64,000 nt of DNA. Origin: Prevotella sp. (GTDB lineage: Bacteria > Bacteroidota > Bacteroidia > Bacteroidales > Bacteroidaceae). The stretch lies in contig JAFPVC010000059.1 of NCBI GenBank assembly GCA_017413085.1, forward strand, positions 1-64,000, in the 5' to 3' direction. The translations under genes and the position numbers were made by a program. Numbering within the stretch: position 1 is the stretch's first letter; each line of letters begins with the position of its first letter. The notes under the pieces were generated by a model. The model had not been told where the DNA came from and ran no database searches. It worked only from the letters and a program-made list of their open reading frames with translations. Below are positions 1-64,000 of this stretch, one piece after another.

Positions 1-502
1 GGATGGAGCCGTCCAGATAGCCGTCGTCGTCGTAATGCGCACCGTTGATGGTGATGTTGTGCATATCACAGGTGCCGCCGTAGGTTTCAATCCCGTTTGA
101 CACGACGAGCGTACCGCCGCCGTACACGTGCAGCGCACAGCTTTCTGTCCAGTATCTCAGACCAGGGTCGCTGCCAGTCACCTCCACGGTAAGCGTCTTG
201 CCTGTCGGGATGGAGATATAGATATTACTATTACTGCTATATCCTACCCTCACTCGGTGAGTGATAGTGGTGTTTTCGTTCACTACGAAATAGCCGACGG
301 ATGTGCCGAATTTCGAGGCAATGATTTCGGCGGTGGTGGTAATCGCTACTGGAGCGCTTTCCGTTCCGCCATGTAATACCTCAGCTGCCCACCCCGTCGT
401 GGCGGTGAGCATGAGGGCGAGCAGGAGCGCTGCTACCCATCGCATGGCTCCCAGCCCCGTGGTCGAGGGCGCGATAAAGAAATTCTTGTTAATTGTGGTC
501 AT
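1..502 (-). CDS. Partial secreted or surface protein (N-terminal 167 residues)
   Basis: The minus-strand frame opens with ATG at 500-502 and runs off the window edge without a stop. Residues 1-20 are polar (MTTINKNFFIAPS...), followed by a hydrophobic stretch at about 22-40 ending WAAE, which looks like a signal peptide with cleavage after the Ala pair. The exported part is rich in Gly, Thr and Val, with beta-type text (LHVYGGGTLVVSNG) and a poly-Asp turn (HYDDDGYLDGS), which suggests a repetitive extracellular beta-structure. I do not recognise the family. Only the sequence left of the window would show whether a T9SS C-terminal domain is present. Confidence 0.65.
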   Translation of the reverse strand, partial: MTTINKNFFIAPSTTGLGAMRWVAALLLALMLTATTGWAAEVLHGGTESAPVAITTTAEIIASKFGTSVGYFVVNENTTITHRVRVGYSSNSNIYISIPTGKTLTVEVTGSDPGLRYWTESCALHVYGGGTLVVSNGIETYGGTCDMHNITINGAHYDDDGYLDGSI

Positions 503-557
503 TGTTGTTTATTGTTTATTTTGATTATTTATTCGTTGAGTAATGGATAAAACAATG

Positions 558-589
558 CGGCCTTCCTTGCCCGAAAGCAAGGAAAGCCG
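558..589 (-). terminator. Hairpin after the KilA-N fragment
   Basis: A 13-bp stem (558-570 with 577-589, one G-T type pair) and a 6-base loop lie just beyond the stop of the minus-strand KilA-N fragment. The minus strand continues with a short T-rich stretch. It probably terminates that transcript before the gene at 502. Confidence 0.5.
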
Positions 590-594
590 TATAT

Positions 595-960
595 TCACAC
601 GCCCGCACGTAATATAAAGGATGTGCCGCCATAGCGTCCGGCCTTGCTGACGATACCGATGGCGGCAGTATGCTCTACCCACTTCGATGGGGTCATGACG
701 AAGCGGTTTAGTCCGGCCTCGGTTCTAAACGTGTCGAATTGCACACGGTTAAAACTTGGATTATGAAGACTCTCCCAAAGTCCGAGAAACTCAATGGTGT
801 TGCGGTTGCGCATCCAGTTCTGTATGGCAAAGCGTGGGTCATCGTTGTTGCGATAGCGAGCAATATCCGTCAACGAAATGTACTCGTTACGGTAATCCTC
901 GGTATAGATTCCAACATCAATGCCCTTCACGTGCAATGTATCGCTCTTGACTTTTGCCAT
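595..960 (-). pseudogene. KilA-N domain protein, C-terminally truncated
   Basis: 121 residues covering only the N-terminal KilA-N DNA-binding domain. It is clearly paralogous to the 273-aa protein at 6851-7672: both share ITDIAR/LTDIAR, NWMRNRNTIEFLG, the PSxW motif and AGRYGGT. Homology stops right after GRYGGT, where the full-length relative continues into a conserved FEFASWIS block, and this frame ends nine residues later. I infer that a 3' deletion removed the C-terminal half. A TACCTTTG box at 1004-1011 precedes it, so the stub may still be transcribed. Confidence 0.75.
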
Positions 961-1003
961 ACAAAATCCTTTTTAATTCAAAACTTTTGCAAACTTTGCG
1001 ATG

Positions 1004-1011
1004 CAAAGGTA
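1004..1011 (-). promoter_or_regulatory. Bacteroidota -7 box (TACCTTTG) for the KilA-N fragment
   Basis: A TACCTTTG match to TAnnTTTG lies 44 bases upstream of the ATG at 960. No clear -33 TTTG is seen at the usual spacing. Confidence 0.45.
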
Positions 1012-1019
1012 CGATTTTT

Positions 1020-1460
1020 TCTCCAATTACCGATAAGATTTGTAGAGTTTAACGTGAATTTGTCAGCATTTTAGTATAATTTTGGCATAAAATTCTATGT
1101 CAAGGATGGATTAAAGCAACAAAATCGCCCAATTAACAGCCAACATTGTACTCCAAACATATAGTGCGTCCGAGGTACAACTGACGAAGCAGCGAAAGCA
1201 AAAGAGCTGGTTCATTTTGCCGAGATTTCCAAGCAAAACTCGCCTACCCGTTGCCTTTCGCGATGGAAGAATACAAAGTTAATGTCGGTACAAATGCCCC
1301 CATTTTGATGCATTTCCTTCTCTCTTTTAACTGGCAAAAATCCTTTGTCTTTGCTCGCCGAAGTTGTCAAAAGCTCAAAATGGCTAAAATTCATCTGTTA
1401 AATAATCTTGATGATTATATGGCAGTTAGATGTAAAACAGCCCTTGAAATGAAATAGCAT
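1020..1460. other. Intergenic stretch without a supported gene
   Basis: Two overlapping short open frames exist here on opposite strands (1212-1394 and 1251-1457), but neither shows a domain, a signal peptide or a promoter. The text is A/T-rich with no long inverted repeat. I see nothing functional that I can support. Confidence 0.5.
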
Positions 1461-1461
1461 A

Positions 1462-1526
1462 GGTATTACGGTGTAATCAGCACCCGATTACACCGTAATC
1501 AGGTAACTATTACGCTGTAATCAGGT
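1462..1526. repeat. GATTAC-type palindromic repeat array
   Basis: Several interleaved palindromes built from TGTAATCAG / CTGATTACA units (for example CCGATTACACCGTAATC). The same word family recurs at 10895-10957, 31861-31975, 48601-48715 and 61680-61797, always intergenic. Confidence 0.6.
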
Positions 1527-1619
1527 GCATATCAGAATGCTGTCTGGCTGCGGATTTATGGTATATTAGAAGTCATGGGTCAAATAAATGGCAACATATT
1601 CGTTCCCATTACATGTTAA

Positions 1620-1643
1620 AGGTGGGTTCTATTGATTACCACC
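1620..1643. repeat. Solo sequence resembling an end of the 193-nt element
   Basis: AGGTGGGTTCTATTGATT followed by ACCACC resembles the 23-bp terminal arm of the elements at 13047-13239 and 63216-63408. It forms a GGTGG/CCACC hairpin, but no second arm is found nearby. It could be a remnant or chance. Confidence 0.3.
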
Positions 1644-1781
1644 GTAATGATGTGGATACCTTGAAAGCCTTTTTTTGCGAACAAAGGTCATTATCTTCTG
1701 ATATAGGCATCTTTTAGACAAATTTTACTTAAATTACGTGCGAAACGCCAGATAGATGTTTTTATTCTCGATAAAAATGAG

Positions 1782-1789
1782 TACCTTTG
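1782..1789 (+). promoter_or_regulatory. -7 box (TACCTTTG) upstream of the FKBP fragment
   Basis: TACCTTTG lies 24 bases before the ATG at 1813. No convincing -33 box was seen. Confidence 0.5.
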
Positions 1790-1812
1790 CAAGGTAATCA
1801 ATAAAAAATGAC

Positions 1813-2028
1813 ATGAGTAAACGGGAATATATACAGGCAAACAAGGAATGGCTTGAGGCTAAGTCGAAGGAGGAGGGCGTCAAGGCTCTCCCGAAGGGTG
1901 TCTATTACAAGGTGCTGGCAGAGGGCAATGCCGATAGTCCGCAGCCTGCACTGAGAAGCATCATCACTGCCCATTATACAGGAAAGACCATAAACGGAAA
2001 GGTGTTTGACAGCAGCAGGGGCGGCTGA
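1813..2028 (+). pseudogene. FKBP-type peptidyl-prolyl isomerase, truncated
   Basis: 71 residues. The end (HYTGKTINGKVFDSSRGG) is the canonical start of an FKBP domain, after which family members continue for about 80 residues through the VIxGW and AYG motifs. Here the frame stops immediately, and a different frame (2022 onward) carries unrelated membrane-like text. I infer a deletion or recombination junction at about 2020-2028. The promoter and N-terminus are intact, so a short non-catalytic product could still be made. Confidence 0.7.
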
Positions 2029-2240
2029 ACTGGGTGGAAGCCTGGCTCGGCGGTGCAGTATGGGCTGTGGAGATGCTGTTGATAGGAGCGGCGGTGATAA
2101 CCGACGGCGAGACGCTGCTGAGCGACAGTCACCGTCTGCAGACGGCGGAGCAGGTGGGCAGCGTGCTCTACTTTGCCATGCAGTGCTACTACACCACGCG
2201 CCTTATCATGCACTTGCGCCACCTGCGCCAGAGCCTTGAT
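2029..2240 (+). pseudogene. Fragment of an unrecognised membrane-like protein
   Basis: In the frame beginning NWVEAWLGGAVWAVEMLL the text stays coding-like to about 2240 (LRHLRQSLD), with one hydrophobic segment and a second amphipathic one. It has neither a proper start nor a family-specific end: it is fused on the left to the FKBP fragment and collides on the right with an antisense remnant. I do not recognise the parent. Confidence 0.35.
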
Positions 2241-2265
2241 AAGTCTCTTTTTCTATGCAAGACCT

Positions 2266-2616
2266 CTACGGTTTTACTGGACGTACTGGTCTTGGATAAT
2301 ATCGGGGAATTTCTGAACGGTCCATAAAATTAGAATACGTTTTCTCGTCATATCCATCAAACGTTAAGCCATAGGCAGACGAAGACCATTTGTTGTCTGG
2401 CGCAAGTGTAGAAGACCAATATTCATCACCATTTGAACCGGTAAACAATATCTCATCAGAGATGTTGTAATCAGGCGATGGCAAGAAAATGGAGTTACCA
2501 TTTGTACTCGTCACCTTGTATCCAAGCAGCCAATAATAATTATTTCTCACGTACTCGTACACACGTTCAAATGTGCAGTTCTCACGCAGTTCCGTCCATT
2601 TCTCGTCTGTCGGCAT
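2266..2616 (-). pseudogene. C-terminal fragment of a FISUMP-type surface protein
   Basis: 116 residues with the signature end of the Fibrobacter succinogenes major paralogous domain: IFLPSPDY, YWSSTL, then RPVRPVKP at the C-terminus. The protein at 48904-49827 ends the same way (IFLPATGYY, RYWSASL, SVRPVLP). A stop lies just upstream in frame and there is no signal peptide, so the 5' part is missing. A surface function is known only by similarity, and this copy is probably dead. Confidence 0.65.
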
Positions 2617-2866
2617 AGTATCTATTCCCTACAATTGGAGGCATATGCACTGATTATCAACTACTTACATTTGCAGATTTTACATTCTGCGTCGGCAAGT
2701 GATATGTATAATGGTTGAAAGAATCTCTTGATTATATAGCAAAACTATAGAATACTCCAATTATTATAGAAATTTATCTCCATCTTCGCAATATTTGTGA
2801 ATTCTGACAGAAATAGCATGCAGAACATACTCTGAAAGGTTATATTGCTACAACCTTTTTAGACAT

Positions 2867-2910
2867 ATAGCTCATTTTGCAGGCCGGAACAGGCCTGCAA
2901 AATGAGCTAT
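2867..2910 (-). terminator. Perfect 19-bp inverted repeat at the end of the Fic-like remnant
   Basis: 2867-2885 and 2892-2910 are perfectly complementary with a 6-base loop. The repeat overlaps the stop codon of the remnant at 2907. No T-tract follows on the minus strand, so it may be a weak terminator or the scar of the event that cut the gene. The stretch 2617-2866 is A/T-rich and I see no gene in it. Confidence 0.5.
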
Positions 2911-3113
2911 AATTCAATATTTCTGCGGGCAAGTTCCAACAAGTAGTCGGATACCTTTAGCCCGTCCACTGCCTGCAGACCAATAGCCACGCGCCAAGCT
3001 TCAGCCCTCTCTTTCTTCAGAGGATCACCCTGGCGTAAATACTCGTCAAAATCTTCTATGTTAATTGGTATTGCCATATAGTAATTAACGATTACCAAGT
3101 TCGATATTGTCAC
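2907..3113 (-). pseudogene. Fic-family N-terminal (VbhA-like) remnant
   Basis: The core text AEAWRVAIGLQAVDGLKVSD, followed by YLLELARRNIE, matches the N-terminal regulatory helix region that precedes Fic domains in many Bacteroidota Fic proteins. There the next residues lead into the FIC fold with its HPFxxGNGR motif. Here a stop follows at once, so no catalytic domain exists. A GTG at 3113 overlaps the upstream stop (GTGA) and could be translationally coupled; an ATG at 3077 is the alternative start. It could also be a free-standing antitoxin-like peptide, but the family text argues for truncation. Confidence 0.5.
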
Positions 3114-3325
3114 ATATTGATGAACTTCACTGTATTCTGGCTTCTGCCATAGAAGGCAGAAACATCTTTCCCTATATATGTTGTATGTTCGTCTTCAACG
3201 CCCAAAAACTCATACCGTCCAACGTGTTTAGGGTCTTCGGTATGTTTCCTGTCAACAGGATTATAGACCTCTTCTACAATGCCATTAACGATGGCAAGCA
3301 CATGAGTTGCCTTTTTTGCTCGCAT
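3110..3325 (-). CDS. Small conserved protein of unknown function (71 aa)
   Basis: The protein has a compact alternating pattern (VLAIVNGIVEEVY, GRYEFLGV, YIGKDV, NTVKFINM) that reads like a small beta-rich domain. I do not recognise it. It starts 18 bases after rhuM ends and overlaps the following remnant by a GTGA junction, so it is probably co-transcribed with rhuM. Confidence 0.5.
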   Translation of the reverse strand: MRAKKATHVLAIVNGIVEEVYNPVDRKHTEDPKHVGRYEFLGVEDEHTTYIGKDVSAFYGRSQNTVKFINM

Positions 3326-3343
3326 TCTATCATTTTGATAGAA

Positions 3344-4360
3344 TCAAGATTCGCCAGTTCCACTGCTGTCACCACCATCCGGATCATCATTAAGATTTTT
3401 CAACCGCTTCACAGCCTTATCGAAGTCACTCTCCAACAAACGCATCTCCCGTTCGCGATATATCTCGAACTCACGTTCAGCCTTCTCAATAGCCTCTTGG
3501 TGTGACACGGTGCCATTCCCTTCTAAGATATTCTTCCGTAGTCGGAGTATCTGATCATCAAGGGCAGCTATCCAGTCGGCCATAGTCATAGGATTCTGCT
3601 CCAAGGCCTGAAACTCGGCATAATCGAGGAACTGAGAGGTCAGTAAGTTCAATCGCTGCAGTTCCAACTCCGAAAGGTAGTTCTTGGCTATTTTCACGTC
3701 ATCGCACGTCACATAGTTGCCCTTGAAGTTGGTCATGCCAACAAAAGGCTTCTCATTATCCACCCGTTCATAAATCAGCTCTGCTGCCGTATGTTCATGC
3801 ACGGCATAGTGCATCTTATTCTGAACGATGGCGAAAAACTGCTTCGTCATCTCGGACCTTGGGTCATAGTCCGTTGATGTGGCATAGATGTCCGTCACCT
3901 GCTGATAGAAGTTTCGTTCGCTGCTGCGGATGTCGCGGATGCGCTGCAAGAGTTCCTTGAAGTATCGGTTGCCCCCTTGCTTCAGTCGCTCATCGTCCAT
4001 CGTGAAACCTTTTTGGATATATTCATGCAAACGCTGTGTAGCCCAGCGACGAAAGCGTACAGCAATAGGCGACTGAACACGATAACCAAGGGCTATGATT
4101 ACATCAAGATTGTAATGCAAAACCTGGTAGTTTTTGCCATCTGCGGCAGTTGTTCGGAATTTCCGAACAACTGCATCTTGCTCCAGTTCCTTGTCTGCAA
4201 AAATGTTTGTCAGATGCTCGCTGATATTTGACTTGCTCGATTGATATATCTCCACCAATTGTGCCTGCGTCAACCAAACATCCTCATCAGCAAAACGAGT
4301 ATTCACACTCACCCTGCCTTCCTCATCCTTGTATAGTATCAATTTATTCTCTTTGTCCAT
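3344..4360 (-). CDS. rhuM: RhuM family protein
   Basis: 338 residues, full length for the RhuM (virulence RhuM) family. Characteristic blocks are VWLTQAQLVEIYQSSKSNIS (a winged-helix-like N-terminus), FRTTAADGKNYQVLHYNLD and VIIALGYRV, then RFRRWAT. The C-terminal quarter is charged and coiled-coil-like (EAIEKAEREFEIYREREMRL) and ends in an acidic Gly/Ser tail. The family is found in mobile islands and the biochemical role is not established; a DNA-related function is inferred. It is co-directional with the DpnI cassette upstream. Confidence 0.85.
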   Translation of the reverse strand: MDKENKLILYKDEEGRVSVNTRFADEDVWLTQAQLVEIYQSSKSNISEHLTNIFADKELEQDAVVRKFRTTAADGKNYQVLHYNLDVIIALGYRVQSPIAVRFRRWATQRLHEYIQKGFTMDDERLKQGGNRYFKELLQRIRDIRSSERNFYQQVTDIYATSTDYDPRSEMTKQFFAIVQNKMHYAVHEHTAAELIYERVDNEKPFVGMTNFKGNYVTCDDVKIAKNYLSELELQRLNLLTSQFLDYAEFQALEQNPMTMADWIAALDDQILRLRKNILEGNGTVSHQEAIEKAEREFEIYREREMRLLESDFDKAVKRLKNLNDDPDGGDSSGTGES

Positions 4361-4472
4361 ATTTCGTATAACGCATTTATCTGTTGCGATATTACATTAG
4401 CCATCTTACACTTTACATCTTCCTTCAACAATCACGTGTCTATCGCACAAAACGAATTAAAGCGGTTGCCGA

Positions 4473-5369
4473 TTATATTATATTGTCCAGCTGAGTTACA
4501 AACGGCATATACCGTCCTTTGCCTTTGCGCTGCACTTTCATGATGTCGAACGCTCCAATGTCAACAGGTTTGCCAGGGACATATTCCAGTAGGAGGTACT
4601 TCTGGACATTGGTGGCTAGACGTAGAAGATAGCCATCTGGAATATCTTGCTTGCTGACTATCCGCGGAGTGTTTGTGATGCGGTATGCTGTTGCCTCTTG
4701 GTTGTTCCAATAATGGAACATGATGTAGCCAATTTTACTGAACATCAAATCGTCCAGCTCGCCCTCTTTCATGCCAAGGGCCAACTTGCCAACAGGTTCT
4801 GTTTTTTTACGAGTGGTCATATTGGCTGCATACATCAGCACGTCGGTTCTCTCTACAATTTCTTCCTCCAAGAAAGGCAGACGCACTATCGGATCTGATT
4901 CATGGCACATGAACAGGTCTGTCTGCGTGTCCTCAGCCTTGACGATATCAGGTATCTTCCTTCTGAACGTGGCAAACGTCTTGACGTCCTCAATCTCTTC
5001 GCGACGGGCCTTGCTAATTTTTGAGAACTCATCTTCCTTCTCTATGCCGAGGAAACAACGGCCAAGCAGGTTGGCGGCTATACCCGTTGTAGAAGAAGCT
5101 GCAAAAGGGTCGAGAATCCAGGCTCCTGGTTGGGTGGATGCCAGAATAATGCGACTCAGCAGACCCAACGGTTTTTGCGTGGGATGCTTTGTGCAGGCTT
5201 TCTCCCAAGGAGCAATAGCGGACAGTCGCCACACGTTGGTCATCTGTTTGTCACCATTGATGTGCTTCATCAACTCGTAGTTGTAATAGTGTGGCACCTT
5301 CTCCTTCTTTCTCGCCCAGATGATGAACTCCGTAGAATAAGTTGATTCCGTATTCTGATTGTAGCTCTT
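4473..5369 (-). pseudogene. DpnA-like N6-adenine DNA methyltransferase, 5'-truncated
   Basis: The frame is open from a TAA at 5370-5372. It carries TEFIIWARKK, then HYYNYELMK, KHPTQKPLGLLSRIILAST and DPFAASSTTGIAANLLG, in the order seen in the C-terminal half of DpnA (the single-strand GATC methylase of DpnII systems). The N-terminal half with the catalytic DPPY motif is absent. In DPFAASSTTG the first loop glycine expected from DPFxGSGTTG is also replaced. After about residue 100 a C-terminal extension rich in charged residues follows; I do not recognise it. The left junction merges out of frame with the small gene at 5251-5559. It is almost certainly inactive. Confidence 0.7.
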
Positions 5370-5559
5370 TTACAACAGAGCTCCAGTTAGAGAAGAAGGA
5401 ACAATCCATCTGGTCATATTTGATTTCATCATCCCAAAATGTTATGAATTGAGTGTTCGGGTCGTATTTTAGAGTGATTCCCTCATCAGAATCCTCATAG
5501 ATAATCCCTTTTGTATGCTCACCAGAAATCCCCAACTGATTTAGTATCATAGAATTCAA
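5251..5559 (-). CDS. Small unknown protein, chimeric C-terminus
   Basis: The first about 75 residues (to NLFYG) look like an independent small acidic protein (IIYEDSDEGITLKYDP, FITFWDDEIKYDQ). From about 5345 to the stop the same DNA is the methylase gene read in another frame, so the last 25-30 residues are not native. I infer a deletion joining this gene to the methylase remnant. Its ATG directly follows the stop of the gene at 5560, in keeping with one transcript. Confidence 0.45.
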   Translation of the reverse strand: MNSMILNQLGISGEHTKGIIYEDSDEGITLKYDPNTQFITFWDDEIKYDQMDCSFFSNWSSVVKELQSEYGINLFYGVHHLGEKEGEGATLLQLRVDEAHQW

Positions 5560-5853
5560 TTATCCTATCGTTTTCAGCCAATCAATATACTCCTCAAGTT
5601 GTCTTTCATCCAATAAATTTGTGAGGAAGGAGAGTTTTGCCTCTGCATTGGCAGTAGAAGCTAATTCATTGCAGATGGCTTCATCAGGTTCAAAACCTCT
5701 CTCCTCTATCCAAGAATTTTCCTTCAACAAATTTGAGAGAGCATCATGTTTGTCTTTGCCAAACGCACGTCCAAGCAGCTGACAATTCTCTATGTCATCG
5801 CCGTCGGGAGTTTGCGTAAAGCCTTCAGTTGTGTAAAATATGTATTCTGTCAT
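5560..5853 (-). CDS. Small conserved hypothetical protein (97 aa)
   Basis: Acidic, no signal peptide or membrane segment. It opens TEYIFYTTEGFTQTPDGDD, followed by ENCQLLGRAFG, a pattern I associate with small Bacteroidales proteins of unknown role. It ends with a helical DERQLEEYIDWLKTI tail. It lies in a run of three tiny genes between dpnI and the methylase remnant with gaps of 0-11 bases. Confidence 0.6.
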   Translation of the reverse strand: MTEYIFYTTEGFTQTPDGDDIENCQLLGRAFGKDKHDALSNLLKENSWIEERGFEPDEAICNELASTANAEAKLSFLTNLLDERQLEEYIDWLKTIG

Positions 5854-5864
5854 ATCGTTTGTTG

Positions 5865-6077
5865 TTAAAACCCAAAGTTATCCTCTTTGTACTCATTAAG
5901 AGCCATCCATTGGCAGTTAGATACAGAGAAATGGAAAACTTCGGATAAGGCGTCAACCAATTCTTCCAAATCATCACAAGATGACGCGAATTGCTTATCT
6001 TCGTCCGAAAGTTTAATCTTGACAACTCTATTTTGTACGAAATCAAGGATAACTATGTAATTAGGTATCTGCTTCAT
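5865..6077 (-). CDS. Small conserved hypothetical protein (70 aa)
   Basis: Begins MKQIPNYIVILDFVQNRVVK, followed by IKLSDEDK, and ends QWMALNEYKEDNFGF. Small, acidic, soluble, and not assigned to a family. Its start is 2 bases after the dpnI stop and its stop 11 bases before the next gene, so it is certainly in the dpnI operon. A partner role in the cassette is possible but unproven. Confidence 0.6.
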   Translation of the reverse strand: MKQIPNYIVILDFVQNRVVKIKLSDEDKQFASSCDDLEELVDALSEVFHFSVSNCQWMALNEYKEDNFGF

Positions 6078-6079
6078 AA

Positions 6080-6847
6080 TTAAATCTTTCTATAAACGCC
6101 ATTTCCTTTGAACTCTATAATTCCTTTATCACGAAGGAATTGAAGTTGCTGGCGAATCTTATCAGGAATGTGATTGTTATCGGGATGTTTAAATTGTAAC
6201 TCATCAACGAAAGAATACATTTGCTTGAGTGTAAATGTCTCATCAAGACGTTCAACGAGGTGTAGTGTATCCATCAGCCACCCTCTGCTCTCCAAGGATT
6301 TTGTTTGTAGGTTGAACACTCTATGATAATGCGAAACAACTTCTTGAACAGGAAGGGCAATACCATTTCTGATAATAGGTATTTTCGCTGTTGTAGGTAT
6401 TTCTCTCATCAAAATGTTGCATCCTTCCCAACCTGCTCGTCTTGCGGTGGCAGCTAATGCATCACGTTTCTCTATAACGGATGGGGTAAAGAAACACTTG
6501 GGAACAATCACCAGATTATTAACTTCGTATCGGTCATAGTGCATAAAGAAGAAACTGGGATTTTCAAGAGAGGTGATTCTTCCTATCATTGTTCGGTAAA
6601 CTCCATCTGCAACCGTGGCTTGAAAACTCTCGCTATCAGACCTTTTGCTTTTCAACTCGTATTGTGATTTACAATGTTCACACACATAGTCCTTAACAGG
6701 AGCATTAGGCTTAGCACGTCTAATAGAAACTTCACCACATATAGGACAATACATGTTGCGTGCCAACCAATCTTCAGTCAACACTCTTGCAATCTGACTA
6801 CCGCTTTTGTAACCCTCTGCCAATGATGTGTTGAATCTCAAATCCAT
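6080..6847 (-). CDS. dpnI: DpnI-type methyl-directed restriction endonuclease
   Basis: 255 residues against 254 for DpnI, aligned along the whole length (RVLTEDW; ARRAGWEGCNI against ARRAGWIGCNI; IRQQLQFLRDKGIIEFKG against IRQQLQILRDKEIIEFKG). Catalytic D53, E64 and K66 (in YELKSK) and the zinc cysteines C34, C37, C56 and C59 sit at the positions known for DpnI. The C-terminal winged helix that reads N6-methyladenine is present. By family knowledge it cuts GATC only when the A is methylated, so the host must lack GATC methylation. It starts 3 bases after the KilA-N stop and is in an operon with it. Confidence 0.93.
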   Translation of the reverse strand: MDLRFNTSLAEGYKSGSQIARVLTEDWLARNMYCPICGEVSIRRAKPNAPVKDYVCEHCKSQYELKSKRSDSESFQATVADGVYRTMIGRITSLENPSFFFMHYDRYEVNNLVIVPKCFFTPSVIEKRDALAATARRAGWEGCNILMREIPTTAKIPIIRNGIALPVQEVVSHYHRVFNLQTKSLESRGWLMDTLHLVERLDETFTLKQMYSFVDELQFKHPDNNHIPDKIRQQLQFLRDKGIIEFKGNGVYRKI

Positions 6848-6850
6848 CTC

Positions 6851-7672
6851 TTACTTCAGATATTTACGGTTTTCTGATTCTTCCAGCACCTGCATCTGCT
6901 GAATAGCCACATGATTTAGCTTGACAAGTCTCTCCGTCTGTGGCATACCATCATTGATGAATACGGCATTGAGATTCTCCATATTTGAAAGGCAAATGAG
7001 CTCGTTGATGCTTGCATAGTCGCGTATGTTACCCTTCTTGTCGGGATTTGCATCGCGCCACTCCTTTGCAGTCATGCCAAACATTGCAACATTCAGCACA
7101 TCAGCCTCTTCTGCATAGATGAGTGATTTGTGATACGCATCAATCTCTTCAGGCACAATATTCTGCTTTATGGCATCGGTATGAATACGATAGTTGAGCT
7201 TTGAGAGTTCACGTTTGACCGACCATCCAATTTGTTTCAGTTCTTCTTCCTTGAGACGCTGGAATTCCTTGACGAGATAAAGTTTGAATTCCACAGAAAT
7301 CCAAGATGCAAATTCAAAGGCAATATCTGTGCGTGCGTAAGTACCTCCGTAACGACCTGCCATTGCTACAAGTCCTTTTGCATTTGTTGATTCAATCCAT
7401 CTTGATGGCGACATTGTGAAAGCATTGAGTCCTGCCTCTTTTCTAAACCCCTCGAATTCGAGGGGGTTAAAACAAGGATTGAATAGTTGTTCCCAAATAC
7501 CCAGAAATTCTATCGTGTTGCGATTGCGCATCCAATTTGCTATTACGCCATTTGGGTCACTACTATTTTTCTGGCGTGCAATATCTGTAATGCAAACAAA
7601 GTCCTCTCCTTCGTGTTTAATTGTACGAACTGTTGCGTCCTTTACTTCTATATTTGTAACCTTCTTTGCCAT
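6851..7672 (-). CDS. KilA-N domain protein, full length
   Basis: 273 residues: an N-terminal KilA-N domain (ITDIARQK, NWMRNRNTIEFLG, FEFASWISVEFKLYLVKEFQ) followed by a helical C-terminal half (VKRELSKLNYRIHTDAI, AEEADVLNVAMFGMTAKEWR) common to the Bacteroidota relatives. Probably DNA-binding. It sits between the dam stub and dpnI, 21 bases from the former and 3 from the latter. A truncated paralogue at 595-960 lies at the other edge of the island. Confidence 0.88.
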   Translation of the reverse strand: MAKKVTNIEVKDATVRTIKHEGEDFVCITDIARQKNSSDPNGVIANWMRNRNTIEFLGIWEQLFNPCFNPLEFEGFRKEAGLNAFTMSPSRWIESTNAKGLVAMAGRYGGTYARTDIAFEFASWISVEFKLYLVKEFQRLKEEELKQIGWSVKRELSKLNYRIHTDAIKQNIVPEEIDAYHKSLIYAEEADVLNVAMFGMTAKEWRDANPDKKGNIRDYASINELICLSNMENLNAVFINDGMPQTERLVKLNHVAIQQMQVLEESENRKYLK

Positions 7673-7693
7673 AATCAGTTTGTTTTGTAGTTT

Positions 7694-8005
7694 CTACATA
7701 CAACGTTCGTTGTAGGCATTCTGTATATCCGTCAAAGATGCTATCAGTTCCTCTGGCATATCTCTAACTGTGCGATAGCAGGTTATCAAATCAGGATTTA
7801 CATCGTTGATGACTGCATGACGGATGTTTGGATAACGCTGCAACATATAGAAGAGCATGGCTCCACCACCCACGAAGGGTTCAACGTATGTCACATTATC
7901 CCATGTTTCAAAATTTGCAGGCAGTTGGGCATCCAATTGCTCAATGAGTTGTCCCTTGCCACCTACCCACTTGATAAACGGTTTTGCTTTTGAATATGTA
8001 CTCAT
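7694..8005 (-). pseudogene. Dam/DpnM-type GATC adenine methylase, truncated after 103 aa
   Basis: The N-terminus has the Dam hallmarks: PFIKWVGGKGQL, then YVEPFVGGGAM (the AdoMet-binding motif), and VINDVNPDLITCYR. Family members are about 270-285 residues and carry the catalytic DPPY motif in the second half. Here a stop falls just after IQNAYNERCM, so the target-recognition and catalytic parts are gone. The next gene, KilA-N, begins 21 bases on, as if inserted in place of the missing part. The product cannot methylate DNA. Confidence 0.85.
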
Positions 8006-8132
8006 TCTTTCTTTGATTTAGTCAGCCGGAGCTACCCGGTTGGTCGTTAACATTGTTATTTATATTATACTAACTTCTTCTCCGATCCATCTTCAAAGGC
8101 ATAAGCTTGCGTTGTCCTATGCTCGGTCCATG

Positions 8133-8333
8133 TTACATTCGTAGAAGTTCATTGACGTTAACTTCGAGACATTTGGCAACCTCCATTAGGTTCTCCAAGT
8201 TGGGTTGTGCACTGTTGGTACACCATTTGGATACAGTGGCTTGGTCAACACCGATTTGCTCGGCTAACCACTTGTTGGTGCGTTTCTTCTCTGCAAGCAC
8301 CACTTTTAAGCGATTTAAGTCTTTACTTTCCAT
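8133..8333 (-). CDS. XRE-family helix-turn-helix regulator (66 aa)
   Basis: A single Cro/CI-type HTH: WLAEQIGVDQATVSKWCTN, then LMEVAKCLEVNVNELL. Small size and position at the head of a restriction cassette are typical of controller proteins. A -7 box lies at 8362-8369. The 127 bases to the dam stub may hold operator and leader sequence, but I cannot define an operator. Confidence 0.85.
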   Translation of the reverse strand: MESKDLNRLKVVLAEKKRTNKWLAEQIGVDQATVSKWCTNSAQPNLENLMEVAKCLEVNVNELLRM

Positions 8334-8361
8334 GTTATACGTTATTACATAATACTGGGTA

Positions 8362-8369
8362 CAAAGATA
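8362..8369 (-). promoter_or_regulatory. -7 box (TATCTTTG) of the restriction cassette
   Basis: TATCTTTG lies about 29 bases upstream of the XRE regulator ATG at 8333. It is the only clear promoter at the head of the co-directional genes 8333 to 2907. Confidence 0.5.
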
Positions 8370-8677
8370 GCGATTTTTTATCAGAAATGATTATGTTTTG
8401 CTAAAAATATGAGCACAGAGGCAAAAATATTTGTCTTTTAACAAATTCTCGCTTCAAATTATCAATACCATCATTATGCCATAACACAATTGATGTGTCT
8501 TTATGAGGCAAATTTTATAGTCGTAAAATTTACAGCCATAAAATTTCATAAAGAGGTCCTATGAAAATGTAGTCATCGATTGTTAATCGGCAAAATTGCA
8601 GTTTCTATAAAAAATGTCCCCCAAAAGAGTAGTCAAAATCCTCATACTGTTCGTCTTTTCAATGCTACATCTTGTCA
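8370..8677. other. Intergenic stretch, no gene seen
   Basis: A/T-rich, with an imperfect repeat of ATAAAATTT and TCGTAAAATTT at about 8512-8552. No coding frame of interest. Confidence 0.5.
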
Positions 8678-9055
8678 TTATCTTATCTCCAACCTCGGCC
8701 TTACCGGGTCTGTGAGCCTGATGATGTGATTGTATTCTACCGTCAGCACTCCCTTGACTCCCCTGAAAAACTGCATGGTATCTTCAAGCGACTTCGCATC
8801 AGGTTTCTTCAGTGACATACCGTTGATGAAGTTATAGTCATAGACTATCTCGCACTGAAATTCCTTGATGGCTTTCAGCAGAGGCTCCCTGCCTGTTTCC
8901 TTGTCATACATTACCAGAAACACGTCAGGCGAATGTTCCTGTTCTATTTGCTGCGCTTGTATAGGGACAGATTGTTCCACCGTATGCCTGGTCCTGCATG
9001 ATACAAACAGGACAGCAAGCGTTATCAAAGTGGAATATTTTAACATCCTATACAT
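8678..9055 (-). CDS. Small lipoprotein of unknown function (125 aa)
   Basis: Type II signal peptide: a hydrophobic N-terminus ending LFVSC, so Cys20 is the likely lipidated residue. The mature part has a ferredoxin-like alternating pattern (VFLVMYDKETG, LLKAIKEFQCEIVYDY, MQFFRGVKGVLTVEYNHIIRL), resembling small inhibitor I9-like folds. That is inference from pattern only. Probably an outer- or inner-membrane-anchored periplasmic protein. No operon partner is obvious. Confidence 0.7.
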   Translation of the reverse strand: MYRMLKYSTLITLAVLFVSCRTRHTVEQSVPIQAQQIEQEHSPDVFLVMYDKETGREPLLKAIKEFQCEIVYDYNFINGMSLKKPDAKSLEDTMQFFRGVKGVLTVEYNHIIRLTDPVRPRLEIR

Positions 9056-9141
9056 AATTCAAGTTTCGCTTTTACTCCGCTCGGCTATGCCGCTTCGCTC
9101 GTCGAAGCATTGCAACATCTATTTTCTTCTTATTTCCTGCC

Positions 9142-9345
9142 TTACTCATCTTTGGTGAGCATATAAACCGCCAGCGTAGGCACAAGGACCCACAGCCAGA
9201 GCGAGGTCTCGAGTAATGCAAACGAGCCGAAATAGTCGAGCAACGTCTGGAATTTCAATACTACATCTATCAGTATGTATGAAATAGCGAACCAGCAAAT
9301 GAAAAATATTGCCGAGTACTTTATTTTGCGCTTCTTTAGTTTCAT
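9142..9345 (-). CDS. Small two-helix membrane protein (67 aa)
   Basis: Lysine-rich start (MKLKKRKIKY), then hydrophobic segments at about 11-28 (AIFFICWFAISYILIDVV) and 43-62 (SLWLWVLVPTLAVYML), with a charged end TKDE. I chose ATG 9345; an earlier in-frame ATG at 9417 would overlap the esterase gene and lacks membrane-protein character. Function unknown. Confidence 0.6.
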   Translation of the reverse strand: MKLKKRKIKYSAIFFICWFAISYILIDVVLKFQTLLDYFGSFALLETSLWLWVLVPTLAVYMLTKDE

Positions 9346-9389
9346 TTTTTTTACCGTATTTGCATTATTATGTTGAATTTTGAATTCAT

Positions 9390-10007
9390 TCAGTACTCTG
9401 GCGAGTCTGCGACACATGCCACCTCCGCAAGCATTCTTTCAGCCAGAGGCACGTACCACTTGCGCACCTCCTCTGCCGTTGGCGTGTGTGCTCCGGGGAA
9501 ATGGAATGAATGCGAATAGTATTCCAGGAAGAGAGGCTCAAAGTGCGCCAGCGTGTCCTGCTCGCCAAACAGTCCCCATACGCGGTCTTTGTTATCAGGT
9601 GATGTATGGTCAAACTGCATGGCCTCAACCTCAGCAAACTCACTTATCAAAGCCTCGTCGATGACGAACTTCTGGTTGCCATCCCTTCGTGGTGCCTTAT
9701 ATTCATGCCCGCCAATGCGCTGCCTAAGAAACTCCGTCATCTTGAAATGAGGGTTGCCCAACAAGGCTGGAACGCCGGCTATGGGAGCCAGCATCTGCGC
9801 ATAGAACGCTCCGCAACTGTTACCCACCACAAGGTCGGGAGTTGCGCCGTCTATCACGCCTTGTATAAAACTCATCGCCACCATCGGATGCAGCGGCAAG
9901 TCTGGCGAAATGACCTCTGCACGCCCCTTGAAGGCATCGCGTAGCGCCATGGCAAGCACACATTGTCCGCTGGCAAAGAAGCCATGCAGGAATAGTATCT
10001 TTTTCAT
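9390..10007 (-). CDS. YqiA/UPF0227-like alpha/beta-hydrolase
   Basis: 205 residues with the YqiA pattern: ILFLHGFFASG at the N-terminus (oxyanion region), the nucleophile elbow GNSCGAFYA (Ser about 63), an acid in LFGEQD and the catalytic His in FPGAHTP. Known members are small carboxyl/thioesterases of uncertain physiological substrate. No signal peptide, so cytoplasmic. It is followed 44 bases on by a small membrane protein and preceded closely by carbonic anhydrase (22-base gap), suggesting co-transcription with it. Confidence 0.8.
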   Translation of the reverse strand: MKKILFLHGFFASGQCVLAMALRDAFKGRAEVISPDLPLHPMVAMSFIQGVIDGATPDLVVGNSCGAFYAQMLAPIAGVPALLGNPHFKMTEFLRQRIGGHEYKAPRRDGNQKFVIDEALISEFAEVEAMQFDHTSPDNKDRVWGLFGEQDTLAHFEPLFLEYYSHSFHFPGAHTPTAEEVRKWYVPLAERMLAEVACVADSPEY

Positions 10008-10029
10008 CTAACGAATCTCTATTTCCTCC

Positions 10030-10572
10030 TTATTGTATTTCATCAAGTTTTCCTGTCTCAGAGTCAATGATAAAGCCACGTACCACTATATCCTTTGGAA
10101 CCAGCGGATGAGTCTTTATTGTCTCCACTGTCTTTCTCACTGAGGTAGGAGTATCCCTGAAGCCCTCCAGCCAATGATGCAGGTCTATGCCGCACTTCTG
10201 AATGGTTTCAAGTGTTTCGTCAGTCACCCCCCTGGCTATCATCTCATGGTGAAAATGTTCATAGCTCATGTGGCAAGCTCCGCAATGCGAGTGAGCGACC
10301 ACCATTATCTCTTTCACACCCAGTTCATATATCGCCACTATCAGGCTACGCATGGCTGAGTCGAAGGCAGAGATAACCAGTCCGCCGGCGTTCTTGATAA
10401 TCTTCGCGTCACCGTTCTTCAGTCCGAGCGCAGCAGGCAACAGCTCTGTCAGTCGTGTGTCCATACATGACAGCACCGCCAACTTCTTGTCGGGGTATTT
10501 GTCCGTTATGTACTTCTCGTAGCCTTTCTGTTCTACGAAAGTCTTGTTATAGTCAATAATCTGGTCTATCAT
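10030..10572 (-). CDS. Beta-class carbonic anhydrase
   Basis: 180 residues. Zinc-site motifs are SCMDTR (Cys36, Asp/Arg dyad) and HSHCGAC, in the right order and spacing for a beta-CA. Converts CO2 and water to bicarbonate; cytoplasmic. Bicarbonate supply fits a succinate-type fermenter that carboxylates PEP. A well-formed promoter lies upstream (TTTG, 20 bases, TAACTTTG at 10643-10650). Confidence 0.88.
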   Translation of the reverse strand: MIDQIIDYNKTFVEQKGYEKYITDKYPDKKLAVLSCMDTRLTELLPAALGLKNGDAKIIKNAGGLVISAFDSAMRSLIVAIYELGVKEIMVVAHSHCGACHMSYEHFHHEMIARGVTDETLETIQKCGIDLHHWLEGFRDTPTSVRKTVETIKTHPLVPKDIVVRGFIIDSETGKLDEIQ

Positions 10573-10642
10573 CTGTTTAAGTTTGAGTCTGTAATCCGGT
10601 TAACTTGATGCCGCATTCTGTATGTATTTGGTATTACAAACG

Positions 10643-10650
10643 CAAAGTTA
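10643..10650 (-). promoter_or_regulatory. -7 box (TAACTTTG) for carbonic anhydrase
   Basis: TAACTTTG with a TTTG -33 box 20 bases upstream on the minus strand, about 70 bases before the ATG. Among the best-formed promoters in the window. Confidence 0.6.
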
Positions 10651-10839
10651 CAACTTTTTTCTGAATGACGCAAATTATAATCCACAGAACGAGGCATTAT
10701 TTCTATTTTGTCCTATCCTACCCCTCGTTTTAAGTCGAAATAGAGGGCTGTTTTTCAAAAAAGTTTAAGGTTGGTCGATTTCATCGGCATTCTCAGCGAG
10801 TTGTAACTTACTGATATTCAGTAAAGGCATAAAACAAAA

Positions 10840-10888
10840 CCTTGCAATATGATATATTTCTGCTTGTAAAAGCTATCATATTGCAAGG
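10840..10888. repeat. 15-bp perfect inverted repeat
   Basis: 10840-10854 (CCTTGCAATATGATA) is the exact complement of 10874-10888, with a 19-base loop. It lies next to the palindromic repeat array and has no T-tract. Role unknown. Confidence 0.55.
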
Positions 10889-10894
10889 TAAAAC

Positions 10895-10957
10895 GTGCCT
10901 AATTACGATGTAAAAGCATACATATTACGTCCTAAAAGCTATGCTTTAGCACCTAAG
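10895..10957. repeat. Member of the GATTAC/AAAAGCATAC repeat family
   Basis: Contains CTAATTACGATGTAAAAGC followed by ATACATATTACG. The block AAAAGCATACATATTACG is shared exactly with 31952-31969 and 48692-48709, and an inverted form occurs at about 61687. Confidence 0.55.
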
Positions 10958-10962
10958 TAGGG

Positions 10963-10991
10963 AAAACAGCCCCATAAAAAGGCTGTTTTTT
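10963..10991. terminator. Bidirectional terminator hairpin
   Basis: Stem AAAACAGCC (10963-10971) with GGCTGTTTT (10981-10989), T-run on the plus strand and a T-rich arm on the minus. It lies beyond the stop of the transporter-regulator gene at 11081. Confidence 0.6.
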
Positions 10992-11080
10992 GCATTTTTC
11001 CCTACCCGTCCCTCTCTATTTTAAGTTTTTTCATAGACTTTTTTCCAACCCCAAAATATCAAAAATGTCCTATCGTAAGA

Positions 11081-13039
11081 CTATCCTTCAAACATATACC
11101 CGAAGCCTGTACGACTGACAATATTCTGGGCGTATGGACCCAGTTTCTTGCGCAGACGGGTGATATTGACATTCACTGTGCGGTCTGTCACCACCACGCC
11201 TGTCCACACGTCATCCATCAGCTGCTGGCGCGAGAGCACCTTGCCACGGTTTGACAGCAACAAGCGGAGCAGTGCAAACTCCGTAGGGGTAAGGCTCACG
11301 CTTACTCCGTCAACGGCTGCAGTCTTCTTGTCAAGGTCAAGCTGCAGTCCGTTAAAGCCGAGCATGTGCCTGCCCAGACGAGACTCCACTATATTCATTA
11401 CATAGTCGCCTATCTTTTCGCAGTCTGCCACGATGTCACCATACAGCGTACCAAGGGCATAGGAGTACAGGTGAGCATTCACATCGTTTATTCTCTCCAC
11501 CTTTATCTGGTCGCGCAGTTCGTTTATGTCCTTCTCTATTGAGAGTGAATCACTGAGTGTAAGGTCTTCACGCCTGCCACTTACCACAACTATCATCTGC
11601 GCCACAGCCTCGTTTACCAGTCGGAGCATATCGTGTATCCTGCCATATTGCGCTGCAGACAGGTCTTCCTTACCCTTGCGCAGGTGCTTGACGGTGCGGG
11701 CAATCTTGAAACAGGCATCGCCGATGGATTCCAGTTCACCTATCTGACGGAGCATCACGCGCACCTTCTCCTTCGTCTCGTCAGAAAGACGCTCGTTGCT
11801 CACCTGCTCCAGGTAGTTGGCAATCTCTATCTCCATATTGTCGGCTATGGTCTCATAGCGTTCTATGCGGGCATACTGTGCGTCAAGCTCTTTCTTGTCC
11901 TTCTCGTCTATCAACGCACACACTATGCCGAACATACGCTGCATACGCTCAGCAAAGTGTACCACCTCTTTCTGAGCCTGCAGCACTGCTATCTCCGGAG
12001 TCTGTATCACGCCGCCACTGATAAAGTGCAGCGTGGTGGGCTGTTTGGCCTCTGCCTTGCCTTCCGGCAGCAACTTGCATACCACACGCTCCATCTGTGG
12101 TATCAGACCAATGAGCAGTGCGGTATTGATTACATTGAAACAGGTATGGAACATGGCGAGCACCACAGGGATGCGCGCCGACTGTCCTGCCGATGACGGA
12201 TCGTAGCCTACAAAGCCACACACCAGATTTACAAACGGATAGAACACCGCAAGCACCCAGATGACTCCAAACACATTGAACAGCAGGTGTGCGAGTGCAG
12301 CCCTGCGCGCCTCTGTGCCCGCACCGAGTGCTGCCAGGTTAGCCGTAGCCGTGGTGCCTATGTTCTCGCCCATCACCAGGGCTATGCCCATGTAGATAGG
12401 CAGTACACCGGTTGAGCAGAGCAGTATGGTGATGGCCATCACCGCTGCCGACGACTGCACCACGCAGGTTATGATGGTGCCAGCGGCAAGGAAGGCAAGG
12501 ATGGTGAAATAGCTGCCAGTGTCGAATGATGCGAAGAAACTTACCACATCGGCATTATGGGCAAGGTCCATGTCGCGACCCACGCTGCTCAGCATCACCA
12601 GCGACCAGAACAGGAATCCCAGTCCAAAGAGCAGGTCGCCTGCCACGCGGTGGCGTTTCTTGTAGATTAGTACCATGCCTACAAGGAAAGACGAGAACAC
12701 TATGACGGTAAGGTCAACATTATAGCCCAGCGACATAATCCATGCCGTAAGCGTGGTGCCTATGTTGGCACCCATTATCACGGATATGGCCTGCGCCAGC
12801 GTGAGCAGTCCTGCCGATACGAACGACACGGTCATAACCGTGGTGGCTGACGATGACTGCACGGCACACGTCACCAGCGTGCCTGTCAGCATACCGCTCA
12901 GCCTGTTGCCCGTCATGCGTGCCAATATGTGTCGCAGGCTCGGACCTGCCATCTTCTGCAAGGCATCGCTCATGGTCTTCATTCCGTAAATGAGCAGTGC
13001 CAGCGAACCAAGTAACCTGAATATCAAATCTATCTCCAT
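11081..13039 (-). CDS. Na/Pi cotransporter - PhoU-like - OmpR/PhoB winged-helix fusion
   Basis: 652 residues in three parts. About 1-330: Na/phosphate cotransporter (NptA/PNaS) with two inverted repeats marked by CAVQSSSATT with MGANIGTT, and CVVQSSAAV with MGENIGTT. About 355-550: PhoU-like helical bundle (KEVVHFAERMQRMFG, IGELESIGDACFKIAR). Residues 564-652: a complete OmpR/PhoB-type DNA-binding domain (LTPTEFALLRLLLSNRGKVL, then VWTG, RTVNVNITRLRKKLG, GFGYMF). The first two parts are a common pairing; the C-terminal winged helix is the unusual addition. It suggests a membrane protein that senses phosphate flux and regulates transcription directly, which is inference. A 193-nt structured leader ends 7 bases before the ATG. 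Confidence 0.9.
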   Translation of the reverse strand: MEIDLIFRLLGSLALLIYGMKTMSDALQKMAGPSLRHILARMTGNRLSGMLTGTLVTCAVQSSSATTVMTVSFVSAGLLTLAQAISVIMGANIGTTLTAWIMSLGYNVDLTVIVFSSFLVGMVLIYKKRHRVAGDLLFGLGFLFWSLVMLSSVGRDMDLAHNADVVSFFASFDTGSYFTILAFLAAGTIITCVVQSSAAVMAITILLCSTGVLPIYMGIALVMGENIGTTATANLAALGAGTEARRAALAHLLFNVFGVIWVLAVFYPFVNLVCGFVGYDPSSAGQSARIPVVLAMFHTCFNVINTALLIGLIPQMERVVCKLLPEGKAEAKQPTTLHFISGGVIQTPEIAVLQAQKEVVHFAERMQRMFGIVCALIDEKDKKELDAQYARIERYETIADNMEIEIANYLEQVSNERLSDETKEKVRVMLRQIGELESIGDACFKIARTVKHLRKGKEDLSAAQYGRIHDMLRLVNEAVAQMIVVVSGRREDLTLSDSLSIEKDINELRDQIKVERINDVNAHLYSYALGTLYGDIVADCEKIGDYVMNIVESRLGRHMLGFNGLQLDLDKKTAAVDGVSVSLTPTEFALLRLLLSNRGKVLSRQQLMDDVWTGVVVTDRTVNVNITRLRKKLGPYAQNIVSRTGFGYMFEG

Positions 13040-13046
13040 ATATTAT

Positions 13047-13239
13047 AGGTGGGTTCTAAAAATTCCCACGAGTTAAATTAATCAATTATGTGAATATCAT
13101 TATGTCATCTTTTTGTTTTCTTTCAGTGCATACTGCCAGTCCTTTCGGTCACATAGCCCGCTATGCTCACTCAACGACTGACACTCTGCCCTCGAAACAA
13201 ATTCAAAAATCTGACAGTGGGAATTATTAGATCCCACCT
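13047..13239 (-). ncRNA. 193-nt structured leader element, copy A
   Basis: Terminal arms 13217-13239 and 13047-13069 pair over 23 bp with two conserved internal mismatches. An inner 8-bp stem (13176-13183 with 13134-13141) reads TGTCAGTC / GACTGGCA in the sense strand, and an apical CATAG/CTATG hairpin is identical in both copies. Copy B at 63216-63408 has the same length, and its inner stem differs by three compensatory pairs. The element lies between the -7 box at 13258-13265 and the ATG at 13039, ending 7 bases before the start, so it could mask initiation. A MITE-like mobile repeat is the alternative. Confidence 0.6.
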
Positions 13240-13257
13240 ATATATTTATTGCATGTG

Positions 13258-13265
13258 CAAAGATA
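13258..13265 (-). promoter_or_regulatory. -7 box (TATCTTTG) for the transporter-regulator gene
   Basis: TATCTTTG on the minus strand. A transcript starting about 7 bases on would carry the whole 193-nt element in its 5' leader. Confidence 0.55.
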
Positions 13266-13335
13266 CTAAAGAAAAACCATACCAACGAAAAAAAAAGGTT
13301 ACAATTCGGTTACGATTGCCCTTTTCACCCTATCA

Positions 13336-14151
13336 TTATTTCGGTTGCAGGCTTTGACGGTACTCGCTGGGAGTGAGTCCGAGGTGCTTGGTGCAGTATC
13401 GGCTGAAGTATGAGAGTGAGGCGAAGTTCATGCGGTAGGCTATCTGGGTTAGTGACAAGCTGTCGTCACTCAGGTAGTCTTTTATAATAGGTATGGTGTG
13501 GCGCACAATGAATGAGCTGACGCTGTGGCCTGTCATGCGGCGCACTGTGTCGGAGAGGTATTTCGGCGATACGTTGAGACGCTCGGCATAGTAGTTCACT
13601 TCGCGCTCGGTCTGACTGATGCCGGTGGCGAGGAGTGCCATGAGTTCCTTCACGATGTAGCCGGCGCGGTCGGTGTGGTTCTCGGTGGCATCGCGCATGG
13701 CGTGCACCTCGAAGATGTCGTACATCATGGTGAGGCACAGGCTGCCCATCATTTCGCGGTAGAACATCATGTGACGGTCTGCCATGCGACTGCGCAACTT
13801 GTGGAAATCTTCAAGGATGTGGGCTGCCTGTTCGTCAGTGAGCCTGATGACAGGGTTGTGGTTAAGCGATATGCTGCCCCCGATGCTGTAGTTGTTGGTA
13901 GGCAACTGGCTCTGCAGGAACTTGTAGTCGGCGGCAAACCACTCCACCTGCATGTCAGGAGGTGCGGCAAGGTTCTTCACCTTGTGGGGCTGAGGTATGA
14001 CCACGAGGTCGTTTTTGGTTATGTGGTAGCACTTCTCGTAGTACACGAAGCTGCCCTCGCCGGCGGTGCAGAGCATGTGCATGCAGGTGTGGGCCAGCGA
14101 CGGGGCGTTAAGGGCGTGAAAGTCAGTAGAGTATAGAAAGTCAATGGTCAT
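13336..14151 (-). CDS. AraC-family transcriptional regulator
   Basis: 271 residues: an N-terminal cupin-like sensing domain (GEGSFVYYEKCYHITKNDLV, followed by VIPQPHKV) and a C-terminal double HTH (YAERLNVSPKYLSDTVRRMT, then LSLTQIAYRMNFASLSYFSR). I chose ATG 14151 because the -7 box at 14181-14188 lies upstream of it; in-frame ATGs further left would lie upstream of the promoter. It diverges from the redox operon at 14312-21866 with promoters about 90 bases apart, so it is the likely regulator of that operon. Confidence 0.87.
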   Translation of the reverse strand: MTIDFLYSTDFHALNAPSLAHTCMHMLCTAGEGSFVYYEKCYHITKNDLVVIPQPHKVKNLAAPPDMQVEWFAADYKFLQSQLPTNNYSIGGSISLNHNPVIRLTDEQAAHILEDFHKLRSRMADRHMMFYREMMGSLCLTMMYDIFEVHAMRDATENHTDRAGYIVKELMALLATGISQTEREVNYYAERLNVSPKYLSDTVRRMTGHSVSSFIVRHTIPIIKDYLSDDSLSLTQIAYRMNFASLSYFSRYCTKHLGLTPSEYRQSLQPK

Positions 14152-14180
14152 GTTGGTTGTGATTGAAGGGGTTACGGATG

Positions 14181-14188
14181 CAAAGTTA
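14181..14188 (-). promoter_or_regulatory. -7 box (TAACTTTG) for the AraC gene
   Basis: TAACTTTG with TTTG 20 bases upstream on the minus strand; about 29 bases before the chosen ATG. Confidence 0.6.
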
Positions 14189-14276
14189 CACATTAATTTA
14201 TATATATACAAACGATTTACGCAAAAAGTTAAAATTGTAACGTATTTTGTGAAACAAGCATATCGGAAAAACATCG

Positions 14277-14284
14277 TAACTTTG
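14277..14284 (+). promoter_or_regulatory. -7 box (TAACTTTG) for the redox operon
   Basis: TAACTTTG 27 bases before the ATG of the 42-aa gene. Back-to-back with the AraC promoter, so an activator site is expected at 14190-14270. No exact repeat there is clear to me. Confidence 0.55.
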
Positions 14285-14311
14285 CAGCAGGAAAATTAAA
14301 AATTAAGAATT

Positions 14312-14440
14312 ATGGAATATCCAAAAGGTTACGTATTTGAATTGATGGAGAAAAGCGGTCCTACTGATGTGAGAGAGCCGTATTTCATGGAGGCAAAGGT
14401 GATAAAGATGCAGGATCCGAAGGAACAAAAGGAACTATAA
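14312..14440 (+). CDS. Small protein of 42 aa heading the redox operon
   Basis: Opens MEYPKGYVFELMEKSGPTD and closes DPKEQKEL; hydrophilic, no signal. ATG is 27 bases after the promoter box and the stop is 13 bases before the flavodoxin start. Its codon use looks like its neighbours. Either a real small protein or a leader reading frame; I do not recognise it. Confidence 0.5.
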   Translation: MEYPKGYVFELMEKSGPTDVREPYFMEAKVIKMQDPKEQKEL

Positions 14441-14453
14441 TTATTTATAAGGT

Positions 14454-15083
14454 ATGAAAACGTTGAACTATATTATTGTTTTGGCCTTATGCATGTTGGT
14501 GTCAACAGCCTGCAATGGCAGCAAGAAACAGGAAATAAATAACCAAGAAACAAAGGAAATCATGAACTCGGATAAAAAAGCAATTGTAGTGTTCTTCTCG
14601 CATGCGGGAGACAACTACGCGGTAGGTAACATTGAGGTAGGCAACACGAAGATAGTAGCCGACTATATCAGTGAACTGACAGGTGCAGAGCAGTTTGAGA
14701 TTGCTACGCACAAGTATGACGGCATGGCGTACAACCCACTCATCAAACTGGCGCAGGAAGAGGCAGAGAAAGGTGAACTGCCGGAGTATGAGGGCGACGT
14801 GGACCTTAGCCAGTATGACACGGTGTTCATCGGCGGTCCGGTATGGTGGGGCACCTATCCGCAGGTGATGTTCACCTTCTTCAAGAAGCATAGGGATGAC
14901 ATGAAGGGCAAGACCGTCATTCCGTTTACGACACATGAAGGCAGCGGACTGGCCAACTGCGTGGACGACGTAAAGAAGACTTTCCCTGGTGCAAACGTCA
15001 TGAAGGGATTCTCAATCTACGGACATGAGGTGCGCACGGAGAGAGCAAAGGTGGAAAAATGGCTGAAGGGAGTTGGAAATTAA
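14454..15083 (+). CDS. Flavodoxin-like lipoprotein
   Basis: 209 residues: a lipoprotein signal (LCMLVSTAC, Cys20) followed by a flavodoxin domain (VVFFSHAGDNYAVG; NTKIVADYIS; then FIGGPVWWGTYPQ, the W/Y flavin-stacking loop). It binds FMN and probably works in electron transfer in the cell envelope, which is unusual for flavodoxins that are normally cytoplasmic. Second gene of the AraC-linked operon. Confidence 0.85.
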   Translation: MKTLNYIIVLALCMLVSTACNGSKKQEINNQETKEIMNSDKKAIVVFFSHAGDNYAVGNIEVGNTKIVADYISELTGAEQFEIATHKYDGMAYNPLIKLAQEEAEKGELPEYEGDVDLSQYDTVFIGGPVWWGTYPQVMFTFFKKHRDDMKGKTVIPFTTHEGSGLANCVDDVKKTFPGANVMKGFSIYGHEVRTERAKVEKWLKGVGN

Positions 15084-15163
15084 GAATTAAGAATTAAGAA
15101 TAAAGAATTCTTGCTTTGGCAAGCGTCACTGCGTGCCGAGCGATGAATTATGAATTAAAAAAT

Positions 15164-16009
15164 ATGGAATACATTAAATTATATAACGGAGTAGAGATGC
15201 CAGTGCTGGGCTACGGAGTGTTTATGGTTAGTCCTGGTGAGTGTGAGCGATGCGTGACAGACGCACTGAACACAGGCTATAGGTTGATAGACACGGCGCA
15301 GGCTTACCAGAATGAGGAAGGCGTGGGTAACGCATGGCGCAAGAGCGGACTGAAGCGCGAGGATTTGTTTCTCGTGACGAAGGTGTGGATATCAAACAAC
15401 GGAGAGGAAAAGGCAGCTGAGAGCATAGACGAGAGTCTGCGCAAATTGCAGACTGAGTATATAGACCTTTTGCTGATACATCAGGCATACGGCGATGTCT
15501 TCGGCACATGGCGTGCCATGGAAAAGGCATATCGCGCCGGCAAGGTGAGAGCCATAGGCGTGAGCAACTTCCAGGCTGGTCGCTTCTTTGACTTCGCCCA
15601 TTATGTGGATGTGAAGCCAATGGTAAACCAGCTGCAATGTAACGTGATGATACAGCAGCATGGCATAGAGGCCATACACAGTGAGTTTGGCACGAAGATG
15701 ATGGCATGGGGCCCACTCGGCGGTCAGGGCGTTGACGGTATCGTGAAGAGCGAGGCGCTGGCAGCCATAGGAGCCAAGTATGGCAAGAGTGCCGCACAGG
15801 TGGCGTTGCGCTGGCTTACGCAGCGCGGCATTGTGGCAATACCAAAGTCTGTACACAAGGAACGCATGGAGCAGAACTATAAAGTATTAGACTTCTCACT
15901 GACAGATGACGACATGGCGCAGATAGCCAAGATGAACCAGCATGATAATGGTACCATCAACTTCGGTGATCCACAATTTGTGAAATACTTGATTGAGAAT
16001 TACGGATAA
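15164..16009 (+). CDS. Aldo/keto reductase
   Basis: 281 residues, TIM barrel with the AKR tetrad: Asp/Tyr in YRLIDTAQAYQNEEGVG, Lys in LVTKVW, His in LLIHQAYG; NADPH-binding text AIPKSVHKERMEQN near the C-terminus. Reduces aldehydes or ketones in the cytoplasm. I start at ATG 15164 (MEYIKLYNG); the upstream in-frame ATG at 15116 runs through A/T-rich repeat sequence (15084-15160) and is not credible. Confidence 0.9.
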   Translation: MEYIKLYNGVEMPVLGYGVFMVSPGECERCVTDALNTGYRLIDTAQAYQNEEGVGNAWRKSGLKREDLFLVTKVWISNNGEEKAAESIDESLRKLQTEYIDLLLIHQAYGDVFGTWRAMEKAYRAGKVRAIGVSNFQAGRFFDFAHYVDVKPMVNQLQCNVMIQQHGIEAIHSEFGTKMMAWGPLGGQGVDGIVKSEALAAIGAKYGKSAAQVALRWLTQRGIVAIPKSVHKERMEQNYKVLDFSLTDDDMAQIAKMNQHDNGTINFGDPQFVKYLIENYG

Positions 16010-16022
16010 AAAGAATACGACT

Positions 16023-17195
16023 ATGCAAGGAAACTTTTCTTATCACAACCCTACCAAACTTTATTTTGGTAAAGACTCATTGAATTTCCTTAAGGAAGAG
16101 TTAAAGAACTATGGCAACAAGGTGTTGCTGAACTATGGCAGCGGCAGCGTGAAGCGCAACGGCATATACGACCAGGTGGTGGCTATACTGCGCGAGGCCG
16201 GCAAGACAATAGTAGAGAATCCCGGTGTAATGACAAACCCTACGCTGGAGAAACTGAACGAGGGCGTGAAGATGGCACGTGAGAACGACGTTGACCTGAT
16301 ACTTGCCCTGGGTGGCGGCAGCGTATGCGATTACTCCAAAGCTGTGGCGGCATCGGTATTCTGCGATGGTGACTACTGGGATATGTTCTGGCTGAAGCAG
16401 CAAAATCCTGAAGAAGGACAGAAGCTGCTGCCTGTGGGCTGCATACTGACGATGGCTGGCACCGGTTCGGAGATGAATGCCGGTACGGTGATAACCGATG
16501 CAGAGCACACATTCAAAGTCGGCCATGTGTTTGATGACAGACTGATGCCCAAGTTCTCGATACTGAACCCTGAGTTTACCATGACTGTGCCTGAGAACCA
16601 GATGAAGGCAGGCATATATGACATCATGAACCATATCATGGAACAGTATTTCTCAGACTTCGACGACAACACCAGCGACTACCTCGCAGAGGGACTGATG
16701 CGCTCGGTTATCAACAGCAGCCGCGTAGCAGTGAAGAACCCAAAGGACTATGAGGCTCGCTCTAACATTATGTGGACTGCCACATGGGCGCTGAACACCC
16801 TCATAGGTATGGGTAAGCAGCAGGACTGGATGGTACACATGATAGGTCACAGCGTAGGTGCATGGACACACGCTCCTCATGGCTATGCCCTGGCGTCAGT
16901 GTCAATGGCATACTACCGTCGTGCCATGAAGAACGGACTGCCTAAGTTCGTACGCTTTGCCAAGAACGTATGGAACGTAAACGGCGACGACAGGACCGAC
17001 GAGCAGATAGCAGAGGCAGGACTGCAGGCTTTGAAGGAATGGATGACGGAGATTGGACTGCCGCTGACCATCAGCGAGGTGGGTGCCACTGCCGACATGA
17101 TACCGGGAATAACTGAGACTACTGTGGTTTATCCGGCAGGCTACCTTAACCTGTCAAAGGATGACGTGGCAGAGATACTGAAGGAAAGCCTGTAG
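16023..17195 (+). CDS. Iron-containing alcohol dehydrogenase (YqhD/BdhA-like)
   Basis: 390 residues. NAD(P)-binding LALGGGSVCDYSK, structural GTGSEMN, and metal ligands in YDIMNHIMEQYF and HMIGHSVGAWTHAPHGYAL. Family members reduce aldehydes (butanal, methylglyoxal, lipid peroxidation products) with NADPH. ATG 16023 is 13 bases after the AKR stop. Together with the AKR it points to reactive-carbonyl disposal. Confidence 0.9.
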   Translation: MQGNFSYHNPTKLYFGKDSLNFLKEELKNYGNKVLLNYGSGSVKRNGIYDQVVAILREAGKTIVENPGVMTNPTLEKLNEGVKMARENDVDLILALGGGSVCDYSKAVAASVFCDGDYWDMFWLKQQNPEEGQKLLPVGCILTMAGTGSEMNAGTVITDAEHTFKVGHVFDDRLMPKFSILNPEFTMTVPENQMKAGIYDIMNHIMEQYFSDFDDNTSDYLAEGLMRSVINSSRVAVKNPKDYEARSNIMWTATWALNTLIGMGKQQDWMVHMIGHSVGAWTHAPHGYALASVSMAYYRRAMKNGLPKFVRFAKNVWNVNGDDRTDEQIAEAGLQALKEWMTEIGLPLTISEVGATADMIPGITETTVVYPAGYLNLSKDDVAEILKESL

Positions 17196-17225
17196 ATAAT
17201 TCATCTATCAAAAGGAGGAGACACT

Positions 17226-17804
17226 ATGAGACAGATAATTATTCTTCTGGCAGCAATACTGCTTTGCAGTTGTTCTGCAGAAAGTGAGACTAAGGCACAG
17301 ACTACTATGAATAAGATATATGTTACCATAGGCGGGCAGACACAGAGCATGACACTTGCCGACACTCAGGCTGCACAGGAACTCGCGGCACGATTGCAAA
17401 ACGGATCACTCACCATATCGCTGAACACTAATGATGATTTCGAGATATGGGGACCGCTGGGCTTCTCGCTGACCACAAGCAACAGGCAGATGACCGCACA
17501 GGCAGGTGACGTGGTGCTGTATAGCGGCAGTAACATCTGTCTCTTTGCTGATGCAAACTCTTGGAGCTACACCCCATTGGGACATTTTGACAGCATTACG
17601 GGAAATGACCTGCGCACTTTCCTGAAGATAGGACAGAACAACATTCCCGTCACCCTGTCGCTGACATCAGGAGCAACAGCCGTCAGTAAGGTCACAGGTG
17701 CGGCGGCAGCAGACGATGGTGCCTGCTATTCTCTAAACGGACAACGAGTAGATAACCCAACGAAGGGAATGTATATAAAGAATGGTAAAAAAATAATATT
17801 ATGA
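17226..17804 (+). CDS. Cyclophilin-like fold lipoprotein
   Basis: 192 residues. Signal ending LLCSC; the mature part fits the cyclophilin-like domain often encoded beside flavodoxins (IYVTIGGQTQSMTLADTQAA, then LAARLQNG and GDVVLYSG). The C-terminus carries the Prevotella-type tail YSLNGQRVDNPTKGMYIKNG. Periplasmic or surface-exposed; isomerase activity is not implied. A GGAGGAG-type ribosome site is visible just before the start, rare for this genome. It overlaps the next gene by ATGA. Confidence 0.75.
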   Translation: MRQIIILLAAILLCSCSAESETKAQTTMNKIYVTIGGQTQSMTLADTQAAQELAARLQNGSLTISLNTNDDFEIWGPLGFSLTTSNRQMTAQAGDVVLYSGSNICLFADANSWSYTPLGHFDSITGNDLRTFLKIGQNNIPVTLSLTSGATAVSKVTGAAAADDGACYSLNGQRVDNPTKGMYIKNGKKIIL

Positions 17805-18337
17805 AAAAGGTTATAGTTATTTCCACAAGCCTGCGCCGTGGTTCAAACAGCGACATGCTCGCTGATAATTTTGCAGAGGGAGCCAAGGCTGCCGGAAACG
17901 AAGTGGAGAAGATTTCACTGGCTGGCAAGGAGATACAGTTCTGCAAAGGCTGCTTCGGTTGTCAGAAGTTAGGACGCTGTGTCATCAACGATGATGTGAA
18001 CGCTATAATGGCAAAGGTGCTGCAGGCTGATGTGGTATGCTGGGCAACTCCCATATACTATTATGAGATGAGTGGTCAGATGAAGACCCTCATAGACCGC
18101 ATGAATGCCATGTACTCTCAGGACTATATGTTCCGTGACGTATATCTGCTGACAACGGCTGCCGAAGACGAAGAACAGACTCCGAAGCGTGCAGAAATTG
18201 GTCTGACAGGCTGGATAGACTGCTATCCCAAGAGCCGCTTGGCAGGCACCCTTTTCTGTGGCGGCGTGAACGAAGCACGTGACATCGAAGGCAATGCAAA
18301 GTTGCAGGAAGCGTTTGAAATGGGAAAAACATTGTGA
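17801..18337 (+). CDS. NADPH-dependent FMN reductase / flavodoxin-fold protein
   Basis: 178 residues. SLRRGSNSDMLADNFAEGA at the N-terminus binds the FMN phosphate; a Cys-rich loop CKGCFGCQKLGRC and WATPIYYYEMSGQMK follow, as in iron-sulfur-flavoprotein-like reductases and quinone reductases. Cytoplasmic. Starts inside the previous stop codon (translational coupling). Confidence 0.85.
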   Translation: MKKVIVISTSLRRGSNSDMLADNFAEGAKAAGNEVEKISLAGKEIQFCKGCFGCQKLGRCVINDDVNAIMAKVLQADVVCWATPIYYYEMSGQMKTLIDRMNAMYSQDYMFRDVYLLTTAAEDEEQTPKRAEIGLTGWIDCYPKSRLAGTLFCGGVNEARDIEGNAKLQEAFEMGKTL

Positions 18338-18341
18338 TATT

Positions 18342-19481
18342 ATGAGGAATATACTTATAGCCGTGGCACTGTTGGGCGGAATACTAACAGGCTGCGATAC
18401 TAAAAAAGCGAAGGAGGAGAATATGAATACACTGACATTGACACAGGAGTGGGACAAGGTGTTCCCACTGAGCGAGAAGGTGAACCACAAGAAGGTGACG
18501 TTTGAGACACAGTACGGGCTGACGCTGGCGGCAGACCTCTATACGCCTGCGGCGAGTGAAAAGTTAAAAGTGAAAAGTGAAAAGTTGCCTGCCATTGCGG
18601 TCTCTGGTCCGTTTGGCGCTACTAAGGAGCAGTCGAGTGGTCTCTATGCCATGAAGATGGCAGAGCGCGGCTTCGTGGCACTTGCCTTCGACCCTTCATA
18701 TACAGGCGAGAGCAGCGGCGAACCACGTCGTACGGCATCACCCGACATCAACACCGAAGACTTTATGGCTGCCGTGGATTTCCTCTCTAAACAAGATAAT
18801 GTAGATGCAGAGAAGATAGGCATCATCGGTATCTGCGGTTGGGGCGGCATAGCACTGAACGCTGCCGCTGCCGACACCCGCATCAAGGCCACCGTAGCAT
18901 CTACCATGTATGACATGACACGAGTGAGTGGCAACGGTTACTTTGACAGCGAGGACAAGGAAGAGTCACGCCATGCTGCACGTGAGGCAATGGCAAAGCA
19001 ACGTCTGACAGATACGAAGGCGATGGCAGGCGGTGTTATAGACCCTCTGCCAGACGACGTGCCGCAGTTTGTGAAGGATTACTATGACTACTACAAGACA
19101 GAGCGCGGCTACCATAAGCGTTCCGGCAACTCTAACGACGGATGGCGCGTGATTGGTACGCAGGCGTATGCCAACAGCCGTTTCCTGTATTATATCAACG
19201 AGATACGCTCTGCCGTACTCGTGATGCACGGCGAAAAGGCCCACTCACGCTATTTCGGTGAGGCAGCATACAAATACATGGTGGAAGGCAAGGCTGAAGG
19301 CTATAACTTCATAGGCAAGCCTAACCCTAATCCGGATAACAAGCAGTTGCTAATAATACCTGGCGCTACGCATTGCGACCTCTATGACGGCGGCTACAAG
19401 GAACTGAAAGGCAAGGGTGAGGCCAAGAACCTTATACCATGGGACAAGCTGGCAGTTTTCTTCAAGGAGAACCTTAAGTAA
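18342..19481 (+). CDS. Alpha/beta-hydrolase lipoprotein
   Basis: 379 residues. Signal with lipobox LTGC; hydrolase with the nucleophile elbow GICGWGG (where Ser is usual, here Cys, as in dienelactone-hydrolase-like enzymes), an Asp/Glu in VLMHGEKAHS and His in GATHCDLY. I chose ATG 18342, 4 bases after the previous stop. The segment SEKLKVKSEKLP is encoded by a tandem AAAGTGAAAAGT-type repeat that looks like an in-frame insertion of an intergenic repeat. Confidence 0.8.
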   Translation: MRNILIAVALLGGILTGCDTKKAKEENMNTLTLTQEWDKVFPLSEKVNHKKVTFETQYGLTLAADLYTPAASEKLKVKSEKLPAIAVSGPFGATKEQSSGLYAMKMAERGFVALAFDPSYTGESSGEPRRTASPDINTEDFMAAVDFLSKQDNVDAEKIGIIGICGWGGIALNAAAADTRIKATVASTMYDMTRVSGNGYFDSEDKEESRHAAREAMAKQRLTDTKAMAGGVIDPLPDDVPQFVKDYYDYYKTERGYHKRSGNSNDGWRVIGTQAYANSRFLYYINEIRSAVLVMHGEKAHSRYFGEAAYKYMVEGKAEGYNFIGKPNPNPDNKQLLIIPGATHCDLYDGGYKELKGKGEAKNLIPWDKLAVFFKENLK

Positions 19482-19506
19482 AGACAATAATCAGAAACTA
19501 AGAAAC

Positions 19507-20865
19507 ATGATTTATAAATTCTGCATTATGTCAATAATGTTTGCCACCACAGCATTTGCGCAGCGTGTGACAGATGTGCACAGCCATATCATCACTCCTG
19601 ACTTTATAGAGTCTCTGGAGAAAGAGGGACGACTGATGGAGGAGGGCTTCCCTATACCAAGATATGACATTGGGAAACATCTGAACTGGATGGACGAGGC
19701 TGGCATAGGCACCTCCGTGCTGACGCTGGCTGCGCCGCAACCCTCTTCTGCCGATGTGGTAAGGAAGGCTAATGAGGCTGCGGCACGCATAAAGACGGAG
19801 CACCCCGGCAGGTTCCTGTTTTGCGCCGCCCTGCCCTTGCCTGATGTGGACGCTGCCATACGCGAGGCAAGGTATGCACTCGACACCTTGGGTGCCGACG
19901 GCATCAAGTTGGCTACCAACGTCAATGGGCAGTACCTTGGTGCACCAGAGTTAGACACACTCTTTGCCTTCCTCAATGAGCGCCGTGCAGTAATCATACT
20001 GCATCCTCATCGTCCTGAGCCAGTAAACCACGCTGTGATGGCGCAGACACCTTTGGCTATGCAGGAATACCTATCTGAGACCACCCGTGCCGTGACCAAC
20101 ATGATAAGCCGCAACGTGCTGGCACGCTATCCCGGTGTCAAGGTGGTGGTACCTCACTGTGGTGCATACCTGCCGCTGGCTATACCCCGCATGAAGTCAT
20201 TGGGACCTGTGATGCAGGCAAACAAGCTGGTGGGCGAGATTGACTGGGAGGCTAACCTCAGCGCCCTGTACTATGACCTTGCCGGCGCCCACTCGCCTGA
20301 GACTATCCGCATGATGCTCACCATCACCACGCCTGACCATCTGCTTTACGGCTCAGACTATCCATACGCCGCACCGCAGGTGCTTACGCAGAGTCTGGCA
20401 AGGATGAAGCAATACCTGCAGACTGAGACAGACCTCGCACCGTTCAAGGACATGATATTGTGGAAGAATGCCCAGTGGTTGTTTGGAAAGACAAAGGAGA
20501 AACCATCAGCGACAATGCCTGACGCGACATCTATGATAGTGCGCATTGCCGAGATAGAGGTGTGGCCGCAGTATCTCAATGAATATCTCAGTATAGCCAA
20601 CGAGGTGGACCGCCTCAGCATGGAACGCGAGCCGGGCGTCATCTGCCTGTTCCCTATGCAGAGCGCAGAGGACTCAACGCAGATACGCATACTTGAGATT
20701 TATGCATCAGAGGAGGCTTATCAAGAGCATCTGAAGACAGAGCACTTCCTGAAGTACAAGACCGGCACACTACACATGGTGAAGAGTCTGAAACTGCCAA
20801 CGATGAAACCGCTTGACACAGAGACGATGGACAAGATATTCAAGAAGATGAAGACATACAAATGA
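19507..20865 (+). CDS. Secreted amidohydrolase fused to an ABM monooxygenase-like domain
   Basis: 452 residues. Signal peptide to about residue 18 (ATTAFAQ). Amidohydrolase_2 barrel: metal motif DVHSHI, HPHRPEP, PHCGAYLPL and GSDYPYA. From about residue 340 a second domain (IVRIAEIEVWPQYLNEYLSI, then YASEEAYQEHLKTEHF) is typical of antibiotic-biosynthesis-monooxygenase (quinol oxidase) folds. The fusion suggests sequential processing of an aromatic or quinone-like compound in the periplasm. The stop overlaps the next start by ATGA. Confidence 0.85.
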   Translation: MIYKFCIMSIMFATTAFAQRVTDVHSHIITPDFIESLEKEGRLMEEGFPIPRYDIGKHLNWMDEAGIGTSVLTLAAPQPSSADVVRKANEAAARIKTEHPGRFLFCAALPLPDVDAAIREARYALDTLGADGIKLATNVNGQYLGAPELDTLFAFLNERRAVIILHPHRPEPVNHAVMAQTPLAMQEYLSETTRAVTNMISRNVLARYPGVKVVVPHCGAYLPLAIPRMKSLGPVMQANKLVGEIDWEANLSALYYDLAGAHSPETIRMMLTITTPDHLLYGSDYPYAAPQVLTQSLARMKQYLQTETDLAPFKDMILWKNAQWLFGKTKEKPSATMPDATSMIVRIAEIEVWPQYLNEYLSIANEVDRLSMEREPGVICLFPMQSAEDSTQIRILEIYASEEAYQEHLKTEHFLKYKTGTLHMVKSLKLPTMKPLDTETMDKIFKKMKTYK

Positions 20866-21866
20866 AAAGAATCGTTTTACTAATAACAGTTGTATTGACC
20901 ATGACAACAGCAAACAGTCAGGCGCTGACAGAGCGCCAAAAAGGATTGGCGGCATGTGCCTGCCTCATGGCGCAGGGCGACCTCACAAGACTTGAGCCTG
21001 CCGTAAGAACGGCTCTCGATAACGGTGTTACCATTAACGAACTGAAGGAGGCTTTATCACAGCTCTATGCCTATACAGGCTTTCCACGCTCGCTGAACGC
21101 GCTGGGGGTATTAGGCAAAGTGTTAGAGAACAAGCAGCCAAACTGGCAGGAGGGCAAGCCATGGAAGCGCCCTGCTGAGTGGGATGACGCCAAGAAGGCT
21201 TACGAACTGGGCAAGAAGAACCAGACACAACTCTCTGGCCGTCCGTTCAACTATGACTTCTGTCCACAGGATGACTACTACCTGAAGGCGCATCTCTTCG
21301 GCGACATCTTTGCCGGCGACCAGCTCACTGCTGCCGACCGTGAGATAGTTACCGTAGCGGCACTGAGTGGCATGGAGGGTGTGGCTCCGCAGCTTGCAGC
21401 CCACAAGCAGGGCGCAGTGAACATGGGTAACACACAGCAATTGGTTGACGAGCTCTGCGCTTGGCTCTGCAACGAGGGCTACACGCTGAGCAGCAAATGG
21501 CCCAAGGGCGAGAAGAACCCATACGGCAAATACTTTATCGGACAGAGCTATCTGGCTGATGTAGGTGGCGGTGTGATAAACGTCACCTTCGAGCCTCGCT
21601 GCCGCAACAACTGGCATGTTCACCACAAACAGGTGCAGGTACTCATCTGCGTGGCAGGCAGAGGCTGGTATCAAGAATGGGGCAAGGAGGCAGTGGAGAT
21701 GGTTCCCGGCACTGTCATCGCCATACCTGCCGAGGTGAAGCACTGGCACGGAGCTCAAAAAGACTCATGGTTCCAGCATCTCACGTATCATAAGGACGTA
21801 CAGGAGGATGCCTCCAACGAGTGGCTGGAGGCAGTGACGGACGAGATTTACAACAAACTACAATAG
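20862..21866 (+). CDS. Exported carboxymuconolactone decarboxylase-like / cupin protein
   Basis: 334 residues with a signal peptide (VVLTMTTANSQ). Two CMD/AhpD-type helical repeats (ACLMAQGDLTRLEPAVRTAL; then REIVTVAALSGMEG) and a C-terminal cupin with metal-ligand text NNWHVHHKQVQVLI and IPAEVKHWHGA. The usual AhpD CxxC is not evident, so peroxidase activity is doubtful. Last gene of the operon; a terminator follows at 21877-21915. Confidence 0.85.
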   Translation: MKRIVLLITVVLTMTTANSQALTERQKGLAACACLMAQGDLTRLEPAVRTALDNGVTINELKEALSQLYAYTGFPRSLNALGVLGKVLENKQPNWQEGKPWKRPAEWDDAKKAYELGKKNQTQLSGRPFNYDFCPQDDYYLKAHLFGDIFAGDQLTAADREIVTVAALSGMEGVAPQLAAHKQGAVNMGNTQQLVDELCAWLCNEGYTLSSKWPKGEKNPYGKYFIGQSYLADVGGGVINVTFEPRCRNNWHVHHKQVQVLICVAGRGWYQEWGKEAVEMVPGTVIAIPAEVKHWHGAQKDSWFQHLTYHKDVQEDASNEWLEAVTDEIYNKLQ

Positions 21867-21876
21867 ATATTATATT

Positions 21877-21915
21877 CTCTTTGCCGTCCAAAAAAGAAAG
21901 AGGGATGGCAAAGAG
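21877..21915 (+). terminator. Terminator of the redox operon
   Basis: 13-bp stem CTCTTTGCCGTCC / GGATGGCAAAGAG (one mismatch) with an A/G-rich loop, 11 bases after the stop; T-tract weak. The rest to 22160 is A/T-rich without a gene. Confidence 0.6.
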
Positions 21916-22160
21916 TTTGCCAAACCGCAGAACGGTTTAGTTTATTCCCATATAAAATATCCATAACCTAAACTAAACTTTTTATTTCGGCGAATAATAT
22001 CGTCACAAGATAGAAGGGACAGATTACACCTCAACAGTATCCCCGAGGGACAGACATTATAAATGGCATTTCATGGCAATAAAAGAACCGTGTTTTACGT
22101 TATAATATAAACATCTGCAAAGAACTGAAAAAACATTAAATACCAACATTACATCAGATT

Positions 22161-22556
22161 ATGAAAAAGATTTTATTTAGTATGGTCCTTATGCTGATAG
22201 CAGCAAATGGCTTCGCACAAGACATTTTGGGTATATGGCTGACAGAGGCCGGGGATGCAAAAGTAGAAATCTACAAGAATGGCAACACAGTAAACGGCAA
22301 GATAGTATGGCTTGCAAAAGGTCCTGAGACAAAAGACATACACAATTCGGATAAGAAACTTCGCAGCCGCAAACTGATGGGCGTTAACATCCTTAGCGGC
22401 CTTACCAAGAATAAGGACAAATGGGAAGGTGGAAAAATCTACAATCCCAAGAATGGCAAGAACTACAAATGCTCCATCTGGATTGAAGGCAAAAACCTGA
22501 AGGTCAGAGGCTACATCGGTTTCTTGTATGAAACGCAAACATGGAAACGTAAATAA
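22161..22556 (+). CDS. DUF2147 exported protein
   Basis: 131 residues: signal peptide to AQ (about residue 20), then the family pattern ILGIWLTEAGDAKVEIYKNG, KIVWLAKGP, MGVNILSGL, WEGGKIYNPKNGKNYKCSIW and LKVRGYIGF. Periplasmic, role unknown. Single gene with its own terminator. Confidence 0.85.
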   Translation: MKKILFSMVLMLIAANGFAQDILGIWLTEAGDAKVEIYKNGNTVNGKIVWLAKGPETKDIHNSDKKLRSRKLMGVNILSGLTKNKDKWEGGKIYNPKNGKNYKCSIWIEGKNLKVRGYIGFLYETQTWKRK

Positions 22557-22600
22557 GGCAATTATATAGGGTCTGACCCTAAATTTTAATTACTTGGGTC

Positions 22601-22627
22601 AAGCATCCGAAAGGAGGCTTTATTTTT
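22601..22627 (+). terminator. Rho-independent terminator
   Basis: AAGCATCC-GAAA-GGAGGCTT stem-loop (one mismatch) followed by TATTTTT, 44 bases after the DUF2147 stop. Confidence 0.65.
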
Positions 22628-22748
22628 AGATGTGACAATGTGGTGTGGCTGGAGCATTATAAAGCAAGATTTGCACAATCTATGCTACGGGAGGAAGTAG
22701 TTCTTCCCAATGGTCATAAATTGGTTCGCCCTGATAATTGGAGATAGC

Positions 22749-22808
22749 TTGGACATTATGACCGACGCCAACCTGATAGTGAATATATTCTTGGGAACAG
22801 GGAACTGA
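22749..22808 (+). pseudogene. Dockerin-like C-terminal remnant
   Basis: The frame reads LDIMTDANLIVNIFLGTGN then stop. This matches the second halves of the dockerin repeats in the protein at 48904-49827 (ITMSDANMIVNMFLSGN). No start or upstream domain is present, so it is a gene remnant. Otherwise 22628-22830 holds nothing I can support. Confidence 0.45.
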
Positions 22809-22837
22809 AATCTACATACGAAACTTAAAATAAAAAC

Positions 22838-22886
22838 AGCAAAAATGATAATAGTCACTACGGTTATGACTATTATCATTTTTGCT
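22838..22886. terminator. Perfect 20-bp inverted repeat
   Basis: AGCAAAAATGATAATAGTCA at 22838-22857 and its exact complement at 22867-22886, 9-base loop, with a T-rich stretch further on. Terminator-like in both directions. Confidence 0.6.
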
Positions 22887-22937
22887 ATATTTAGTTTTTT
22901 TATGACAAAAGAGATGAGTAATATCACAGAAAAAATG

Positions 22938-22945
22938 TAACTTTG
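22938..22945 (+). promoter_or_regulatory. -7 box (TAACTTTG) for the AlbA_2 gene
   Basis: TAACTTTG 29 bases before the ATG at 22975. Confidence 0.55.
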
Positions 22946-22974
22946 TAATCATAAAATATAAAATTAGCTGCCAA

Positions 22975-24528
22975 ATGGATTTAAAGACTCTGATAGCTGA
23001 ATGTACAGCATACGATTTCAAGGTGATGCTTGAAGAAAAGAAACCTAAGAGTTGGTTGAAGAGTGTAAGTGCTTTCGCCAATGGCTTAGGCGGTTCCCTT
23101 TTCTTCGGCATGGATAACAATGGCGTTGTCAAGGGACTTGATGATGTGCAGCGCATTTGCGAAGTAATCAGTGGAAAGATTCGTGACTATATGGATCCGC
23201 TACCAGAGGTGGAAATGATTCCGCATGATGTAGATGGTTTACACGTATTACAGCTAAAAGTAAATTCAGGTCATTATACTCCGTATTATTACGTTGGGGA
23301 TGGTCAAAGAGTGGCGTTTATCCGTGTGGGTGATGAGAGCATACCAGCTACCGACGAAGACATGAAGCGTCTTGTACTTAAAGGCACTAACAGATCATAT
23401 GACTCGTTAAAGTCAGAGAGCTTGACTGAGAAAAGTACATTTGTCATCTTAGCAAACACCTTTGAAGAGAGAACGGAACAGAAGTTTCAAAAGAAATTCC
23501 TCAAGTCTTTTGGACTTATAACAGATGAAGGTTGGCTGACTAATGCTGGCGCATTGTTTTCTGACAACTGCCGCTTGAGTCAGTCAAGATTATATTGTAC
23601 TCGTTGGAATGGCCTTGAGAAGGACGATGCCATAAACGATGCGGAGTTTAGTGGTAATATTCTGTTATTGCTACGTGAAGCAATGAATTTCGTAAAGTCC
23701 AACACACGAAAAGGTTGGGAGAAGTTGCCGGATGGAAGAAAGAATATGCCCGAATATGCAGAACGTGCTGTGTTAGAGGCATTGGTAAACCATTTCATTC
23801 ATCGCGACTATACTGTTATGGGAGGTGAAGTACACCTTGATATCTATGATGACAGGATTGCCATAACTACACCTGGAGGTATGTATAGCGGTCAACTTGT
23901 GCAAGATTTGCAACTTGATGACATTTCTTCGGAGAGAAGAAACCCTATTCTTGCTGATGTGATGGCACAATTGGACTATATGGAAAAACGTGGTAGTGGA
24001 TTGAAGAAAATTTGCAATGAAACCAAGAAATTAATTACATACAAAGAGGAACGCAAGCCTGTTTTCAAATCTACGGCTACTCAGTTTATGACAATCATCT
24101 ACTCAATGGAGTATGAGCCAACAAATCAACGGGGTGAACGACATAGGACTAAGCAGGGCCTAAGCTGGGATCAAGTTGGGACTAAGATTGGCCTAAGCTG
24201 GGATGAAGTTAAGAAATTATTCATAGCCCTTCAAGAGTCCAAATCACTGGGCGAACTCAAAGATTTGTATGGGTGGTCGAACACCACAAAATTCAAAGTT
24301 AAATTTGTAAGTCCTCTGATAGAAGAGCAATTTGTAGGTATGACTTTCCCTGATAAACCAACCAGCCCTAAACAAAGATACTTTCTTACGGACAGTGGTA
24401 AAGCATTGCTTGCCAATATGACTTGTGACCCTAATACAAATGATTTAGTAGATAAGGTTAATCACATAATTGGAAATCTAAGCGAGGATGAGAAGCGTCT
24501 CGCATTGGATTTATTACAAAAAGGATAG
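22975..24528 (+). CDS. Schlafen AlbA_2 / ATP-binding protein
   Basis: 517 residues. N-terminal AlbA_2 (divergent AAA_4) domain: CTAYDFKVMLEEKKPKSWLK, AFANGLGGSLFFGMDNNG. Middle: HATPase-like C-terminal module ALVNHFIHRDYTVMGGEVHL, DIYDDRIAITTPGG, RRNPILADVMAQLDYMEKRG. A repeated motif GLSWDQVGTKIGLSWDEV sits near residue 395, then a winged-helix-like end. Family members bind nucleic acids or regulate transcription and often travel in accessory DNA; the exact role here is unknown. Confidence 0.85.
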   Translation: MDLKTLIAECTAYDFKVMLEEKKPKSWLKSVSAFANGLGGSLFFGMDNNGVVKGLDDVQRICEVISGKIRDYMDPLPEVEMIPHDVDGLHVLQLKVNSGHYTPYYYVGDGQRVAFIRVGDESIPATDEDMKRLVLKGTNRSYDSLKSESLTEKSTFVILANTFEERTEQKFQKKFLKSFGLITDEGWLTNAGALFSDNCRLSQSRLYCTRWNGLEKDDAINDAEFSGNILLLLREAMNFVKSNTRKGWEKLPDGRKNMPEYAERAVLEALVNHFIHRDYTVMGGEVHLDIYDDRIAITTPGGMYSGQLVQDLQLDDISSERRNPILADVMAQLDYMEKRGSGLKKICNETKKLITYKEERKPVFKSTATQFMTIIYSMEYEPTNQRGERHRTKQGLSWDQVGTKIGLSWDEVKKLFIALQESKSLGELKDLYGWSNTTKFKVKFVSPLIEEQFVGMTFPDKPTSPKQRYFLTDSGKALLANMTCDPNTNDLVDKVNHIIGNLSEDEKRLALDLLQKG

Positions 24529-24559
24529 CAAAGGCTAATAAGGAAATGATGCAAAATAG

Positions 24560-25441
24560 TTACTTCCCCTTCCTGAAGTCTCTGGGGTTCATGCCCTTCA
24601 TCCTGTTGAAGAAGCGGGCGAAGGTGGTGACTTCGGCGAAGTGGAGCTGGTCGGAGATTTGGGTGATGCTCAGCGAGGTCTGGCGCAGGAGGAAGGTGGC
24701 TTCCATCAGCAACAACTGGTTGATGTAATCAACGACGGTGCGGCCGCCCGACACTTGACGGACGATGCGCGAGAGATAGGTGGTGGTGATGCAGAGACGG
24801 TCAGCATAGAAGCCGATGTCGTGGTGCTCGGCAAAGTGCTGGGGCAACAATCCAAGGAAGCCGAGGAATATTTCTTCGACGCGCTTGGGGAAGCGGTGCT
24901 CGCGGATGCTGTGCTGCTGGACGGTGGCGAGGTCGGTGAGGAAGAGGTTGTAGAGCATACGCAGGCTGTCGTTGGCCAGCGGGAGCCCCATCTGCTGGTA
25001 GTGAATCATCATCTGCATCAGTTCGCGCAGGCGGCGAAAGTCATCGGCTTTCAATGGCAGCACGGGCGAGGTGAGTTCCACCACCGTGAAGTAGGCGGTG
25101 CGGATGGCGTCGCGCACCGTGGGCTGACTGAGTGTGAAGCGCTCGTCGCCCAACAGACAGATGCCGCTGTAGTCGTTGGAAGACGAGAGGACGGTGACCT
25201 CGAAGCCAGGCGAATAGGTATAGAGGTCGCCCACGTGTAACGTCAGTTCGCGGTCATTATATAATATGGTGACCCATCCGCGAGTGACAATCGTAAAGGT
25301 GTAGCACGACAGGAACCCGCGTGTCTCGTTAGTGCCGAATGTCCACTCCACGTTGGTCTCTATGCAGATGACGTTCCCGTCCCACTCACCCTCGGGTACG
25401 GGCAGGTTTCTCAGTTGCCAAAATTCCTTTAAACTGTACAT
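24560..25441 (-). CDS. AraC-family transcriptional regulator
   Basis: 293 residues: N-terminal cupin-like region (VTRGWVTILYNDRELTLHVG, DLYTYSPGFEV) and C-terminal double HTH (YADRLCITTTYLSRIVRQVS; ISDQLHFAEVTTFARFFNRM). Divergent from the ferritin-like gene at 25637 with facing promoters 78 bases apart, so it probably controls that set. Confidence 0.85.
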   Translation of the reverse strand: MYSLKEFWQLRNLPVPEGEWDGNVICIETNVEWTFGTNETRGFLSCYTFTIVTRGWVTILYNDRELTLHVGDLYTYSPGFEVTVLSSSNDYSGICLLGDERFTLSQPTVRDAIRTAYFTVVELTSPVLPLKADDFRRLRELMQMMIHYQQMGLPLANDSLRMLYNLFLTDLATVQQHSIREHRFPKRVEEIFLGFLGLLPQHFAEHHDIGFYADRLCITTTYLSRIVRQVSGGRTVVDYINQLLLMEATFLLRQTSLSITQISDQLHFAEVTTFARFFNRMKGMNPRDFRKGK

Positions 25442-25495
25442 CTCAGTAATTCACGATTTGACTATTTATTATTTTCCATTTATGCTTTCGCGCTA

Positions 25496-25503
25496 CAAAG
25501 GTA
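25496..25503 (-). promoter_or_regulatory. -7 box (TACCTTTG) for the AraC gene
   Basis: TACCTTTG on the minus strand, 54 bases before the ATG at 25441. Confidence 0.55.
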
Positions 25504-25581
25504 CAATAAAAAATTTGAATCTGTTTCGTTTTGGTCGGTTTTTATTTCGTTTGGGCTTGCAATTTATTGTATAAACAGTCG

Positions 25582-25589
25582 TAACTTTG
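25582..25589 (+). promoter_or_regulatory. -7 box (TAACTTTG) for the ferritin-like gene
   Basis: TAACTTTG, 47 bases before the ATG at 25637; TTG-type -33 sequence about 22 bases upstream. Confidence 0.55.
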
Positions 25590-25636
25590 TACCCAGATAA
25601 CATATAATAATAGTATTAACCTAAAAAAAACAGATT

Positions 25637-26092
25637 ATGGACAAGCAGAAATCTATTGAAACATTACAGTTTTTCGTAACAGGACTGTCAGAAGGCGCAT
25701 TCGTACACAAGGTACAGGGACAGATTTTCAAGGCTCAGGGCTTCACTAAGCTGGGCGAGAAGTACATCGGCCACTACACGGAGGAGATGGAATGGGTGGA
25801 GAAGTTCATCGACCGCATCCTCGACCTCGGCGGTGAGGTGAAGGTGGAGAAGCACGAAGCTCGCGCACTGTGCTACGACCCTGTGGAGTACATCAAGGAA
25901 GACCTGAAGATTCAAGAGCCGGGCGTGGAGTTGTTGCGCAAGTGCATGGGTTCGGTATGCGAGGACTATCTGACCTTCGACATTCTGAAAGACTATCTTG
26001 CCGACGAGGAGGAGGATCTCTACTGGAGTCAGGGCGCGCTGGAGATGATTGAGAAGATTGGCGCACAGAACTGGCTGATAAAGCAAATGTAA
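25637..26092 (+). CDS. Ferritin-like (bacterioferritin/Dps type) protein
   Basis: 151 residues, four-helix pattern: EGAFVHKVQGQIFKAQGFTK, KYIGHYTEEMEWVEKFIDRI, EDLKIQEPGVELLRKCMGSV, CEDYLTFDILKDYLADEEED. Glutamates and His are spaced as for a di-iron site (E/H in GHYTEEMEW, E in IQEPGVE, E in ADEEED). No signal. Iron storage or oxygen protection is likely. Neighbouring MBL-rubredoxin gene supports an oxidative-stress role. Confidence 0.75.
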   Translation: MDKQKSIETLQFFVTGLSEGAFVHKVQGQIFKAQGFTKLGEKYIGHYTEEMEWVEKFIDRILDLGGEVKVEKHEARALCYDPVEYIKEDLKIQEPGVELLRKCMGSVCEDYLTFDILKDYLADEEEDLYWSQGALEMIEKIGAQNWLIKQM

Positions 26093-26172
26093 AAAGTTAT
26101 AAGGTCGTAAGGTTATGAGGTTGCAGGTTATAAGAACCTCAGAACCCCAAGACCTAAAAACCTCAAAAACCT
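26093..26172. repeat. Short degenerate GGTT/AACC repeat
   Basis: Imperfect repeats of AAGGTTATGAGGTTGCAGG type turning into CCTAAAAACCTC copies, forming a loose inverted repeat between the ferritin-like gene and the next small gene. Confidence 0.5.
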
Positions 26173-26179
26173 AAGAATT

Positions 26180-26350
26180 ATGAAAGAGAAGGTATTACAA
26201 GCCATGCGTGAGTTCGGAGCGCCCGTGAACGCTGGCAAGATTGCGGAGATTACAGGCATCGACCGCAAGGAAGTTGACAAGGCTTTTGCCGAGTTGAAGA
26301 AAGAAGGTGCCATCGTATCGCCCGTCCGCTGCAAGTGGCAACCCGCCTGA
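26180..26350 (+). CDS. Small winged-helix protein (56 aa)
   Basis: Opens MKEKVLQAMREFGAPVNAGK, then IAEITGIDRKEVDKAFAELK and KEGAIVSPVRCKWQPA: a single winged-helix fold (three helices and a wing) without a sensor domain. Likely DNA-binding. Lies between the ferritin-like and MBL-rubredoxin genes on the same strand. Confidence 0.7.
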   Translation: MKEKVLQAMREFGAPVNAGKIAEITGIDRKEVDKAFAELKKEGAIVSPVRCKWQPA

Positions 26351-26412
26351 TTATCTTTCAGGGCATCGACAGGTGCATCCGCACCGCTACGCAGATTATT
26401 TTTTGTTCAACA

Positions 26413-26466
26413 GGCGGCAAGCAAGGTGACTGAGCCTTTGGCTGGAAGACACCGACACTTGCCGCC
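26413..26466 (+). repeat. 9-bp inverted repeat with long loop
   Basis: GGCGGCAAG at 26413-26421 and CTTGCCGCC at 26458-26466 enclose 36 bases, just upstream of the MBL-rubredoxin start. It could fold as a leader hairpin. No T-tract. Confidence 0.4.
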
Positions 26467-26498
26467 CTTTCTAATCTAAAAACCAAACAAACAGCATT

Positions 26499-27440
26499 AT
26501 GGAAATCAAAGCAGTAAAATTCCGTAAAGACGGATTCTATACCCAGCCCTTCGTGTTCGGAGGCGAGGAAGGACAGGACAAGTTTGATAAGAACATCCGC
26601 TATCGCGGCAGTCTGCAGAACTATCTGATTGACACGGGCAGCGAGGTGATTCTGGTGGACACAGGCCTTCCTGCCGGGACTCCTGAAGAAGTGCCAGACG
26701 AGAATTCACCCATCTTCACCGGCAAGGACATCTGCAGCTATATGGACGCATTCAAAGCCCTTGGCTACAAACCTGAGCAGGTCACGAAAATACTTGTCAC
26801 CCATCGCCACGCCGACCACACGGGTGAACTGAAAAGATTCCCCAACGCCAAGATTTATGTAAACCAGGAGGAGATGGATGCCGCCGAATTGCAGGGACTG
26901 ACAAACCTCGTTCCCGTCAGCTATACCGACGGTGCCTACTACAACTTCCCTGAGGCTCAGAAAATTCAGGACGGCATCTACCTCATCAAGGCCAAGGGCC
27001 ATACCAAGGGCAACAGTATCATCGTGGTAGAGATGGACAGTCTGTACTATATGATACACGGCGACATCACCTATGTGGACGAGGCTCTCTACGAAGACAA
27101 GTTGTCAGTAGTCTTTGATGATCTGGCAGCTGCCCGCGAAACGCAGAATCGCATCCGCGAGTTCATCCGCAACCACCCCACCATCTATTGCGGCACCCAC
27201 ACGCCACAAGGCTATGAGAATCTTGAGGCCAAGCGCGTGATGGACCTTGGCAATCCCGTACCGACCGTTTTGGCCGAAGTCGACTTCTCCAGTCAGCAGG
27301 CATCCGGAAAATACGTCTGCTCCGTCTGCGGCTATGTCTATGACCCCGCAGAGCACGACGGCGTTGCCTTCGAAGACCTGCCAGACGACTGGCGCTGCCC
27401 TCGTTGCAAACAGCCGAAGGGAAAATTCAATAAAGCGTAA
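26499..27440 (+). CDS. Metallo-beta-lactamase fold hydrolase with C-terminal rubredoxin
   Basis: 313 residues. MBL motifs: [18 protein letters not shown] (HxHxDH), GHTKGNS and HGD near residue 185. Residues about 267-313 form a complete rubredoxin: [15 protein letters not shown], then [13 protein letters not shown], giving two CxxC pairs for one iron. Rubredoxin fusions to MBL enzymes are known from flavodiiron oxygen/NO reductases, but no flavodoxin domain is present here. An electron-fed hydrolase or oxidoreductase in oxygen defence is inferred. Confidence 0.88.
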
Positions 27441-27441
27441 T

Positions 27442-27692
27442 AAAGGAGGGCTTCGGCTCTCCTTTTGCATTTCATTTGCATTGCAATTCCTCCTTGCAGG
27501 GCATAGTTCAAGCGAGCTTGACTCTGCTCCTGCTTCGTTCGTCATTTCATCAGATTTGAGTATTGCATAATTCCATAAATAATTATACCTTTGCACACAA
27601 TGACGACGACATTGATTATAGGACTGCTGATTCCGCTGCTGGGCACTATGCTCGGCTCGGCTTTCGTATTCTTCATGAAGGACGAAATGTCT
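27442..27692 (+). repeat. 251-bp direct repeat, copy 1
   Basis: Nearly identical to 30438-30688: terminator hairpin, spacer, promoter and the first 31 codons of the ZIP gene. After GACGAAATGTCT the copies part. Copy 2 leads into an intact gene, copy 1 into a remnant of another gene. Confidence 0.85.
27445..27466 (+). terminator. Rho-independent terminator (UUCG loop)
   Basis: GGAGGGC-TTCG-GCTCTCC stem-loop followed by TTTT, 4 bases after the MBL-rubredoxin stop. Confidence 0.75.
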
Positions 27693-27734
27693 GCTCGTTA
27701 CCGGCAGTCACCAACATCCATTCCCCTCCGATGA
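27600..27734 (+). pseudogene. Truncated copy of the ZIP metal transporter
   Basis: 44 codons. The first 31 residues match the intact transporter at 30596-31408 (TTTLIIGLLIPLLGTMLG), then unrelated text (ARYRQSPTSIPLR) and a stop. The -7 box TACCTTTG is retained, so transcription is possible. Confidence 0.8.
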
Positions 27735-27783
27735 GGTTGAACGGATTAAACTTCATGTCTTTGTAGTTAATTTCTTTCGTCAT
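27697..27783 (-). pseudogene. 5' remnant of a flavin reductase-like gene
   Basis: Minus-strand ATG at 27783 reads MTKEINYKDMKFNPFNLIGG followed by EWMLVTAGNE, the canonical start of Bacteroidota flavin reductase (FMN-binding) proteins, then breaks off into the ZIP copy at about 27697. Only about 30 of about 190 residues survive. Its promoter TAACTTTG (27802-27809) is intact. Confidence 0.65.
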
Positions 27784-27801
27784 TCTTGTGCTTTGTTATT
27801 G

Positions 27802-27809
27802 CAAAGTTA
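27802..27809 (-). promoter_or_regulatory. Orphan -7 box (TAACTTTG)
   Basis: Lies 19 bases before the flavin-reductase remnant; it now drives antisense transcription into the ZIP copy. 27810-27990 is A/T-rich with no gene. Confidence 0.5.
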
Positions 27810-27970
27810 CAAAAAATCGGGCGCAGAACAAAATAAACCTGTTTGTTTTTTTCTCACTTGCAGGAGTTTCATGTTTTTTCTTAGCAAACTCACAAAATAT
27901 ACAGAAATGTTTATCTGTTTTTCCCATGTTTATGAAACTTCTCACATATTATATTAATGTATGAAGTTGA

Positions 27971-28005
27971 TTTGATTGCTTTTTCAAAAAAAAATATTAC
28001 CTTTG
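27971..28005 (+). promoter_or_regulatory. Promoter (TTTG ... TACCTTTG) for the LolA-like gene
   Basis: TTTG at 27971-27974 and TACCTTTG at 27998-28005, 23 bases apart; leader of about 65 bases to the GTG start. Confidence 0.5.
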
Positions 28006-28074
28006 CATAGGAAAAGGTAATAGAAACAGAGATAACAGTAATTGATAGGATATTAGCAACACTATAGCAACACC

Positions 28075-28695
28075 GTGAATAAAGTTTTTTTATCTATACT
28101 CATTATGATGACGGCACTCATGCCCGCCTTGGCTCAAAACGAAACGCCTAACGCAAAGCAGGCACGCCACATCATGGATATCGCATACAACCAGGTTTTC
28201 GGCAATGAAGGTTCTTCGTTTTCATACAACGTTAACATTGTAGGCATCTACAAGACACGCGGACACATCACCATGAAGGAGAAGAAGCAATATTTCTCTG
28301 ATGAGCGCGCAGACGGATGGAACGACGGCAAGACGCTATACATGGCATATCGCAAGAAGAAGACCGTGGAGATGCGTAATGCAAACAAGAAGGATAAGCA
28401 CAGCAGTAAGTTCAGGTTCTCTCTCGACGACTTCACATACAGCGTGGCAAAGCAGGCGGACGGACTGATGCTTACCTTGAAACAGAAAAAGAACGCTAAG
28501 GGCACCATAAAGGAGGTGCAGGCACTGGTTGCCTACAAGACCTATGCGCCAATACGACTGCGCATAAAGGTGGCGTTTTTCTGGACTACGATACATATAA
28601 GCAACTTCAAGGTTGGCAACATAAGCAACGACATTTTCGTCTTTCCAAGAGACAGATACAAGGGATGGAAGTTCGTGGACAAACGACGGGACTAA
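28075..28695 (+). CDS. LolA-like outer-membrane lipoprotein carrier
   Basis: 206 residues with a signal peptide (LIMMTALMPALAQ). A LolA/LolB-like half-barrel pattern: SFSYNVNIVGIYKTRGHITM, EKKQYFSDERADGWNDG, FRFSLDDFTYSVAKQADG. It probably binds lipid in the periplasm; whether it serves lipoproteins or another lipid is open. The start is GTG, the first usable codon after the promoter. A long terminator follows. Confidence 0.7.
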   Translation: MNKVFLSILIMMTALMPALAQNETPNAKQARHIMDIAYNQVFGNEGSSFSYNVNIVGIYKTRGHITMKEKKQYFSDERADGWNDGKTLYMAYRKKKTVEMRNANKKDKHSSKFRFSLDDFTYSVAKQADGLMLTLKQKKNAKGTIKEVQALVAYKTYAPIRLRIKVAFFWTTIHISNFKVGNISNDIFVFPRDRYKGWKFVDKRRD

Positions 28696-28757
28696 TATGT
28701 TTTATTTTTTATAACGTAAGGAATGGCGGATGCACGTGTATGGCATGCATAATAAAA

Positions 28758-28807
28758 ACTGTTGCAAATTTACAGATTTACTCTTAATTCTGCAAATTTG
28801 CAACAGT
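28758..28807 (+). terminator. 19-bp terminator hairpin
   Basis: ACTGTTGCAAATTTACAGA at 28758-28776 pairs with 28789-28807 (one mismatch). Ends the LolA-like transcript. Confidence 0.65.
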
Positions 28808-28869
28808 CTTTCCATAAAAATACGAAAATAAAAAATGTTAACACCATTCCTTATGTTCACAATTTTTCG

Positions 28870-28877
28870 TAACTTTG
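28870..28877 (+). promoter_or_regulatory. -7 box (TAACTTTG) for the DUF3887/hydrolase gene
   Basis: TAACTTTG 28 bases before the ATG at 28906. Confidence 0.55.
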
Positions 28878-28905
28878 TATGCAATTATAACGTAAACGAT
28901 AACAA

Positions 28906-29298
28906 ATGAAGAAGATTTTTCTTATTGCGTTGCTGATGGCATCATCGTTGTCGGCAATGGCGCAGAATACTGCCGACCCAAACATGGCAAGGGCAGAGAA
29001 GATGTTTGGCTTTCTGTTGGAAAACAAGGCTGACAGTCTTTATGATAACCTGTCACCACAGGTGAAGCCTATGGTTCAGAAAACACAGTTTGAAGGATTG
29101 CTGAAGAATATGGAACCGCAGATAGGTGTTTATCAGAAGCATGGCGGTTGGGAAACGCAGCAAGTAATGGGACAGAAATGCTACGTGTCTGTGGCTCAGT
29201 TTGAAAAGGCTGAGTTAGGCGCTGTCGTTGTGTTCGACGCAGATGGTAAAATGCTCGGCATACAGTTGGTGCCAGCCAGTATGATAAAAAAAATGTAG
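28906..29298 (+). CDS. DUF3887 protein, N-terminal part of a split hydrolase
   Basis: 130 residues: signal peptide (ASSLSAMAQ) and a DUF3887 domain (AEKMFGFLLENKADSLYDNL, GAVVVFDADGKMLGIQLVP). In relatives this domain is followed in the same chain by an alpha/beta-hydrolase. Here a stop falls directly after an A8 run (29286-29293); one more A would join it to the frame of 29313-30137 without a stop. It is therefore one gene broken by a frameshift, a slippage site, or a sequencing error. Confidence 0.75.
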   Translation: MKKIFLIALLMASSLSAMAQNTADPNMARAEKMFGFLLENKADSLYDNLSPQVKPMVQKTQFEGLLKNMEPQIGVYQKHGGWETQQVMGQKCYVSVAQFEKAELGAVVVFDADGKMLGIQLVPASMIKKM

Positions 29299-29312
29299 CC
29301 CCTGTTGATAAT

Positions 29313-30137
29313 GTGCTTTCAACAGGGGCGGCATTTAAGGAAATAGCTGATACGGTGATAACTGGCGACGTGCGTCTGCCTGCCATTGTCACATTGCCTA
29401 AGGAGCAGGATGCTCCAATAGTGGTAATGGTGCATGGCTCTGGCGCAACAGATCGCGATGAAACGGTGTATGAAAACAAGCCTTTTCGCGACATAGCAAC
29501 GAAACTGGCCGACTGCGGCATTGCCACGTTACGTTATGACAAGCGTACTTTCATATACAGACAAAAGGTAAGTTCGATGGATGATGAAACTATACTGGAT
29601 GCTTTATCAGCCATACGTCTTGCGATGAAATACGGCAAGCGCATATTCATCTTGGGACATAGTCTTGGTGCCATGCTGGCACCAATAATAGCCAGTCGTG
29701 CAGAAGAAAAGCCTGAGGGAATAATAATGATGGCAGCTCCGGCAAGAAATCTGGAGGAGGTTGTGCGCGAACAGTTTGATTACCTGTTGCCTTCAGGCAC
29801 AAGTGACAGTTACAAGGAGAAACAGCTAGAGAAACTTCGCAGTGCTGCGCCACATTACTTGCAGCCACAAGGACAGATAGCCGTTGCACAAAAACTTGAC
29901 ATACCTATGCTTATTCTGCAGGGTGAACGCGACTATCAGGTAACGATGCAGGATTTCCACCTGTGGCAACAGTCGTTGAAGGGGAAAGAAAAGGCTGTAT
30001 TCCACAGTTACCCATCACTGAATCATCTGTTTATGCATGGCGAGGGTAAGTCTACTCCTATGGAATATCAGTTGCAAGGCCATGTTTCAGACAAAGTAAC
30101 AAACGACATTGCGGAATTTATAAAAAAGATGTTCTGA
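29313..30137 (+). CDS. Alpha/beta-hydrolase, C-terminal part of the split DUF3887 hydrolase
   Basis: 274 residues without its own signal. Hydrolase motifs: VVMVHGSGATDRDET (oxyanion), the nucleophile elbow GHSLGAM (Ser), LQGERDYQV (Asp) and SLNHLF (His). The ATG at 29313 lies only 15 bases after the upstream stop and lacks a promoter. With +1 frame restoration the two parts form a secreted protein of about 410 residues, the usual length of the family. Alone it would stay in the cytoplasm. Confidence 0.75.
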   Translation: MLSTGAAFKEIADTVITGDVRLPAIVTLPKEQDAPIVVMVHGSGATDRDETVYENKPFRDIATKLADCGIATLRYDKRTFIYRQKVSSMDDETILDALSAIRLAMKYGKRIFILGHSLGAMLAPIIASRAEEKPEGIIMMAAPARNLEEVVREQFDYLLPSGTSDSYKEKQLEKLRSAAPHYLQPQGQIAVAQKLDIPMLILQGERDYQVTMQDFHLWQQSLKGKEKAVFHSYPSLNHLFMHGEGKSTPMEYQLQGHVSDKVTNDIAEFIKKMF

Positions 30138-30209
30138 TAATCTTATATCTATATGTAAGGGAAGAATGTGATTATCAGTGCGAGTTTCCTTGAAATATGG
30201 TCTGGGGTA

Positions 30210-30437
30210 TTATAAGTCTATATGCTCCACGTTGATGTCTTCGTGTAAGAAGATGCGGGCACATTCCTTGAAACGCTCTGGCGATTCGGTGGTATAGTAA
30301 CGCATGGTGGCGCCACGGCTGCAGCGGCTGTCCATCTCAGGATGACGGTGCAGGTAGCCAACTAATGAGTTGGCTACATACTCTCCCTGTGGCACTATTC
30401 TTATTCCATCGGGCACCGCCTTTATATCCGTACCGCG
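30210..30437 (-). pseudogene. murI (glutamate racemase) C-terminal remnant
   Basis: About 75 residues with the text IVPQGEYVANSLVGYLHRHP and MRYYTTESPERFKECARIFL, which is the C-terminal end of Bacteroidota glutamate racemases. The catalytic Cys regions are missing: the frame is cut at about 30437, where the 251-bp repeat begins. An intact murI must exist elsewhere if the cell makes D-Glu this way. Confidence 0.65.
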
Positions 30438-30688
30438 AAAGGAGGGCATCGGCTCTCCTTTTGCATTTCAATTGCATTGCAATTCCTCCTTGCAGGGCAT
30501 AATTCAAGCGAGCTTGACTCTGCTCCTGCTTCGTTCGTCATTTCATCAGATTTGAGTATTGCATAATTCCATAAATAATTATAACTTTGCACACAATGAC
30601 GACAACATTGATTATAGGACTGCTGATTCCGCTGCTGGGCACTATGCTCGGCTCGGCTTTCGTGTTCTTCATGAAGGACGAAATGTCT
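30438..30688 (+). repeat. 251-bp direct repeat, copy 2
   Basis: Matches 27442-27692 base for base over most of its length, including the GGAGGGC/GCTCTCC terminator hairpin (here loop ATCG) and the promoter and start of the ZIP gene. About 3 kb separates the copies. Confidence 0.85.
30582..30589 (+). promoter_or_regulatory. -7 box (TAACTTTG) for the ZIP gene
   Basis: Only 6 bases separate this box from the ATG at 30596, so transcription should start at or beside the start codon (leaderless mRNA). A TTG -33-like sequence lies about 19-20 bases upstream. Confidence 0.5.
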
Positions 30689-31408
30689 GTTCGATTGCAA
30701 AAGTCGTTGCTTGGCTTTGCATCGGGCGTGATGGTCGCTGCATCGGTATGGTCGCTGCTGATTCCTGCAATGGAGATTGCTTCAATGCATAATTCACAAT
30801 GCATAATGCATAATGAGGCTAACGCATGGTCTGTGTTCCCTGCGGCTGTTGGTTTCCTGTTTGGAATGGGATTCCTGTTGCTCATCGACGAACTGACACC
30901 ACACCTGCATATTGGTGCCGACGCCCCCGAGGGAATGCGCTCTCATCTCTCGAAGACGGCGATGCTTGCCCTTGCCGTCACCATCCACAACCTGCCAGAA
31001 GGCATGGCCGTCGGTGTGGTCTTTGCAGGAGCAGACAGCGGAGCGACGAACATTTCCCTCGCCAATGCCATAGCAGTCGCTGTGGGTATCGCTATCCAGA
31101 ATGTTCCAGAAGGAGCCATCATCTCCATGCCTATGCGGGCAGCAGGAAACAGTCGCTGGCGTTCATTTATCATCGGCTCACTAAGCGGAGCCGTGGAGCC
31201 GGCTGGAGCAATCGCAGTCCTACTGCTTGCCTCGCTACTCATGCCCGTCCTCCCTTATATGCTTGCCTTCGCCGCAGGAGCCATGTTCTATGTCGTGGTC
31301 GAGGAACTCATCCCTGAAGCCTCCAGCGGCCAACACTCTAATCTCAGCACCATCGGCTTTGCCGTCGGCTTCGTCCTGATGATGGTACTCGATGTGGTAA
31401 TGGGGTAA
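30596..31408 (+). CDS. ZIP-family divalent metal transporter
   Basis: 270 residues, eight hydrophobic segments. Signature metal sites: TIHNLPEGMAVG in helix IV and IQNVPEGAIISMP in helix V; VVEELIPEA near the end. Imports or moves zinc/iron across the inner membrane. Residues about 65-74 (MHNSQCIMHNE) come from a CACAATGCATAATGC-type repeat in a loop between helices, an apparent in-frame insertion. Start at 30596 keeps the conserved N-terminal helix. Confidence 0.88.
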   Translation: MTTTLIIGLLIPLLGTMLGSAFVFFMKDEMSVRLQKSLLGFASGVMVAASVWSLLIPAMEIASMHNSQCIMHNEANAWSVFPAAVGFLFGMGFLLLIDELTPHLHIGADAPEGMRSHLSKTAMLALAVTIHNLPEGMAVGVVFAGADSGATNISLANAIAVAVGIAIQNVPEGAIISMPMRAAGNSRWRSFIIGSLSGAVEPAGAIAVLLLASLLMPVLPYMLAFAAGAMFYVVVEELIPEASSGQHSNLSTIGFAVGFVLMMVLDVVMG

Positions 31409-31423
31409 ACAGCAGATTGACTG

Positions 31424-31624
31424 GTGAGCTATTTTCACGACAAAAGAATCAAATTTTATGTGTGTAGCAAGCAAAAACAAGCTTGTTGTGAAGCTCTCTA
31501 CGACATGGAGGGAATTAAAAAGGGTGTTTGTGCAAGAACCGTGCAGATGGACATCCAGATTATGAGGTCTGACAAATTGGGTTACTATGCACCCATTGAA
31601 GTTTACGACAGAATATATATCTAA
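31424..31624 (+). pseudogene. WYL-type regulator N-terminal remnant
   Basis: The second half (ALYDMEGIKKGVCARTVQMD, then IQIMRSDKLGYYAPIEVYD) matches the N-terminal winged-helix region of WYL-domain regulators of Bacteroidota. The chain stops at YIYI-type text before any WYL domain. Truncated; no promoter noted. Confidence 0.5.
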
Positions 31625-31713
31625 ATAATGTCAGTTCGATGAATTTTGATATCCATGGAATATTTATGACAATTGACTTCGTCGAACTTACGTTAAAGTT
31701 AAAAAAAGCGGCA

Positions 31714-32097
31714 TTTTGCTTACACTTTGATTTTTCCAACCGCCATTTCCTTGCGATACAGGTCAGCAACTTGCCAGTTGGTTGCGTACAGCGAAAATTT
31801 CAGACAGCCGTAACCTATTGATAATCAACAAAACGATTTATGAGTGGCTTCACCGCCCCTCCTAATCAGTACCTGATTGCACTATAATCGGGGCCTAATT
31901 AGGGTGTAATCAGCACCCGATTACATTGTAATCAAGTGCTGATTACAATGCAAAAGCATACATATTACGATGCAGGGGTGCCACAGCACCGTTTTTGATG
32001 ACATTTCATCATGATATAACGCTCTATTTTCGCACCCAAGACGGAACTTTCTAAAAAGACAAAGTGTAAGCAAACTGCGGGATTTGCTTACACTTTG
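31714..32097. repeat. 384-bp dispersed repeat, copy 1
   Basis: Begins TTTTGCTTACACTTTGA and ends with CAAAGTGTAAGCAAA (32060-32074) followed by a second TTTGCTTACACTTTG (32083-32097). The interior holds a GATTAC palindrome array (31861-31975). Copy 2 at 48459-48842 has the same length and very high identity. No coding frame is conserved. The terminal inverted words suggest a non-autonomous mobile element or a structured repeat. Confidence 0.75.
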
Positions 32098-32187
32098 ATT
32101 TGTCAATGCCTTGTTTTTTTGTAATAATATAAACCACTGACAAAGTTACGAACACTTTTTTGCTTACGCAAATATTTCCCTGCTTTA

Positions 32188-32219
32188 TTTGGCAGTTTCG
32201 GAAAAAATTAGTACCTTTG
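32188..32219 (+). promoter_or_regulatory. Promoter (TTTG - 20 - TACCTTTG) for the malic enzyme
   Basis: TTTG at 32188-32191 and TACCTTTG at 32212-32219; leader about 80 bases. Confidence 0.6.
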
Positions 32220-32303
32220 CACGTTAATAGAGGATAACGAGAGAAAAACATATCTATCTCATTGACAATGAAAAAACAAGAAAACAACTAATACATAACA
32301 CAA

Positions 32304-34592
32304 ATGGCAAAAATTACGAAAGAGGCCGCTCTGCTGTATCATGAGAACGGCCGACCAGGAAAAATCGAGGTAATGCCAACCAAGCCTTACCGCACTCAAA
32401 CAGACCTTTCGCTGGCTTATTCACCAGGCGTAGCTTATCCCTGCCTGGAGATTCAGGAAACACCAGACGCAGCCTACAAGTACACCGACAAGGGTAACCT
32501 CGTGGCTGTTATCTCAAACGGCACCGCTGTGCTCGGACTGGGCGACATAGGCGCCATGTCAGGCAAGCCGGTTATGGAGGGTAAGGGACTGCTCTTCAAA
32601 ATCTACGGTGGTGTTGACGTGTTCGACATCGAAATCGACGAGAAAGACCCAGAGAAGTTCTGCGAGGCAGTGGAGAAGATTGCCCCAACATTCGGTGGCA
32701 TCAACCTTGAGGACATCAAGGCTCCAGAGTGCTTCTACATTGAGGACCGCCTGAAGAAGTCGCTCGACATCCCTGTGATGCACGACGACCAGCACGGCAC
32801 AGCCATCATATCGTCTGCCGGACTGCTCAACGCACTTGAGGTGGCTGGCAAGAAAATTGAGGACGTGAAGATTGTTGTCAGCGGAGCAGGTGCTGCCGCT
32901 ATCATGTGTACGAAGCTGTATGTAGCTCTCGGCGCACGTCGTGAGAACATCCTCATGCTCGACTCAAAGGGTGTTATCACCTCTGACCGTGAGAACCTGA
33001 CAGAGCAGAAGAAATTCTTCGCTACAGACCGTCGCGACGTTCACACACTGGAGGAGGCAATGAAGGGCGCTGACGTGTTCCTCGGATTGTCAAAGGGCAA
33101 CGTGGTTTCACAGGATATGATCCGTTCAATGGCAAGCAACCCAATCGTGTTTGCATGTGCTAACCCTGTACCAGAGATTTCATACGAGGATGCTATGGCT
33201 GCACGTCCAGACGTGCTGATGTCAACAGGACGTTCTGACTATCCAAACCAGATAAACAACGTAATCGGTTTCCCATACATCTTCCGCGGTGCGCTCGACG
33301 TTCACGCCAAGGCCATCAACGAGGAGATGAAGATTGCTGCCGTTCACGCCATCGCCGACCTGGCAAAGCAGCCAGTGCCTGAGGTAGTGAACAAGGTTTA
33401 TAACGTAAACAACCTGTCATTCGGTCCTGACTACTTCATACCAAAACCAGTTGACCCACGCCTCATCACGGAGGTGAGTGCTGCCGTAGCAAAGGCTGCC
33501 ATGGACTCAGGCGTGGCTCGCAAGCAGATTACCGACTGGGACGCTTACAAGCGCGACCTGCGCCTGCGCATGGGACAGGAGACAAGCGTTACACAGAACC
33601 TCTACGAAACAGCACGCAAGCACCCACAGCGCGTAGTATTTGCCGAGGGCTTGCACCCAACAATGATCAAGGCTGCCGTTCAGGCTAAGGAGGAAGGTCT
33701 CTGCGCACCAATACTGCTCGGTAACACTGAGATGATTCAGAAGAAGGCTGCAGAGCTTGACCTTAATCTTGAGGGTGTGGAGATCGTGAACCTGCGTCAC
33801 GACAACGAGTGTGAGCGTCGTGAGCGTTATGCACGCGTGCTGGCAGATAAGCGTAAGCGTGAGGGCTACAACTTCGAGGAGGCTAACGACAAGATGTTTG
33901 ACCGCAACTACTTCGGTATGATGATGGTAGAGACAGGCGAGGCTGACGCCCTCATCACCGGCGTATATACCAAGTTTGCCACAACACTGCAGGCTGCAAA
34001 GGAAATCGTGGGCATACGTGCACCATACAAGCATTTTGGCACAATGCACATACTGAACTCTAAGCGCGGTACTTATTATATCGCTGACACGTTGGTAAAC
34101 CGTCACCCAGACAAGGAGACTATCAAGGACGTGGCACGACTGACCGCAGAGGCTATACGTTTCTTCAACGACGAGCCTCGCATTGCAATGATTTCATACA
34201 CCAACTTCGGTACTGACAGCGTTGGCAGTCCTAAGATGGTAAGCGATGCCGTACGTGAACTTCAGGAGGAGTATCCAGACTTGAAGATTGATGGTGAGAT
34301 GAGCGTTGACTTGGCTCTCGACCATGAGCGTCGCGACGAGAAGTACCCATTCCTGCGTCTGCACAACGAGGTAGTGAACTCTATGGTATTCCCTAACCTG
34401 TCATCAGCAAGTTCTGCCTACAAACTTATCAAGCAGTTCTCACCAGAGACTGAGGTTATCGGTCCGTTGCAGATGGGTCTGAACAAGCCTATCCACTTCA
34501 CTGACTTCGATTCAAGCGTTCGCGACATCGTGAACATCACTGCCGTAGCCGTGATTGACGCATACGTGGACAAACTGAAGAAGAACAAATAA
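32304..34592 (+). CDS. maeB: NADP-dependent malic enzyme with phosphotransacetylase-like domain
   Basis: 762 residues, the full MaeB length. N-terminal malic enzyme ([43 protein letters not shown] for NADP). From about residue 430 a PTA/PTB-like domain ([39 protein letters not shown]), which in MaeB enzymes is regulatory and binds acetyl-CoA. Converts malate to pyruvate, CO2 and NADPH. Cytoplasmic. Followed closely by dacB (5-base gap). Confidence 0.95.
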
Positions 34593-34597
34593 ACACA

Positions 34598-35887
34598 ATG
34601 CATATAAGCAATACAAAAAACGCAGCGCGGCGATTTGCGATAATCGCCGCGCTGCTGATTATTCAAGTTGTGCTGTCGCCACTGACGCTTGCGGCACAGC
34701 AGGAACTGACCGTCGAAAGCACAGTAACCGACACTGCCTGTCTTGACACAATACCATGGCCGCAGTCCATGCAGATGAGGCTTGACAGCATTATCGGCAA
34801 CGCTGGTATGCTGAACACCTCGCAGATGGGCTTTATGGTTTATGACCTAACCGCCGACTCGGTGCTTTACACACGTGACCACCGACAGACGCTGCGCCCT
34901 GCATCGACCATGAAACTCATAACCGCCATCACAGCCCTTGACAAGCTCGGCAGTTCATACGAATACTCCACACGGCTCTGCTATACAGGCGAGGTCGTCC
35001 CATCCACGAACTACGAGTGCGACAGCACCAGTCTTCTTACCGGCGACGTGTACTGCATAGGAGGAATGGACCCGATGATTTCACGCGACGACCTTGCCGC
35101 CTTTGCACGCAGTCTCAGGGAGATGGGCATCGACACCATCTGCGGTTCTATATATGCCGACCGTTCCATGAAAGAAGAAGACCCGTATGGCGAGGGATGG
35201 TGCTGGGATGACGACAACGCAATCTTGTCGCCGCTGGTTTACGAGCGCAAGGACAACATGCTGCAGAACTTAGTTAAGGCCCTGGCTGCAGAAGGTATAT
35301 GCGTAAACGGCTCTGTAGGCGAAGCCAAAGCTTGTCCGCGCGGTGCACGCACAGTCAGCGAACTGAAACGGCCGCTAAAGGAAGTCTTGCTGCCTATGCT
35401 CAAGAACAGCAACAACCTGTATGCAGAAAGCATGTTCTACCAGATAGGACTGACCGGAGGCCGTCCCGCTACTGCCAAGAAAGCAAAAGCAGTAGAGGAA
35501 GCCGTGCTGAAGAAAGCTGGCCTGGGCGATGCAATACACCGCTTTGCCGATGGTTCCGGCCTGTCATTATATAATTATGTGTCGGCAGAAATAGAGGTGG
35601 CATTCCTGCGCTACGCCTACAGCAACAACAGTATTTTTGAAGCACTCTACCCTGCCCTGCCAATCGCTGCAGTTGACGGCACAATATCAAAACGCATGGC
35701 TGACACGCCGGCGGCAGGCAACGTGCATGCCAAAACCGGCACGCTGTCAGGAGTAAGCAGTCTGGCCGGCTATCTCACCGCACCCAATGGCCACCTGCTG
35801 TGTTTTGCCATCATCAACACTGGAGTGATGAAAGGCATCTACGCCAAGAACCTGCAAGACAGTCTTTGCGCTGCCATGTGCAAGTAA
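34598..35887 (+). CDS. dacB: D-alanyl-D-alanine carboxypeptidase/endopeptidase (PBP4 type)
   Basis: 429 residues, S13 peptidase. Signal anchor at 12-33. Active-site motifs: ASTMK (SxxK), SNN (SxN) and KTGTL (KTG) in order. The insert between SxxK and SxN is as in PBP4. Trims and cuts peptidoglycan cross-links in the periplasm. Probably co-transcribed with maeB. Confidence 0.92.
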   Translation: MHISNTKNAARRFAIIAALLIIQVVLSPLTLAAQQELTVESTVTDTACLDTIPWPQSMQMRLDSIIGNAGMLNTSQMGFMVYDLTADSVLYTRDHRQTLRPASTMKLITAITALDKLGSSYEYSTRLCYTGEVVPSTNYECDSTSLLTGDVYCIGGMDPMISRDDLAAFARSLREMGIDTICGSIYADRSMKEEDPYGEGWCWDDDNAILSPLVYERKDNMLQNLVKALAAEGICVNGSVGEAKACPRGARTVSELKRPLKEVLLPMLKNSNNLYAESMFYQIGLTGGRPATAKKAKAVEEAVLKKAGLGDAIHRFADGSGLSLYNYVSAEIEVAFLRYAYSNNSIFEALYPALPIAAVDGTISKRMADTPAAGNVHAKTGTLSGVSSLAGYLTAPNGHLLCFAIINTGVMKGIYAKNLQDSLCAAMCK

Positions 35888-35898
35888 TACATAATGCA

Positions 35899-37677
35899 TT
35901 ATATATTCTGCGTAGCACGTTCGAGCCATTGCTTGTCTGCATCATCGGTAAGCAGCGGCATCAATGCTTCGCGAACATGTGCATGGTAATCGTTGAGCCA
36001 CTGACGCTCCTCTGCGGTCATCTGTGAGAGGTCAAGCGGCGCAGTGTCTATAGGACAGAGGGTTAGAGGAGAAAGTTTAAGCATTGTGCATTGTGCATTA
36101 TGCATTGTGCATTGCGAAACCATCATCATGTTCTCTGTCCTCACTCCGAACTTTCCTTCTATATATACGCCAGGCTCGTTGGTTACAGTCATGCCGGGGC
36201 GCAACGGTGTGGGACACCAGTTCTGTCGGATGCCCTGCGGTCCTTCATGCACACACAGCCTCCAGCCTACGCCATGACCGGTACCGTGCATATAGTGCAG
36301 TCCACCGCGCCACATCACGGAGCGTGCCACACTGTCGAGCTGTGTACCGTTGGTGCCTTCGGGAAACGGTGTTGTCGAAAGTGCGATGTGTGCCTTCAGC
36401 ACATAAGTGTAGGCATGGCGCATCTCATCGGTGACCGGCCCGAGGGCTATGGTGCGTGTGATGTCGGTGGTGCCGCAGGTGTATTGTGCTCCGCTGTCAA
36501 CGAGAAGCAATCCTTCAGGCTTCAGCATGGCGTTGCTCTCTGGCGATGCGGTGTAGTGCACTATCGCTCCGTGCTCATTGTAGCCACTGATGGTGGAGAA
36601 CGAAAGGTCGCGAAACTCCTTCGCTTCGCGGCGCAGTTGCTCCAGTTTGTCGCTGACGCTTATTTCTGTCTGACCTCCAGCCTCAACGGCAGGCTTCAGC
36701 CACCTGAGCCACTTTACCATTGCCACGCCGTCGAGAAGCATGGACTGGCGGAAGCCTTCCGTCTCGCCTTCATCCTTCACGGCCTTCATCTCAAGTATCG
36801 GCGAAGGCACGTTAACGGCGTGCTTAATGTTCTGATATATGGTGTAACTGGTGGTCTGACTGTCGCACAGCGTGCGTACATCCTGTTGTTTTATATATGG
36901 AAGAAACTCATTGTAACGTCTTACTGTAACGCCCTTGCCCTGCATGGCCTTCTGTGCTTCGTTGGTCAGTGTGCCGTTGCAAAACAGTATGGCCTCGTCA
37001 GCTGTAATATACAAGAATGAAACGAACACTGGCGTCATCGGTATGTCATTACCGCGTAGGTTCAGTGTCCATGCAATGCTCATCAAGTCTGTTACCACGT
37101 AAGCCTCGGCAAGATGCTCGTGCATTGCCTTGCGTATGCGCTGCAGTTTCGTCGGCGTGTCTGTAATCCCATTGTTTGTTACAGGGTATATCTCTGATGC
37201 AGGCAGCGACGGTCTGTCTGGCCATATCATGCGCATGGCATCGTAGTTGGTGCGCATGGTCACTCCTATGCGACTGAGTTCCTGCTGCATCTCTGTCACC
37301 TTGTCGTATGGCATTACCATGCCGTCCACAGCCACGCATGTGCCACCGGCGACCGACATTTTCCTCAACAGCCATTCGGTGATGCTTGGCGTGTCCTCCA
37401 GTCCCTCTTTCATCAATTGGTATTCCGTGCCGCAGAGTTCCCTCTCTGCCTGCAGGAAGTATCGTGAGTCAGTCCACAGTGCTGCCTCGTTCTGTGTTAT
37501 CACTGCGGTGCCAGCCGAGCCAGTGAACCCACTGACATATCGTCGTGTCTGCCAGTGTCCTGCCACATATTCGCTGCCGTGTGGGTCGCTTGTAGGAAAG
37601 ATAATTGCATTAATGCCCTCTGCGTTCATCTCATGGCGCAGGCGGCAAAGTATATCTTCAATCATAGTATTGTTCAT
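35899..37677 (-). CDS. pepP: Xaa-Pro aminopeptidase (M24B), aminopeptidase P type
   Basis: 592 residues with three parts as in the eukaryotic-type long form: two creatinase-like N-terminal domains and a C-terminal pita-bread domain with metal ligands in LLVDSGAQY, GTTDITRT, HGTGHGVG, TNEPGVY and GVRTENMM. No signal. ATG 37677 chosen because the -7 box (TAATTTTG) lies at 37720-37727. Near the C-terminus QCTMHNAQCTM is encoded by an ATTGTGCATTATGC-type repeat inserted in frame. Confidence 0.9.
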   Translation of the reverse strand: MNNTMIEDILCRLRHEMNAEGINAIIFPTSDPHGSEYVAGHWQTRRYVSGFTGSAGTAVITQNEAALWTDSRYFLQAERELCGTEYQLMKEGLEDTPSITEWLLRKMSVAGGTCVAVDGMVMPYDKVTEMQQELSRIGVTMRTNYDAMRMIWPDRPSLPASEIYPVTNNGITDTPTKLQRIRKAMHEHLAEAYVVTDLMSIAWTLNLRGNDIPMTPVFVSFLYITADEAILFCNGTLTNEAQKAMQGKGVTVRRYNEFLPYIKQQDVRTLCDSQTTSYTIYQNIKHAVNVPSPILEMKAVKDEGETEGFRQSMLLDGVAMVKWLRWLKPAVEAGGQTEISVSDKLEQLRREAKEFRDLSFSTISGYNEHGAIVHYTASPESNAMLKPEGLLLVDSGAQYTCGTTDITRTIALGPVTDEMRHAYTYVLKAHIALSTTPFPEGTNGTQLDSVARSVMWRGGLHYMHGTGHGVGWRLCVHEGPQGIRQNWCPTPLRPGMTVTNEPGVYIEGKFGVRTENMMMVSQCTMHNAQCTMLKLSPLTLCPIDTAPLDLSQMTAEERQWLNDYHAHVREALMPLLTDDADKQWLERATQNI

Positions 37678-37719
37678 TCTAATATTTTGTTCTTCCGAAT
37701 TATACTTGACATTACATTG

Positions 37720-37727
37720 CAAAATTA
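37720..37727 (-). promoter_or_regulatory. -7 box (TAATTTTG) for the aminopeptidase
   Basis: Matches TAnnTTTG on the minus strand, 43 bases before the ATG. Confidence 0.45.
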
Positions 37728-37767
37728 CGAACTTTTTCCAATCCGACAAAACTTTTATGAAATAAAA

Positions 37768-37831
37768 ACAACGGATTAAGAATGCTTGTGCTGAATTATC
37801 ATTATTCACGCAGCCATCCTTAATCCGTTGT
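37768..37831 (-). repeat. 13-bp inverted repeat between nadB and the aminopeptidase gene
   Basis: ACAACGGATTAAG at 37768-37780 and CTTAATCCGTTGT at 37819-37831; ATCCGTTGTTCT occurs again at about 37851. It may end the nadB transcript. Confidence 0.5.
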
Positions 37832-37929
37832 TCTACCCTATTCTTTCTTGATCCGTTGTTCTTCTCTGACCTTTACTTTATGCTGTTCTACCCTGACTTG
37901 TTTGCAGGTTACCTCATATCCGACTGTGG

Positions 37930-39522
37930 CTATTTTGCCATGTCATAGGCATGGTGCGGATAGTCAGTGGTGAAGTGCAGACCGCGACATTCCTTACGCT
38001 CTATTGCCCAGCGTGTGATTAGGTAAGCCACATTAATCATATTACGCAGTTCGCATATATCCTTCGTAGGCGTAACGCGTTTGAAAAGAGCCTCTGTCTC
38101 CTCATACAGCGTATCAAGACGCACCCAAGCACGCTTCAGGCGCAGATCGCTACGCACGATTCCCACGTAATTGGACATTACAGAACCAACCTCATGCACG
38201 CTCTGTGTTATAAGCACCTTCTCCTCGTTGGTCATGGTACCCTCGTCGTTCCACTCGGGAATCATAGTATTGAAGTCGTACTCGTCGATATGGTCGAGCG
38301 AATGTTTCGATGCCGTCTCGGCATATACCACGGCCTCGATAAGTGAGTTGGATGCAAGGCGATTGCCTCCGTGCAATCCGGTACAAGAACATTCGCCTAT
38401 GGCATACAGGCGCTTGATGCTTGAACAACCGTTGAGGTCTACCTTGATGCCGCCGCACATGTAGTGGGCAGCAGGACGCACCGGAATATACTCTTTGGTA
38501 ATGTCAATGCCGATGGACAAGCACTTCTGGTATATATTGGGGAAATGATGCTTAGTTTCCTCCGGATTTTTGTGCGTTACGTCAAGACATACGTGGTCTA
38601 TTCCATGAATTTTCATTTCCTTGTCAATGGCACGCGCCACGATGTCGCGCGGTGCGAGCGAGAGGCGTTCGTCATATTTCTCCATGAACGTCTCTCCCGT
38701 AGGCAGTCGCAGGATGCCGCCGTAACCACGCATGGCCTCGGTTATGAGGTATGCCGGATGCGTCTCACCTGGATGATACAGCGACGTCGGATGGAACTGC
38801 ACGAACTCCATGTCGGCCACCGTAGCCTTGGCACGGTATGCCATGGCCTCTCCATCGCCCGTGGCAATGATAGGGTTGGTGGTAGTAAGATATACAGCAC
38901 CGCAGCCGCCCGTACACATCACCGTGACCTTACTCAGATATGTATCTACTTTCTGTGTCTCTGGGTTCAATACATATGCACCGTAGCACTCTATGTCGTG
39001 CGACTGTCGCGTCACCTCAATACCCAGATGGTGTTGCGTGATGACCTCTACAGCAAAGTGGTTCTCCTTAATTTCTATGTCAGGACAGGCACGCACGGCA
39101 GCCATCAGTCCACGCTGTATCTCCGCACCGGTGTCATCAGCATGGTGCAGGATACGAAACTCAGAGTGTCCGCCCTCGCGGTGCAGGTCGAAGAGCCCGT
39201 CCTCAGTCTTGTCGAAGTTGACACCCCAGTTCACGAGTTCCTTGATTTGTGACGGTCCCATACGCACCACCTGATCCACGGCAGCCGGGTCAGAGATGTA
39301 GTCACCGGCAATCATGGTGTCCTGTATGTGCTTTTCAAAGTCATCCACAATGACATTAGTAACTGATGCCACGCCGCCCTGTGCACGGGTGGTGTTAGCC
39401 TCATCGAGAGTGGTTTTGCATATTAGGCAAATCTTGCCTTTCTTAGCCCTCGCAACCTTGAGGGCATAGCTCATACCGGCAACTCCTGCGCCGATGATGA
39501 GAAAGTCATATTTATGTACCAT
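37930..39522 (-). CDS. nadB: L-aspartate oxidase
   Basis: 530 residues. FAD site GAGVAGMSYALKVA at the N-terminus, RAQGGVASV, FVQFHPTSLYHPGETHP and AYLITEAMRGYGG of the succinate dehydrogenase-like fold, CSCTGLHGGNRLASNSLIEA near the end, and a helical C-terminus. Oxidises L-aspartate to iminoaspartate for NAD synthesis. nadA and nadC are not nearby. Confidence 0.95.
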   Translation of the reverse strand: MVHKYDFLIIGAGVAGMSYALKVARAKKGKICLICKTTLDEANTTRAQGGVASVTNVIVDDFEKHIQDTMIAGDYISDPAAVDQVVRMGPSQIKELVNWGVNFDKTEDGLFDLHREGGHSEFRILHHADDTGAEIQRGLMAAVRACPDIEIKENHFAVEVITQHHLGIEVTRQSHDIECYGAYVLNPETQKVDTYLSKVTVMCTGGCGAVYLTTTNPIIATGDGEAMAYRAKATVADMEFVQFHPTSLYHPGETHPAYLITEAMRGYGGILRLPTGETFMEKYDERLSLAPRDIVARAIDKEMKIHGIDHVCLDVTHKNPEETKHHFPNIYQKCLSIGIDITKEYIPVRPAAHYMCGGIKVDLNGCSSIKRLYAIGECSCTGLHGGNRLASNSLIEAVVYAETASKHSLDHIDEYDFNTMIPEWNDEGTMTNEEKVLITQSVHEVGSVMSNYVGIVRSDLRLKRAWVRLDTLYEETEALFKRVTPTKDICELRNMINVAYLITRWAIERKECRGLHFTTDYPHHAYDMAK

Positions 39523-39640
39523 AAATCAAATTATGAATTATGTATGTTACGGCAAACTATGAATTATGTGTGTTACAGTAAATTATGATTTATACACGGT
39601 ATAATAGCATAGGGCATAGTCATGGACAAAGCCCCGTGCT

Positions 39641-42600
39641 CTATCTTGTCAGCGAGAACTTCATGCCGAGACCAAAGTCCTGCGTCACTGTCGGATAAGA
39701 ACCAGCTGACAGCAACGGTGTATTGCTCTGACGGTCATAATAGAAACTCATTGAGAGCAGCTTCGACAGGCTGTAGTCTGCTGAGAAAGCCAGTTTGAAA
39801 GCATTGTTACCCGATGTGGCAGACGAACCGACGCTGGCAATGTCGCGCGTTATCGCAGCCTGCCGACGGTAACTCACGTCAAGACGCAGGTTAAGGTCAT
39901 GGGCAAAGCCGCTCGACCTTGTGCTTGAGCCAGACCTTGCGCTTGAAGCCGAACTGTCCTCATCCCCTGCCTTCTTCTTGTTCTTCAGCGTCAGCGGTGA
40001 GCGGCGGTTGAACAACTTGAAGTCATTAATCTTATATCCCATGCCTATCACCCAGTCTTTTGACAGAGCCTCGTTTATCTGCACACTTGTCATCGAGAGG
40101 GTCAACACGCGAGTGGTCTTATACTCTACCTTGAACGTCATGTTGTTAGGCAGGGTGAAATCAATGCCGAGCAGAGGTGCGAACGCCTCGTTGATGCTGA
40201 CCGTAGAGACATTATACATCGAGTTAGGTATCATTCTGCTACCATCAGTGGCATCGGATATAAAACCTATGCGCTCGCCCATATAAGCCATATAAGTGGA
40301 GTAGGAACTGTATGAGCCGACGGCATACACGCTTTTGTAAGAGTGGTTGATGTTGAAACTCTTGAAATGCTCCTTAAACCACTGTATCTGTGTCAGTCCG
40401 CTGAATCGCAGCGTCCAGTTAGGCAGCATACTCGTTATGGCCGGGAATATACTCAGGCCCTTGTAGCCGGTATAGGCATTGAGGAAAGCCGGCACCATTA
40501 CATCGGCACTGTAACGGCTCACCTCGCCATTGTCAGGATTGAAACGCTGGCCTGCCAACTGCGAACCTGCCGGATAGCGTGTTCCGCAATACTGGTTCTG
40601 CACACGCTGACGATACACGTCAAGCAACGAGCAGAAGTTTTCAAACGATGCCGAGCGAAAACCGTTATTGGCATCACCTATGCCATCGAACGCCGACTTG
40701 ATGCTGATGGTAGTCATATTGAACGTACCACTTTCCGTGGTTGGACTGCCTGCATACATATACTGTATCGACTTGTTGCGTGTAAGCGTATGAGCCATGT
40801 TGAGGTCTATCTTCAAATTGTTGATTGGCTCAAGCGTCATCATCACCTGCAAGTCCTGAGAACGGTTTATCGTGGCCGGCGTAGCCACACTGTCGACGTG
40901 TAGGAGCCAGTTGTTCTCACGTGCCTTTTCAATGTAGTCGTCGCCCATAAAGCCGAAGGCGAAATCAAGACCCGGTGCCCACACGCTGCCCCGACGCTGA
41001 CCAAAGGCACTGCCTATGGTAGGCATGAATCCCGGCAGAGCCATTGAATACTGGTTGCGGTAGGATATATTGATATTACGCACCGACATTGCCACCCTGG
41101 CCACATTCTGCAGCACCTTGTACCACGTCAGGTTCTCAAGCGGTTCAAGCGCGACGACTGAGAGTTTCATCTTCACGGCAGTATCAGCCTTGTTGATAAT
41201 CTTAATCTTGTTGTCGTCCACCTTCTTGTATTTCACTGCTATCGGCTTACCCTTGGCATCCTTGGCAGTTACGAGCAGGCGGTTTGACTTCTTGCCATGC
41301 GTAATGACTATAGCCGTATCGGCTTCTATTGTCAGTTCTCGCGTGTAGGTATTGCGCTTCAACTTTGCTGCCTTGGCCTTCTCAGCCGCAGCAGCCTGCT
41401 CTTTCTTTGCTTTCTCCTTGTCTTCTTCCGTCTGTTCACCCGTCTCCCCCTCATTCTTTTTCTTATCTTCCTTGGCCTTAGCCTGCTGTTGTTTCTTCTT
41501 TGCGGCTGCAGAGTTATTCTTCTTTGGCTTGCCAATAGTCTCATTCACTTTCTTCAGGAACGGCACCTGATTATACAGTTTCACCATGTCAAGCGTAGAG
41601 TTTATCGTTATGTTACGCGATGTCGTTATGGTGTTTCCGTATTTCACGACACCGTCTTCCTCAGCACCACGCGCCCAATGATATGTCGAGGCATACGAGC
41701 CGTCAGCCTTGAGCCAGTCGAATATAGGTATAAGGTTGAGCGGCAGCTGATATGATACGTTGAACGACTGGTTATAGTCGAGTGGTGTTCCGAAATGCCT
41801 TATGCTGTTCCATACCGAGTCCTTCCATGCTGCATAGCCGTCAGGGTTAAGGTCTTTGTTAATCTGCGTATATGGTTCCTCCACCTCTGCACGCGTAGCA
41901 CTCTGGAAACTCATGCGCAAGTTACGGGTAAGATCCCAGCGCATGGAGAAGGAACGGTTCCACAAGAACTGCGAACTGAACGTAGCCGGCAGACTCGACT
42001 CACTGCCAAGGTCTTCCAGGTCACGTGTCTGCATCTCCGTATACGTGCGCGTCATGTCGGTAGCCGCCGTGATATTCTGCGGCAGCCAGTTGAGGGCAAA
42101 CTTCTTGACGATGTCAAGATACTTGGACTTCGACTTCAAAGTCTTGAATGGCTCAAACGACTTGTAAACAGGAGTCCACGAATAGTTAATCGAGCCGCGC
42201 CAGTTGTCTTCATTCTCATACACCGTTGTCTCGCCGTCGGTATGGCGGTGTGAATGACTGTAGGTGAAAGAGAAGTTTGCCGGGTCGTAAGGCATTGGAT
42301 GACGCTTGGTTGCTATACCTACGCGCATACCTGAAATGGAGAAGTTCTTGCTGATGACATTTGTCACTGCAATGTTCTCCACTGAGTCACGCTCGTGCTG
42401 ATCTGAAGCACTCTCAAGTGCATCCTCAAGCAGCATGTCGGTGTCGAGAGGATTATACTTTGGCGACGTGCGCTCGCGCGTAACGCTATAATATAAAGGT
42501 ATTGTGACTTTCGCCTTCTCAGGGAAGAACTTACCGAGTTCAAGGTTCGTCGTAACTGAATACGTGCCATATTTCTCCATGCGGCGCTCCAGCACCTTCT

Positions 42601-45600
42601 GCTCCAGTCCGCCAAAGCCATCACTGATGTATTTGCCGGTTGCCTGCACTGAGCCAAGGTCTGACAACTGCACGTCGAGGTTGGCCGATGCAGCCCATCC
42701 GCCTTCACTCTCCGGCTCAAGCAGACGCAGTTCGTTGACCCACACCTCACCGTCTTTTACGTCGGCAGAGAGGTTGCGCACACCTATCATCATGGTGCGC
42801 ACCTCGCCCAGCGACGGATTACCCACGATAGACATCTTATTGTTTTGGTTGTCGCTGTCATACGCTGTATACACGGCATTTATCGAGGCTTTGCCCTGCG
42901 CCTTCATAATGTTGCGTTGTTTCTTCAGGGCACTTAGTTTCTTCAGGTCGATGTCGAGCATGTTCTCCTGCGGCCACACCATTGCGCAGTCGGCGTTTGA
43001 ATAAGTGCTGTACACGCCCGGTGCAGTCAGTTTCAGCGGAATCTCATACTCATAGTAGTTATTGTTATAGTCTGAGCCGAGGCGGAAGAAGAGAGCCAGC
43101 TGCGAGTTCTGCAGGTTGGTGGTGTTCTGCTCCAGTGCATTGGCATGGACGAACATCTGCAGACGCTTGTAGTAGCGCAGGTCGTAGTTGGTGTTCTTGT
43201 ATACAGCCACTGCATCTCCCTTCGACATATTGGTAACGTCAAGGCGCAGTGCCTGCTCGTTATTCTCCGTCAACTGCGGCTGCGAAGGGTCTACCACACG
43301 GCTTATGCCCGGCGGAAGCACGTAATTGACTGGTGTCTTGTCGTTATTCTCCTCTATGCTGATGGCCGAAGCCATGAACTGTGCCGTAGGATTTGCCGAC
43401 GCACCCTTGAGTTGCTGGTCATAGATGCGCCAGTCGCCACGCATGAGGTCAAGACTGGCAAAGCGCAGTATGGTAGGCTCCTCAAATCCCTGCATATACA
43501 TACGCATAAAGCGAATGGAAGAGAAGTCACTGATGGAACCTATCTTGCGACCGGAATTCAATGGTATGCGGAACTGATACCACGTCACCGTCTCACGCTT
43601 TCCGTTGCGCAACGTGACGGTAGCCTCGCGCTTGTCTACGATATAGTCGTTAGTGCTCACGTCCATGTGGTCGGGGTCTATGCGCACGGTGTAGTCGTAG
43701 TAGTTCTCATACTCGTTGAGCGTATAGTCCTGGTTGATGTCCTCCACGTCGGGAGACGTCTTGTACGATGTGTCGTATGACTCCATGCGCGAGTCTGAGT
43801 CAGGCGAGTTGCCCTGCGGACTGTTGATATACTTATAGCGTTTCAGGATGTCTGCCTGCTGCTGATCCCAGTCCGAGCCACGATAATAATGATAGTTGTC
43901 GCCTGCCGGGTCATTCAGTATAGCCGCACGCACGCTGTCGTTCACCACATTTGTGCGCACCGCATTCAGGAAGTTCTGATATGGCTCCCACTGCTGTTCC
44001 TGCTCGTCGGTAAGTCCGTTATAGCCCACGTCCTGCTTTGCACGCGACCCACTTGACGTGGCGAAAGCATAGTTTATCGTGTTCTGCACAGGTATATAGC
44101 CCCACTGCGTAGAGTCGAGGCGCGTGGCTTCGCCATCTGCCACGGGCATACCACTCTCATAGAATTTCTTTCCGTCATAGAGTATGTCCTCCGAGAGTTC
44201 GCCAAGGTTGATGTGCAGCTCTCCTGAATGACGGGAGGCCGTGCCCTCGGCTCGGGTGTAGACAAACGGGTCGAGCAGCCAGAACTCCACATACTCTATG
44301 TTAGCCTCTTCGAAGTCGTTTGTGTCGAGCTTGCGCATCATACCGCCCCACGACTGCCTCGGATCCGGCAGGAGTCCCTGCGACGTCAGTCCCGGATTGA
44401 AGTTGTACGGGCCACGCTCCGAAGGGTAATAGGCCAGATTAAGCATCTGTATGGTCTGCGTAGCACCATTGTATGTATTCTGGTCGCGGTTAGGATACAG
44501 CTCATTGACATACACCTCCCTGACATAGTGGTTTGACAGTTGGTCAAGGTCGTTCTTTATATGACTTGGCGCCAGTGTCGACGAGCGTCGTGTAAACAAC
44601 TGGTCGATGGTGTACCACGCCAGGCGCGCACGGTTGTAGCCAGACTCCAGCGTGTTCTTGCTGTATTTGCTCTTTCCGTCCGTTGGCACGCTGGCCAGTG
44701 TCCATGCCGTAGGGCGGCTCACGTCTATTCCGTTGGTGGCACTCTCAAAGTCATCAAGGTATGAGGCGTTGTCCTGCGTTCCGCTCGCCATCCTGCTGAA
44801 GAGCTTTGCAAACTCCATGTTGAACTGTATGTTCGACGGTTGCGTCACATGCAGGAACGGTATGTAGTTGAGCATTGACGTGAGCCACTGGCTCTCTTTC
44901 TTCCAACTGAGGTTGAAGCCTATGAGGGAGTTGTTGACAGGTTCACTGCCCATAGACACTTTCGATGTCAGGCTCTGCTCGCGAAGATGCCGGAGCGTAC
45001 CGCTCATCATGAAGTCTTTCGAGAAGTCATACTCCCAATTCAGGCCGAACATGGTCTTTCTCTGCATACCATAATCGGCATTGCTCTCCAGTGACACATT
45101 GACCGCCGTACCGGCATCTATGATGCTCTGGTTGAGGATTGTCACCTCTCCTGCTGAATAGTCAACGGAATAGTCTGAACCTTCCTGCAACTCCACGCCG
45201 CCTGCCGTCACCTTGACCGAACCCTGCGGCACGTTATATGCGCCAAGGCTGATTACATTTGCCGACGAACCCTTGAATTGTCCGACAAGCATATACTTAT
45301 TCTTCTCTGCCGTCTGCTTGGCAACGGTCTTTGTCGTATCATACAGTTCTTGATAACGGTAGCGCTCGGCTGTTGCCTCATCAAGGCCACGGCGGCGCAG
45401 GGCATTATACATACCCGTACCGAAGGGCTCTGCCATAGGGAAGAACACGCGGCCGTTGCTCACGGTGTATCCCTCAACAAAGTCGAAGAATCCATTGGAG
45501 TGTGCCTTGTTGTTGTTGTCAAGGCGGTCTGCACCCATCAGGCGTATCAATGGCTCGCGCTTCACCTGTGCCTCCGGCAGGTAGGTGACATACACTCCTG

Positions 45601-47638
45601 CCGAATCACTCTGGAACTTCACGTCGAGCTTGAATTTCTCCTTCTGAACCGACGAAGCGAGGTAGTAGACATTGCGCATCATCAAGCGCCAGTTTTGCTG
45701 CGACGGTGTGTTCGACGTGTTCTTCAGCGACTTCACTATAAGCGCCTGCGTCACGTCGGTATTGTCGGCAGAGAACTCGCCCACCTGATACGTCACGCCG
45801 CCATACGTATACTCGTAAGCCACTGCCAGCACCTGGTCGCTCTGCAGCGTTGTCTTCAGCGACAGGTAGCCCATCGCACTGTTTATGCTGTATTCTGAAG
45901 AGGTGAGCAAGCGGGCTTTCTCTATCTTTTCATACGTGACGCCGCCGCTCATCACCTGGCCTCCCACGGTGCTGCCGTCGAGCACGTCGCTCATCTGGCT
46001 CACGTCTCGCACTCCTCGCGCCGTCAAGGCATTCAGGTCGGCATAGGCCGAGTTGGCATTGTTTGCCGGAACTCCGTCAGCCGATTCACCAAGGTTTGGC
46101 AGTGCTATGATGTTGCGCGTATTGCTCGTAGAACCGCTCTTGTTCGTCACCCACACTTCCACACGGCCTATGGTTACGCCTGTGGCTGGCGTTGGCAGCA
46201 TGCTCATCCAGCCGTCATAACGGTTGCGGAAATACATGCCGAGGAAGAAGTGGCGGTTCTCCTCATAGTTCGACACGTCAAACTCAAACGGCGTCAGCTG
46301 CACCCCACCCTTGCTCGACACGCTTGACGACGTAGACTTTTTCTGCGACAATACCGTCTGCAGTTTCAGCTTGCCAAACTGCATGTCGGTCCTGATACCG
46401 AACAGCGATGAAGCGCCCTGCACGAGCGACGAGTTGCCGGGGAAGCTGACGTTACCGGCCTCCACGAGCTTGATTATCTCGTCTTCCTTGCCGTCATACC
46501 TCAGCTTCATGTTCTGTGCGTCATAGTCAAATGTTGCATCTGTGTTGTAGTTGAGGTTCATGTTCATCTTGTCGCCCACCTTACCAGTGACGTTGACATT
46601 TATCTTTTCGTCAAAGTCAATGGTGGTAGTGTTACGGTTGCGCACGGGCAGCGACGGGTTGTCGATGCTCTTCATCGTAGCACCGAGCTTGAGTTCGGCC
46701 GAGCCTTGCGTCTTCACGCGTATGCCACCCGGACCGAATATCTTCTCAGCCGGGCCAAGGTCGAAGTGCATGTCAGTGAAGTCAAACTTCTCCTTGCCCT
46801 TCTGCTGGAATATCTCGTCGTTCTTCTTTCTGAAGTAGTCGCTGAACATGTTGCGCTCCGTCCACTTCATGTATTCCGGCACCTCCATCATCACCGGCGA
46901 ACCAAGCCACGAACGGCCAAAGCGCGTACCGAGTATGTAGCGGTTTATGGTGTCGTTATACTCTACGGTCTGCTTCAGGTTTTCAGGCCGTGCAAGGTCT
47001 GCCGGCCCTTGTTTCAGGTCGTCGTATGTAATGGGCGACGTGCGCTGTATCTTCCATCGCGGATGCAGCAGGCTGTCGGGTATCGTGTCCTCCTGCAGGC
47101 GCAGCTTTGCCTGCTGCTCACGATACTTGTCAAGCACGCTCTTGCTCTTCTCCTCCTCTTCCTTCTTGCGACGCTCCGCCGCTGCCTGGCGGCGGCGTTC
47201 TGCCGCACTCATCGGTTTCTTTTCCTCTTGCCTTTCCTGCCTCTCTTCCTGCCTTGCCTCCTGCTTAGTCTCTTGTTTCTCCTGTTTATCCTCTTGCTTT
47301 ACCTCCTGCTTCGTCTCCTTTTTCTCTGCTTTTACATCCTCTTTCTTCTCTGCTTTTACATCCTCTTTCTTCTCCGCTTTTACATCCTCTTTCTTCTCCG
47401 CTTTTATGTCCTCTTTCTTCTCCGCTTTTATGTCCTCTTTCTTCTCCGCTTTTATGTCCTCTTTCTTCTCTGCTTTCAATTGCCTTTCCTGCTTTTCTTC
47501 TTTCTCCTTACGCTCTTCCTTCAATGCCTCCTCAAACTCATCCCACTCGTCGTCAGGAGCCACGAAGCCTCGGATCATCGCCGAAGAGACAATGACCGAA
47601 AGTATGAGCGTAAATATTATGAAAAGCCGTCTTTGCAA
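39641..47638 (-). CDS. sprA: SprA/Sov, type IX secretion translocon protein
   Basis: 2665 residues, a giant outer-membrane barrel protein. Signal peptide in the first about 25 residues, then DDEWDEFEEALKEE. Conserved SprA blocks include FDFTDMHFDLGPAEKIFGPG, RLDNNNKAHSNGFFDFVEGY, DDFESATNGIDVSRP and FWLLDPF. It is the channel of T9SS in the outer membrane. Odd features: seven KAEKKED-type heptads (residues about 55-108) and a Lys/Ala/Glu-rich insert near residue 2050 (KKKQQQAKAKEDKKK). It lies directly downstream of ruvA (43-base gap) on the same strand. Confidence 0.95.
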   Translation of the reverse strand: MQRRLFIIFTLILSVIVSSAMIRGFVAPDDEWDEFEEALKEERKEKEEKQERQLKAEKKEDIKAEKKEDIKAEKKEDIKAEKKEDVKAEKKEDVKAEKKEDVKAEKKETKQEVKQEDKQEKQETKQEARQEERQERQEEKKPMSAAERRRQAAAERRKKEEEEKSKSVLDKYREQQAKLRLQEDTIPDSLLHPRWKIQRTSPITYDDLKQGPADLARPENLKQTVEYNDTINRYILGTRFGRSWLGSPVMMEVPEYMKWTERNMFSDYFRKKNDEIFQQKGKEKFDFTDMHFDLGPAEKIFGPGGIRVKTQGSAELKLGATMKSIDNPSLPVRNRNTTTIDFDEKINVNVTGKVGDKMNMNLNYNTDATFDYDAQNMKLRYDGKEDEIIKLVEAGNVSFPGNSSLVQGASSLFGIRTDMQFGKLKLQTVLSQKKSTSSSVSSKGGVQLTPFEFDVSNYEENRHFFLGMYFRNRYDGWMSMLPTPATGVTIGRVEVWVTNKSGSTSNTRNIIALPNLGESADGVPANNANSAYADLNALTARGVRDVSQMSDVLDGSTVGGQVMSGGVTYEKIEKARLLTSSEYSINSAMGYLSLKTTLQSDQVLAVAYEYTYGGVTYQVGEFSADNTDVTQALIVKSLKNTSNTPSQQNWRLMMRNVYYLASSVQKEKFKLDVKFQSDSAGVYVTYLPEAQVKREPLIRLMGADRLDNNNKAHSNGFFDFVEGYTVSNGRVFFPMAEPFGTGMYNALRRRGLDEATAERYRYQELYDTTKTVAKQTAEKNKYMLVGQFKGSSANVISLGAYNVPQGSVKVTAGGVELQEGSDYSVDYSAGEVTILNQSIIDAGTAVNVSLESNADYGMQRKTMFGLNWEYDFSKDFMMSGTLRHLREQSLTSKVSMGSEPVNNSLIGFNLSWKKESQWLTSMLNYIPFLHVTQPSNIQFNMEFAKLFSRMASGTQDNASYLDDFESATNGIDVSRPTAWTLASVPTDGKSKYSKNTLESGYNRARLAWYTIDQLFTRRSSTLAPSHIKNDLDQLSNHYVREVYVNELYPNRDQNTYNGATQTIQMLNLAYYPSERGPYNFNPGLTSQGLLPDPRQSWGGMMRKLDTNDFEEANIEYVEFWLLDPFVYTRAEGTASRHSGELHINLGELSEDILYDGKKFYESGMPVADGEATRLDSTQWGYIPVQNTINYAFATSSGSRAKQDVGYNGLTDEQEQQWEPYQNFLNAVRTNVVNDSVRAAILNDPAGDNYHYYRGSDWDQQQADILKRYKYINSPQGNSPDSDSRMESYDTSYKTSPDVEDINQDYTLNEYENYYDYTVRIDPDHMDVSTNDYIVDKREATVTLRNGKRETVTWYQFRIPLNSGRKIGSISDFSSIRFMRMYMQGFEEPTILRFASLDLMRGDWRIYDQQLKGASANPTAQFMASAISIEENNDKTPVNYVLPPGISRVVDPSQPQLTENNEQALRLDVTNMSKGDAVAVYKNTNYDLRYYKRLQMFVHANALEQNTTNLQNSQLALFFRLGSDYNNNYYEYEIPLKLTAPGVYSTYSNADCAMVWPQENMLDIDLKKLSALKKQRNIMKAQGKASINAVYTAYDSDNQNNKMSIVGNPSLGEVRTMMIGVRNLSADVKDGEVWVNELRLLEPESEGGWAASANLDVQLSDLGSVQATGKYISDGFGGLEQKVLERRMEKYGTYSVTTNLELGKFFPEKAKVTIPLYYSVTRERTSPKYNPLDTDMLLEDALESASDQHERDSVENIAVTNVISKNFSISGMRVGIATKRHPMPYDPANFSFTYSHSHRHTDGETTVYENEDNWRGSINYSWTPVYKSFEPFKTLKSKSKYLDIVKKFALNWLPQNITAATDMTRTYTEMQTRDLEDLGSESSLPATFSSQFLWNRSFSMRWDLTRNLRMSFQSATRAEVEEPYTQINKDLNPDGYAAWKDSVWNSIRHFGTPLDYNQSFNVSYQLPLNLIPIFDWLKADGSYASTYHWARGAEEDGVVKYGNTITTSRNITINSTLDMVKLYNQVPFLKKVNETIGKPKKNNSAAAKKKQQQAKAKEDKKKNEGETGEQTEEDKEKAKKEQAAAAEKAKAAKLKRNTYTRELTIEADTAIVITHGKKSNRLLVTAKDAKGKPIAVKYKKVDDNKIKIINKADTAVKMKLSVVALEPLENLTWYKVLQNVARVAMSVRNINISYRNQYSMALPGFMPTIGSAFGQRRGSVWAPGLDFAFGFMGDDYIEKARENNWLLHVDSVATPATINRSQDLQVMMTLEPINNLKIDLNMAHTLTRNKSIQYMYAGSPTTESGTFNMTTISIKSAFDGIGDANNGFRSASFENFCSLLDVYRQRVQNQYCGTRYPAGSQLAGQRFNPDNGEVSRYSADVMVPAFLNAYTGYKGLSIFPAITSMLPNWTLRFSGLTQIQWFKEHFKSFNINHSYKSVYAVGSYSSYSTYMAYMGERIGFISDATDGSRMIPNSMYNVSTVSINEAFAPLLGIDFTLPNNMTFKVEYKTTRVLTLSMTSVQINEALSKDWVIGMGYKINDFKLFNRRSPLTLKNKKKAGDEDSSASSARSGSSTRSSGFAHDLNLRLDVSYRRQAAITRDIASVGSSATSGNNAFKLAFSADYSLSKLLSMSFYYDRQSNTPLLSAGSYPTVTQDFGLGMKFSLTR
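47308..47478 (-). repeat. 21-bp tandem repeat inside sprA
   Basis: Seven copies of a 21-base unit (TCTTTCTTCTCCGCTTTTA and variants on the plus strand) encode the KAEKKED heptads. The unit is a whole number of codons, so copy-number change keeps the frame. Confidence 0.8.
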
Positions 47639-47681
47639 ACCTATAAGATTCTTTCCTGTATTATGAATTATGCATTGAGGA

Positions 47682-48305
47682 CTACTTAATCAGCTTCAGG
47701 GCCTGCTTGATTACCTGCTCCACAGGCATGTCGGGCTGCGCCTGCAGTATCTCCGTCACCACCTTTGCACTTGGTGCTGGCGAGAAACCGAGCATGGTGA
47801 GTGCTCCCACTGCCTCGTCACGCACTTCCGTGTTGACGGCAGCGGCACCCTGACCGTTTGCCATGGTCGTGATGTCCTGTATCATGCCGTTTGAGGCCAT
47901 CTTGTCCCTCAAGTCTACTATTATGCGCTGGGCTGTCTTCAGTCCTATGCCTTTCACGCCTTTAAGGGCTTTCTCGTTTCCCGTAGAGATTATATTCACC
48001 AGTTCGGCGGGACTCGTGGCACTCAGTATCATGCGCGCCGTGTTGCTGCCCACGCCGCTTACGGTTACGAGCATGCGGTATATCTCACGCTCCTGCTTGG
48101 TGGCGAAGCCGTAGAACGAAAACGAATCGTCTCGTCCGCCCGTCATAAGCACCTCATGCACATAGAGTTTCACCTCTTTCTTGTCCTGAACAGCAGTATA
48201 CGTGTTCAGCGAGATATTAAGCAGATAGGCCACGCCACTGGCTGTCTCAACGACCGCCTGGGCTGGAGTAATCTCTGCCAATGCACCTTTTATATATTCT
48301 ATCAT
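47682..48305 (-). CDS. ruvA: Holliday junction branch migration protein RuvA
   Basis: 207 residues, normal RuvA length. OB-fold start [20 protein letters not shown], HhH motifs [16 protein letters not shown] and [16 protein letters not shown], and the C-terminal UBA-like domain ([14 protein letters not shown]). Start set at ATG 48305; an upstream in-frame extension (to 48389) has no family counterpart. Confidence 0.93.
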
Positions 48306-48458
48306 TTGTTCGTTTGCTGTATATAAAAAAAACAGTCCGTCAAATAAAAAAACGCACGCCGCCCCCCGTTTATTGTACGAACGCATCATTTTGCTTCATC
48401 TTACCTTCTACAAGTTCATTGCGACACGTTTTCATACACTTTGTCATGTTTTCCGTTG

Positions 48459-48842
48459 TTTTGCTTACACTTTGATTTCCGCGACCCTCATTTCCTTGCG
48501 ATACAGGTCAGCAACCTGCCAGTTGGTTGCGTACAGCGTAAATTTCAGACAGCCGTAACCCACTGATAATCAGCAAAACGATTTTTTGGGGGCTTCACCA
48601 TCCCTCCTAATCAGTACTTGATTGCACTCTAATCGGGGCCTAATTAGGGTGTAATCAGCACCCGATTACATTGTAATCAAGTGCTGATTACAATGCAAAA
48701 GCATACATATTACGATGCAGGGGTGCCTCAGCACCGTTTTTGATGACATTTCATCATGATATAACGCTCTATTTCCGCACCCAAGACGGAACTTTCTAAA
48801 AAGACAAAGTGTAAGCAAACCTTGCAGTTTACTTACACTTTG
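48459..48842. repeat. 384-bp dispersed repeat, copy 2
   Basis: Same structure and length as 31714-32097: TTTTGCTTACACTTTGA at 48459-48475, CAAAGTGTAAGCAAA at 48805-48819, and TTTACTTACACTTTG at 48828-48842. It fills most of the gap between ruvA and the dockerin/FISUMP gene; no gene is seen in it. Confidence 0.75.
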
Positions 48843-48865
48843 TAATTCTTCTTTCAATTCTTCAC

Positions 48866-48899
48866 GCCCCCTCCCTACTGGGGAGGGCCGGGGTGGGGC
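48866..48899 (-). terminator. G/C-rich hairpin after the dockerin/FISUMP gene
   Basis: CCCTCCC pairs with GGGAGGG within a run of C and G blocks, 5 bases beyond the stop at 48904. A strong stem without a clear T-tract on the minus strand. Confidence 0.5.
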
Positions 48900-48903
48900 T
48901 TTT

Positions 48904-49827
48904 TTACGGCAGGACTGGACGCACACTGTGCCCACCGGCACGGCCGCTCTCGACGACGTCCACGTAGTCCGAGTAGAAGAAGCGTATGTGCCACACATCG
49001 GCCTGGCCAATCTCGTAGAGCGAAGCCGACCAGTAGCGGCCGAGTAAGCCTGCGCTTTCGAGGCCTCTGTCATAATAACCAGTAGCGGGAAGGAAGATGT
49101 GGGTATCGCTGAGCGAATACGCAGCTTCTGTCGTTATGCTGCTACCTTTGCCTTTTTTCTTACCCATGTCTTTATTCGATTTGACCTTATAGACTATGTA
49201 GCCTGACACTCCTTTTTCGTTATAGTTCGTTGTCCACTCCCAATAGCAACTGTCCCTCAGTGCCTCCTGCTCTTCATACGTCGGAATGCGCCATGCACCA
49301 TGCCAGTTGGCAGTGGCAGCATCGTCGTCGGGGTCAAGCGTTTTCTTGTTGTCATCAGCATTATATTTGGTTAGAGTATTATATGAACCATTGCACCATT
49401 TGTAGGTTGACCAACTGTAATTACTTTTCGGTTCCGTCTCACCCCATGCAAAATAGTCACCATAATCCCAAGGATTATCAGCACCAACGTTGCAGGTTGC
49501 CCACTTTACAGATATGCCAAGGTCAACGTATTCATGGCCGTTGGCAGGGTCACCAGTATTGCCACTCAGGAACATGTTTACAATCATGTTGGCATCCGAC
49601 ATCGTGATTGTGCCGTCGTTGTTCACGTCGCCAGCTGCCTTGTTGAAGTCACTCGGTTTGGTGGTGGCGAGGTAATAGTTCACCACCATGTTGGCATCTG
49701 ACATTGTTATGTCACCGTCACCGTTCACGTCACCCACTACTACCGTTGTTGCATTAGCTACAGTTCCCACCATCAGAAAAGAGATGACGAGACAAAAAGT
49801 CTTGATTAGTTTGCTTACAGTTTTCAT
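48904..49827 (-). CDS. Secreted protein with dockerin type I repeats and FISUMP domain
   Basis: 307 residues. Signal peptide (LMVGTVANA). Two calcium-binding dockerin-type repeats follow: GDVNGDGDITMSDANMVVNY and GDVNNDGTITMSDANMIVNM, in which the usual DxNxDGxI loop is intact. Residues about 100-307 form a FISUMP domain (YVDLGISVKWATCNVGA, FAWGETEPK, WRIPTYEEQ, IFLPATGYY, RYWSASL, SVRPVLP). No cohesin or cellulosome genes are seen, so the repeats more likely stabilise or tether the protein. Surface exposure inferred. Confidence 0.85.
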   Translation of the reverse strand: MKTVSKLIKTFCLVISFLMVGTVANATTVVVGDVNGDGDITMSDANMVVNYYLATTKPSDFNKAAGDVNNDGTITMSDANMIVNMFLSGNTGDPANGHEYVDLGISVKWATCNVGADNPWDYGDYFAWGETEPKSNYSWSTYKWCNGSYNTLTKYNADDNKKTLDPDDDAATANWHGAWRIPTYEEQEALRDSCYWEWTTNYNEKGVSGYIVYKVKSNKDMGKKKGKGSSITTEAAYSLSDTHIFLPATGYYDRGLESAGLLGRYWSASLYEIGQADVWHIRFFYSDYVDVVESGRAGGHSVRPVLP

Positions 49828-49890
49828 CTTTTTATTGTGTTGTTTGGAATCTTAGTTCTTATGATTAATTACATGGAAATTAGTTGTACA

Positions 49891-50199
49891 TCACAACAAC
49901 CAAGAAGCACACAGCCTACGCACTTTCTCCAAGTTAGACAATGTTGCAGGTTCCTGACGAGCCACACTCATATTGTAACGGTTCTGCATGGCAACAAGCA
50001 TCTCCGGGTTCAAACCAAGAGCGGCTTCCACTATCAATGCAATGCCGCTTGTCACTGGCCTTTTGCCATTAAGAATCTCATTGAGTGTGGAATAAGGTAT
50101 TCCTGTGTTCAGAGAAAATTGTTTCTGTGAGATTCCCCTTACCTCCAACTCTTCTTTCAATACATCACCAGGATGTGTGGGTATTCTGTTCACTTTCAT
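49891..50199 (-). CDS. higA: HigA-type antitoxin
   Basis: 102 residues: THPGDVLKEELEVRGISQKQ, then an XRE HTH (FSLNTGIPYSTLNEILNGKR) and a Cro-like tail. Binds its operator and the HigB toxin. Second gene of the pair, 6 bases after higB. Confidence 0.88.
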   Translation of the reverse strand: MKVNRIPTHPGDVLKEELEVRGISQKQFSLNTGIPYSTLNEILNGKRPVTSGIALIVEAALGLNPEMLVAMQNRYNMSVARQEPATLSNLEKVRRLCASWLL

Positions 50200-50205
50200 A
50201 TATTC

Positions 50206-50523
50206 TTACTTATAATGATTTGACAATTCCTGCAACAGACACACTGTCACTACAGGCTTCGAGCCCTCTTCACGGAGTTCAAACTCCAATCTGTATTGTA
50301 TATCTACTCTGACAGAGAACATGCCTTCCTTGTCGCCATGCAATGCTTCAAAAGCCAAGGAGCGTAATGGGAACAAGTCTTCTTTACATGTAGCTGCAAT
50401 AAGAGTATCCACTCGTTTTTGGTATTTCTGTATCACCTGCGGCTGAAATCTATGTTTCTTCCCACTGCATCGGCCTTCCCTATACAGTTCCTCAAGATAT
50501 GTCTGTCCGAATTCAATTATCAT
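50206..50523 (-). CDS. higB: HigB-type toxin (RelE superfamily)
   Basis: 105 residues: FGQTYLEELYREGRCSGKK, VIQKYQKRVDTLIAATCKED, FEALHGDKEGMFSVRVDIQY, RLEFELRE. These are the RelE-fold blocks of host-inhibition toxins that cut mRNA on the ribosome. The toxin-first order is typical of higBA. Confidence 0.85.
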   Translation of the reverse strand: MIIEFGQTYLEELYREGRCSGKKHRFQPQVIQKYQKRVDTLIAATCKEDLFPLRSLAFEALHGDKEGMFSVRVDIQYRLEFELREEGSKPVVTVCLLQELSNHYK

Positions 50524-50559
50524 GTCTCTGATTTACGAGCGCAATGCATTTTACAAGTG

Positions 50560-50567
50560 CAAAGTTA
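50560..50567 (-). promoter_or_regulatory. -7 box (TAACTTTG) for higBA
   Basis: TAACTTTG on the minus strand, 37 bases before the higB ATG. Confidence 0.55.
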
Positions 50568-50598
50568 CATATTTTTAATGAAACGGCAAAATATAATT

Positions 50599-50675
50599 AA
50601 AAAATTGAAGGATTGAAAAGTAGAAGTTCCTGTCAGCATGTAAAACTTCAATTTTTCAACTCTTCAATTTTTAAA
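50599..50675 (-). terminator. Long imperfect hairpin after the POT transporter
   Basis: AATTGAAGGATTGAAAAG-type text at about 50602 pairs with CTTCAATTTTTCAACTCTTC at about 50647, followed on the minus strand by a T-run. Built from the same TTCAATTC words seen at 57530-57585. Confidence 0.55.
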
Positions 50676-50691
50676 TCTTAATTCTTAATTC

Positions 50692-52281
50692 TTAATTTCC
50701 AGATTCCTCGTTCATCATTCGCTTCAGCAGCGGCGTGAGGCAGAAGAGCAGCACCGATGCCACGCCAGCCATCACGGCGAAGAGCAGGAAGAAGTCTGTC
50801 AGTGTCTCTATCCTAACCCCGCAGAAAGATGCCGCAGGCTTGCCCGGCGCGGGAAGCAGAGTGGCGAGTTCGCCAGCCAGGATGTTGCTCGTGGCATTGC
50901 TCATGAACCACACGCCCATCAGCAGCGACGCCATGCGCGCCGGCGAGAGTTTGGTAACCAGCGACAGTCCGATAGGCGACAGTGACAACTCGCCGATGGT
51001 ATGAATGAAATACAGTGCGAAGAGCCACCACATACTAATCTTTGCCGACTGACTCATACCCTGAGTGCCAAAGGCTATCACCACATAGCCCAGGGCAAGC
51101 AGCATCAGTCCCAGTGCCTGCTTGTATATGGAGTGAACGCGTATGCCGCGCTTCATCAGCCACTCCCACATCATAGCCATAAGAGGTGCGAATGTCACCA
51201 CTACGACGGGGTTGATAGACTGGAACCATGTCGTAGGCATCTCCCACTGTCCGATGTGGCGGTCGGTCTGCTGGTCGGCAATGATGGTAAGCGACGAGCC
51301 TGCCTGCTCGAAGGCACTCCAGAAGAATATCACAAACACAGCGATGACGTAGATGACGCCTATGCGCATACGCTCCACCCGTGTCAGCGACTTGTCGGTG
51401 ATGATAAACACCGGCAGTACTATCGAGGTGGCATATATCGCGGCAGAGATGTAATCATTGAAATTTGCCGCACCATAAGACAGAAGCGCGAACAGCACGA
51501 CAGCAGTGACGGCAAACAGCAACGGACGCAGGAATGAACTGCGCGCGGGCTTCTTCTCTTCGCTTACTGTCACTACTTTCTCGCCTGCGACACCGATTGC
51601 CTTTCCCTCCGGCGTCACGAGGTATTTGTCTTTCAGTAACCAGAACACTACGACCGACATCACCATGGCGCAGCCTGCGGCAAAGAAGCCCCAGCGGAAG
51701 CGCTGCGGGTCAGCCCAGTTGCCTTCGCCCAGCGTGCCGCAAACGAACGGAGCGATGAACGCACCGAGGTTGATGCCCATATAGAAGATGGTAAAGGCGG
51801 AGTCCTTGCGGTGGTCCTGCGGTTCGTAGAGGTCGCCCACCATCGTAGAGATGTTGGGCTTGAAGAAACCGTTGCCGATGATGAGCGCCGCCAATCCGGC
51901 AAACATCAGCCACAACGACAGCGTATTGTCCACCGATGCACTGACAGCACCGTCTTTCACGAAGATGCTCTGCTTCACAATGCACGCCGAAGCAAACATC
52001 AGAAACTGTCCTGCGGCCATGATGATACCGCCGGCGATGATGCTGCGCCGGTTGCCCCAGTAGCGATCGGCAATATATCCGCCGAGCAGCGGGGTGAGAT
52101 ATACCAGTCCGGTGTAAGAGCCGTAAATCTGGCTTGCCTCGTCGTTAGTAAAGAAAGCCGCCACGAGGTAAAGCACGAACAGTGCCCTCATGCCATAGTA
52201 AGAAAAGCGCTCCGCCATCTCTGTGACGAAGAGCAGGTAAAGTCCTTTTGGATGTTGCATAGGTATTTTATGGTTTGACAT
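50692..52281 (-). CDS. POT/PTR-family proton-dependent oligopeptide transporter
   Basis: About 529 residues, 12-14 hydrophobic segments. PTR2 signatures: FVTEMAERFSYYGMRALFVL (ExxERFxYY) and GGYIADRYWGNRR, FYMGINLGAFIAPFVCG. Imports di- and tripeptides with protons across the inner membrane. ATG 52281 lies only about 13 bases from the -7 box (52294-52301); ATG 52260 (MQHPKGLYLLF) is an equally credible start with a normal leader. Confidence 0.92.
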   Translation of the reverse strand: MSNHKIPMQHPKGLYLLFVTEMAERFSYYGMRALFVLYLVAAFFTNDEASQIYGSYTGLVYLTPLLGGYIADRYWGNRRSIIAGGIIMAAGQFLMFASACIVKQSIFVKDGAVSASVDNTLSLWLMFAGLAALIIGNGFFKPNISTMVGDLYEPQDHRKDSAFTIFYMGINLGAFIAPFVCGTLGEGNWADPQRFRWGFFAAGCAMVMSVVVFWLLKDKYLVTPEGKAIGVAGEKVVTVSEEKKPARSSFLRPLLFAVTAVVLFALLSYGAANFNDYISAAIYATSIVLPVFIITDKSLTRVERMRIGVIYVIAVFVIFFWSAFEQAGSSLTIIADQQTDRHIGQWEMPTTWFQSINPVVVVTFAPLMAMMWEWLMKRGIRVHSIYKQALGLMLLALGYVVIAFGTQGMSQSAKISMWWLFALYFIHTIGELSLSPIGLSLVTKLSPARMASLLMGVWFMSNATSNILAGELATLLPAPGKPAASFCGVRIETLTDFFLLFAVMAGVASVLLFCLTPLLKRMMNEESGN

Positions 52282-52293
52282 GCATTTCGCGCG

Positions 52294-52301
52294 CAAAGTT
52301 A
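52294..52301 (-). promoter_or_regulatory. -7 box (TAACTTTG) for the POT transporter
   Basis: TAACTTTG on the minus strand, back-to-back with the purH-like promoter. Confidence 0.55.
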
Positions 52302-52341
52302 CACTTTTTCTTTCACACAAGCAAGAAATACCACTGAAATG

Positions 52342-52373
52342 TTTGGAGGAATGGATAAAATTGAGTAACTTTG
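52342..52373 (+). promoter_or_regulatory. Promoter (TTTG - 20 - TAACTTTG) for AICAR formyltransferase
   Basis: TTTG at 52342-52345 and TAACTTTG at 52366-52373. Confidence 0.6.
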
Positions 52374-52430
52374 CAGTTGGGATTATACGACGAAAACATC
52401 AATCGCTCAAATAAATAAACAGACAAATAT

Positions 52431-53612
52431 ATGAAAGAACTTGCACTGAAGTATGGCTGCAACCCAAACCAGAAGCCATCACGCATCTTTATGACCGAAG
52501 GCGAACTGCCTATCGAAGTACTTAACGGCCGCCCGGGCTACATCAACTTCCTCGACGCGCTGAACTCTTGGCAGTTGGTGAAGGAACTGAAGGCTGCAAC
52601 TGGACTGCCTGCCGCTGCCAGCTTCAAGCACGTAAGCCCTGCCGGCGCTGCTGTAGGCCTTCCACTGAGCGACACTCTGAAAAAAATCTATTTCGTTGAC
52701 GACGTGAAGCTGCCGCTCACACCGATAGCATGTGCGTATGCCCGTGCACGCGGTGCCGACCGTATGTCAAGCTACGGTGACTTTATCGCCCTCTCTGACG
52801 AATGCGACGCAGCAACAGCAACGCTCATCAAGCGCGAGGTCAGCGACGGTGTGATAGCACCATCATTCAGCGACGAGGCTCTCGAAATACTCCGCGACAA
52901 GCGCAAGGGCACATACAACGTAATCAAAATTGACCCTGCATACGTACCGGCTCCGGTTGAGACAAAGCAGTGCTTCGGCATCACCTTTGAGCAGGGCCGC
53001 AACGAGATAAACCTTGCTGACGACGCTCTCTTCCAGAACATTCCTACACAGTCGAAGAGCTTCACCGCAGAGGCAAAGCGCGACCTGATGATTGCGCTCA
53101 TTACACTGAAATACACTCAGTCAAACTCAGTTTGCTACGTGAAGGACGGCCAGGCCATCGGCATCGGTGCCGGACAGCAGAGCCGTATACACTGCACACG
53201 TCTGGCTGGCAACAAGGCTGACATCTGGTGGCTGCGCCAGTGTCCGAAGGTGATGAACCTGCCGTTCAAGGAAGGCATACGCCGCGCCGACCGCGACAAC
53301 ACCATCGACGTGTATATCTCTGACGACTACGAGGACGTACTGGCAGAAGGCACATGGCAGAATTTCTTCACCGAGAAACCAGAGCCATTGACACGCGAGG
53401 AGAAGAAGGCATGGATAGCACAAAACACGAAGGTGTCACTGGGTTCCGACGCATTCTTCCCATTCGGCGACAACATAGAGCGCGCCCACAAGTCTGGCGT
53501 GGAGTTCATTGCACAGGCCGGCGGTTCTGTACGCGACGACAATGTCATCGAGACCTGCGACAAGTACGGCATCACCATGGCATTCACAGGAGTTCGTTTG
53601 TTCCACCACTAA
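52431..53612 (+). CDS. AICAR formyltransferase, single-domain
   Basis: 393 residues, only the C-terminal (AICARFT) half of PurH: LALKYGCNPNQKPSRIF, AASFKHVSPAGAAVGLPLSD, YTQSNSVCYVKDGQAIGIGA, GQQSRIHCTRLAGNKAD, SDAFFPFGDNIERA, FIAQAGGSVRDD. The IMP cyclohydrolase (MGS-like) domain is absent, and the N-terminus starts right at the AICARFT boundary, so this is not a truncation. Adds the formyl group to AICAR in purine synthesis. Another protein must close the ring. Confidence 0.9.
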   Translation: MKELALKYGCNPNQKPSRIFMTEGELPIEVLNGRPGYINFLDALNSWQLVKELKAATGLPAAASFKHVSPAGAAVGLPLSDTLKKIYFVDDVKLPLTPIACAYARARGADRMSSYGDFIALSDECDAATATLIKREVSDGVIAPSFSDEALEILRDKRKGTYNVIKIDPAYVPAPVETKQCFGITFEQGRNEINLADDALFQNIPTQSKSFTAEAKRDLMIALITLKYTQSNSVCYVKDGQAIGIGAGQQSRIHCTRLAGNKADIWWLRQCPKVMNLPFKEGIRRADRDNTIDVYISDDYEDVLAEGTWQNFFTEKPEPLTREEKKAWIAQNTKVSLGSDAFFPFGDNIERAHKSGVEFIAQAGGSVRDDNVIETCDKYGITMAFTGVRLFHH

Positions 53613-53618
53613 TAAAAA

Positions 53619-53656
53619 ATTGAGAGTTGAGAATTTTTCAATTCTCAACTCTCAAT
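53619..53656 (+). terminator. Perfect 17-bp terminator stem
   Basis: ATTGAGAGTTGAGAATT (53619-53635), loop TTTC, exact complement 53640-53656, then TTTC. Lies 7 bases after the AICARFT stop. Confidence 0.75.
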
Positions 53657-53672
53657 TTTCATTCTCAAAACC

Positions 53673-53858
53673 ATGAGTGATTTTGACGATATCTTAATGA
53701 ACGGTATTAACTTCGGACGCGGCGGCGACAGGCCTAAGCAGGACGACAAGGTTAAGACCAAGGCTAAGAAAAAGAAATACGTCACCGGCGCACACGGCTC
53801 TGGTTCTGCACGTCAGAAAGCCAAATACCGTGAGCAACGTGCCAACAGACACAAATAG
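53673..53858 (+). CDS. Small basic protein (61 aa)
   Basis: MSDFDDILMNGINFGRGGDR followed by a Lys-rich centre (KTKAKKKKYV) and GSARQKAKYREQRANRHK. Highly charged and probably nucleic-acid-binding by composition only. Not recognised. Its start is 16 bases after the terminator stem. Confidence 0.5.
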   Translation: MSDFDDILMNGINFGRGGDRPKQDDKVKTKAKKKKYVTGAHGSGSARQKAKYREQRANRHK

Positions 53859-53882
53859 CAATCCCCTATAATGATGGGATGA

Positions 53883-54362
53883 TTAGCGCACATAGTCCAC
53901 AAATGCATATTTGTGGACATGTTTTTCATCTACATCATGTTCCTCACGCCATTCCTCGTGCCAGCCATCGTATGACGGGAAGAAAGCATCTGCCGCAGCA
54001 GGCGTGTCATCTATCTCTGTCAGGCAGAGGCGGTCAGCCAATGGCAGAGCCTGCTCGTATACCGATGCGCCGCCGATGACATACACGTCTTCGTTGGCAC
54101 TGCAATTACTTAATGCAGCATCAAGCGACGGATAGACATCGCAACCCGGCAATTCGGTCAACGTATGCGATACAACGACATTGCGACGATTGGGCAAGGC
54201 TCCCTTGGGCAGCGACTCAAATGTGCGTCTGCCCATTATTATTGTGTGTCCCGTGGTCAACTGCTTAAAACGCTTGAGATCATTGGGCAACCAGTATAAC
54301 AGTTTGTTGTCTTTCCCTATAGCGCGGTTTCGTGCCACCGCAGCAATAATGTTTACTCGCAT
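53883..54362 (-). CDS. folA: Dihydrofolate reductase
   Basis: 159 residues, standard DHFR length: IIAAVARNRAIGKDNKLLYW (NADPH and Met20 loop), LPNDLKRFKQLTTGHTIIMG, RRTFESLPKG, VYVIGGASVYEQALPLADRL. Reduces dihydrofolate to tetrahydrofolate. Start is ATG 54362; a longer in-frame extension to 54494 would translate the 20-bp tandem repeat and is rejected. Confidence 0.95.
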   Translation of the reverse strand: MRVNIIAAVARNRAIGKDNKLLYWLPNDLKRFKQLTTGHTIIMGRRTFESLPKGALPNRRNVVVSHTLTELPGCDVYPSLDAALSNCSANEDVYVIGGASVYEQALPLADRLCLTEIDDTPAAADAFFPSYDGWHEEWREEHDVDEKHVHKYAFVDYVR

Positions 54363-54390
54363 ATTTTTCTGTTCTTTATTTAGTAAATAG

Positions 54391-54490
54391 GAGATAGAAG
54401 GGGATAGAGGAAGATAGAAGGAGATAGAGGAAGATAGAAGGAGATAGAGGAAGATAGAAGGAGATAGAGGAAGATAGAAGGAGATAGAGG
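54391..54490. repeat. Five 20-bp tandem repeats upstream of folA
   Basis: Units of AAGATAGAAGGAGATAGAGG (first copy slightly different), 100 bp in all. They fill the spacer between porE's stop and folA's start, so copy number could alter folA expression. Confidence 0.85.
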
Positions 54491-54493
54491 ACA

Positions 54494-56668
54494 TCAGTTG
54501 AAGTCAAACACCTCAGTTTCCTCCTCAGTCTTTACATTATCATCCAAGATTAAATCTATCTCGCCCTCGACTTCACCCTCGTTCTTTCCGTCATCAAGTA
54601 TAAAACCGTTTTCATCAGTGTTTACGTCATCTTCCACACGTGGCTTGCGTTTAACAGGCTGCTGTTTCAGATTGCCGTTCTCGTCAAACATATTGTAGGT
54701 GGTGCGCAACACCGAGAACTCCGTACGACGGTTAAGAGCATTGGCAGTCTCCTGCTCGTCTTTCTTCAGGTTCTGTATAAACTCCTCTGTCAGCACGTCA
54801 CCTTCTTTCAGCCATGAGTAACGCTCAGCCACACGCCGACGTATGCGCTTCGGCTTCTCCTTGCCATAGCCCACAGGAGTCAGACGGTCGGCAGCAATAC
54901 CTTTTTTAATAAGATATTTCACCACCTCCTCAGCTCTAAGCTGCGAGAGGTGTTTGTTGTATTCAGCCGAACCCTTGTAGTCAGTGTGTGCTCCCAGCTC
55001 TATCGTTATGTTTGGATTCTCATTGAGCAGCATCACGAGCGAGTCAAGTGCCTGCGTGCTCGACGGCAGCAGCGTAGCTTTGTTGAACTCATAGAAAATG
55101 TTGTCTATAAGAACCGGTGCATTGATATTTGCCAATGCAAACTGCAGCGTATACGTCTCGCTCTCCTTCACCGTGGGTATGGTCAGTTCTTCCTTATGAT
55201 TCAGATAGCCGGCACAGCTGCCCAACACGATGTATTCCACACCAGGGTGCACCACTATTTCAAACGAGCCGTCACTCTTCACACCTAAACGTTCGTTGGT
55301 GCCGTCGGTGCCGACAATGCGCGCCTCGCCAGCCAAAAGCTCATAGCCATCCTGTTCATATATCCAACCCTTAATGGTCTGTACCACTTCTGGGTTTTCA
55401 AACCAGAATATATGGTCATAGCCACGTGCATCGCCACGGCTCGACGAAAAGTAGCCGCGGTTATGGTTTCCCTCGAATGTCAAACCGAAGTCGTCACCCA
55501 TCGAATTGAGCGGATAGCCCGGGTGGCTGATATGATACTGCATATCGTCGCCTATGCGTGCAATAAACACATCAAGTCCGCCCATACCGGGATGACCGTC
55601 TGACGAGAAATACAAGTCGCCGTTGGGACGGAAAGTCGGAAACATCTCATTGCCCGGAGTATTTATTGGCTCGCCGAGATTCTCCACGCCCATCGGCTTG
55701 CCACCCATGATGCGGGTGCGCCAGATGTCGAGTCCGCCCTTGCCGCCTGGCATGTCGCTGACAAAATACATCCACTCGCCGTCGGGCGACATTGCAGGAT
55801 GAGCGAAGCACGACAACGTGTCTTTGGTCAATTCAAAGTCAGAAGCCTTGCCCCACAAGGCATCCGCGCGGTTAGACACTACCACCTTGGCATAGCGTGG
55901 TCCGGCTGCATCATACGTGCATTGCGTGAGATACATCTGTTGTCCGTCAGGTGACAGGCAGCATGCGCCTTCATCATACTCCGTATTCAGTCCGGTGCCG
56001 ATGGCTTCCGGCCTGCTCCACTTGCCTTTATCGTCTTTCTCAGAATAGAATATGTCAGCCGATTTTGTGCCTGTTACCCCATTCAGTTCATCGCCCAGCG
56101 CATCGTTGCGTGTGGATGTAAAGAAGAGTTTATCGTAGTCGTCACCGCCGAGACATGGTGAGTAGTCGTCACGACGCGAATTAAACAAGTCCATCTTCTT
56201 CACCTTATACTGCGACCCTTCTTTCTTCCACTCAGGAGCCATGCGCGCTGATTCTATGCCGTTCTTGACAAGTATATTGTCTGGCAGCGAATCTTGCACT
56301 GCCTCGAAGATGGAGAGTGCCATCTTATAGTCTCCGTTTTTCAGCAACAAGCGTGCATAGTGCAGACTGTCGTCAATGGATGCAACATGATAGCGTGCCG
56401 CATTTCGGTAGCCGCCAAGTGCCTTGGCAGTATTGTTGATATGCTCATAGCAGCGTGCCATCTTCAGCGCACGCTCACCACGCTTCGTGCGCTCTGCCGT
56501 CGGTGTCTTAGCATAAGCCCGACGATAGTAGTCTGCTGCCAGGAAGTATTCTCCCAAAGCCTCTGCCTTGTCGCCTTTTTTCACCAGCGACTCGGCATTG
56601 CATGAAAACAGCATTGCCGTGATGACAGTTGAAAGAAATATGTAGATTAAGGAATTGTACTTTATCAT
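54494..56668 (-). CDS. porE: PorE-like T9SS lipoprotein (TPR, PD40 propeller, OmpA C-domain)
   Basis: 724 residues. Lipobox LFSC (Cys23). TPR-like helices about 28-135 (DKAEALGEYFLAADYYRRAY), a PD40 beta-propeller about 155-420 (DYSPCLGGDDYDKLFFTSTR, AMSPDGEWMYFVSDMPGG), a carboxypeptidase-regulatory-like domain about 425-510, and an OmpA peptidoglycan-binding domain about 520-660 (NPNITIELGAHTDYKGSAEY). The order is that of PorE (PG1058). The acidic tail (EGEVEGEIDLILDD) is unusual. Probably anchors T9SS to peptidoglycan. Confidence 0.85.
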   Translation of the reverse strand: MIKYNSLIYIFLSTVITAMLFSCNAESLVKKGDKAEALGEYFLAADYYRRAYAKTPTAERTKRGERALKMARCYEHINNTAKALGGYRNAARYHVASIDDSLHYARLLLKNGDYKMALSIFEAVQDSLPDNILVKNGIESARMAPEWKKEGSQYKVKKMDLFNSRRDDYSPCLGGDDYDKLFFTSTRNDALGDELNGVTGTKSADIFYSEKDDKGKWSRPEAIGTGLNTEYDEGACCLSPDGQQMYLTQCTYDAAGPRYAKVVVSNRADALWGKASDFELTKDTLSCFAHPAMSPDGEWMYFVSDMPGGKGGLDIWRTRIMGGKPMGVENLGEPINTPGNEMFPTFRPNGDLYFSSDGHPGMGGLDVFIARIGDDMQYHISHPGYPLNSMGDDFGLTFEGNHNRGYFSSSRGDARGYDHIFWFENPEVVQTIKGWIYEQDGYELLAGEARIVGTDGTNERLGVKSDGSFEIVVHPGVEYIVLGSCAGYLNHKEELTIPTVKESETYTLQFALANINAPVLIDNIFYEFNKATLLPSSTQALDSLVMLLNENPNITIELGAHTDYKGSAEYNKHLSQLRAEEVVKYLIKKGIAADRLTPVGYGKEKPKRIRRRVAERYSWLKEGDVLTEEFIQNLKKDEQETANALNRRTEFSVLRTTYNMFDENGNLKQQPVKRKPRVEDDVNTDENGFILDDGKNEGEVEGEIDLILDDNVKTEEETEVFDFN

Positions 56669-56675
56669 TTTTCTC

Positions 56676-57476
56676 TTATCTTGAGAAGAATATCCGCTCT
56701 GCAGTCTCCGTGGTCACGCGCGACACCTCGTCAGCCGTCATGCCATAGGCCTCAGCCATGCGCTCTATTATATAAGGTATAAAGCTGCTTTCGTTTCTCT
56801 CGCCCCTGTGCGGCACGGGTGTCATGTACGGCGCATCGGTCTCAAGCACTATGCGGTTTAGCGGCACGACTGCGGGCAAGGTCTGCGGCAGGTTGCTCTT
56901 CTTAAATGTAAGGACACCTCCTATGCCAAGCGCGAAGCCATCAAACTGTAGCAGTTCCTCTGCCTCATGCTCATTGCCGGTGAAGCAGTGGAACACTCCT
57001 CCATGCAGCTTGCCTTCGTAGCGGCGCATTATCTTCACCATCTCATTTTGTGCCTTGCGGCAGTGTATCATCAGCGGCAGTCCTGTCTCCGCCGACCATG
57101 CTACCTGACGCTCGAAAGCATCCAGTTGTTCCTTCTCAAACTCGCGCGACCAATAGAAGTCGAGACCCACCTCGCCTATAGCGATAAGTCGTTTAGGAGG
57201 CAGGGCGCATGACAGGTTTGAGTCAATCTCTGTCCTTATCTTATCCAACACCTGCACGTAATCCTCCTTCACATCCTCGGGGTGCAGCCCAAGCATACCG
57301 TAACAGAAACCAGGATAGCGTTCACAAACACTGCGAACCGTGTCAATCGATTCAAGGTTGATGCCCGGCACAAGCAGTTTCAACGCACCACTGTCCTTGG
57401 CACGCTGTATCACCTGGCCAAGGTCGTCCTTAAATTCCTCACCGTCAATATGTGTATGGGTGTCGATATAATTCAT
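56676..57476 (-). CDS. tatD: TatD-family hydrolase
   Basis: 266 residues. Metal motifs YIDTHTHIDG, AIGEVGLDFYW, PLMIHCRKAQ, GVFHCFTG and LETDAPYMTPVPHRG. Family members are Mg-dependent 3'-5' DNases or deacylases. Stop to porE start gap is 7 bases, so it is co-transcribed. Confidence 0.9.
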   Translation of the reverse strand: MNYIDTHTHIDGEEFKDDLGQVIQRAKDSGALKLLVPGINLESIDTVRSVCERYPGFCYGMLGLHPEDVKEDYVQVLDKIRTEIDSNLSCALPPKRLIAIGEVGLDFYWSREFEKEQLDAFERQVAWSAETGLPLMIHCRKAQNEMVKIMRRYEGKLHGGVFHCFTGNEHEAEELLQFDGFALGIGGVLTFKKSNLPQTLPAVVPLNRIVLETDAPYMTPVPHRGERNESSFIPYIIERMAEAYGMTADEVSRVTTETAERIFFSR

Positions 57477-57587
57477 AATTCACAGTACACAATGCACAAT
57501 GCATAATGCATAATTCACAATGCACGTCTTTCAATTCTTCAATTCTTCAATTCTTCAATTCTTCAACCCTTCAATTCTTCAATTCTT
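57477..57587. repeat. Short tandem repeats upstream of tatD
   Basis: CACAATGCATAATGC-type words (57480-57525) then seven TTCAATTC units (57530-57585). Same word families as in the pepP and ZIP insertions and the hairpin at 50599. Confidence 0.75.
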
Positions 57588-58559
57588 CTACTTGTTCCTC
57601 TTCATCATTTTTGCGGCATAGTCGCGCAGTGGCTGCTTGCGGTCGTCGCTTACGCAGACCTTGTCAAGGGCGGCGAGGGCAATCTGATAGTATTCCTCCA
57701 TCTTTGCTTTCGCCATACGGTCTATGCCGAGTTTGTTGTATATAGCAGTCACCGCACCTACTTTCTCACTGCGGTCAGGGTTCTCTGCCGCAATCCATCG
57801 CTGCAGCTCCGCCTTGTCGTCGCCTTCGGCCTTGGCAAGGGCATTGATGAGCATGTATGTCTTCTTGTTGCACATGATGTCGCCGCCTATTTCCTTGCCG
57901 AACACCTTCGGGTCTCCATACACGTCGAGGAAGTCATCCTGCAGTTGGAAAGCCAGCCCCATGGCCTCGCCGAAGCGATACAGATTTTCCGTGTCCTCGT
58001 CTGTTGCCCCTGCCATGACGGCACCTATTTTCACGGCGCAGCCCAGCAGCACGCTGGTCTTCAGGCGAATCATCTCTATGTATTCCTCCTCCGTCACATC
58101 GTCACGTGTCTCAAAGTCCACGTCATACTGTTGTCCGTGGTTTATCTCAATGGCTGTCTGGGTGAACGTGCTCAACACCTTGCTGCAAACCTGCGGTTCA
58201 CTGTTCATCTCCTGCATCCACTTAAAAGCCAACACGAGCATGTTGTCGCCTGAGAGGATTGCCGTGTTCTCATTCCACTTGCGGTGTACCGTAGGCTTGC
58301 CCCTGCGCACATCGGCCTTGTCCATCACGTCGTCGTGCAGCAGTGTGAAGTTGTGGTATGTCTCCAGTGCCACGGCCTGCGGCAACACGTCTTCGCCGTT
58401 CTCCCGCCACAGTTCGTAAGCCATCATCATTAATTGTGGCCTGATGCGCTTGCCGCCGAGCGACAGCACATAGCGTATTGGTTCATACAGTCCTTTCGGC
58501 TCCACCTCAAGCGGCAAATTGTCTATGTATGCATTGATTTTATCCAGCATCTGGGTCAT
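57588..58559 (-). CDS. Polyprenyl (farnesyl/geranylgeranyl-type) diphosphate synthase
   Basis: 323 residues. First Asp-rich motif LLHDDVMDKADVRRGKP, second LQLQDDFLDVYGDPKVFGKE, isoprenoid synthase helices throughout. The residues upstream of DDxxD (LETYHNFT) suggest a short-to-medium chain length. Supplies isoprenoid chains for quinone or lipid carriers. Confidence 0.92.
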   Translation of the reverse strand: MTQMLDKINAYIDNLPLEVEPKGLYEPIRYVLSLGGKRIRPQLMMMAYELWRENGEDVLPQAVALETYHNFTLLHDDVMDKADVRRGKPTVHRKWNENTAILSGDNMLVLAFKWMQEMNSEPQVCSKVLSTFTQTAIEINHGQQYDVDFETRDDVTEEEYIEMIRLKTSVLLGCAVKIGAVMAGATDEDTENLYRFGEAMGLAFQLQDDFLDVYGDPKVFGKEIGGDIMCNKKTYMLINALAKAEGDDKAELQRWIAAENPDRSEKVGAVTAIYNKLGIDRMAKAKMEEYYQIALAALDKVCVSDDRKQPLRDYAAKMMKRNK

Positions 58560-58648
58560 TATGTCTTAATCTGATTTTTTGGGTCATAAATACTATACTT
58601 ATTATATATAACGCTGCTATGTACTATTTATTGCACGATTTTTTTACT

Positions 58649-58656
58649 TACTTTTG
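58649..58656 (+). promoter_or_regulatory. Possible orphan -7 box (TACTTTTG) in the 58560-58838 gap
   Basis: TACTTTTG is followed by an ACTTGCGATTTT/AAAATCACAAGT hairpin (about 58698-58726) and the hairpin at 58752-58783, with no coding frame. A small RNA is conceivable. Otherwise the gap is A/T-rich. Confidence 0.3.
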
Positions 58657-58751
58657 CAGTAGTAAGAATGATTGAAAATCCAAAGTAGTACTTGCGATTT
58701 TGATTGAAAATCACAAGTAAGCATACATGTAATGCTTATAGGAAAAATACA

Positions 58752-58783
58752 GAGCGCATCAAAAATTAACTCTTGATGCGCTC
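58752..58783 (-). terminator. Terminator of the lipoprotein gene
   Basis: 11-bp stem GAGCGCATCAA / TTGATGCGCTC, with TGTATTTTT following on the minus strand, 55 bases after the stop at 58839. Confidence 0.7.
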
Positions 58784-58838
58784 TTGTTCATTTACTCGTC
58801 GATGCATTGAAACATGCAGACAAAATATTTTACGTTAT

Positions 58839-59456
58839 CTATCTTCTCCCCCTGCTTCCTGTGGAATTAGTAGTCGTTCCTGTCTGGGAAGTACTGTTCT
58901 GCTGCGTCTGACTACCGATGTTGTTTCCCCAATTTGATGAGACGGGTGTTATACTACCATTGGAGGTGCCAGTTGTATTGTTGGTTGAATCCGAAACCCT
59001 CTTGTACTTCCATATGTGTTCTACGCCACCAGCATACATGCTGTCGGGATGGTCAAGATATAAGTACATTATGAGAGAACCTGAATTTAATGACATTATC
59101 CCAAATACATTCATATACTCAGATTCAGACGAACATACCACAAGATAACACCCCTCTCGTTTTTTTCCTACAAGGGAATTGTCAAACGATGTGGATTTAA
59201 ATGATGTGGGTTTAGTTGAAGATATATAATACTTACATGTCTCATCTATTTCTTTATTTATTCGGGGAAATGTCTCTCTGGTTTTTACTGTATTATTAGT
59301 AAATTCTATAGTATAATCGTGACTTCCCGTGTTTTGTAATTTCCATTTGGTGTTAACCAACTGGTCTGTGTTAATATTTTGAAGATCATGTATTTCTTGA
59401 GCGTTACACGCTATAAAAGCAACGCTCATGAGAATTATAAAAATATAGTTTTTCAT
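58839..59456 (-). CDS. Lipoprotein of unknown function (205 aa)
   Basis: Signal with lipobox VAFIAC (Cys17). The middle (WKLQNTGSHDYTIEFTNNTV, YKRVSD) is a lipocalin-like beta pattern. The last 60 residues are low complexity, Asn/Thr/Ser/Gln-rich, ending GSRGRR. Unrecognised. It starts 5 bases after the peptidase remnant, so the pair was an operon. Confidence 0.6.
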   Translation of the reverse strand: MKNYIFIILMSVAFIACNAQEIHDLQNINTDQLVNTKWKLQNTGSHDYTIEFTNNTVKTRETFPRINKEIDETCKYYISSTKPTSFKSTSFDNSLVGKKREGCYLVVCSSESEYMNVFGIMSLNSGSLIMYLYLDHPDSMYAGGVEHIWKYKRVSDSTNNTTGTSNGSITPVSSNWGNNIGSQTQQNSTSQTGTTTNSTGSRGRR

Positions 59457-59461
59457 TATCG

Positions 59462-59656
59462 TTAGTATTTTACATAAATATAATTAGGATACGCTTCAAA
59501 ATCTGCCTTACATCGCATTTCATATACTCCTCCTTTCGGAGTCGGATTTATACACTGATAGCCTTCTATATTATCATTAGAATCTGTAAAATATCCGACA
59601 ATGGCAACCATGTGCTTACCCGCATCATTATTAATTACAGCGGCAATAACAATTAT
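59462..59656 (-). pseudogene. C-terminal remnant of a possible cysteine peptidase
   Basis: Open from a TGA at 59657-59659: IIVIAAVINNDAGKHMVAIV, GYFTDSNDNIEGYQCINPTP, then YEMRCKADF and PNYIYVKY at the stop. The HMVAIVGY pattern resembles the His region of papain-like or C39/C70 peptidases, but the Cys region is missing. Codon-like composition argues for real coding ancestry. No start codon with a promoter. Confidence 0.4.
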
Positions 59657-59667
59657 TCACATTGTGC

Positions 59668-59717
59668 AAAAAAAAAACAGACTTTAACACTTTTATATAA
59701 AGTATTAATATCTGTTT
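59668..59717 (-). terminator. Rho-independent terminator of porQ
   Basis: On the minus strand AAACAGA...CTTT pairs with AAAG...TCTGTTT and is followed by a run of ten T. Confidence 0.7.
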
Positions 59718-59751
59718 GATAAATAACGTCAACAAACGTATTGTCCGCAGA

Positions 59752-60702
59752 CTACAACTCTACGGCGGCGTTAATCATCAGACTTGATGAGTTGACATGG
59801 TACTTGCCGTATGAAAGGTTGAGCTTGAAGCGGTCAAGCAACAGGCCGGCACCTATGGACAGGCCGGCACCGTGGGCACTCTTTGAACCATCGGTCAGGT
59901 TGGTGGTCTTCATTGAGTATGAACGGCGGGCATTGTAGCCACCGGCTATATAGAACTGCTCCGTGAGCATGACATCAACACCGATGCAGGCGTGGCGCAA
60001 CAGTGCATAGTCCCAGTGGTTGAGGTCGGCAAACGTGAGCGACACCCTAAGCGGTGAGTTCCGGAAATGGTATGACGCACCGATAAGCACATCGAGCGGC
60101 AGCGACTCAAAGTCGTCGTTGTAGGCAGAAAGCTGTCCGCCCAGGTTCTTCACGGCAAAGGATGCCGAGAAATCATTTGTGGGGTCGTAATAGTTCAGTC
60201 CGAGGTCGATTGCCGCCGCCGTACTGGTATAGCTGCCTATTTTCGAGTAGACAAACTTGGCTCCTATACCTCCCACGAGTTTCTTTGCCAGAGTATATGA
60301 AAGCAGACCTTCGAAGGCAATGTCTGACGAAGAGAACGTGCCAGACTGCACGTCGTTCTCGTCCACCTCGATTAATTTGCCGTAGTTTACGTAGTGTATG
60401 GCACCGCCGGCGGTCGCCTTGTCGTTAATGATGTCGGTGTAGTTTGCCGTATACATACCCACACCGTCCATGTAGTTCATATAGCCCACGGTGACAGTCC
60501 TGCCGCCAACCGACGACAGCAAAGCAGGATTTGACAATGCCAGCGTGGCATCGTCTTCTATGATAGATATGTTGTCGCCGCCGAGGGCTGCTGCGTGTGC
60601 ACTCTCAGGCAGGCGCAGGAAATTGAAAGCCGTCTGGCTCTCCTGCGCCCTCGCAGTGGTTGCCAGCGTGGCGAGCACGGAAAAAATGATAAGCTTATTC
60701 AT
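59752..60702 (-). CDS. porQ: PorQ-like T9SS outer-membrane protein
   Basis: 316 residues. Signal peptide to ARA/Q (about 19). PorQ hallmarks: FNFLRLPESAHAAALGGDNI, SIIEDDATLALSNPALLSS and repeated beta-strands with terminal hydrophobic residues, ending AAVEL. A 14-strand barrel of the FadL/PorV type. Works with PorU, PorV and PorZ in attaching cargo. No other por genes are adjacent; sprA and porE lie 12 and 3 kb away. Confidence 0.85.
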   Translation of the reverse strand: MNKLIIFSVLATLATTARAQESQTAFNFLRLPESAHAAALGGDNISIIEDDATLALSNPALLSSVGGRTVTVGYMNYMDGVGMYTANYTDIINDKATAGGAIHYVNYGKLIEVDENDVQSGTFSSSDIAFEGLLSYTLAKKLVGGIGAKFVYSKIGSYTSTAAAIDLGLNYYDPTNDFSASFAVKNLGGQLSAYNDDFESLPLDVLIGASYHFRNSPLRVSLTFADLNHWDYALLRHACIGVDVMLTEQFYIAGGYNARRSYSMKTTNLTDGSKSAHGAGLSIGAGLLLDRFKLNLSYGKYHVNSSSLMINAAVEL

Positions 60703-60754
60703 TATTAGAATAACGCTTGCACCGCTGGTTTATTGTGCGGAAAAAATCCATTCT

Positions 60755-61294
60755 TCAGAAGTAAAGCGTAACCTTCTGGTATCCTTTCTCGGGTTCAGTC
60801 ACCACGGGCGTAGGAAACTTGAATTTGCCTATCTCATCGAACACCCACAGCAGTTCTTCATTGCTGTAGACGTCAAACAGGCATTTCTTCGACACGATAT
60901 TGGTGCAATACACGTCGCCGTTGTCGTTAATCAGCACGTCGAACTCCATGATGAACTGATGCGGATAGTTGCTGTTGTCGTTGCGGGCGAGGCACTGCAG
61001 CGTGTGAATCTTAATGTCGTCGAAGATGCCATACACCTTTTCCTTAGCAGCCCACAACGGTTTCTTGGTTGCAATCTCAAACTCCGTCTTCGTCTGCTCT
61101 ATCCTGCCGGCCTTCTCAGATATGTCGCCTATGCTGTAGTAATAGAACTTATATCTGGGGTGGAAACGTTCCTTTATCGTGCGACCATTATATGTCTCCG
61201 TCCTGGTGTTTCCCTGTGCGCATATTGGTGAGGCAGGATATATTGACAGCAATAACAACAACAATGGTAATATGAAGATGTGTTTTTTCATCAT
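60755..61294 (-). CDS. Exported protein of unknown function (about 179 aa)
   Basis: Signal peptide FILPLLLLLLSIYPASPICA then NTRTETYNGRTIKERFHP. The C-terminal half resembles a TonB-C-like fold (FDVLINDNGDVYCTNIVSKK, LLWVFDEIGKFKFPTPVVTE), which is inference. I chose ATG 61294 because the -7 box is at 61325-61332. Confidence 0.65.
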   Translation of the reverse strand: MMKKHIFILPLLLLLLSIYPASPICAQGNTRTETYNGRTIKERFHPRYKFYYYSIGDISEKAGRIEQTKTEFEIATKKPLWAAKEKVYGIFDDIKIHTLQCLARNDNSNYPHQFIMEFDVLINDNGDVYCTNIVSKKCLFDVYSNEELLWVFDEIGKFKFPTPVVTEPEKGYQKVTLYF

Positions 61295-61324
61295 AACATT
61301 TAAAGTTTTAGTTAATCGTTTGTG

Positions 61325-61332
61325 CAAAGATA
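61325..61332 (-). promoter_or_regulatory. -7 box (TATCTTTG) for the exported protein
   Basis: TATCTTTG on the minus strand, about 31 bases before the ATG. Confidence 0.5.
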
Positions 61333-61543
61333 GAAAAAAAAAGCGTATGAGAATACTTTTTAATTGCTTTTAACATATTTTTAACATCCATGAATATCTG
61401 GAAACTATTTCCTGCCGAGATATTCAGCACGTACGTGCCGTCGGTGATGCCTGGGGTGATGCTGATGAAGTCGAGAACGGATTCGGCGCAGCCGTCACGC
61501 GACCGCATGGACTGATTACACAATGACACTTTTTTGCCCGTTT

Positions 61544-61797
61544 TGCTTACACAATGACTTTTTGAAACAGTCGTCCGCGCCGTGCAATCTGGAGATTTCA
61601 GCACAGCGAAAACACAGTTTAAACATGAAAAAAACGAAAAACCGCAGCAAGTTTTGTGGACTTATTGCGGTTTTTCGTTGTAATCAGTATGCTTTTACAT
61701 CGCAATCAGGCCCCAATTACACTGTAATTAGGTTGCGATTACATGGTAATTAGGCCTCGATTACAGTGTAATTAGGCCCCAATTACAGTGCCTAAAA
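61544..61797. repeat. Diverged dispersed repeat with GATTAC/AATTAGG array
   Basis: Opens TTTTGCTTACAC like the 384-bp repeats. It contains a 12-bp perfect hairpin (CGAAAAACCGCA 61635-61646 with 61666-61677), then about eight units of GTAATTAGGCCCCAATTACA type to 61797. A frame at 61400-61510 (minus) has protein-like text (ISITPGITDGTYVLNIS) but no credible gene. 61798-61989 holds nothing I can name. Confidence 0.6.
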
Positions 61798-61989
61798 AAC
61801 GTCCTAAAACCTAACTACTTATCAAACAACACGTTGACAAACCCCTCCATATTTCCGCTGTACGAAACCGTGGGAAAGTTTTTTTCAAATACGCGAGTAT
61901 TCAGGCGGTTGAGAAAATCACAGTGTCACGATAACTGCCGTTTCTGTGACACTGTGATATGTGTGGCACTTATGTCCTCGGTTTTGGCA

Positions 61990-62053
61990 TTACCACCATC
62001 TCACCTTTCCGTTTTCGAAGTTGAAGATGCGCTCCTCGCGGCCGCCGGTGTAA
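61990..62053 (-). pseudogene. Very short C-terminal gene remnant
   Basis: The minus strand reads YTGGREERIFNFENGKVRWW then stop, protein-like text with a typical C-terminal aromatic end. Only 20 codons, cut at about 62053 next to the permease remnant. Weak on its own. Confidence 0.3.
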
Positions 62054-62060
62054 GGAGAAG

Positions 62061-62186
62061 ATGGAGTATATCGGCATCGGCGCACTTATCGGCATACGCA
62101 TCGTAAAGCTTTTCCCCGAAAAAGCCTTTCGCAGGTTCATACAGATTGTCACCATACTGTCTGTCGCCATGATGCTGGTACAGTAG
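62061..62186 (+). pseudogene. TauE/SafE permease C-terminal remnant
   Basis: Reads MEYIGIGALIGIRIVKLFPE then KAFRRFIQIVTILSVAMMLV and stop: the last helix pair of TauE/SafE anion exporters (GALIG-R-KLFPEKAFRRFI-I pattern). The other about 200 residues are gone. The initial ATG may be fortuitous. Confidence 0.5.
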
Positions 62187-62198
62187 CACAAAAACCTA

Positions 62199-63065
62199 TC
62201 ACACCTGTGAGTATTTCTCTCTATATTGCAATGGTGACACCTTGGTATGCCGCTTGAATACATTATTGAAATATGCCATGTCATCATAACCCAAAGACAG
62301 AGCAATCTGCTTGACAGACAATGAAGTAGTAACCAATAGCAATTCCGCACGCTCTATCTTCTTTGCCGTAACATACGCATTAGGGGTATGCGACACTTCC
62401 CTCTTAAACATCCTGATAAAATGGTCTTTCGACATACAAGCCACCTTTGCAAGCTCATCCATATTGACACGCCTGCCTATGTTTTCCCTTATATATGTCA
62501 GCGACCGCTCTATACGCTCATCTTTTACACGCTTCTCCGCAGTGGCATGGCGCAGGAAACGAGAGAGCAGAAGAAGGATAATGCCTGTTGACTCCACCTT
62601 GTCGCAAACAGAGCGTTGCTGATTGTTCTGTATGTTACTGATTAAAGTAGTGCGGTTATCATAGCTCTCCGGGTCCGACTGGTTCAGTTTCATTCCCGGA
62701 TTGACCTCACACAACCGCTTCATAAGATTCTGGTCATCATTAGCAGCTTCCACCTCCACGGGAAACTTCCAGTCATCCCAAAAGCTGCCACCATAAGAGG
62801 GGTCTTCATATAAATGCAGGTAATAGTGAGAGAAACTGCCTTTACATATATTACTATGCATAGTATATGGCGGAACAAGATACAGATGATGCGGCAGGAG
62901 GGACACTATGCCGTCAGGCAGCTCGACCTGAGCGTCACCGTCCACCACGTAATAGAGCCTGGCAAACGGACTACGCACATTCCTCCAATTCCAGTCGCCG
63001 CAATGTCTTGCGAACCCCACATTGAGCATCAGCAGGGGGAAATTATATAAGGGGCCTTCATTCAT
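62199..63065 (-). CDS. AraC-family transcriptional regulator
   Basis: 288 residues: N-terminal cupin-type ligand domain (YYVVDGDAQVELPDGIVSLL, PHHLYLVPPYTMHS) and C-terminal double HTH (DELAKVACMSKDHFIRMFKR; VKQIALSLGYDDMAYFNNVF). Divergent from the glycosidase-like gene at 63440, which it probably controls in response to a sugar. The ATG lies 8 bases after the -7 box, so the mRNA may be leaderless. Confidence 0.87.
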   Translation of the reverse strand: MNEGPLYNFPLLMLNVGFARHCGDWNWRNVRSPFARLYYVVDGDAQVELPDGIVSLLPHHLYLVPPYTMHSNICKGSFSHYYLHLYEDPSYGGSFWDDWKFPVEVEAANDDQNLMKRLCEVNPGMKLNQSDPESYDNRTTLISNIQNNQQRSVCDKVESTGIILLLLSRFLRHATAEKRVKDERIERSLTYIRENIGRRVNMDELAKVACMSKDHFIRMFKREVSHTPNAYVTAKKIERAELLLVTTSLSVKQIALSLGYDDMAYFNNVFKRHTKVSPLQYREKYSQV

Positions 63066-63073
63066 AACAGGTG

Positions 63074-63081
63074 CAAAGATA
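63074..63081 (-). promoter_or_regulatory. -7 box (TATCTTTG) for the AraC gene
   Basis: TATCTTTG on the minus strand; only 8 bases to the ATG at 63065. Confidence 0.5.
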
Positions 63082-63157
63082 CTACTTTATTTTTATATAT
63101 ATCGTTTTTTTACAATAAAATATCTTTATTTTCCACTATTTATATCGATTTTATCAT

Positions 63158-63165
63158 TACCTTTG
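63158..63165 (+). promoter_or_regulatory. -7 box (TACCTTTG) for the glycosidase-like gene
   Basis: TACCTTTG is followed by a seven-codon frame MKKKFLI (63194-63217) that ends at the edge of the 193-nt element. It may be a leader peptide or the stump of an interrupted signal peptide. Confidence 0.5.
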
Positions 63166-63215
63166 CACCTGACACAAGAATATGCAATTATAATGAAGAA
63201 AAAATTCCTAATATA

Positions 63216-63408
63216 AGGTGGGGTCTAATAATTCCCACTGTCAGATTTTTGAATTTATTTTGAGGGCAAAATGTTAGCTGATAAGGAAGCATAGCGGGCT
63301 ATGTGACCGCAGAAGCTAGCAGTTTGCACCAAAAGAAAACAAAAATATGACATAATGATATTCATATAATTGACTAATTTAACTCGTGGGAATTTTTAGA
63401 ACCCACCA
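63216..63408 (+). ncRNA. 193-nt structured leader element, copy B
   Basis: Terminal arms 63216-63238 and 63386-63408 pair as in copy A with the same T-T mismatch. Inner stem TGTTAGCT (63272-63279) with AGCTAGCA (63314-63321): relative to copy A three base pairs changed on both sides and the G-U wobble is kept. Apical hairpin CATAG-CGGG-CTATG at 63290-63303 is identical. It lies between the -7 box and the start of the gene at 63440, same sense orientation as copy A. Confidence 0.6.
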
Positions 63409-63439
63409 TAATAAAAAGCATCAAACCGAATCAACAGCA

Positions 63440-64000
63440 ATGAAAAAACTAATCCTTTTTGTTTCAACAACCTTCATAGCACTTTCAATGAGTGCACAGA
63501 CAATCGTAAATGGAGGACAATTCAAAGATCGCATCCTTCCGATGCAAGGCTCTGTCACCAAGTCTGCAGAACAAACCATCTGGGGACAGGAAGGTGTGCA
63601 AGGCAGATTTCTTGACAATGGTGCGGAACCAGCCTCTACCACTGACGGCAAACCGACATTGTCATATTGGGGAGGAAATATCATGAAGGATGCAAACGGC
63701 ATTTACCATATGTATCTCGCAGGATGGGATGCTACTCAAAGAGCACACAGTTACTGGTCAAAATCAGATATCTATCATCTCACCTCAACAAGTCCTCAGG
63801 GACCTTTCAATCTAACAGAGAACTATAACATCGGTGTTGGACACAATCCAACAGTGTTTCAAGCAGCAGACGGGACTTATGTGCTTTATGCTCTGATAAA
63901 CAACACAACAGCTTATAGATACACATCTAAAACATTTGGTGACTCGTGGGGCGCTAAGGAACTGATGCCCACCAACCTTCGTGATAGGGCACTATCAACG
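63440..64000 (+). CDS. Secreted glycosidase-like beta-propeller protein (partial)
   Basis: 187 codons, open to the window edge. Signal peptide LILFVSTTFIALSMSAQ, then VNGGQFKDRILPMQG, YWGGNIMKDANGIYHMYLAG and AADGTYVLYALINNTTAYRY. These blade-type repeats (DxxGxYHMY) are typical of five-bladed GH43/GH117-like or sialidase-like glycosidases. The catalytic acids cannot be assigned on this fragment. Preceded by the structured element and controlled presumably by the divergent AraC protein. Confidence 0.65.
   Translation, partial: MKKLILFVSTTFIALSMSAQTIVNGGQFKDRILPMQGSVTKSAEQTIWGQEGVQGRFLDNGAEPASTTDGKPTLSYWGGNIMKDANGIYHMYLAGWDATQRAHSYWSKSDIYHLTSTSPQGPFNLTENYNIGVGHNPTVFQAADGTYVLYALINNTTAYRYTSKTFGDSWGAKELMPTNLRDRALST

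Follow-up and report, generated by a model that had tools for sequence, protein, structure and literature searches.

Short mobile elements of Bacteroidales with a covarying, one-stranded core that may be an unrecognised RNA

Background

MITEs are usually regarded as gutted transposons whose interior is unimportant. The Correia/NEMIS, RUP, and ERIC elements, whose palindromic and intergenic make-up is shared by the elements described here, have terminal repeats and a duplicated target, and they can enter mRNA. We know of no short palindromic MITEs in which one covarying core is present across different ends and different duplication lengths. Closer in phylogeny are the IS5-family-related MITEs BrickBuilt, MITE239, and MITE464 of Porphyromonas gingivalis which, in the available part of their description (PMC4596501), resemble the present elements in being short, gene-free Bacteroidales elements with predicted stem-loops.

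The DNA analysed here (the window) is a stretch of 64,000 nucleotides from Prevotella sp. (assembly GCA_017413085.1, contig JAFPVC010000059.1). Two repeats within it had been proposed, from their sequence, to be an undescribed leader RNA, with an RNA-shaped mobile repeat as the rival. The two turn out to be copies of one MITE, a non-autonomous DNA transposon, and the core in their interior may represent a hitherto unrecognised RNA that travels with jumping DNA.

Results

Two copies of one element in the window

The two repeats, A and B, are of equal length, lie where they had been reported, and are 88% identical. The element proper, GGTGGG...CCCACC, measures 191 nt in each copy (Table 1); the 193 nt originally given took in one further base on each side, which is flank or target duplication. 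The ends form imperfect inverted repeats of 22 nt, and each of them can also fold on itself (GTGGG..CCCAC), as had been pointed out. The central 8-bp stem is compensated in the manner described, with three pairs changed on both sides between A and B and a U.G pair retained. The fold of copy A has an energy of -73.0 kcal/mol (z -7.9) and that of copy B -71.5 kcal/mol (z -8.6); in each case 0 of 200 dinucleotide shuffles folded as well. The end pattern, with up to three mismatches allowed, occurs five times in the window, where 0.01 occurrences are expected, and a solo palindrome near the beginning of the window is probably a decayed relic of an element end. Besides A and B, the same genome contains two further full copies and one short copy of 75 nt; the longest ORF-free copy there is about 281 nt, and A and B themselves contain no transposase gene.

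Table 1. Positions of the element copies and their parts in the window
Feature	Position	Strand	Remark
MITE copy A, 191 nt	13048..13238	minus	end 8 nt upstream of ATG
Target duplication TATA, upstream side of A	13239..13242		
Target duplication TATA, downstream side of A	13044..13047		
Left terminal inverted repeat of A	13217..13238	minus	GTGGG..CCCAC hairpin by itself
Right terminal inverted repeat of A	13048..13069	plus	
Core of A, conserved	13147..13168	minus	GAGCATAGCGGGCTATGTGACC
Core and arms of A, 75 nt	13119..13193	minus	covariance model R1, E 2.2e-13
8-bp arm of A	13183-13176 / 13141-13134	minus	TGTCAGTC / GACTGGCA
Arm-to-arm span of A, all between included	13134..13183	minus	
MITE copy B, 191 nt	63217..63407	plus	
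Target duplication ATAA, left of B	63213..63216		
Target duplication ATAA, right of B	63408..63411		
Left terminal inverted repeat of B	63217..63238	plus	
Right terminal inverted repeat of B	63386..63407	minus	
Core of B, conserved	63287..63308	plus	one mismatch
Core and arms of B, 75 nt	63262..63336	plus	covariance model R1, E 2.3e-14
8-bp arm of B	63272-63279 / 63314-63321	plus	TGTTAGCT / AGCTAGCA
Arm-to-arm span of B, all between included	63272..63321	plus	
Solo end-like palindrome, 23 nt	1621..1643	plus	3 mismatches to TIR pattern

Target duplications and orientation

Perfect 4-bp target duplications flank 44 of the 71 elements with GGTGGG-type ends, as opposed to 0 of 71 in a shifted control, and a reversed control pattern for the 22-nt terminal inverted repeats was found 0 times in the genome of the window and 0 times in 14 congeners. 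The copies show the features of a MITE: they are short, have no transposase gene, carry inverted repeats at their ends, and are bordered by a duplication of fixed length, and relatives lack the element before the same gene. Clear target-site duplications and the lack of a fixed orientation are the very observations that the original prediction had set against its leader RNA; its own rival, an RNA-shaped MITE, is borne out by the duplications together with the near-even orientation given below. An element of the PATE or IS200-IS605 type, which has a Y1 transposase and makes no target duplication, was also considered, and does not fit the 4-bp duplications or those of the 3-bp class. Plasmid and phage records yielded no match, and viral contigs yielded no exact match to three patterns.

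The reading as a leader RNA is mostly refuted. It drew on the position of A and B, both of which do lie in sense with a promoter box (TAnnTTTG, which we take to be the Bacteroidetes -7 consensus) on one side and a start codon on the other, and the two longer copies of the same genome likewise lie in sense ahead of a start codon. (As a possible internal promoter, TAnnTTTG occurs 23 and 21 times on the two strands in 81 elements, host flank included, compared with about 9 in mononucleotide shuffles.) In addition, the subfamily of the window copies has a modest sense bias in 5' leaders (16 sense, 5 antisense; p 0.027, uncorrected), a ratio that is weakened because many contigs of this subfamily end within the repeat, so that only one side is visible. 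Against this stand the other GGTGGG elements, 20 of which are sense and 19 antisense, and the 203 core copies, of which 89 in 5' leaders are sense and 78 antisense; many copies are placed where the neighbouring gene does not read the sense strand. The genes behind the copies are mutually unrelated: the 5' leader holding copy A belongs to a Na/Pi cotransporter-PhoU-Trans_reg_C gene, and the one holding copy B to a gene with no Pfam match in its 187 aa visible in the window. Moreover, four congeners (L357-L360) have the Na/Pi gene, preceded by a related promoter, with no TIR within 300 nt, in a leader too diverged for the exact target of copy A to be pinpointed. With neither a consistent sense orientation nor a conserved gene partner, the element was rejected as a cis-regulatory leader RNA; because of the duplications, the orientation, and the element-free congeners, it is not a leader RNA that evolved to control these genes, and we give very little credence to an undescribed cis-acting RNA that controls the genes downstream.

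A core common to elements with different ends

The core has the form GAGGGAGcNNNG-CRRG-CN'N'N'gTGACCGA and is enclosed by covarying arms. It is also present in Bacteroidales MITEs that have different ends and whose target duplications are 4 bp, 3 bp, or 2 bp long: TAA, TTA, or TCA duplications were seen in 54 of the 69 elements of the 3-bp class (control 3/69), and TA duplications in 8 of 13 in the 2-bp class, which is small (control 1/13). Between TIR classes, when the best pair for each pair of classes is taken, the inner 60 nt are 72-92% identical and the outer parts about 30%. Exact cores occur in Prevotellamassilia timonensis and in Muribaculaceae Isolate-036. One overly lax search gave 198 matches, mostly by chance, and served only for spotting variants.

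Covariation was tested with 32 sequences that were hand-chosen from core matches or well-folding variants and for which pairing was not required. Of the 512 cells, 85.5% were paired, versus 29-43% with slid partners, and 13 of the 16 pairs were changed on both sides. (It should be noted that pairing within the set of 203 copies is by construction, because that search admitted only copies whose 6-bp core stem was fully paired.) The two strands are not equivalent. Among 43 divergent representatives, the sense strand has the lower folding energy in 42, with a mean MFE of -48.6 versus -35.3, and this advantage exceeds the expectation from composition in 41 of the 43, composition alone giving about half of the energy gap (-6.5 of -13.3). 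The mismatches in the arms are likewise skewed by strand, with 134 G.A versus 11 U.C and 61 G.U versus 34 A.C; a first, cruder count on 54 representatives had given 71 G.U versus 40 A.C. The excess of G.U over A.C is clear at a distance of 12-30 nt from the core (33 versus 11) and nowhere else: immediately beside the core the counts are 3 versus 7, and farther out they are 25 versus 16, which is not significant. The core combines covariation beyond the slid controls with one favoured strand, as a structured RNA would. Of the original proposal, the covariation survives, being genuine, widespread, and one-stranded, but it lies inside a mobile element. Judged from sequence, such one-stranded covariation points to an RNA-level constraint within the mobile element.

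The same pattern might be sought in one old MITE lineage with a functionless interior, in which template switching at the palindrome copies arm onto arm and the core is kept by recent common descent. Mutation by quasi-palindrome correction is well known and gives two-sided changes without selection, and the TIRs of the classes do look related (AGTAACTGTTCAAAATT, GAAACTGTTTAAATTTA, GGTGGGTTCTATTAATT), so that the classes may be subgroups within one transposase family. Template switching yields perfect pairs, however, and not strand-specific purine-purine and G.U mismatches; in addition, the core is fixed while the mean identity of arms and ends is below 40%, and positions adjacent to the core are conserved though they have no standard pairing. 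We regard a functionless interior as improbable.

Search for the transposase

An IS5-family transposase (NF033580, 2e-68) lies inside an 899-bp element without the core, and the end of this element, GAAACTGTTTTGAATT, is also the end of the MITEs in genome G556; an autonomous partner with the same ends is thereby identified for the G556-type MITEs, which are of the 3-bp type. Two of 299 congeners matched in a search with the G556 transposase, and the genome of the window is neither of these. The IS5-like ends and duplication belong to the 3-bp class; the 4-bp GGTGGG class shows a loose resemblance in its ends only. No full-length GGTGGG-ended element was found in the genome of the window or, among the matches listed, in 14 congeners (the list does not cover G085 and G174), and a scan of all collected loci for inverted pairs 0.6-2.6 kb apart gave no GGTGGG-ended transposase. 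Where inverted ends did turn up about 1 kb apart, they belong to two MITEs with other reading frames between them, as judged by eye for the frames at L351, L079, L329, L130, and L066.

Discussion

The repeats are MITE copies whose core probably acts as an RNA-level cassette and may serve the element and not the neighbouring genes, a reading drawn from comparison of the copies. A DDE-type transposase provided in trans would cut at the terminal inverted repeats and paste the element into a 4-bp target that is AT-rich and has the form TNNA. Between the ends lies a cassette that is no remnant of the insertion sequence, made of two long pairing arms and a conserved apical core (GAGGGAG-stem-CRRG-stem-UGACCGA) with covarying stems; the same cassette occurs in Bacteroidales MITEs that differ in their ends and in the length of their duplications. 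Since the constraint is on one strand, the cassette would work as a folded RNA, presumably transcribed from host promoters or from a promoter of its own, and it might benefit the element by, for example, binding a host factor or reducing the harm that insertions into transcribed DNA cause.

Strand asymmetry cannot separate RNA from single-stranded DNA, which would be expected to leave the same trace, and the conserved hairpin could instead work as DNA, single-stranded or as a cruciform, with one strand bound by a host protein or one associated with the transposase, and with no RNA. The element is palindromic and moves as DNA, and hairpins of DNA likewise accommodate G.T and tandem G.A pairs well. 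To our knowledge, IS5-type cut-and-paste transposition has no single-stranded intermediate, however, and because copies occur in either orientation no fixed strand of replication or transfer is evident; a cruciform exposes both strands and should not favor one so strongly. A DNA hairpin is therefore judged unlikely, and the RNA-level cassette is preferred. A more far-reaching proposal, that the core is a structured, transposase-independent RNA passenger that has moved between MITEs belonging to three or more duplication classes across Bacteroidales and benefits the elements carrying it through a host factor shared throughout the order, is offered only tentatively and may well be wrong.

In these MITEs, the interior is the most conserved part, folds on one strand, and is common to elements with different ends. 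Should the core prove to be an RNA, a non-coding RNA under selection would be travelling with bacterial DNA transposons, and as a passenger it could be called a kind of RNA satellite of these transposons. The case also urges caution, in that a mobile element can mimic a riboswitch through two covarying copies ahead of genes; searches for leader RNAs in Bacteroidales will pick up such copies, and masking is advised there.

Comparison with known systems

Neither the element nor the core matches an Rfam family: the window gave 0 matches at the gathering score, and nine loci gave 4 matches at chance level, none of them on the core. A literature search, with subscription papers outside its reach, found no description of this core or MITE family, and the exact core string is absent from the full-text papers searched. 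The P. gingivalis MITEs have TIRs that resemble IS5-family ends, with GAGACTGTTGCA shared by ISPg4 and MITE464, and BrickBuilt contains tandem repeats; the window copies, with their ends GGTGGGTTCTA and 4-bp duplication, differ in these respects from the MITEs as given in the accessible part of that report (PMC4596501). The REP/BIME sequences with their RAYT enzymes are likewise many-copy intergenic palindromes, so far as the available text of PMC3733652 goes, but the present elements are unlike them in having target duplications and long inverted ends, which argue for a DDE enzyme. The structured RNA candidates known from Bacteroidetes, Bacteroidales-1 among them, are also conserved, covarying, and restricted to an order; unlike these candidates, as portrayed in the accessible portion of PMC2864571, the RNA-like part here sits inside a transposable element.

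Mobility of the window repeats

The two repeats of the window exist as the original prediction described them, and their exact limits are now set at 191 nt each (see table). They are copies of a mobile element, a MITE with target duplications. GGTGGG-type elements were drawn from all loci collected by then as 71 distinct end pairs (inverted, 55-420 nt apart, at most three mismatches, deduplicated on 12+12 flanking bases). Their 4-bp flanks are identical in 44 of the 71 and differ by one mismatch in 16, two in 8 and three in 3; a control shifted four bases outward gives identical flanks in 0/71. The 44 perfect duplications are mainly of TNNA targets (TTTA 11, TTAA 10, TAAA 7, TATA 4), and some of the 27 imperfect pairs come from contigs sharing one 73-nt left flank, an assembly artefact. 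In UBA3849 (L069, L072, L074, L103, L125, L131 and other loci), many contigs of one assembly open with identical 73 nt before the element; these are repeat-induced contig ends, to be heeded in flank counts.

Features of the window
Feature	Position	Strand	Details
Copy A, MITE	13048-13238	minus	GGTGGG to CCCACC, 191 nt; flanks TATA/TATA
Copy B, MITE	63217-63407	plus	GGTGGG to CCCACC, 191 nt; flanks ATAA/ATAA
Gene behind copy A	11081-13039	minus	Na/Pi cotransporter + PhoU + C-terminal OmpR/PhoB-type DNA-binding domain (Trans_reg_C); domain search
Promoter of copy-A gene	13298-13315	minus	direct repeat, 11-nt period, TCGTAAC-CGAA-TTGTAAC
Solo end-like palindrome	1621-1643		

The gene behind copy A has relatives in four congeners (78-84% DNA identity) with a related promoter carrying TATCTTTG or TAACTTTG. 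No MITE end lies within 300 nt of these relatives, the leader from box to ATG being too diverged to show the exact target. The promoter direct repeat, retained in the four (L357-L360) as TTGTAACCGAATTGTAA(C/T) or nearly so, looks PHO-box-like, and the gene product may be a one-component phosphate regulator in the membrane that controls its own expression.

The own genome (2.83 Mb, 62 contigs, completeness 79%) holds two additional full copies, on contigs C56 (248 nt) and C32 (281 nt), both with an additional hairpin of ~60 nt mid-element. C28 has a short form of 75 nt, and C32 also bears a fragment. A GC-rich hairpin insert (CCCCCGCGAAACGGGGGAG...) directly precedes the core at L004/L005 (C56, C32) and L066, and a similar short repeat, GGTTTAGCTCGgCGGCCGAAGGGaAAGcCAAA, is present in L005 and L024. 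Solo end-like palindromes of 22-23 nt occur at about 10 places elsewhere in this genome (19 end-pattern places altogether), with matching 4-bp flanks at two of those inspected by eye. We take them as relics, which may have arisen when a deletion ran from a CCCAC motif at one end to its repeat at the other. Such palindromes (the window example; L020, L022-L030) are frequently near start or stop codons. Copy B is matched in 31/299 congeners, part of these matches covering the core only.

Structure and distribution of the core

The element belongs to a wide family that shares a conserved, folded interior, the core or cassette. In an alignment of 32 sequences, 85.5% of cells are paired, against 29-43% with slid partners, and 13/16 pairs vary on both sides; where the arms adjoin the core stem, the pair is G-U 27 times, G-C 3 times and A-U twice, and it is never open. 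Core stems, from a set selected for pairing, include CATAG/CTATG, GATAG/CTATC, TGATG/CATCA, CGATG/CATCG, TATAG/CTATA, CGTAG/CTACG and CAATG/CATTG, with loops CGGG, CGAG, CAAG and CAGG. Flanking the stem, GAGGGAG lies opposite UGACCGA, readable in our view as tandem G.A, GG:CC, tandem G.A and G.U; ~25-45 nt outward, UUUUUGAG lies opposite GCCAAAAAG, where the non-canonical pairs are likewise our reading.

An exact search for the element middle, AGCATAGCGGGCTATGTGACCG, in the genome collection gave at least 120 stretches, flanked by ends of several types; among the matches listed are Prevotella, Prevotellamassilia, Muribaculaceae, Paludibacteraceae, Rikenellaceae and other Bacteroidales. R1, a covariance model of core plus arms built from the 32 sequences, matches 16/393 Bacteroidales genomes (own included), six of them with at least 12 copies, the most that the scoring could count. 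Among 395 phylum-wide genomes it matches only the own genome and G556, which belongs to the same family. The core is thus patchy and, at the sampling depth used, seen only in Bacteroidales. Loci L101, L152 and L178 are composite, with two nearby cores in opposite orientations and differing arms.

Strand asymmetry and orientation to genes

The strands were compared in 43 representatives (<70% identity), whose shared ancestry makes p values indicative. Mean fold energy is -48.6 kcal/mol for the sense strand and -35.3 for the other, with sense lower in 42/43, and still in 29/43 (p 1e-4) after removal of the core plus 12 nt per side. Since dinucleotide shuffles retain -6.5 of the -13.3 gap, composition explains about half of it; 41/43 surpass their own shuffles. 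Helix mismatches are G.A 134 to U.C 11, G.U 61 to A.C 34 (p 0.007), G.G 18 to C.C 1 and A.A 24 to U.U 13, with G.U to A.C running 3 to 7, 33 to 11 and 25 to 16 at growing distance from the core. Together, energies and mismatches indicate that folding is maintained on one strand, as would suit RNA; that strand could also work as single-stranded DNA.

RNA would then be the working form of the cassette, but hardly as a leader serving genes. Among 203 distinct core copies, summed over end classes, genes (simple longest-ORF rule) that have the element no more than 500 nt before their 5' end read the core in sense 89 times and antisense 78 times (GGTGGG 34 to 24; RCTGTTTAA 18 to 20; unclassified 28 to 26). 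With this near-even orientation, the target duplications and the element-free congener relatives, the leader-RNA reading falls, the first two being a result named beforehand as refuting it. The rival MITE reading stands; the many copies and the covariation expected across genomes were found, the latter within a shared MITE cassette, and the single orientation before genes was not. Two-ended GGTGGG elements of the window-copy subfamily do favour sense, 16 to 5 (25 elements, p 0.027), a count limited because many of their contigs terminate in the repeat and show one side only; the remaining 38 give 20 to 19. The bias may be accidental, may stem from the purging of harmful insertions, or may mark subsequent use by the host. 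Because orientation is near even, we would guess that the cassette serves the element, not its neighbours, via a host factor or by softening insertion into transcribed DNA.

Different ends and candidate insertion-sequence partners

Of 69 core-holding elements whose ends are IS5-like, 54 show 3-bp duplications (TAA 29, TTA 24, TCA 1; control 3/69); of 13 with AGTAA ends, 8 show a TA duplication (control 1/13). Between end (TIR) classes the inner 60 nt can reach 72-92% identity in the best pair of each class pair, with the outer parts at ~30%. As the class ends resemble one another, and IS5-family elements reportedly leave duplications of 2-9 bp (PMC4596501), all classes may be driven by IS5-family subgroups, which limits any claim of independent systems. 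A DDE transposase acting in trans would move the MITE.

G556 carries an 899-bp element encoding a 257-aa IS5-family transposase (NF033580, 2e-68; PF13340, PF01609), its ends nearly equal to those of the G556 MITEs; at L155, an 893-bp element with an IS4/5-type transposase adjoins a MITE. The 899-bp element contains no core and has only ~17 nt of the end in common with the G556 MITEs, so there, and in the L155 case, the cassette is no insertion-sequence remnant. A MITE carrying a conserved, strand-specific and shared cassette merits testing.
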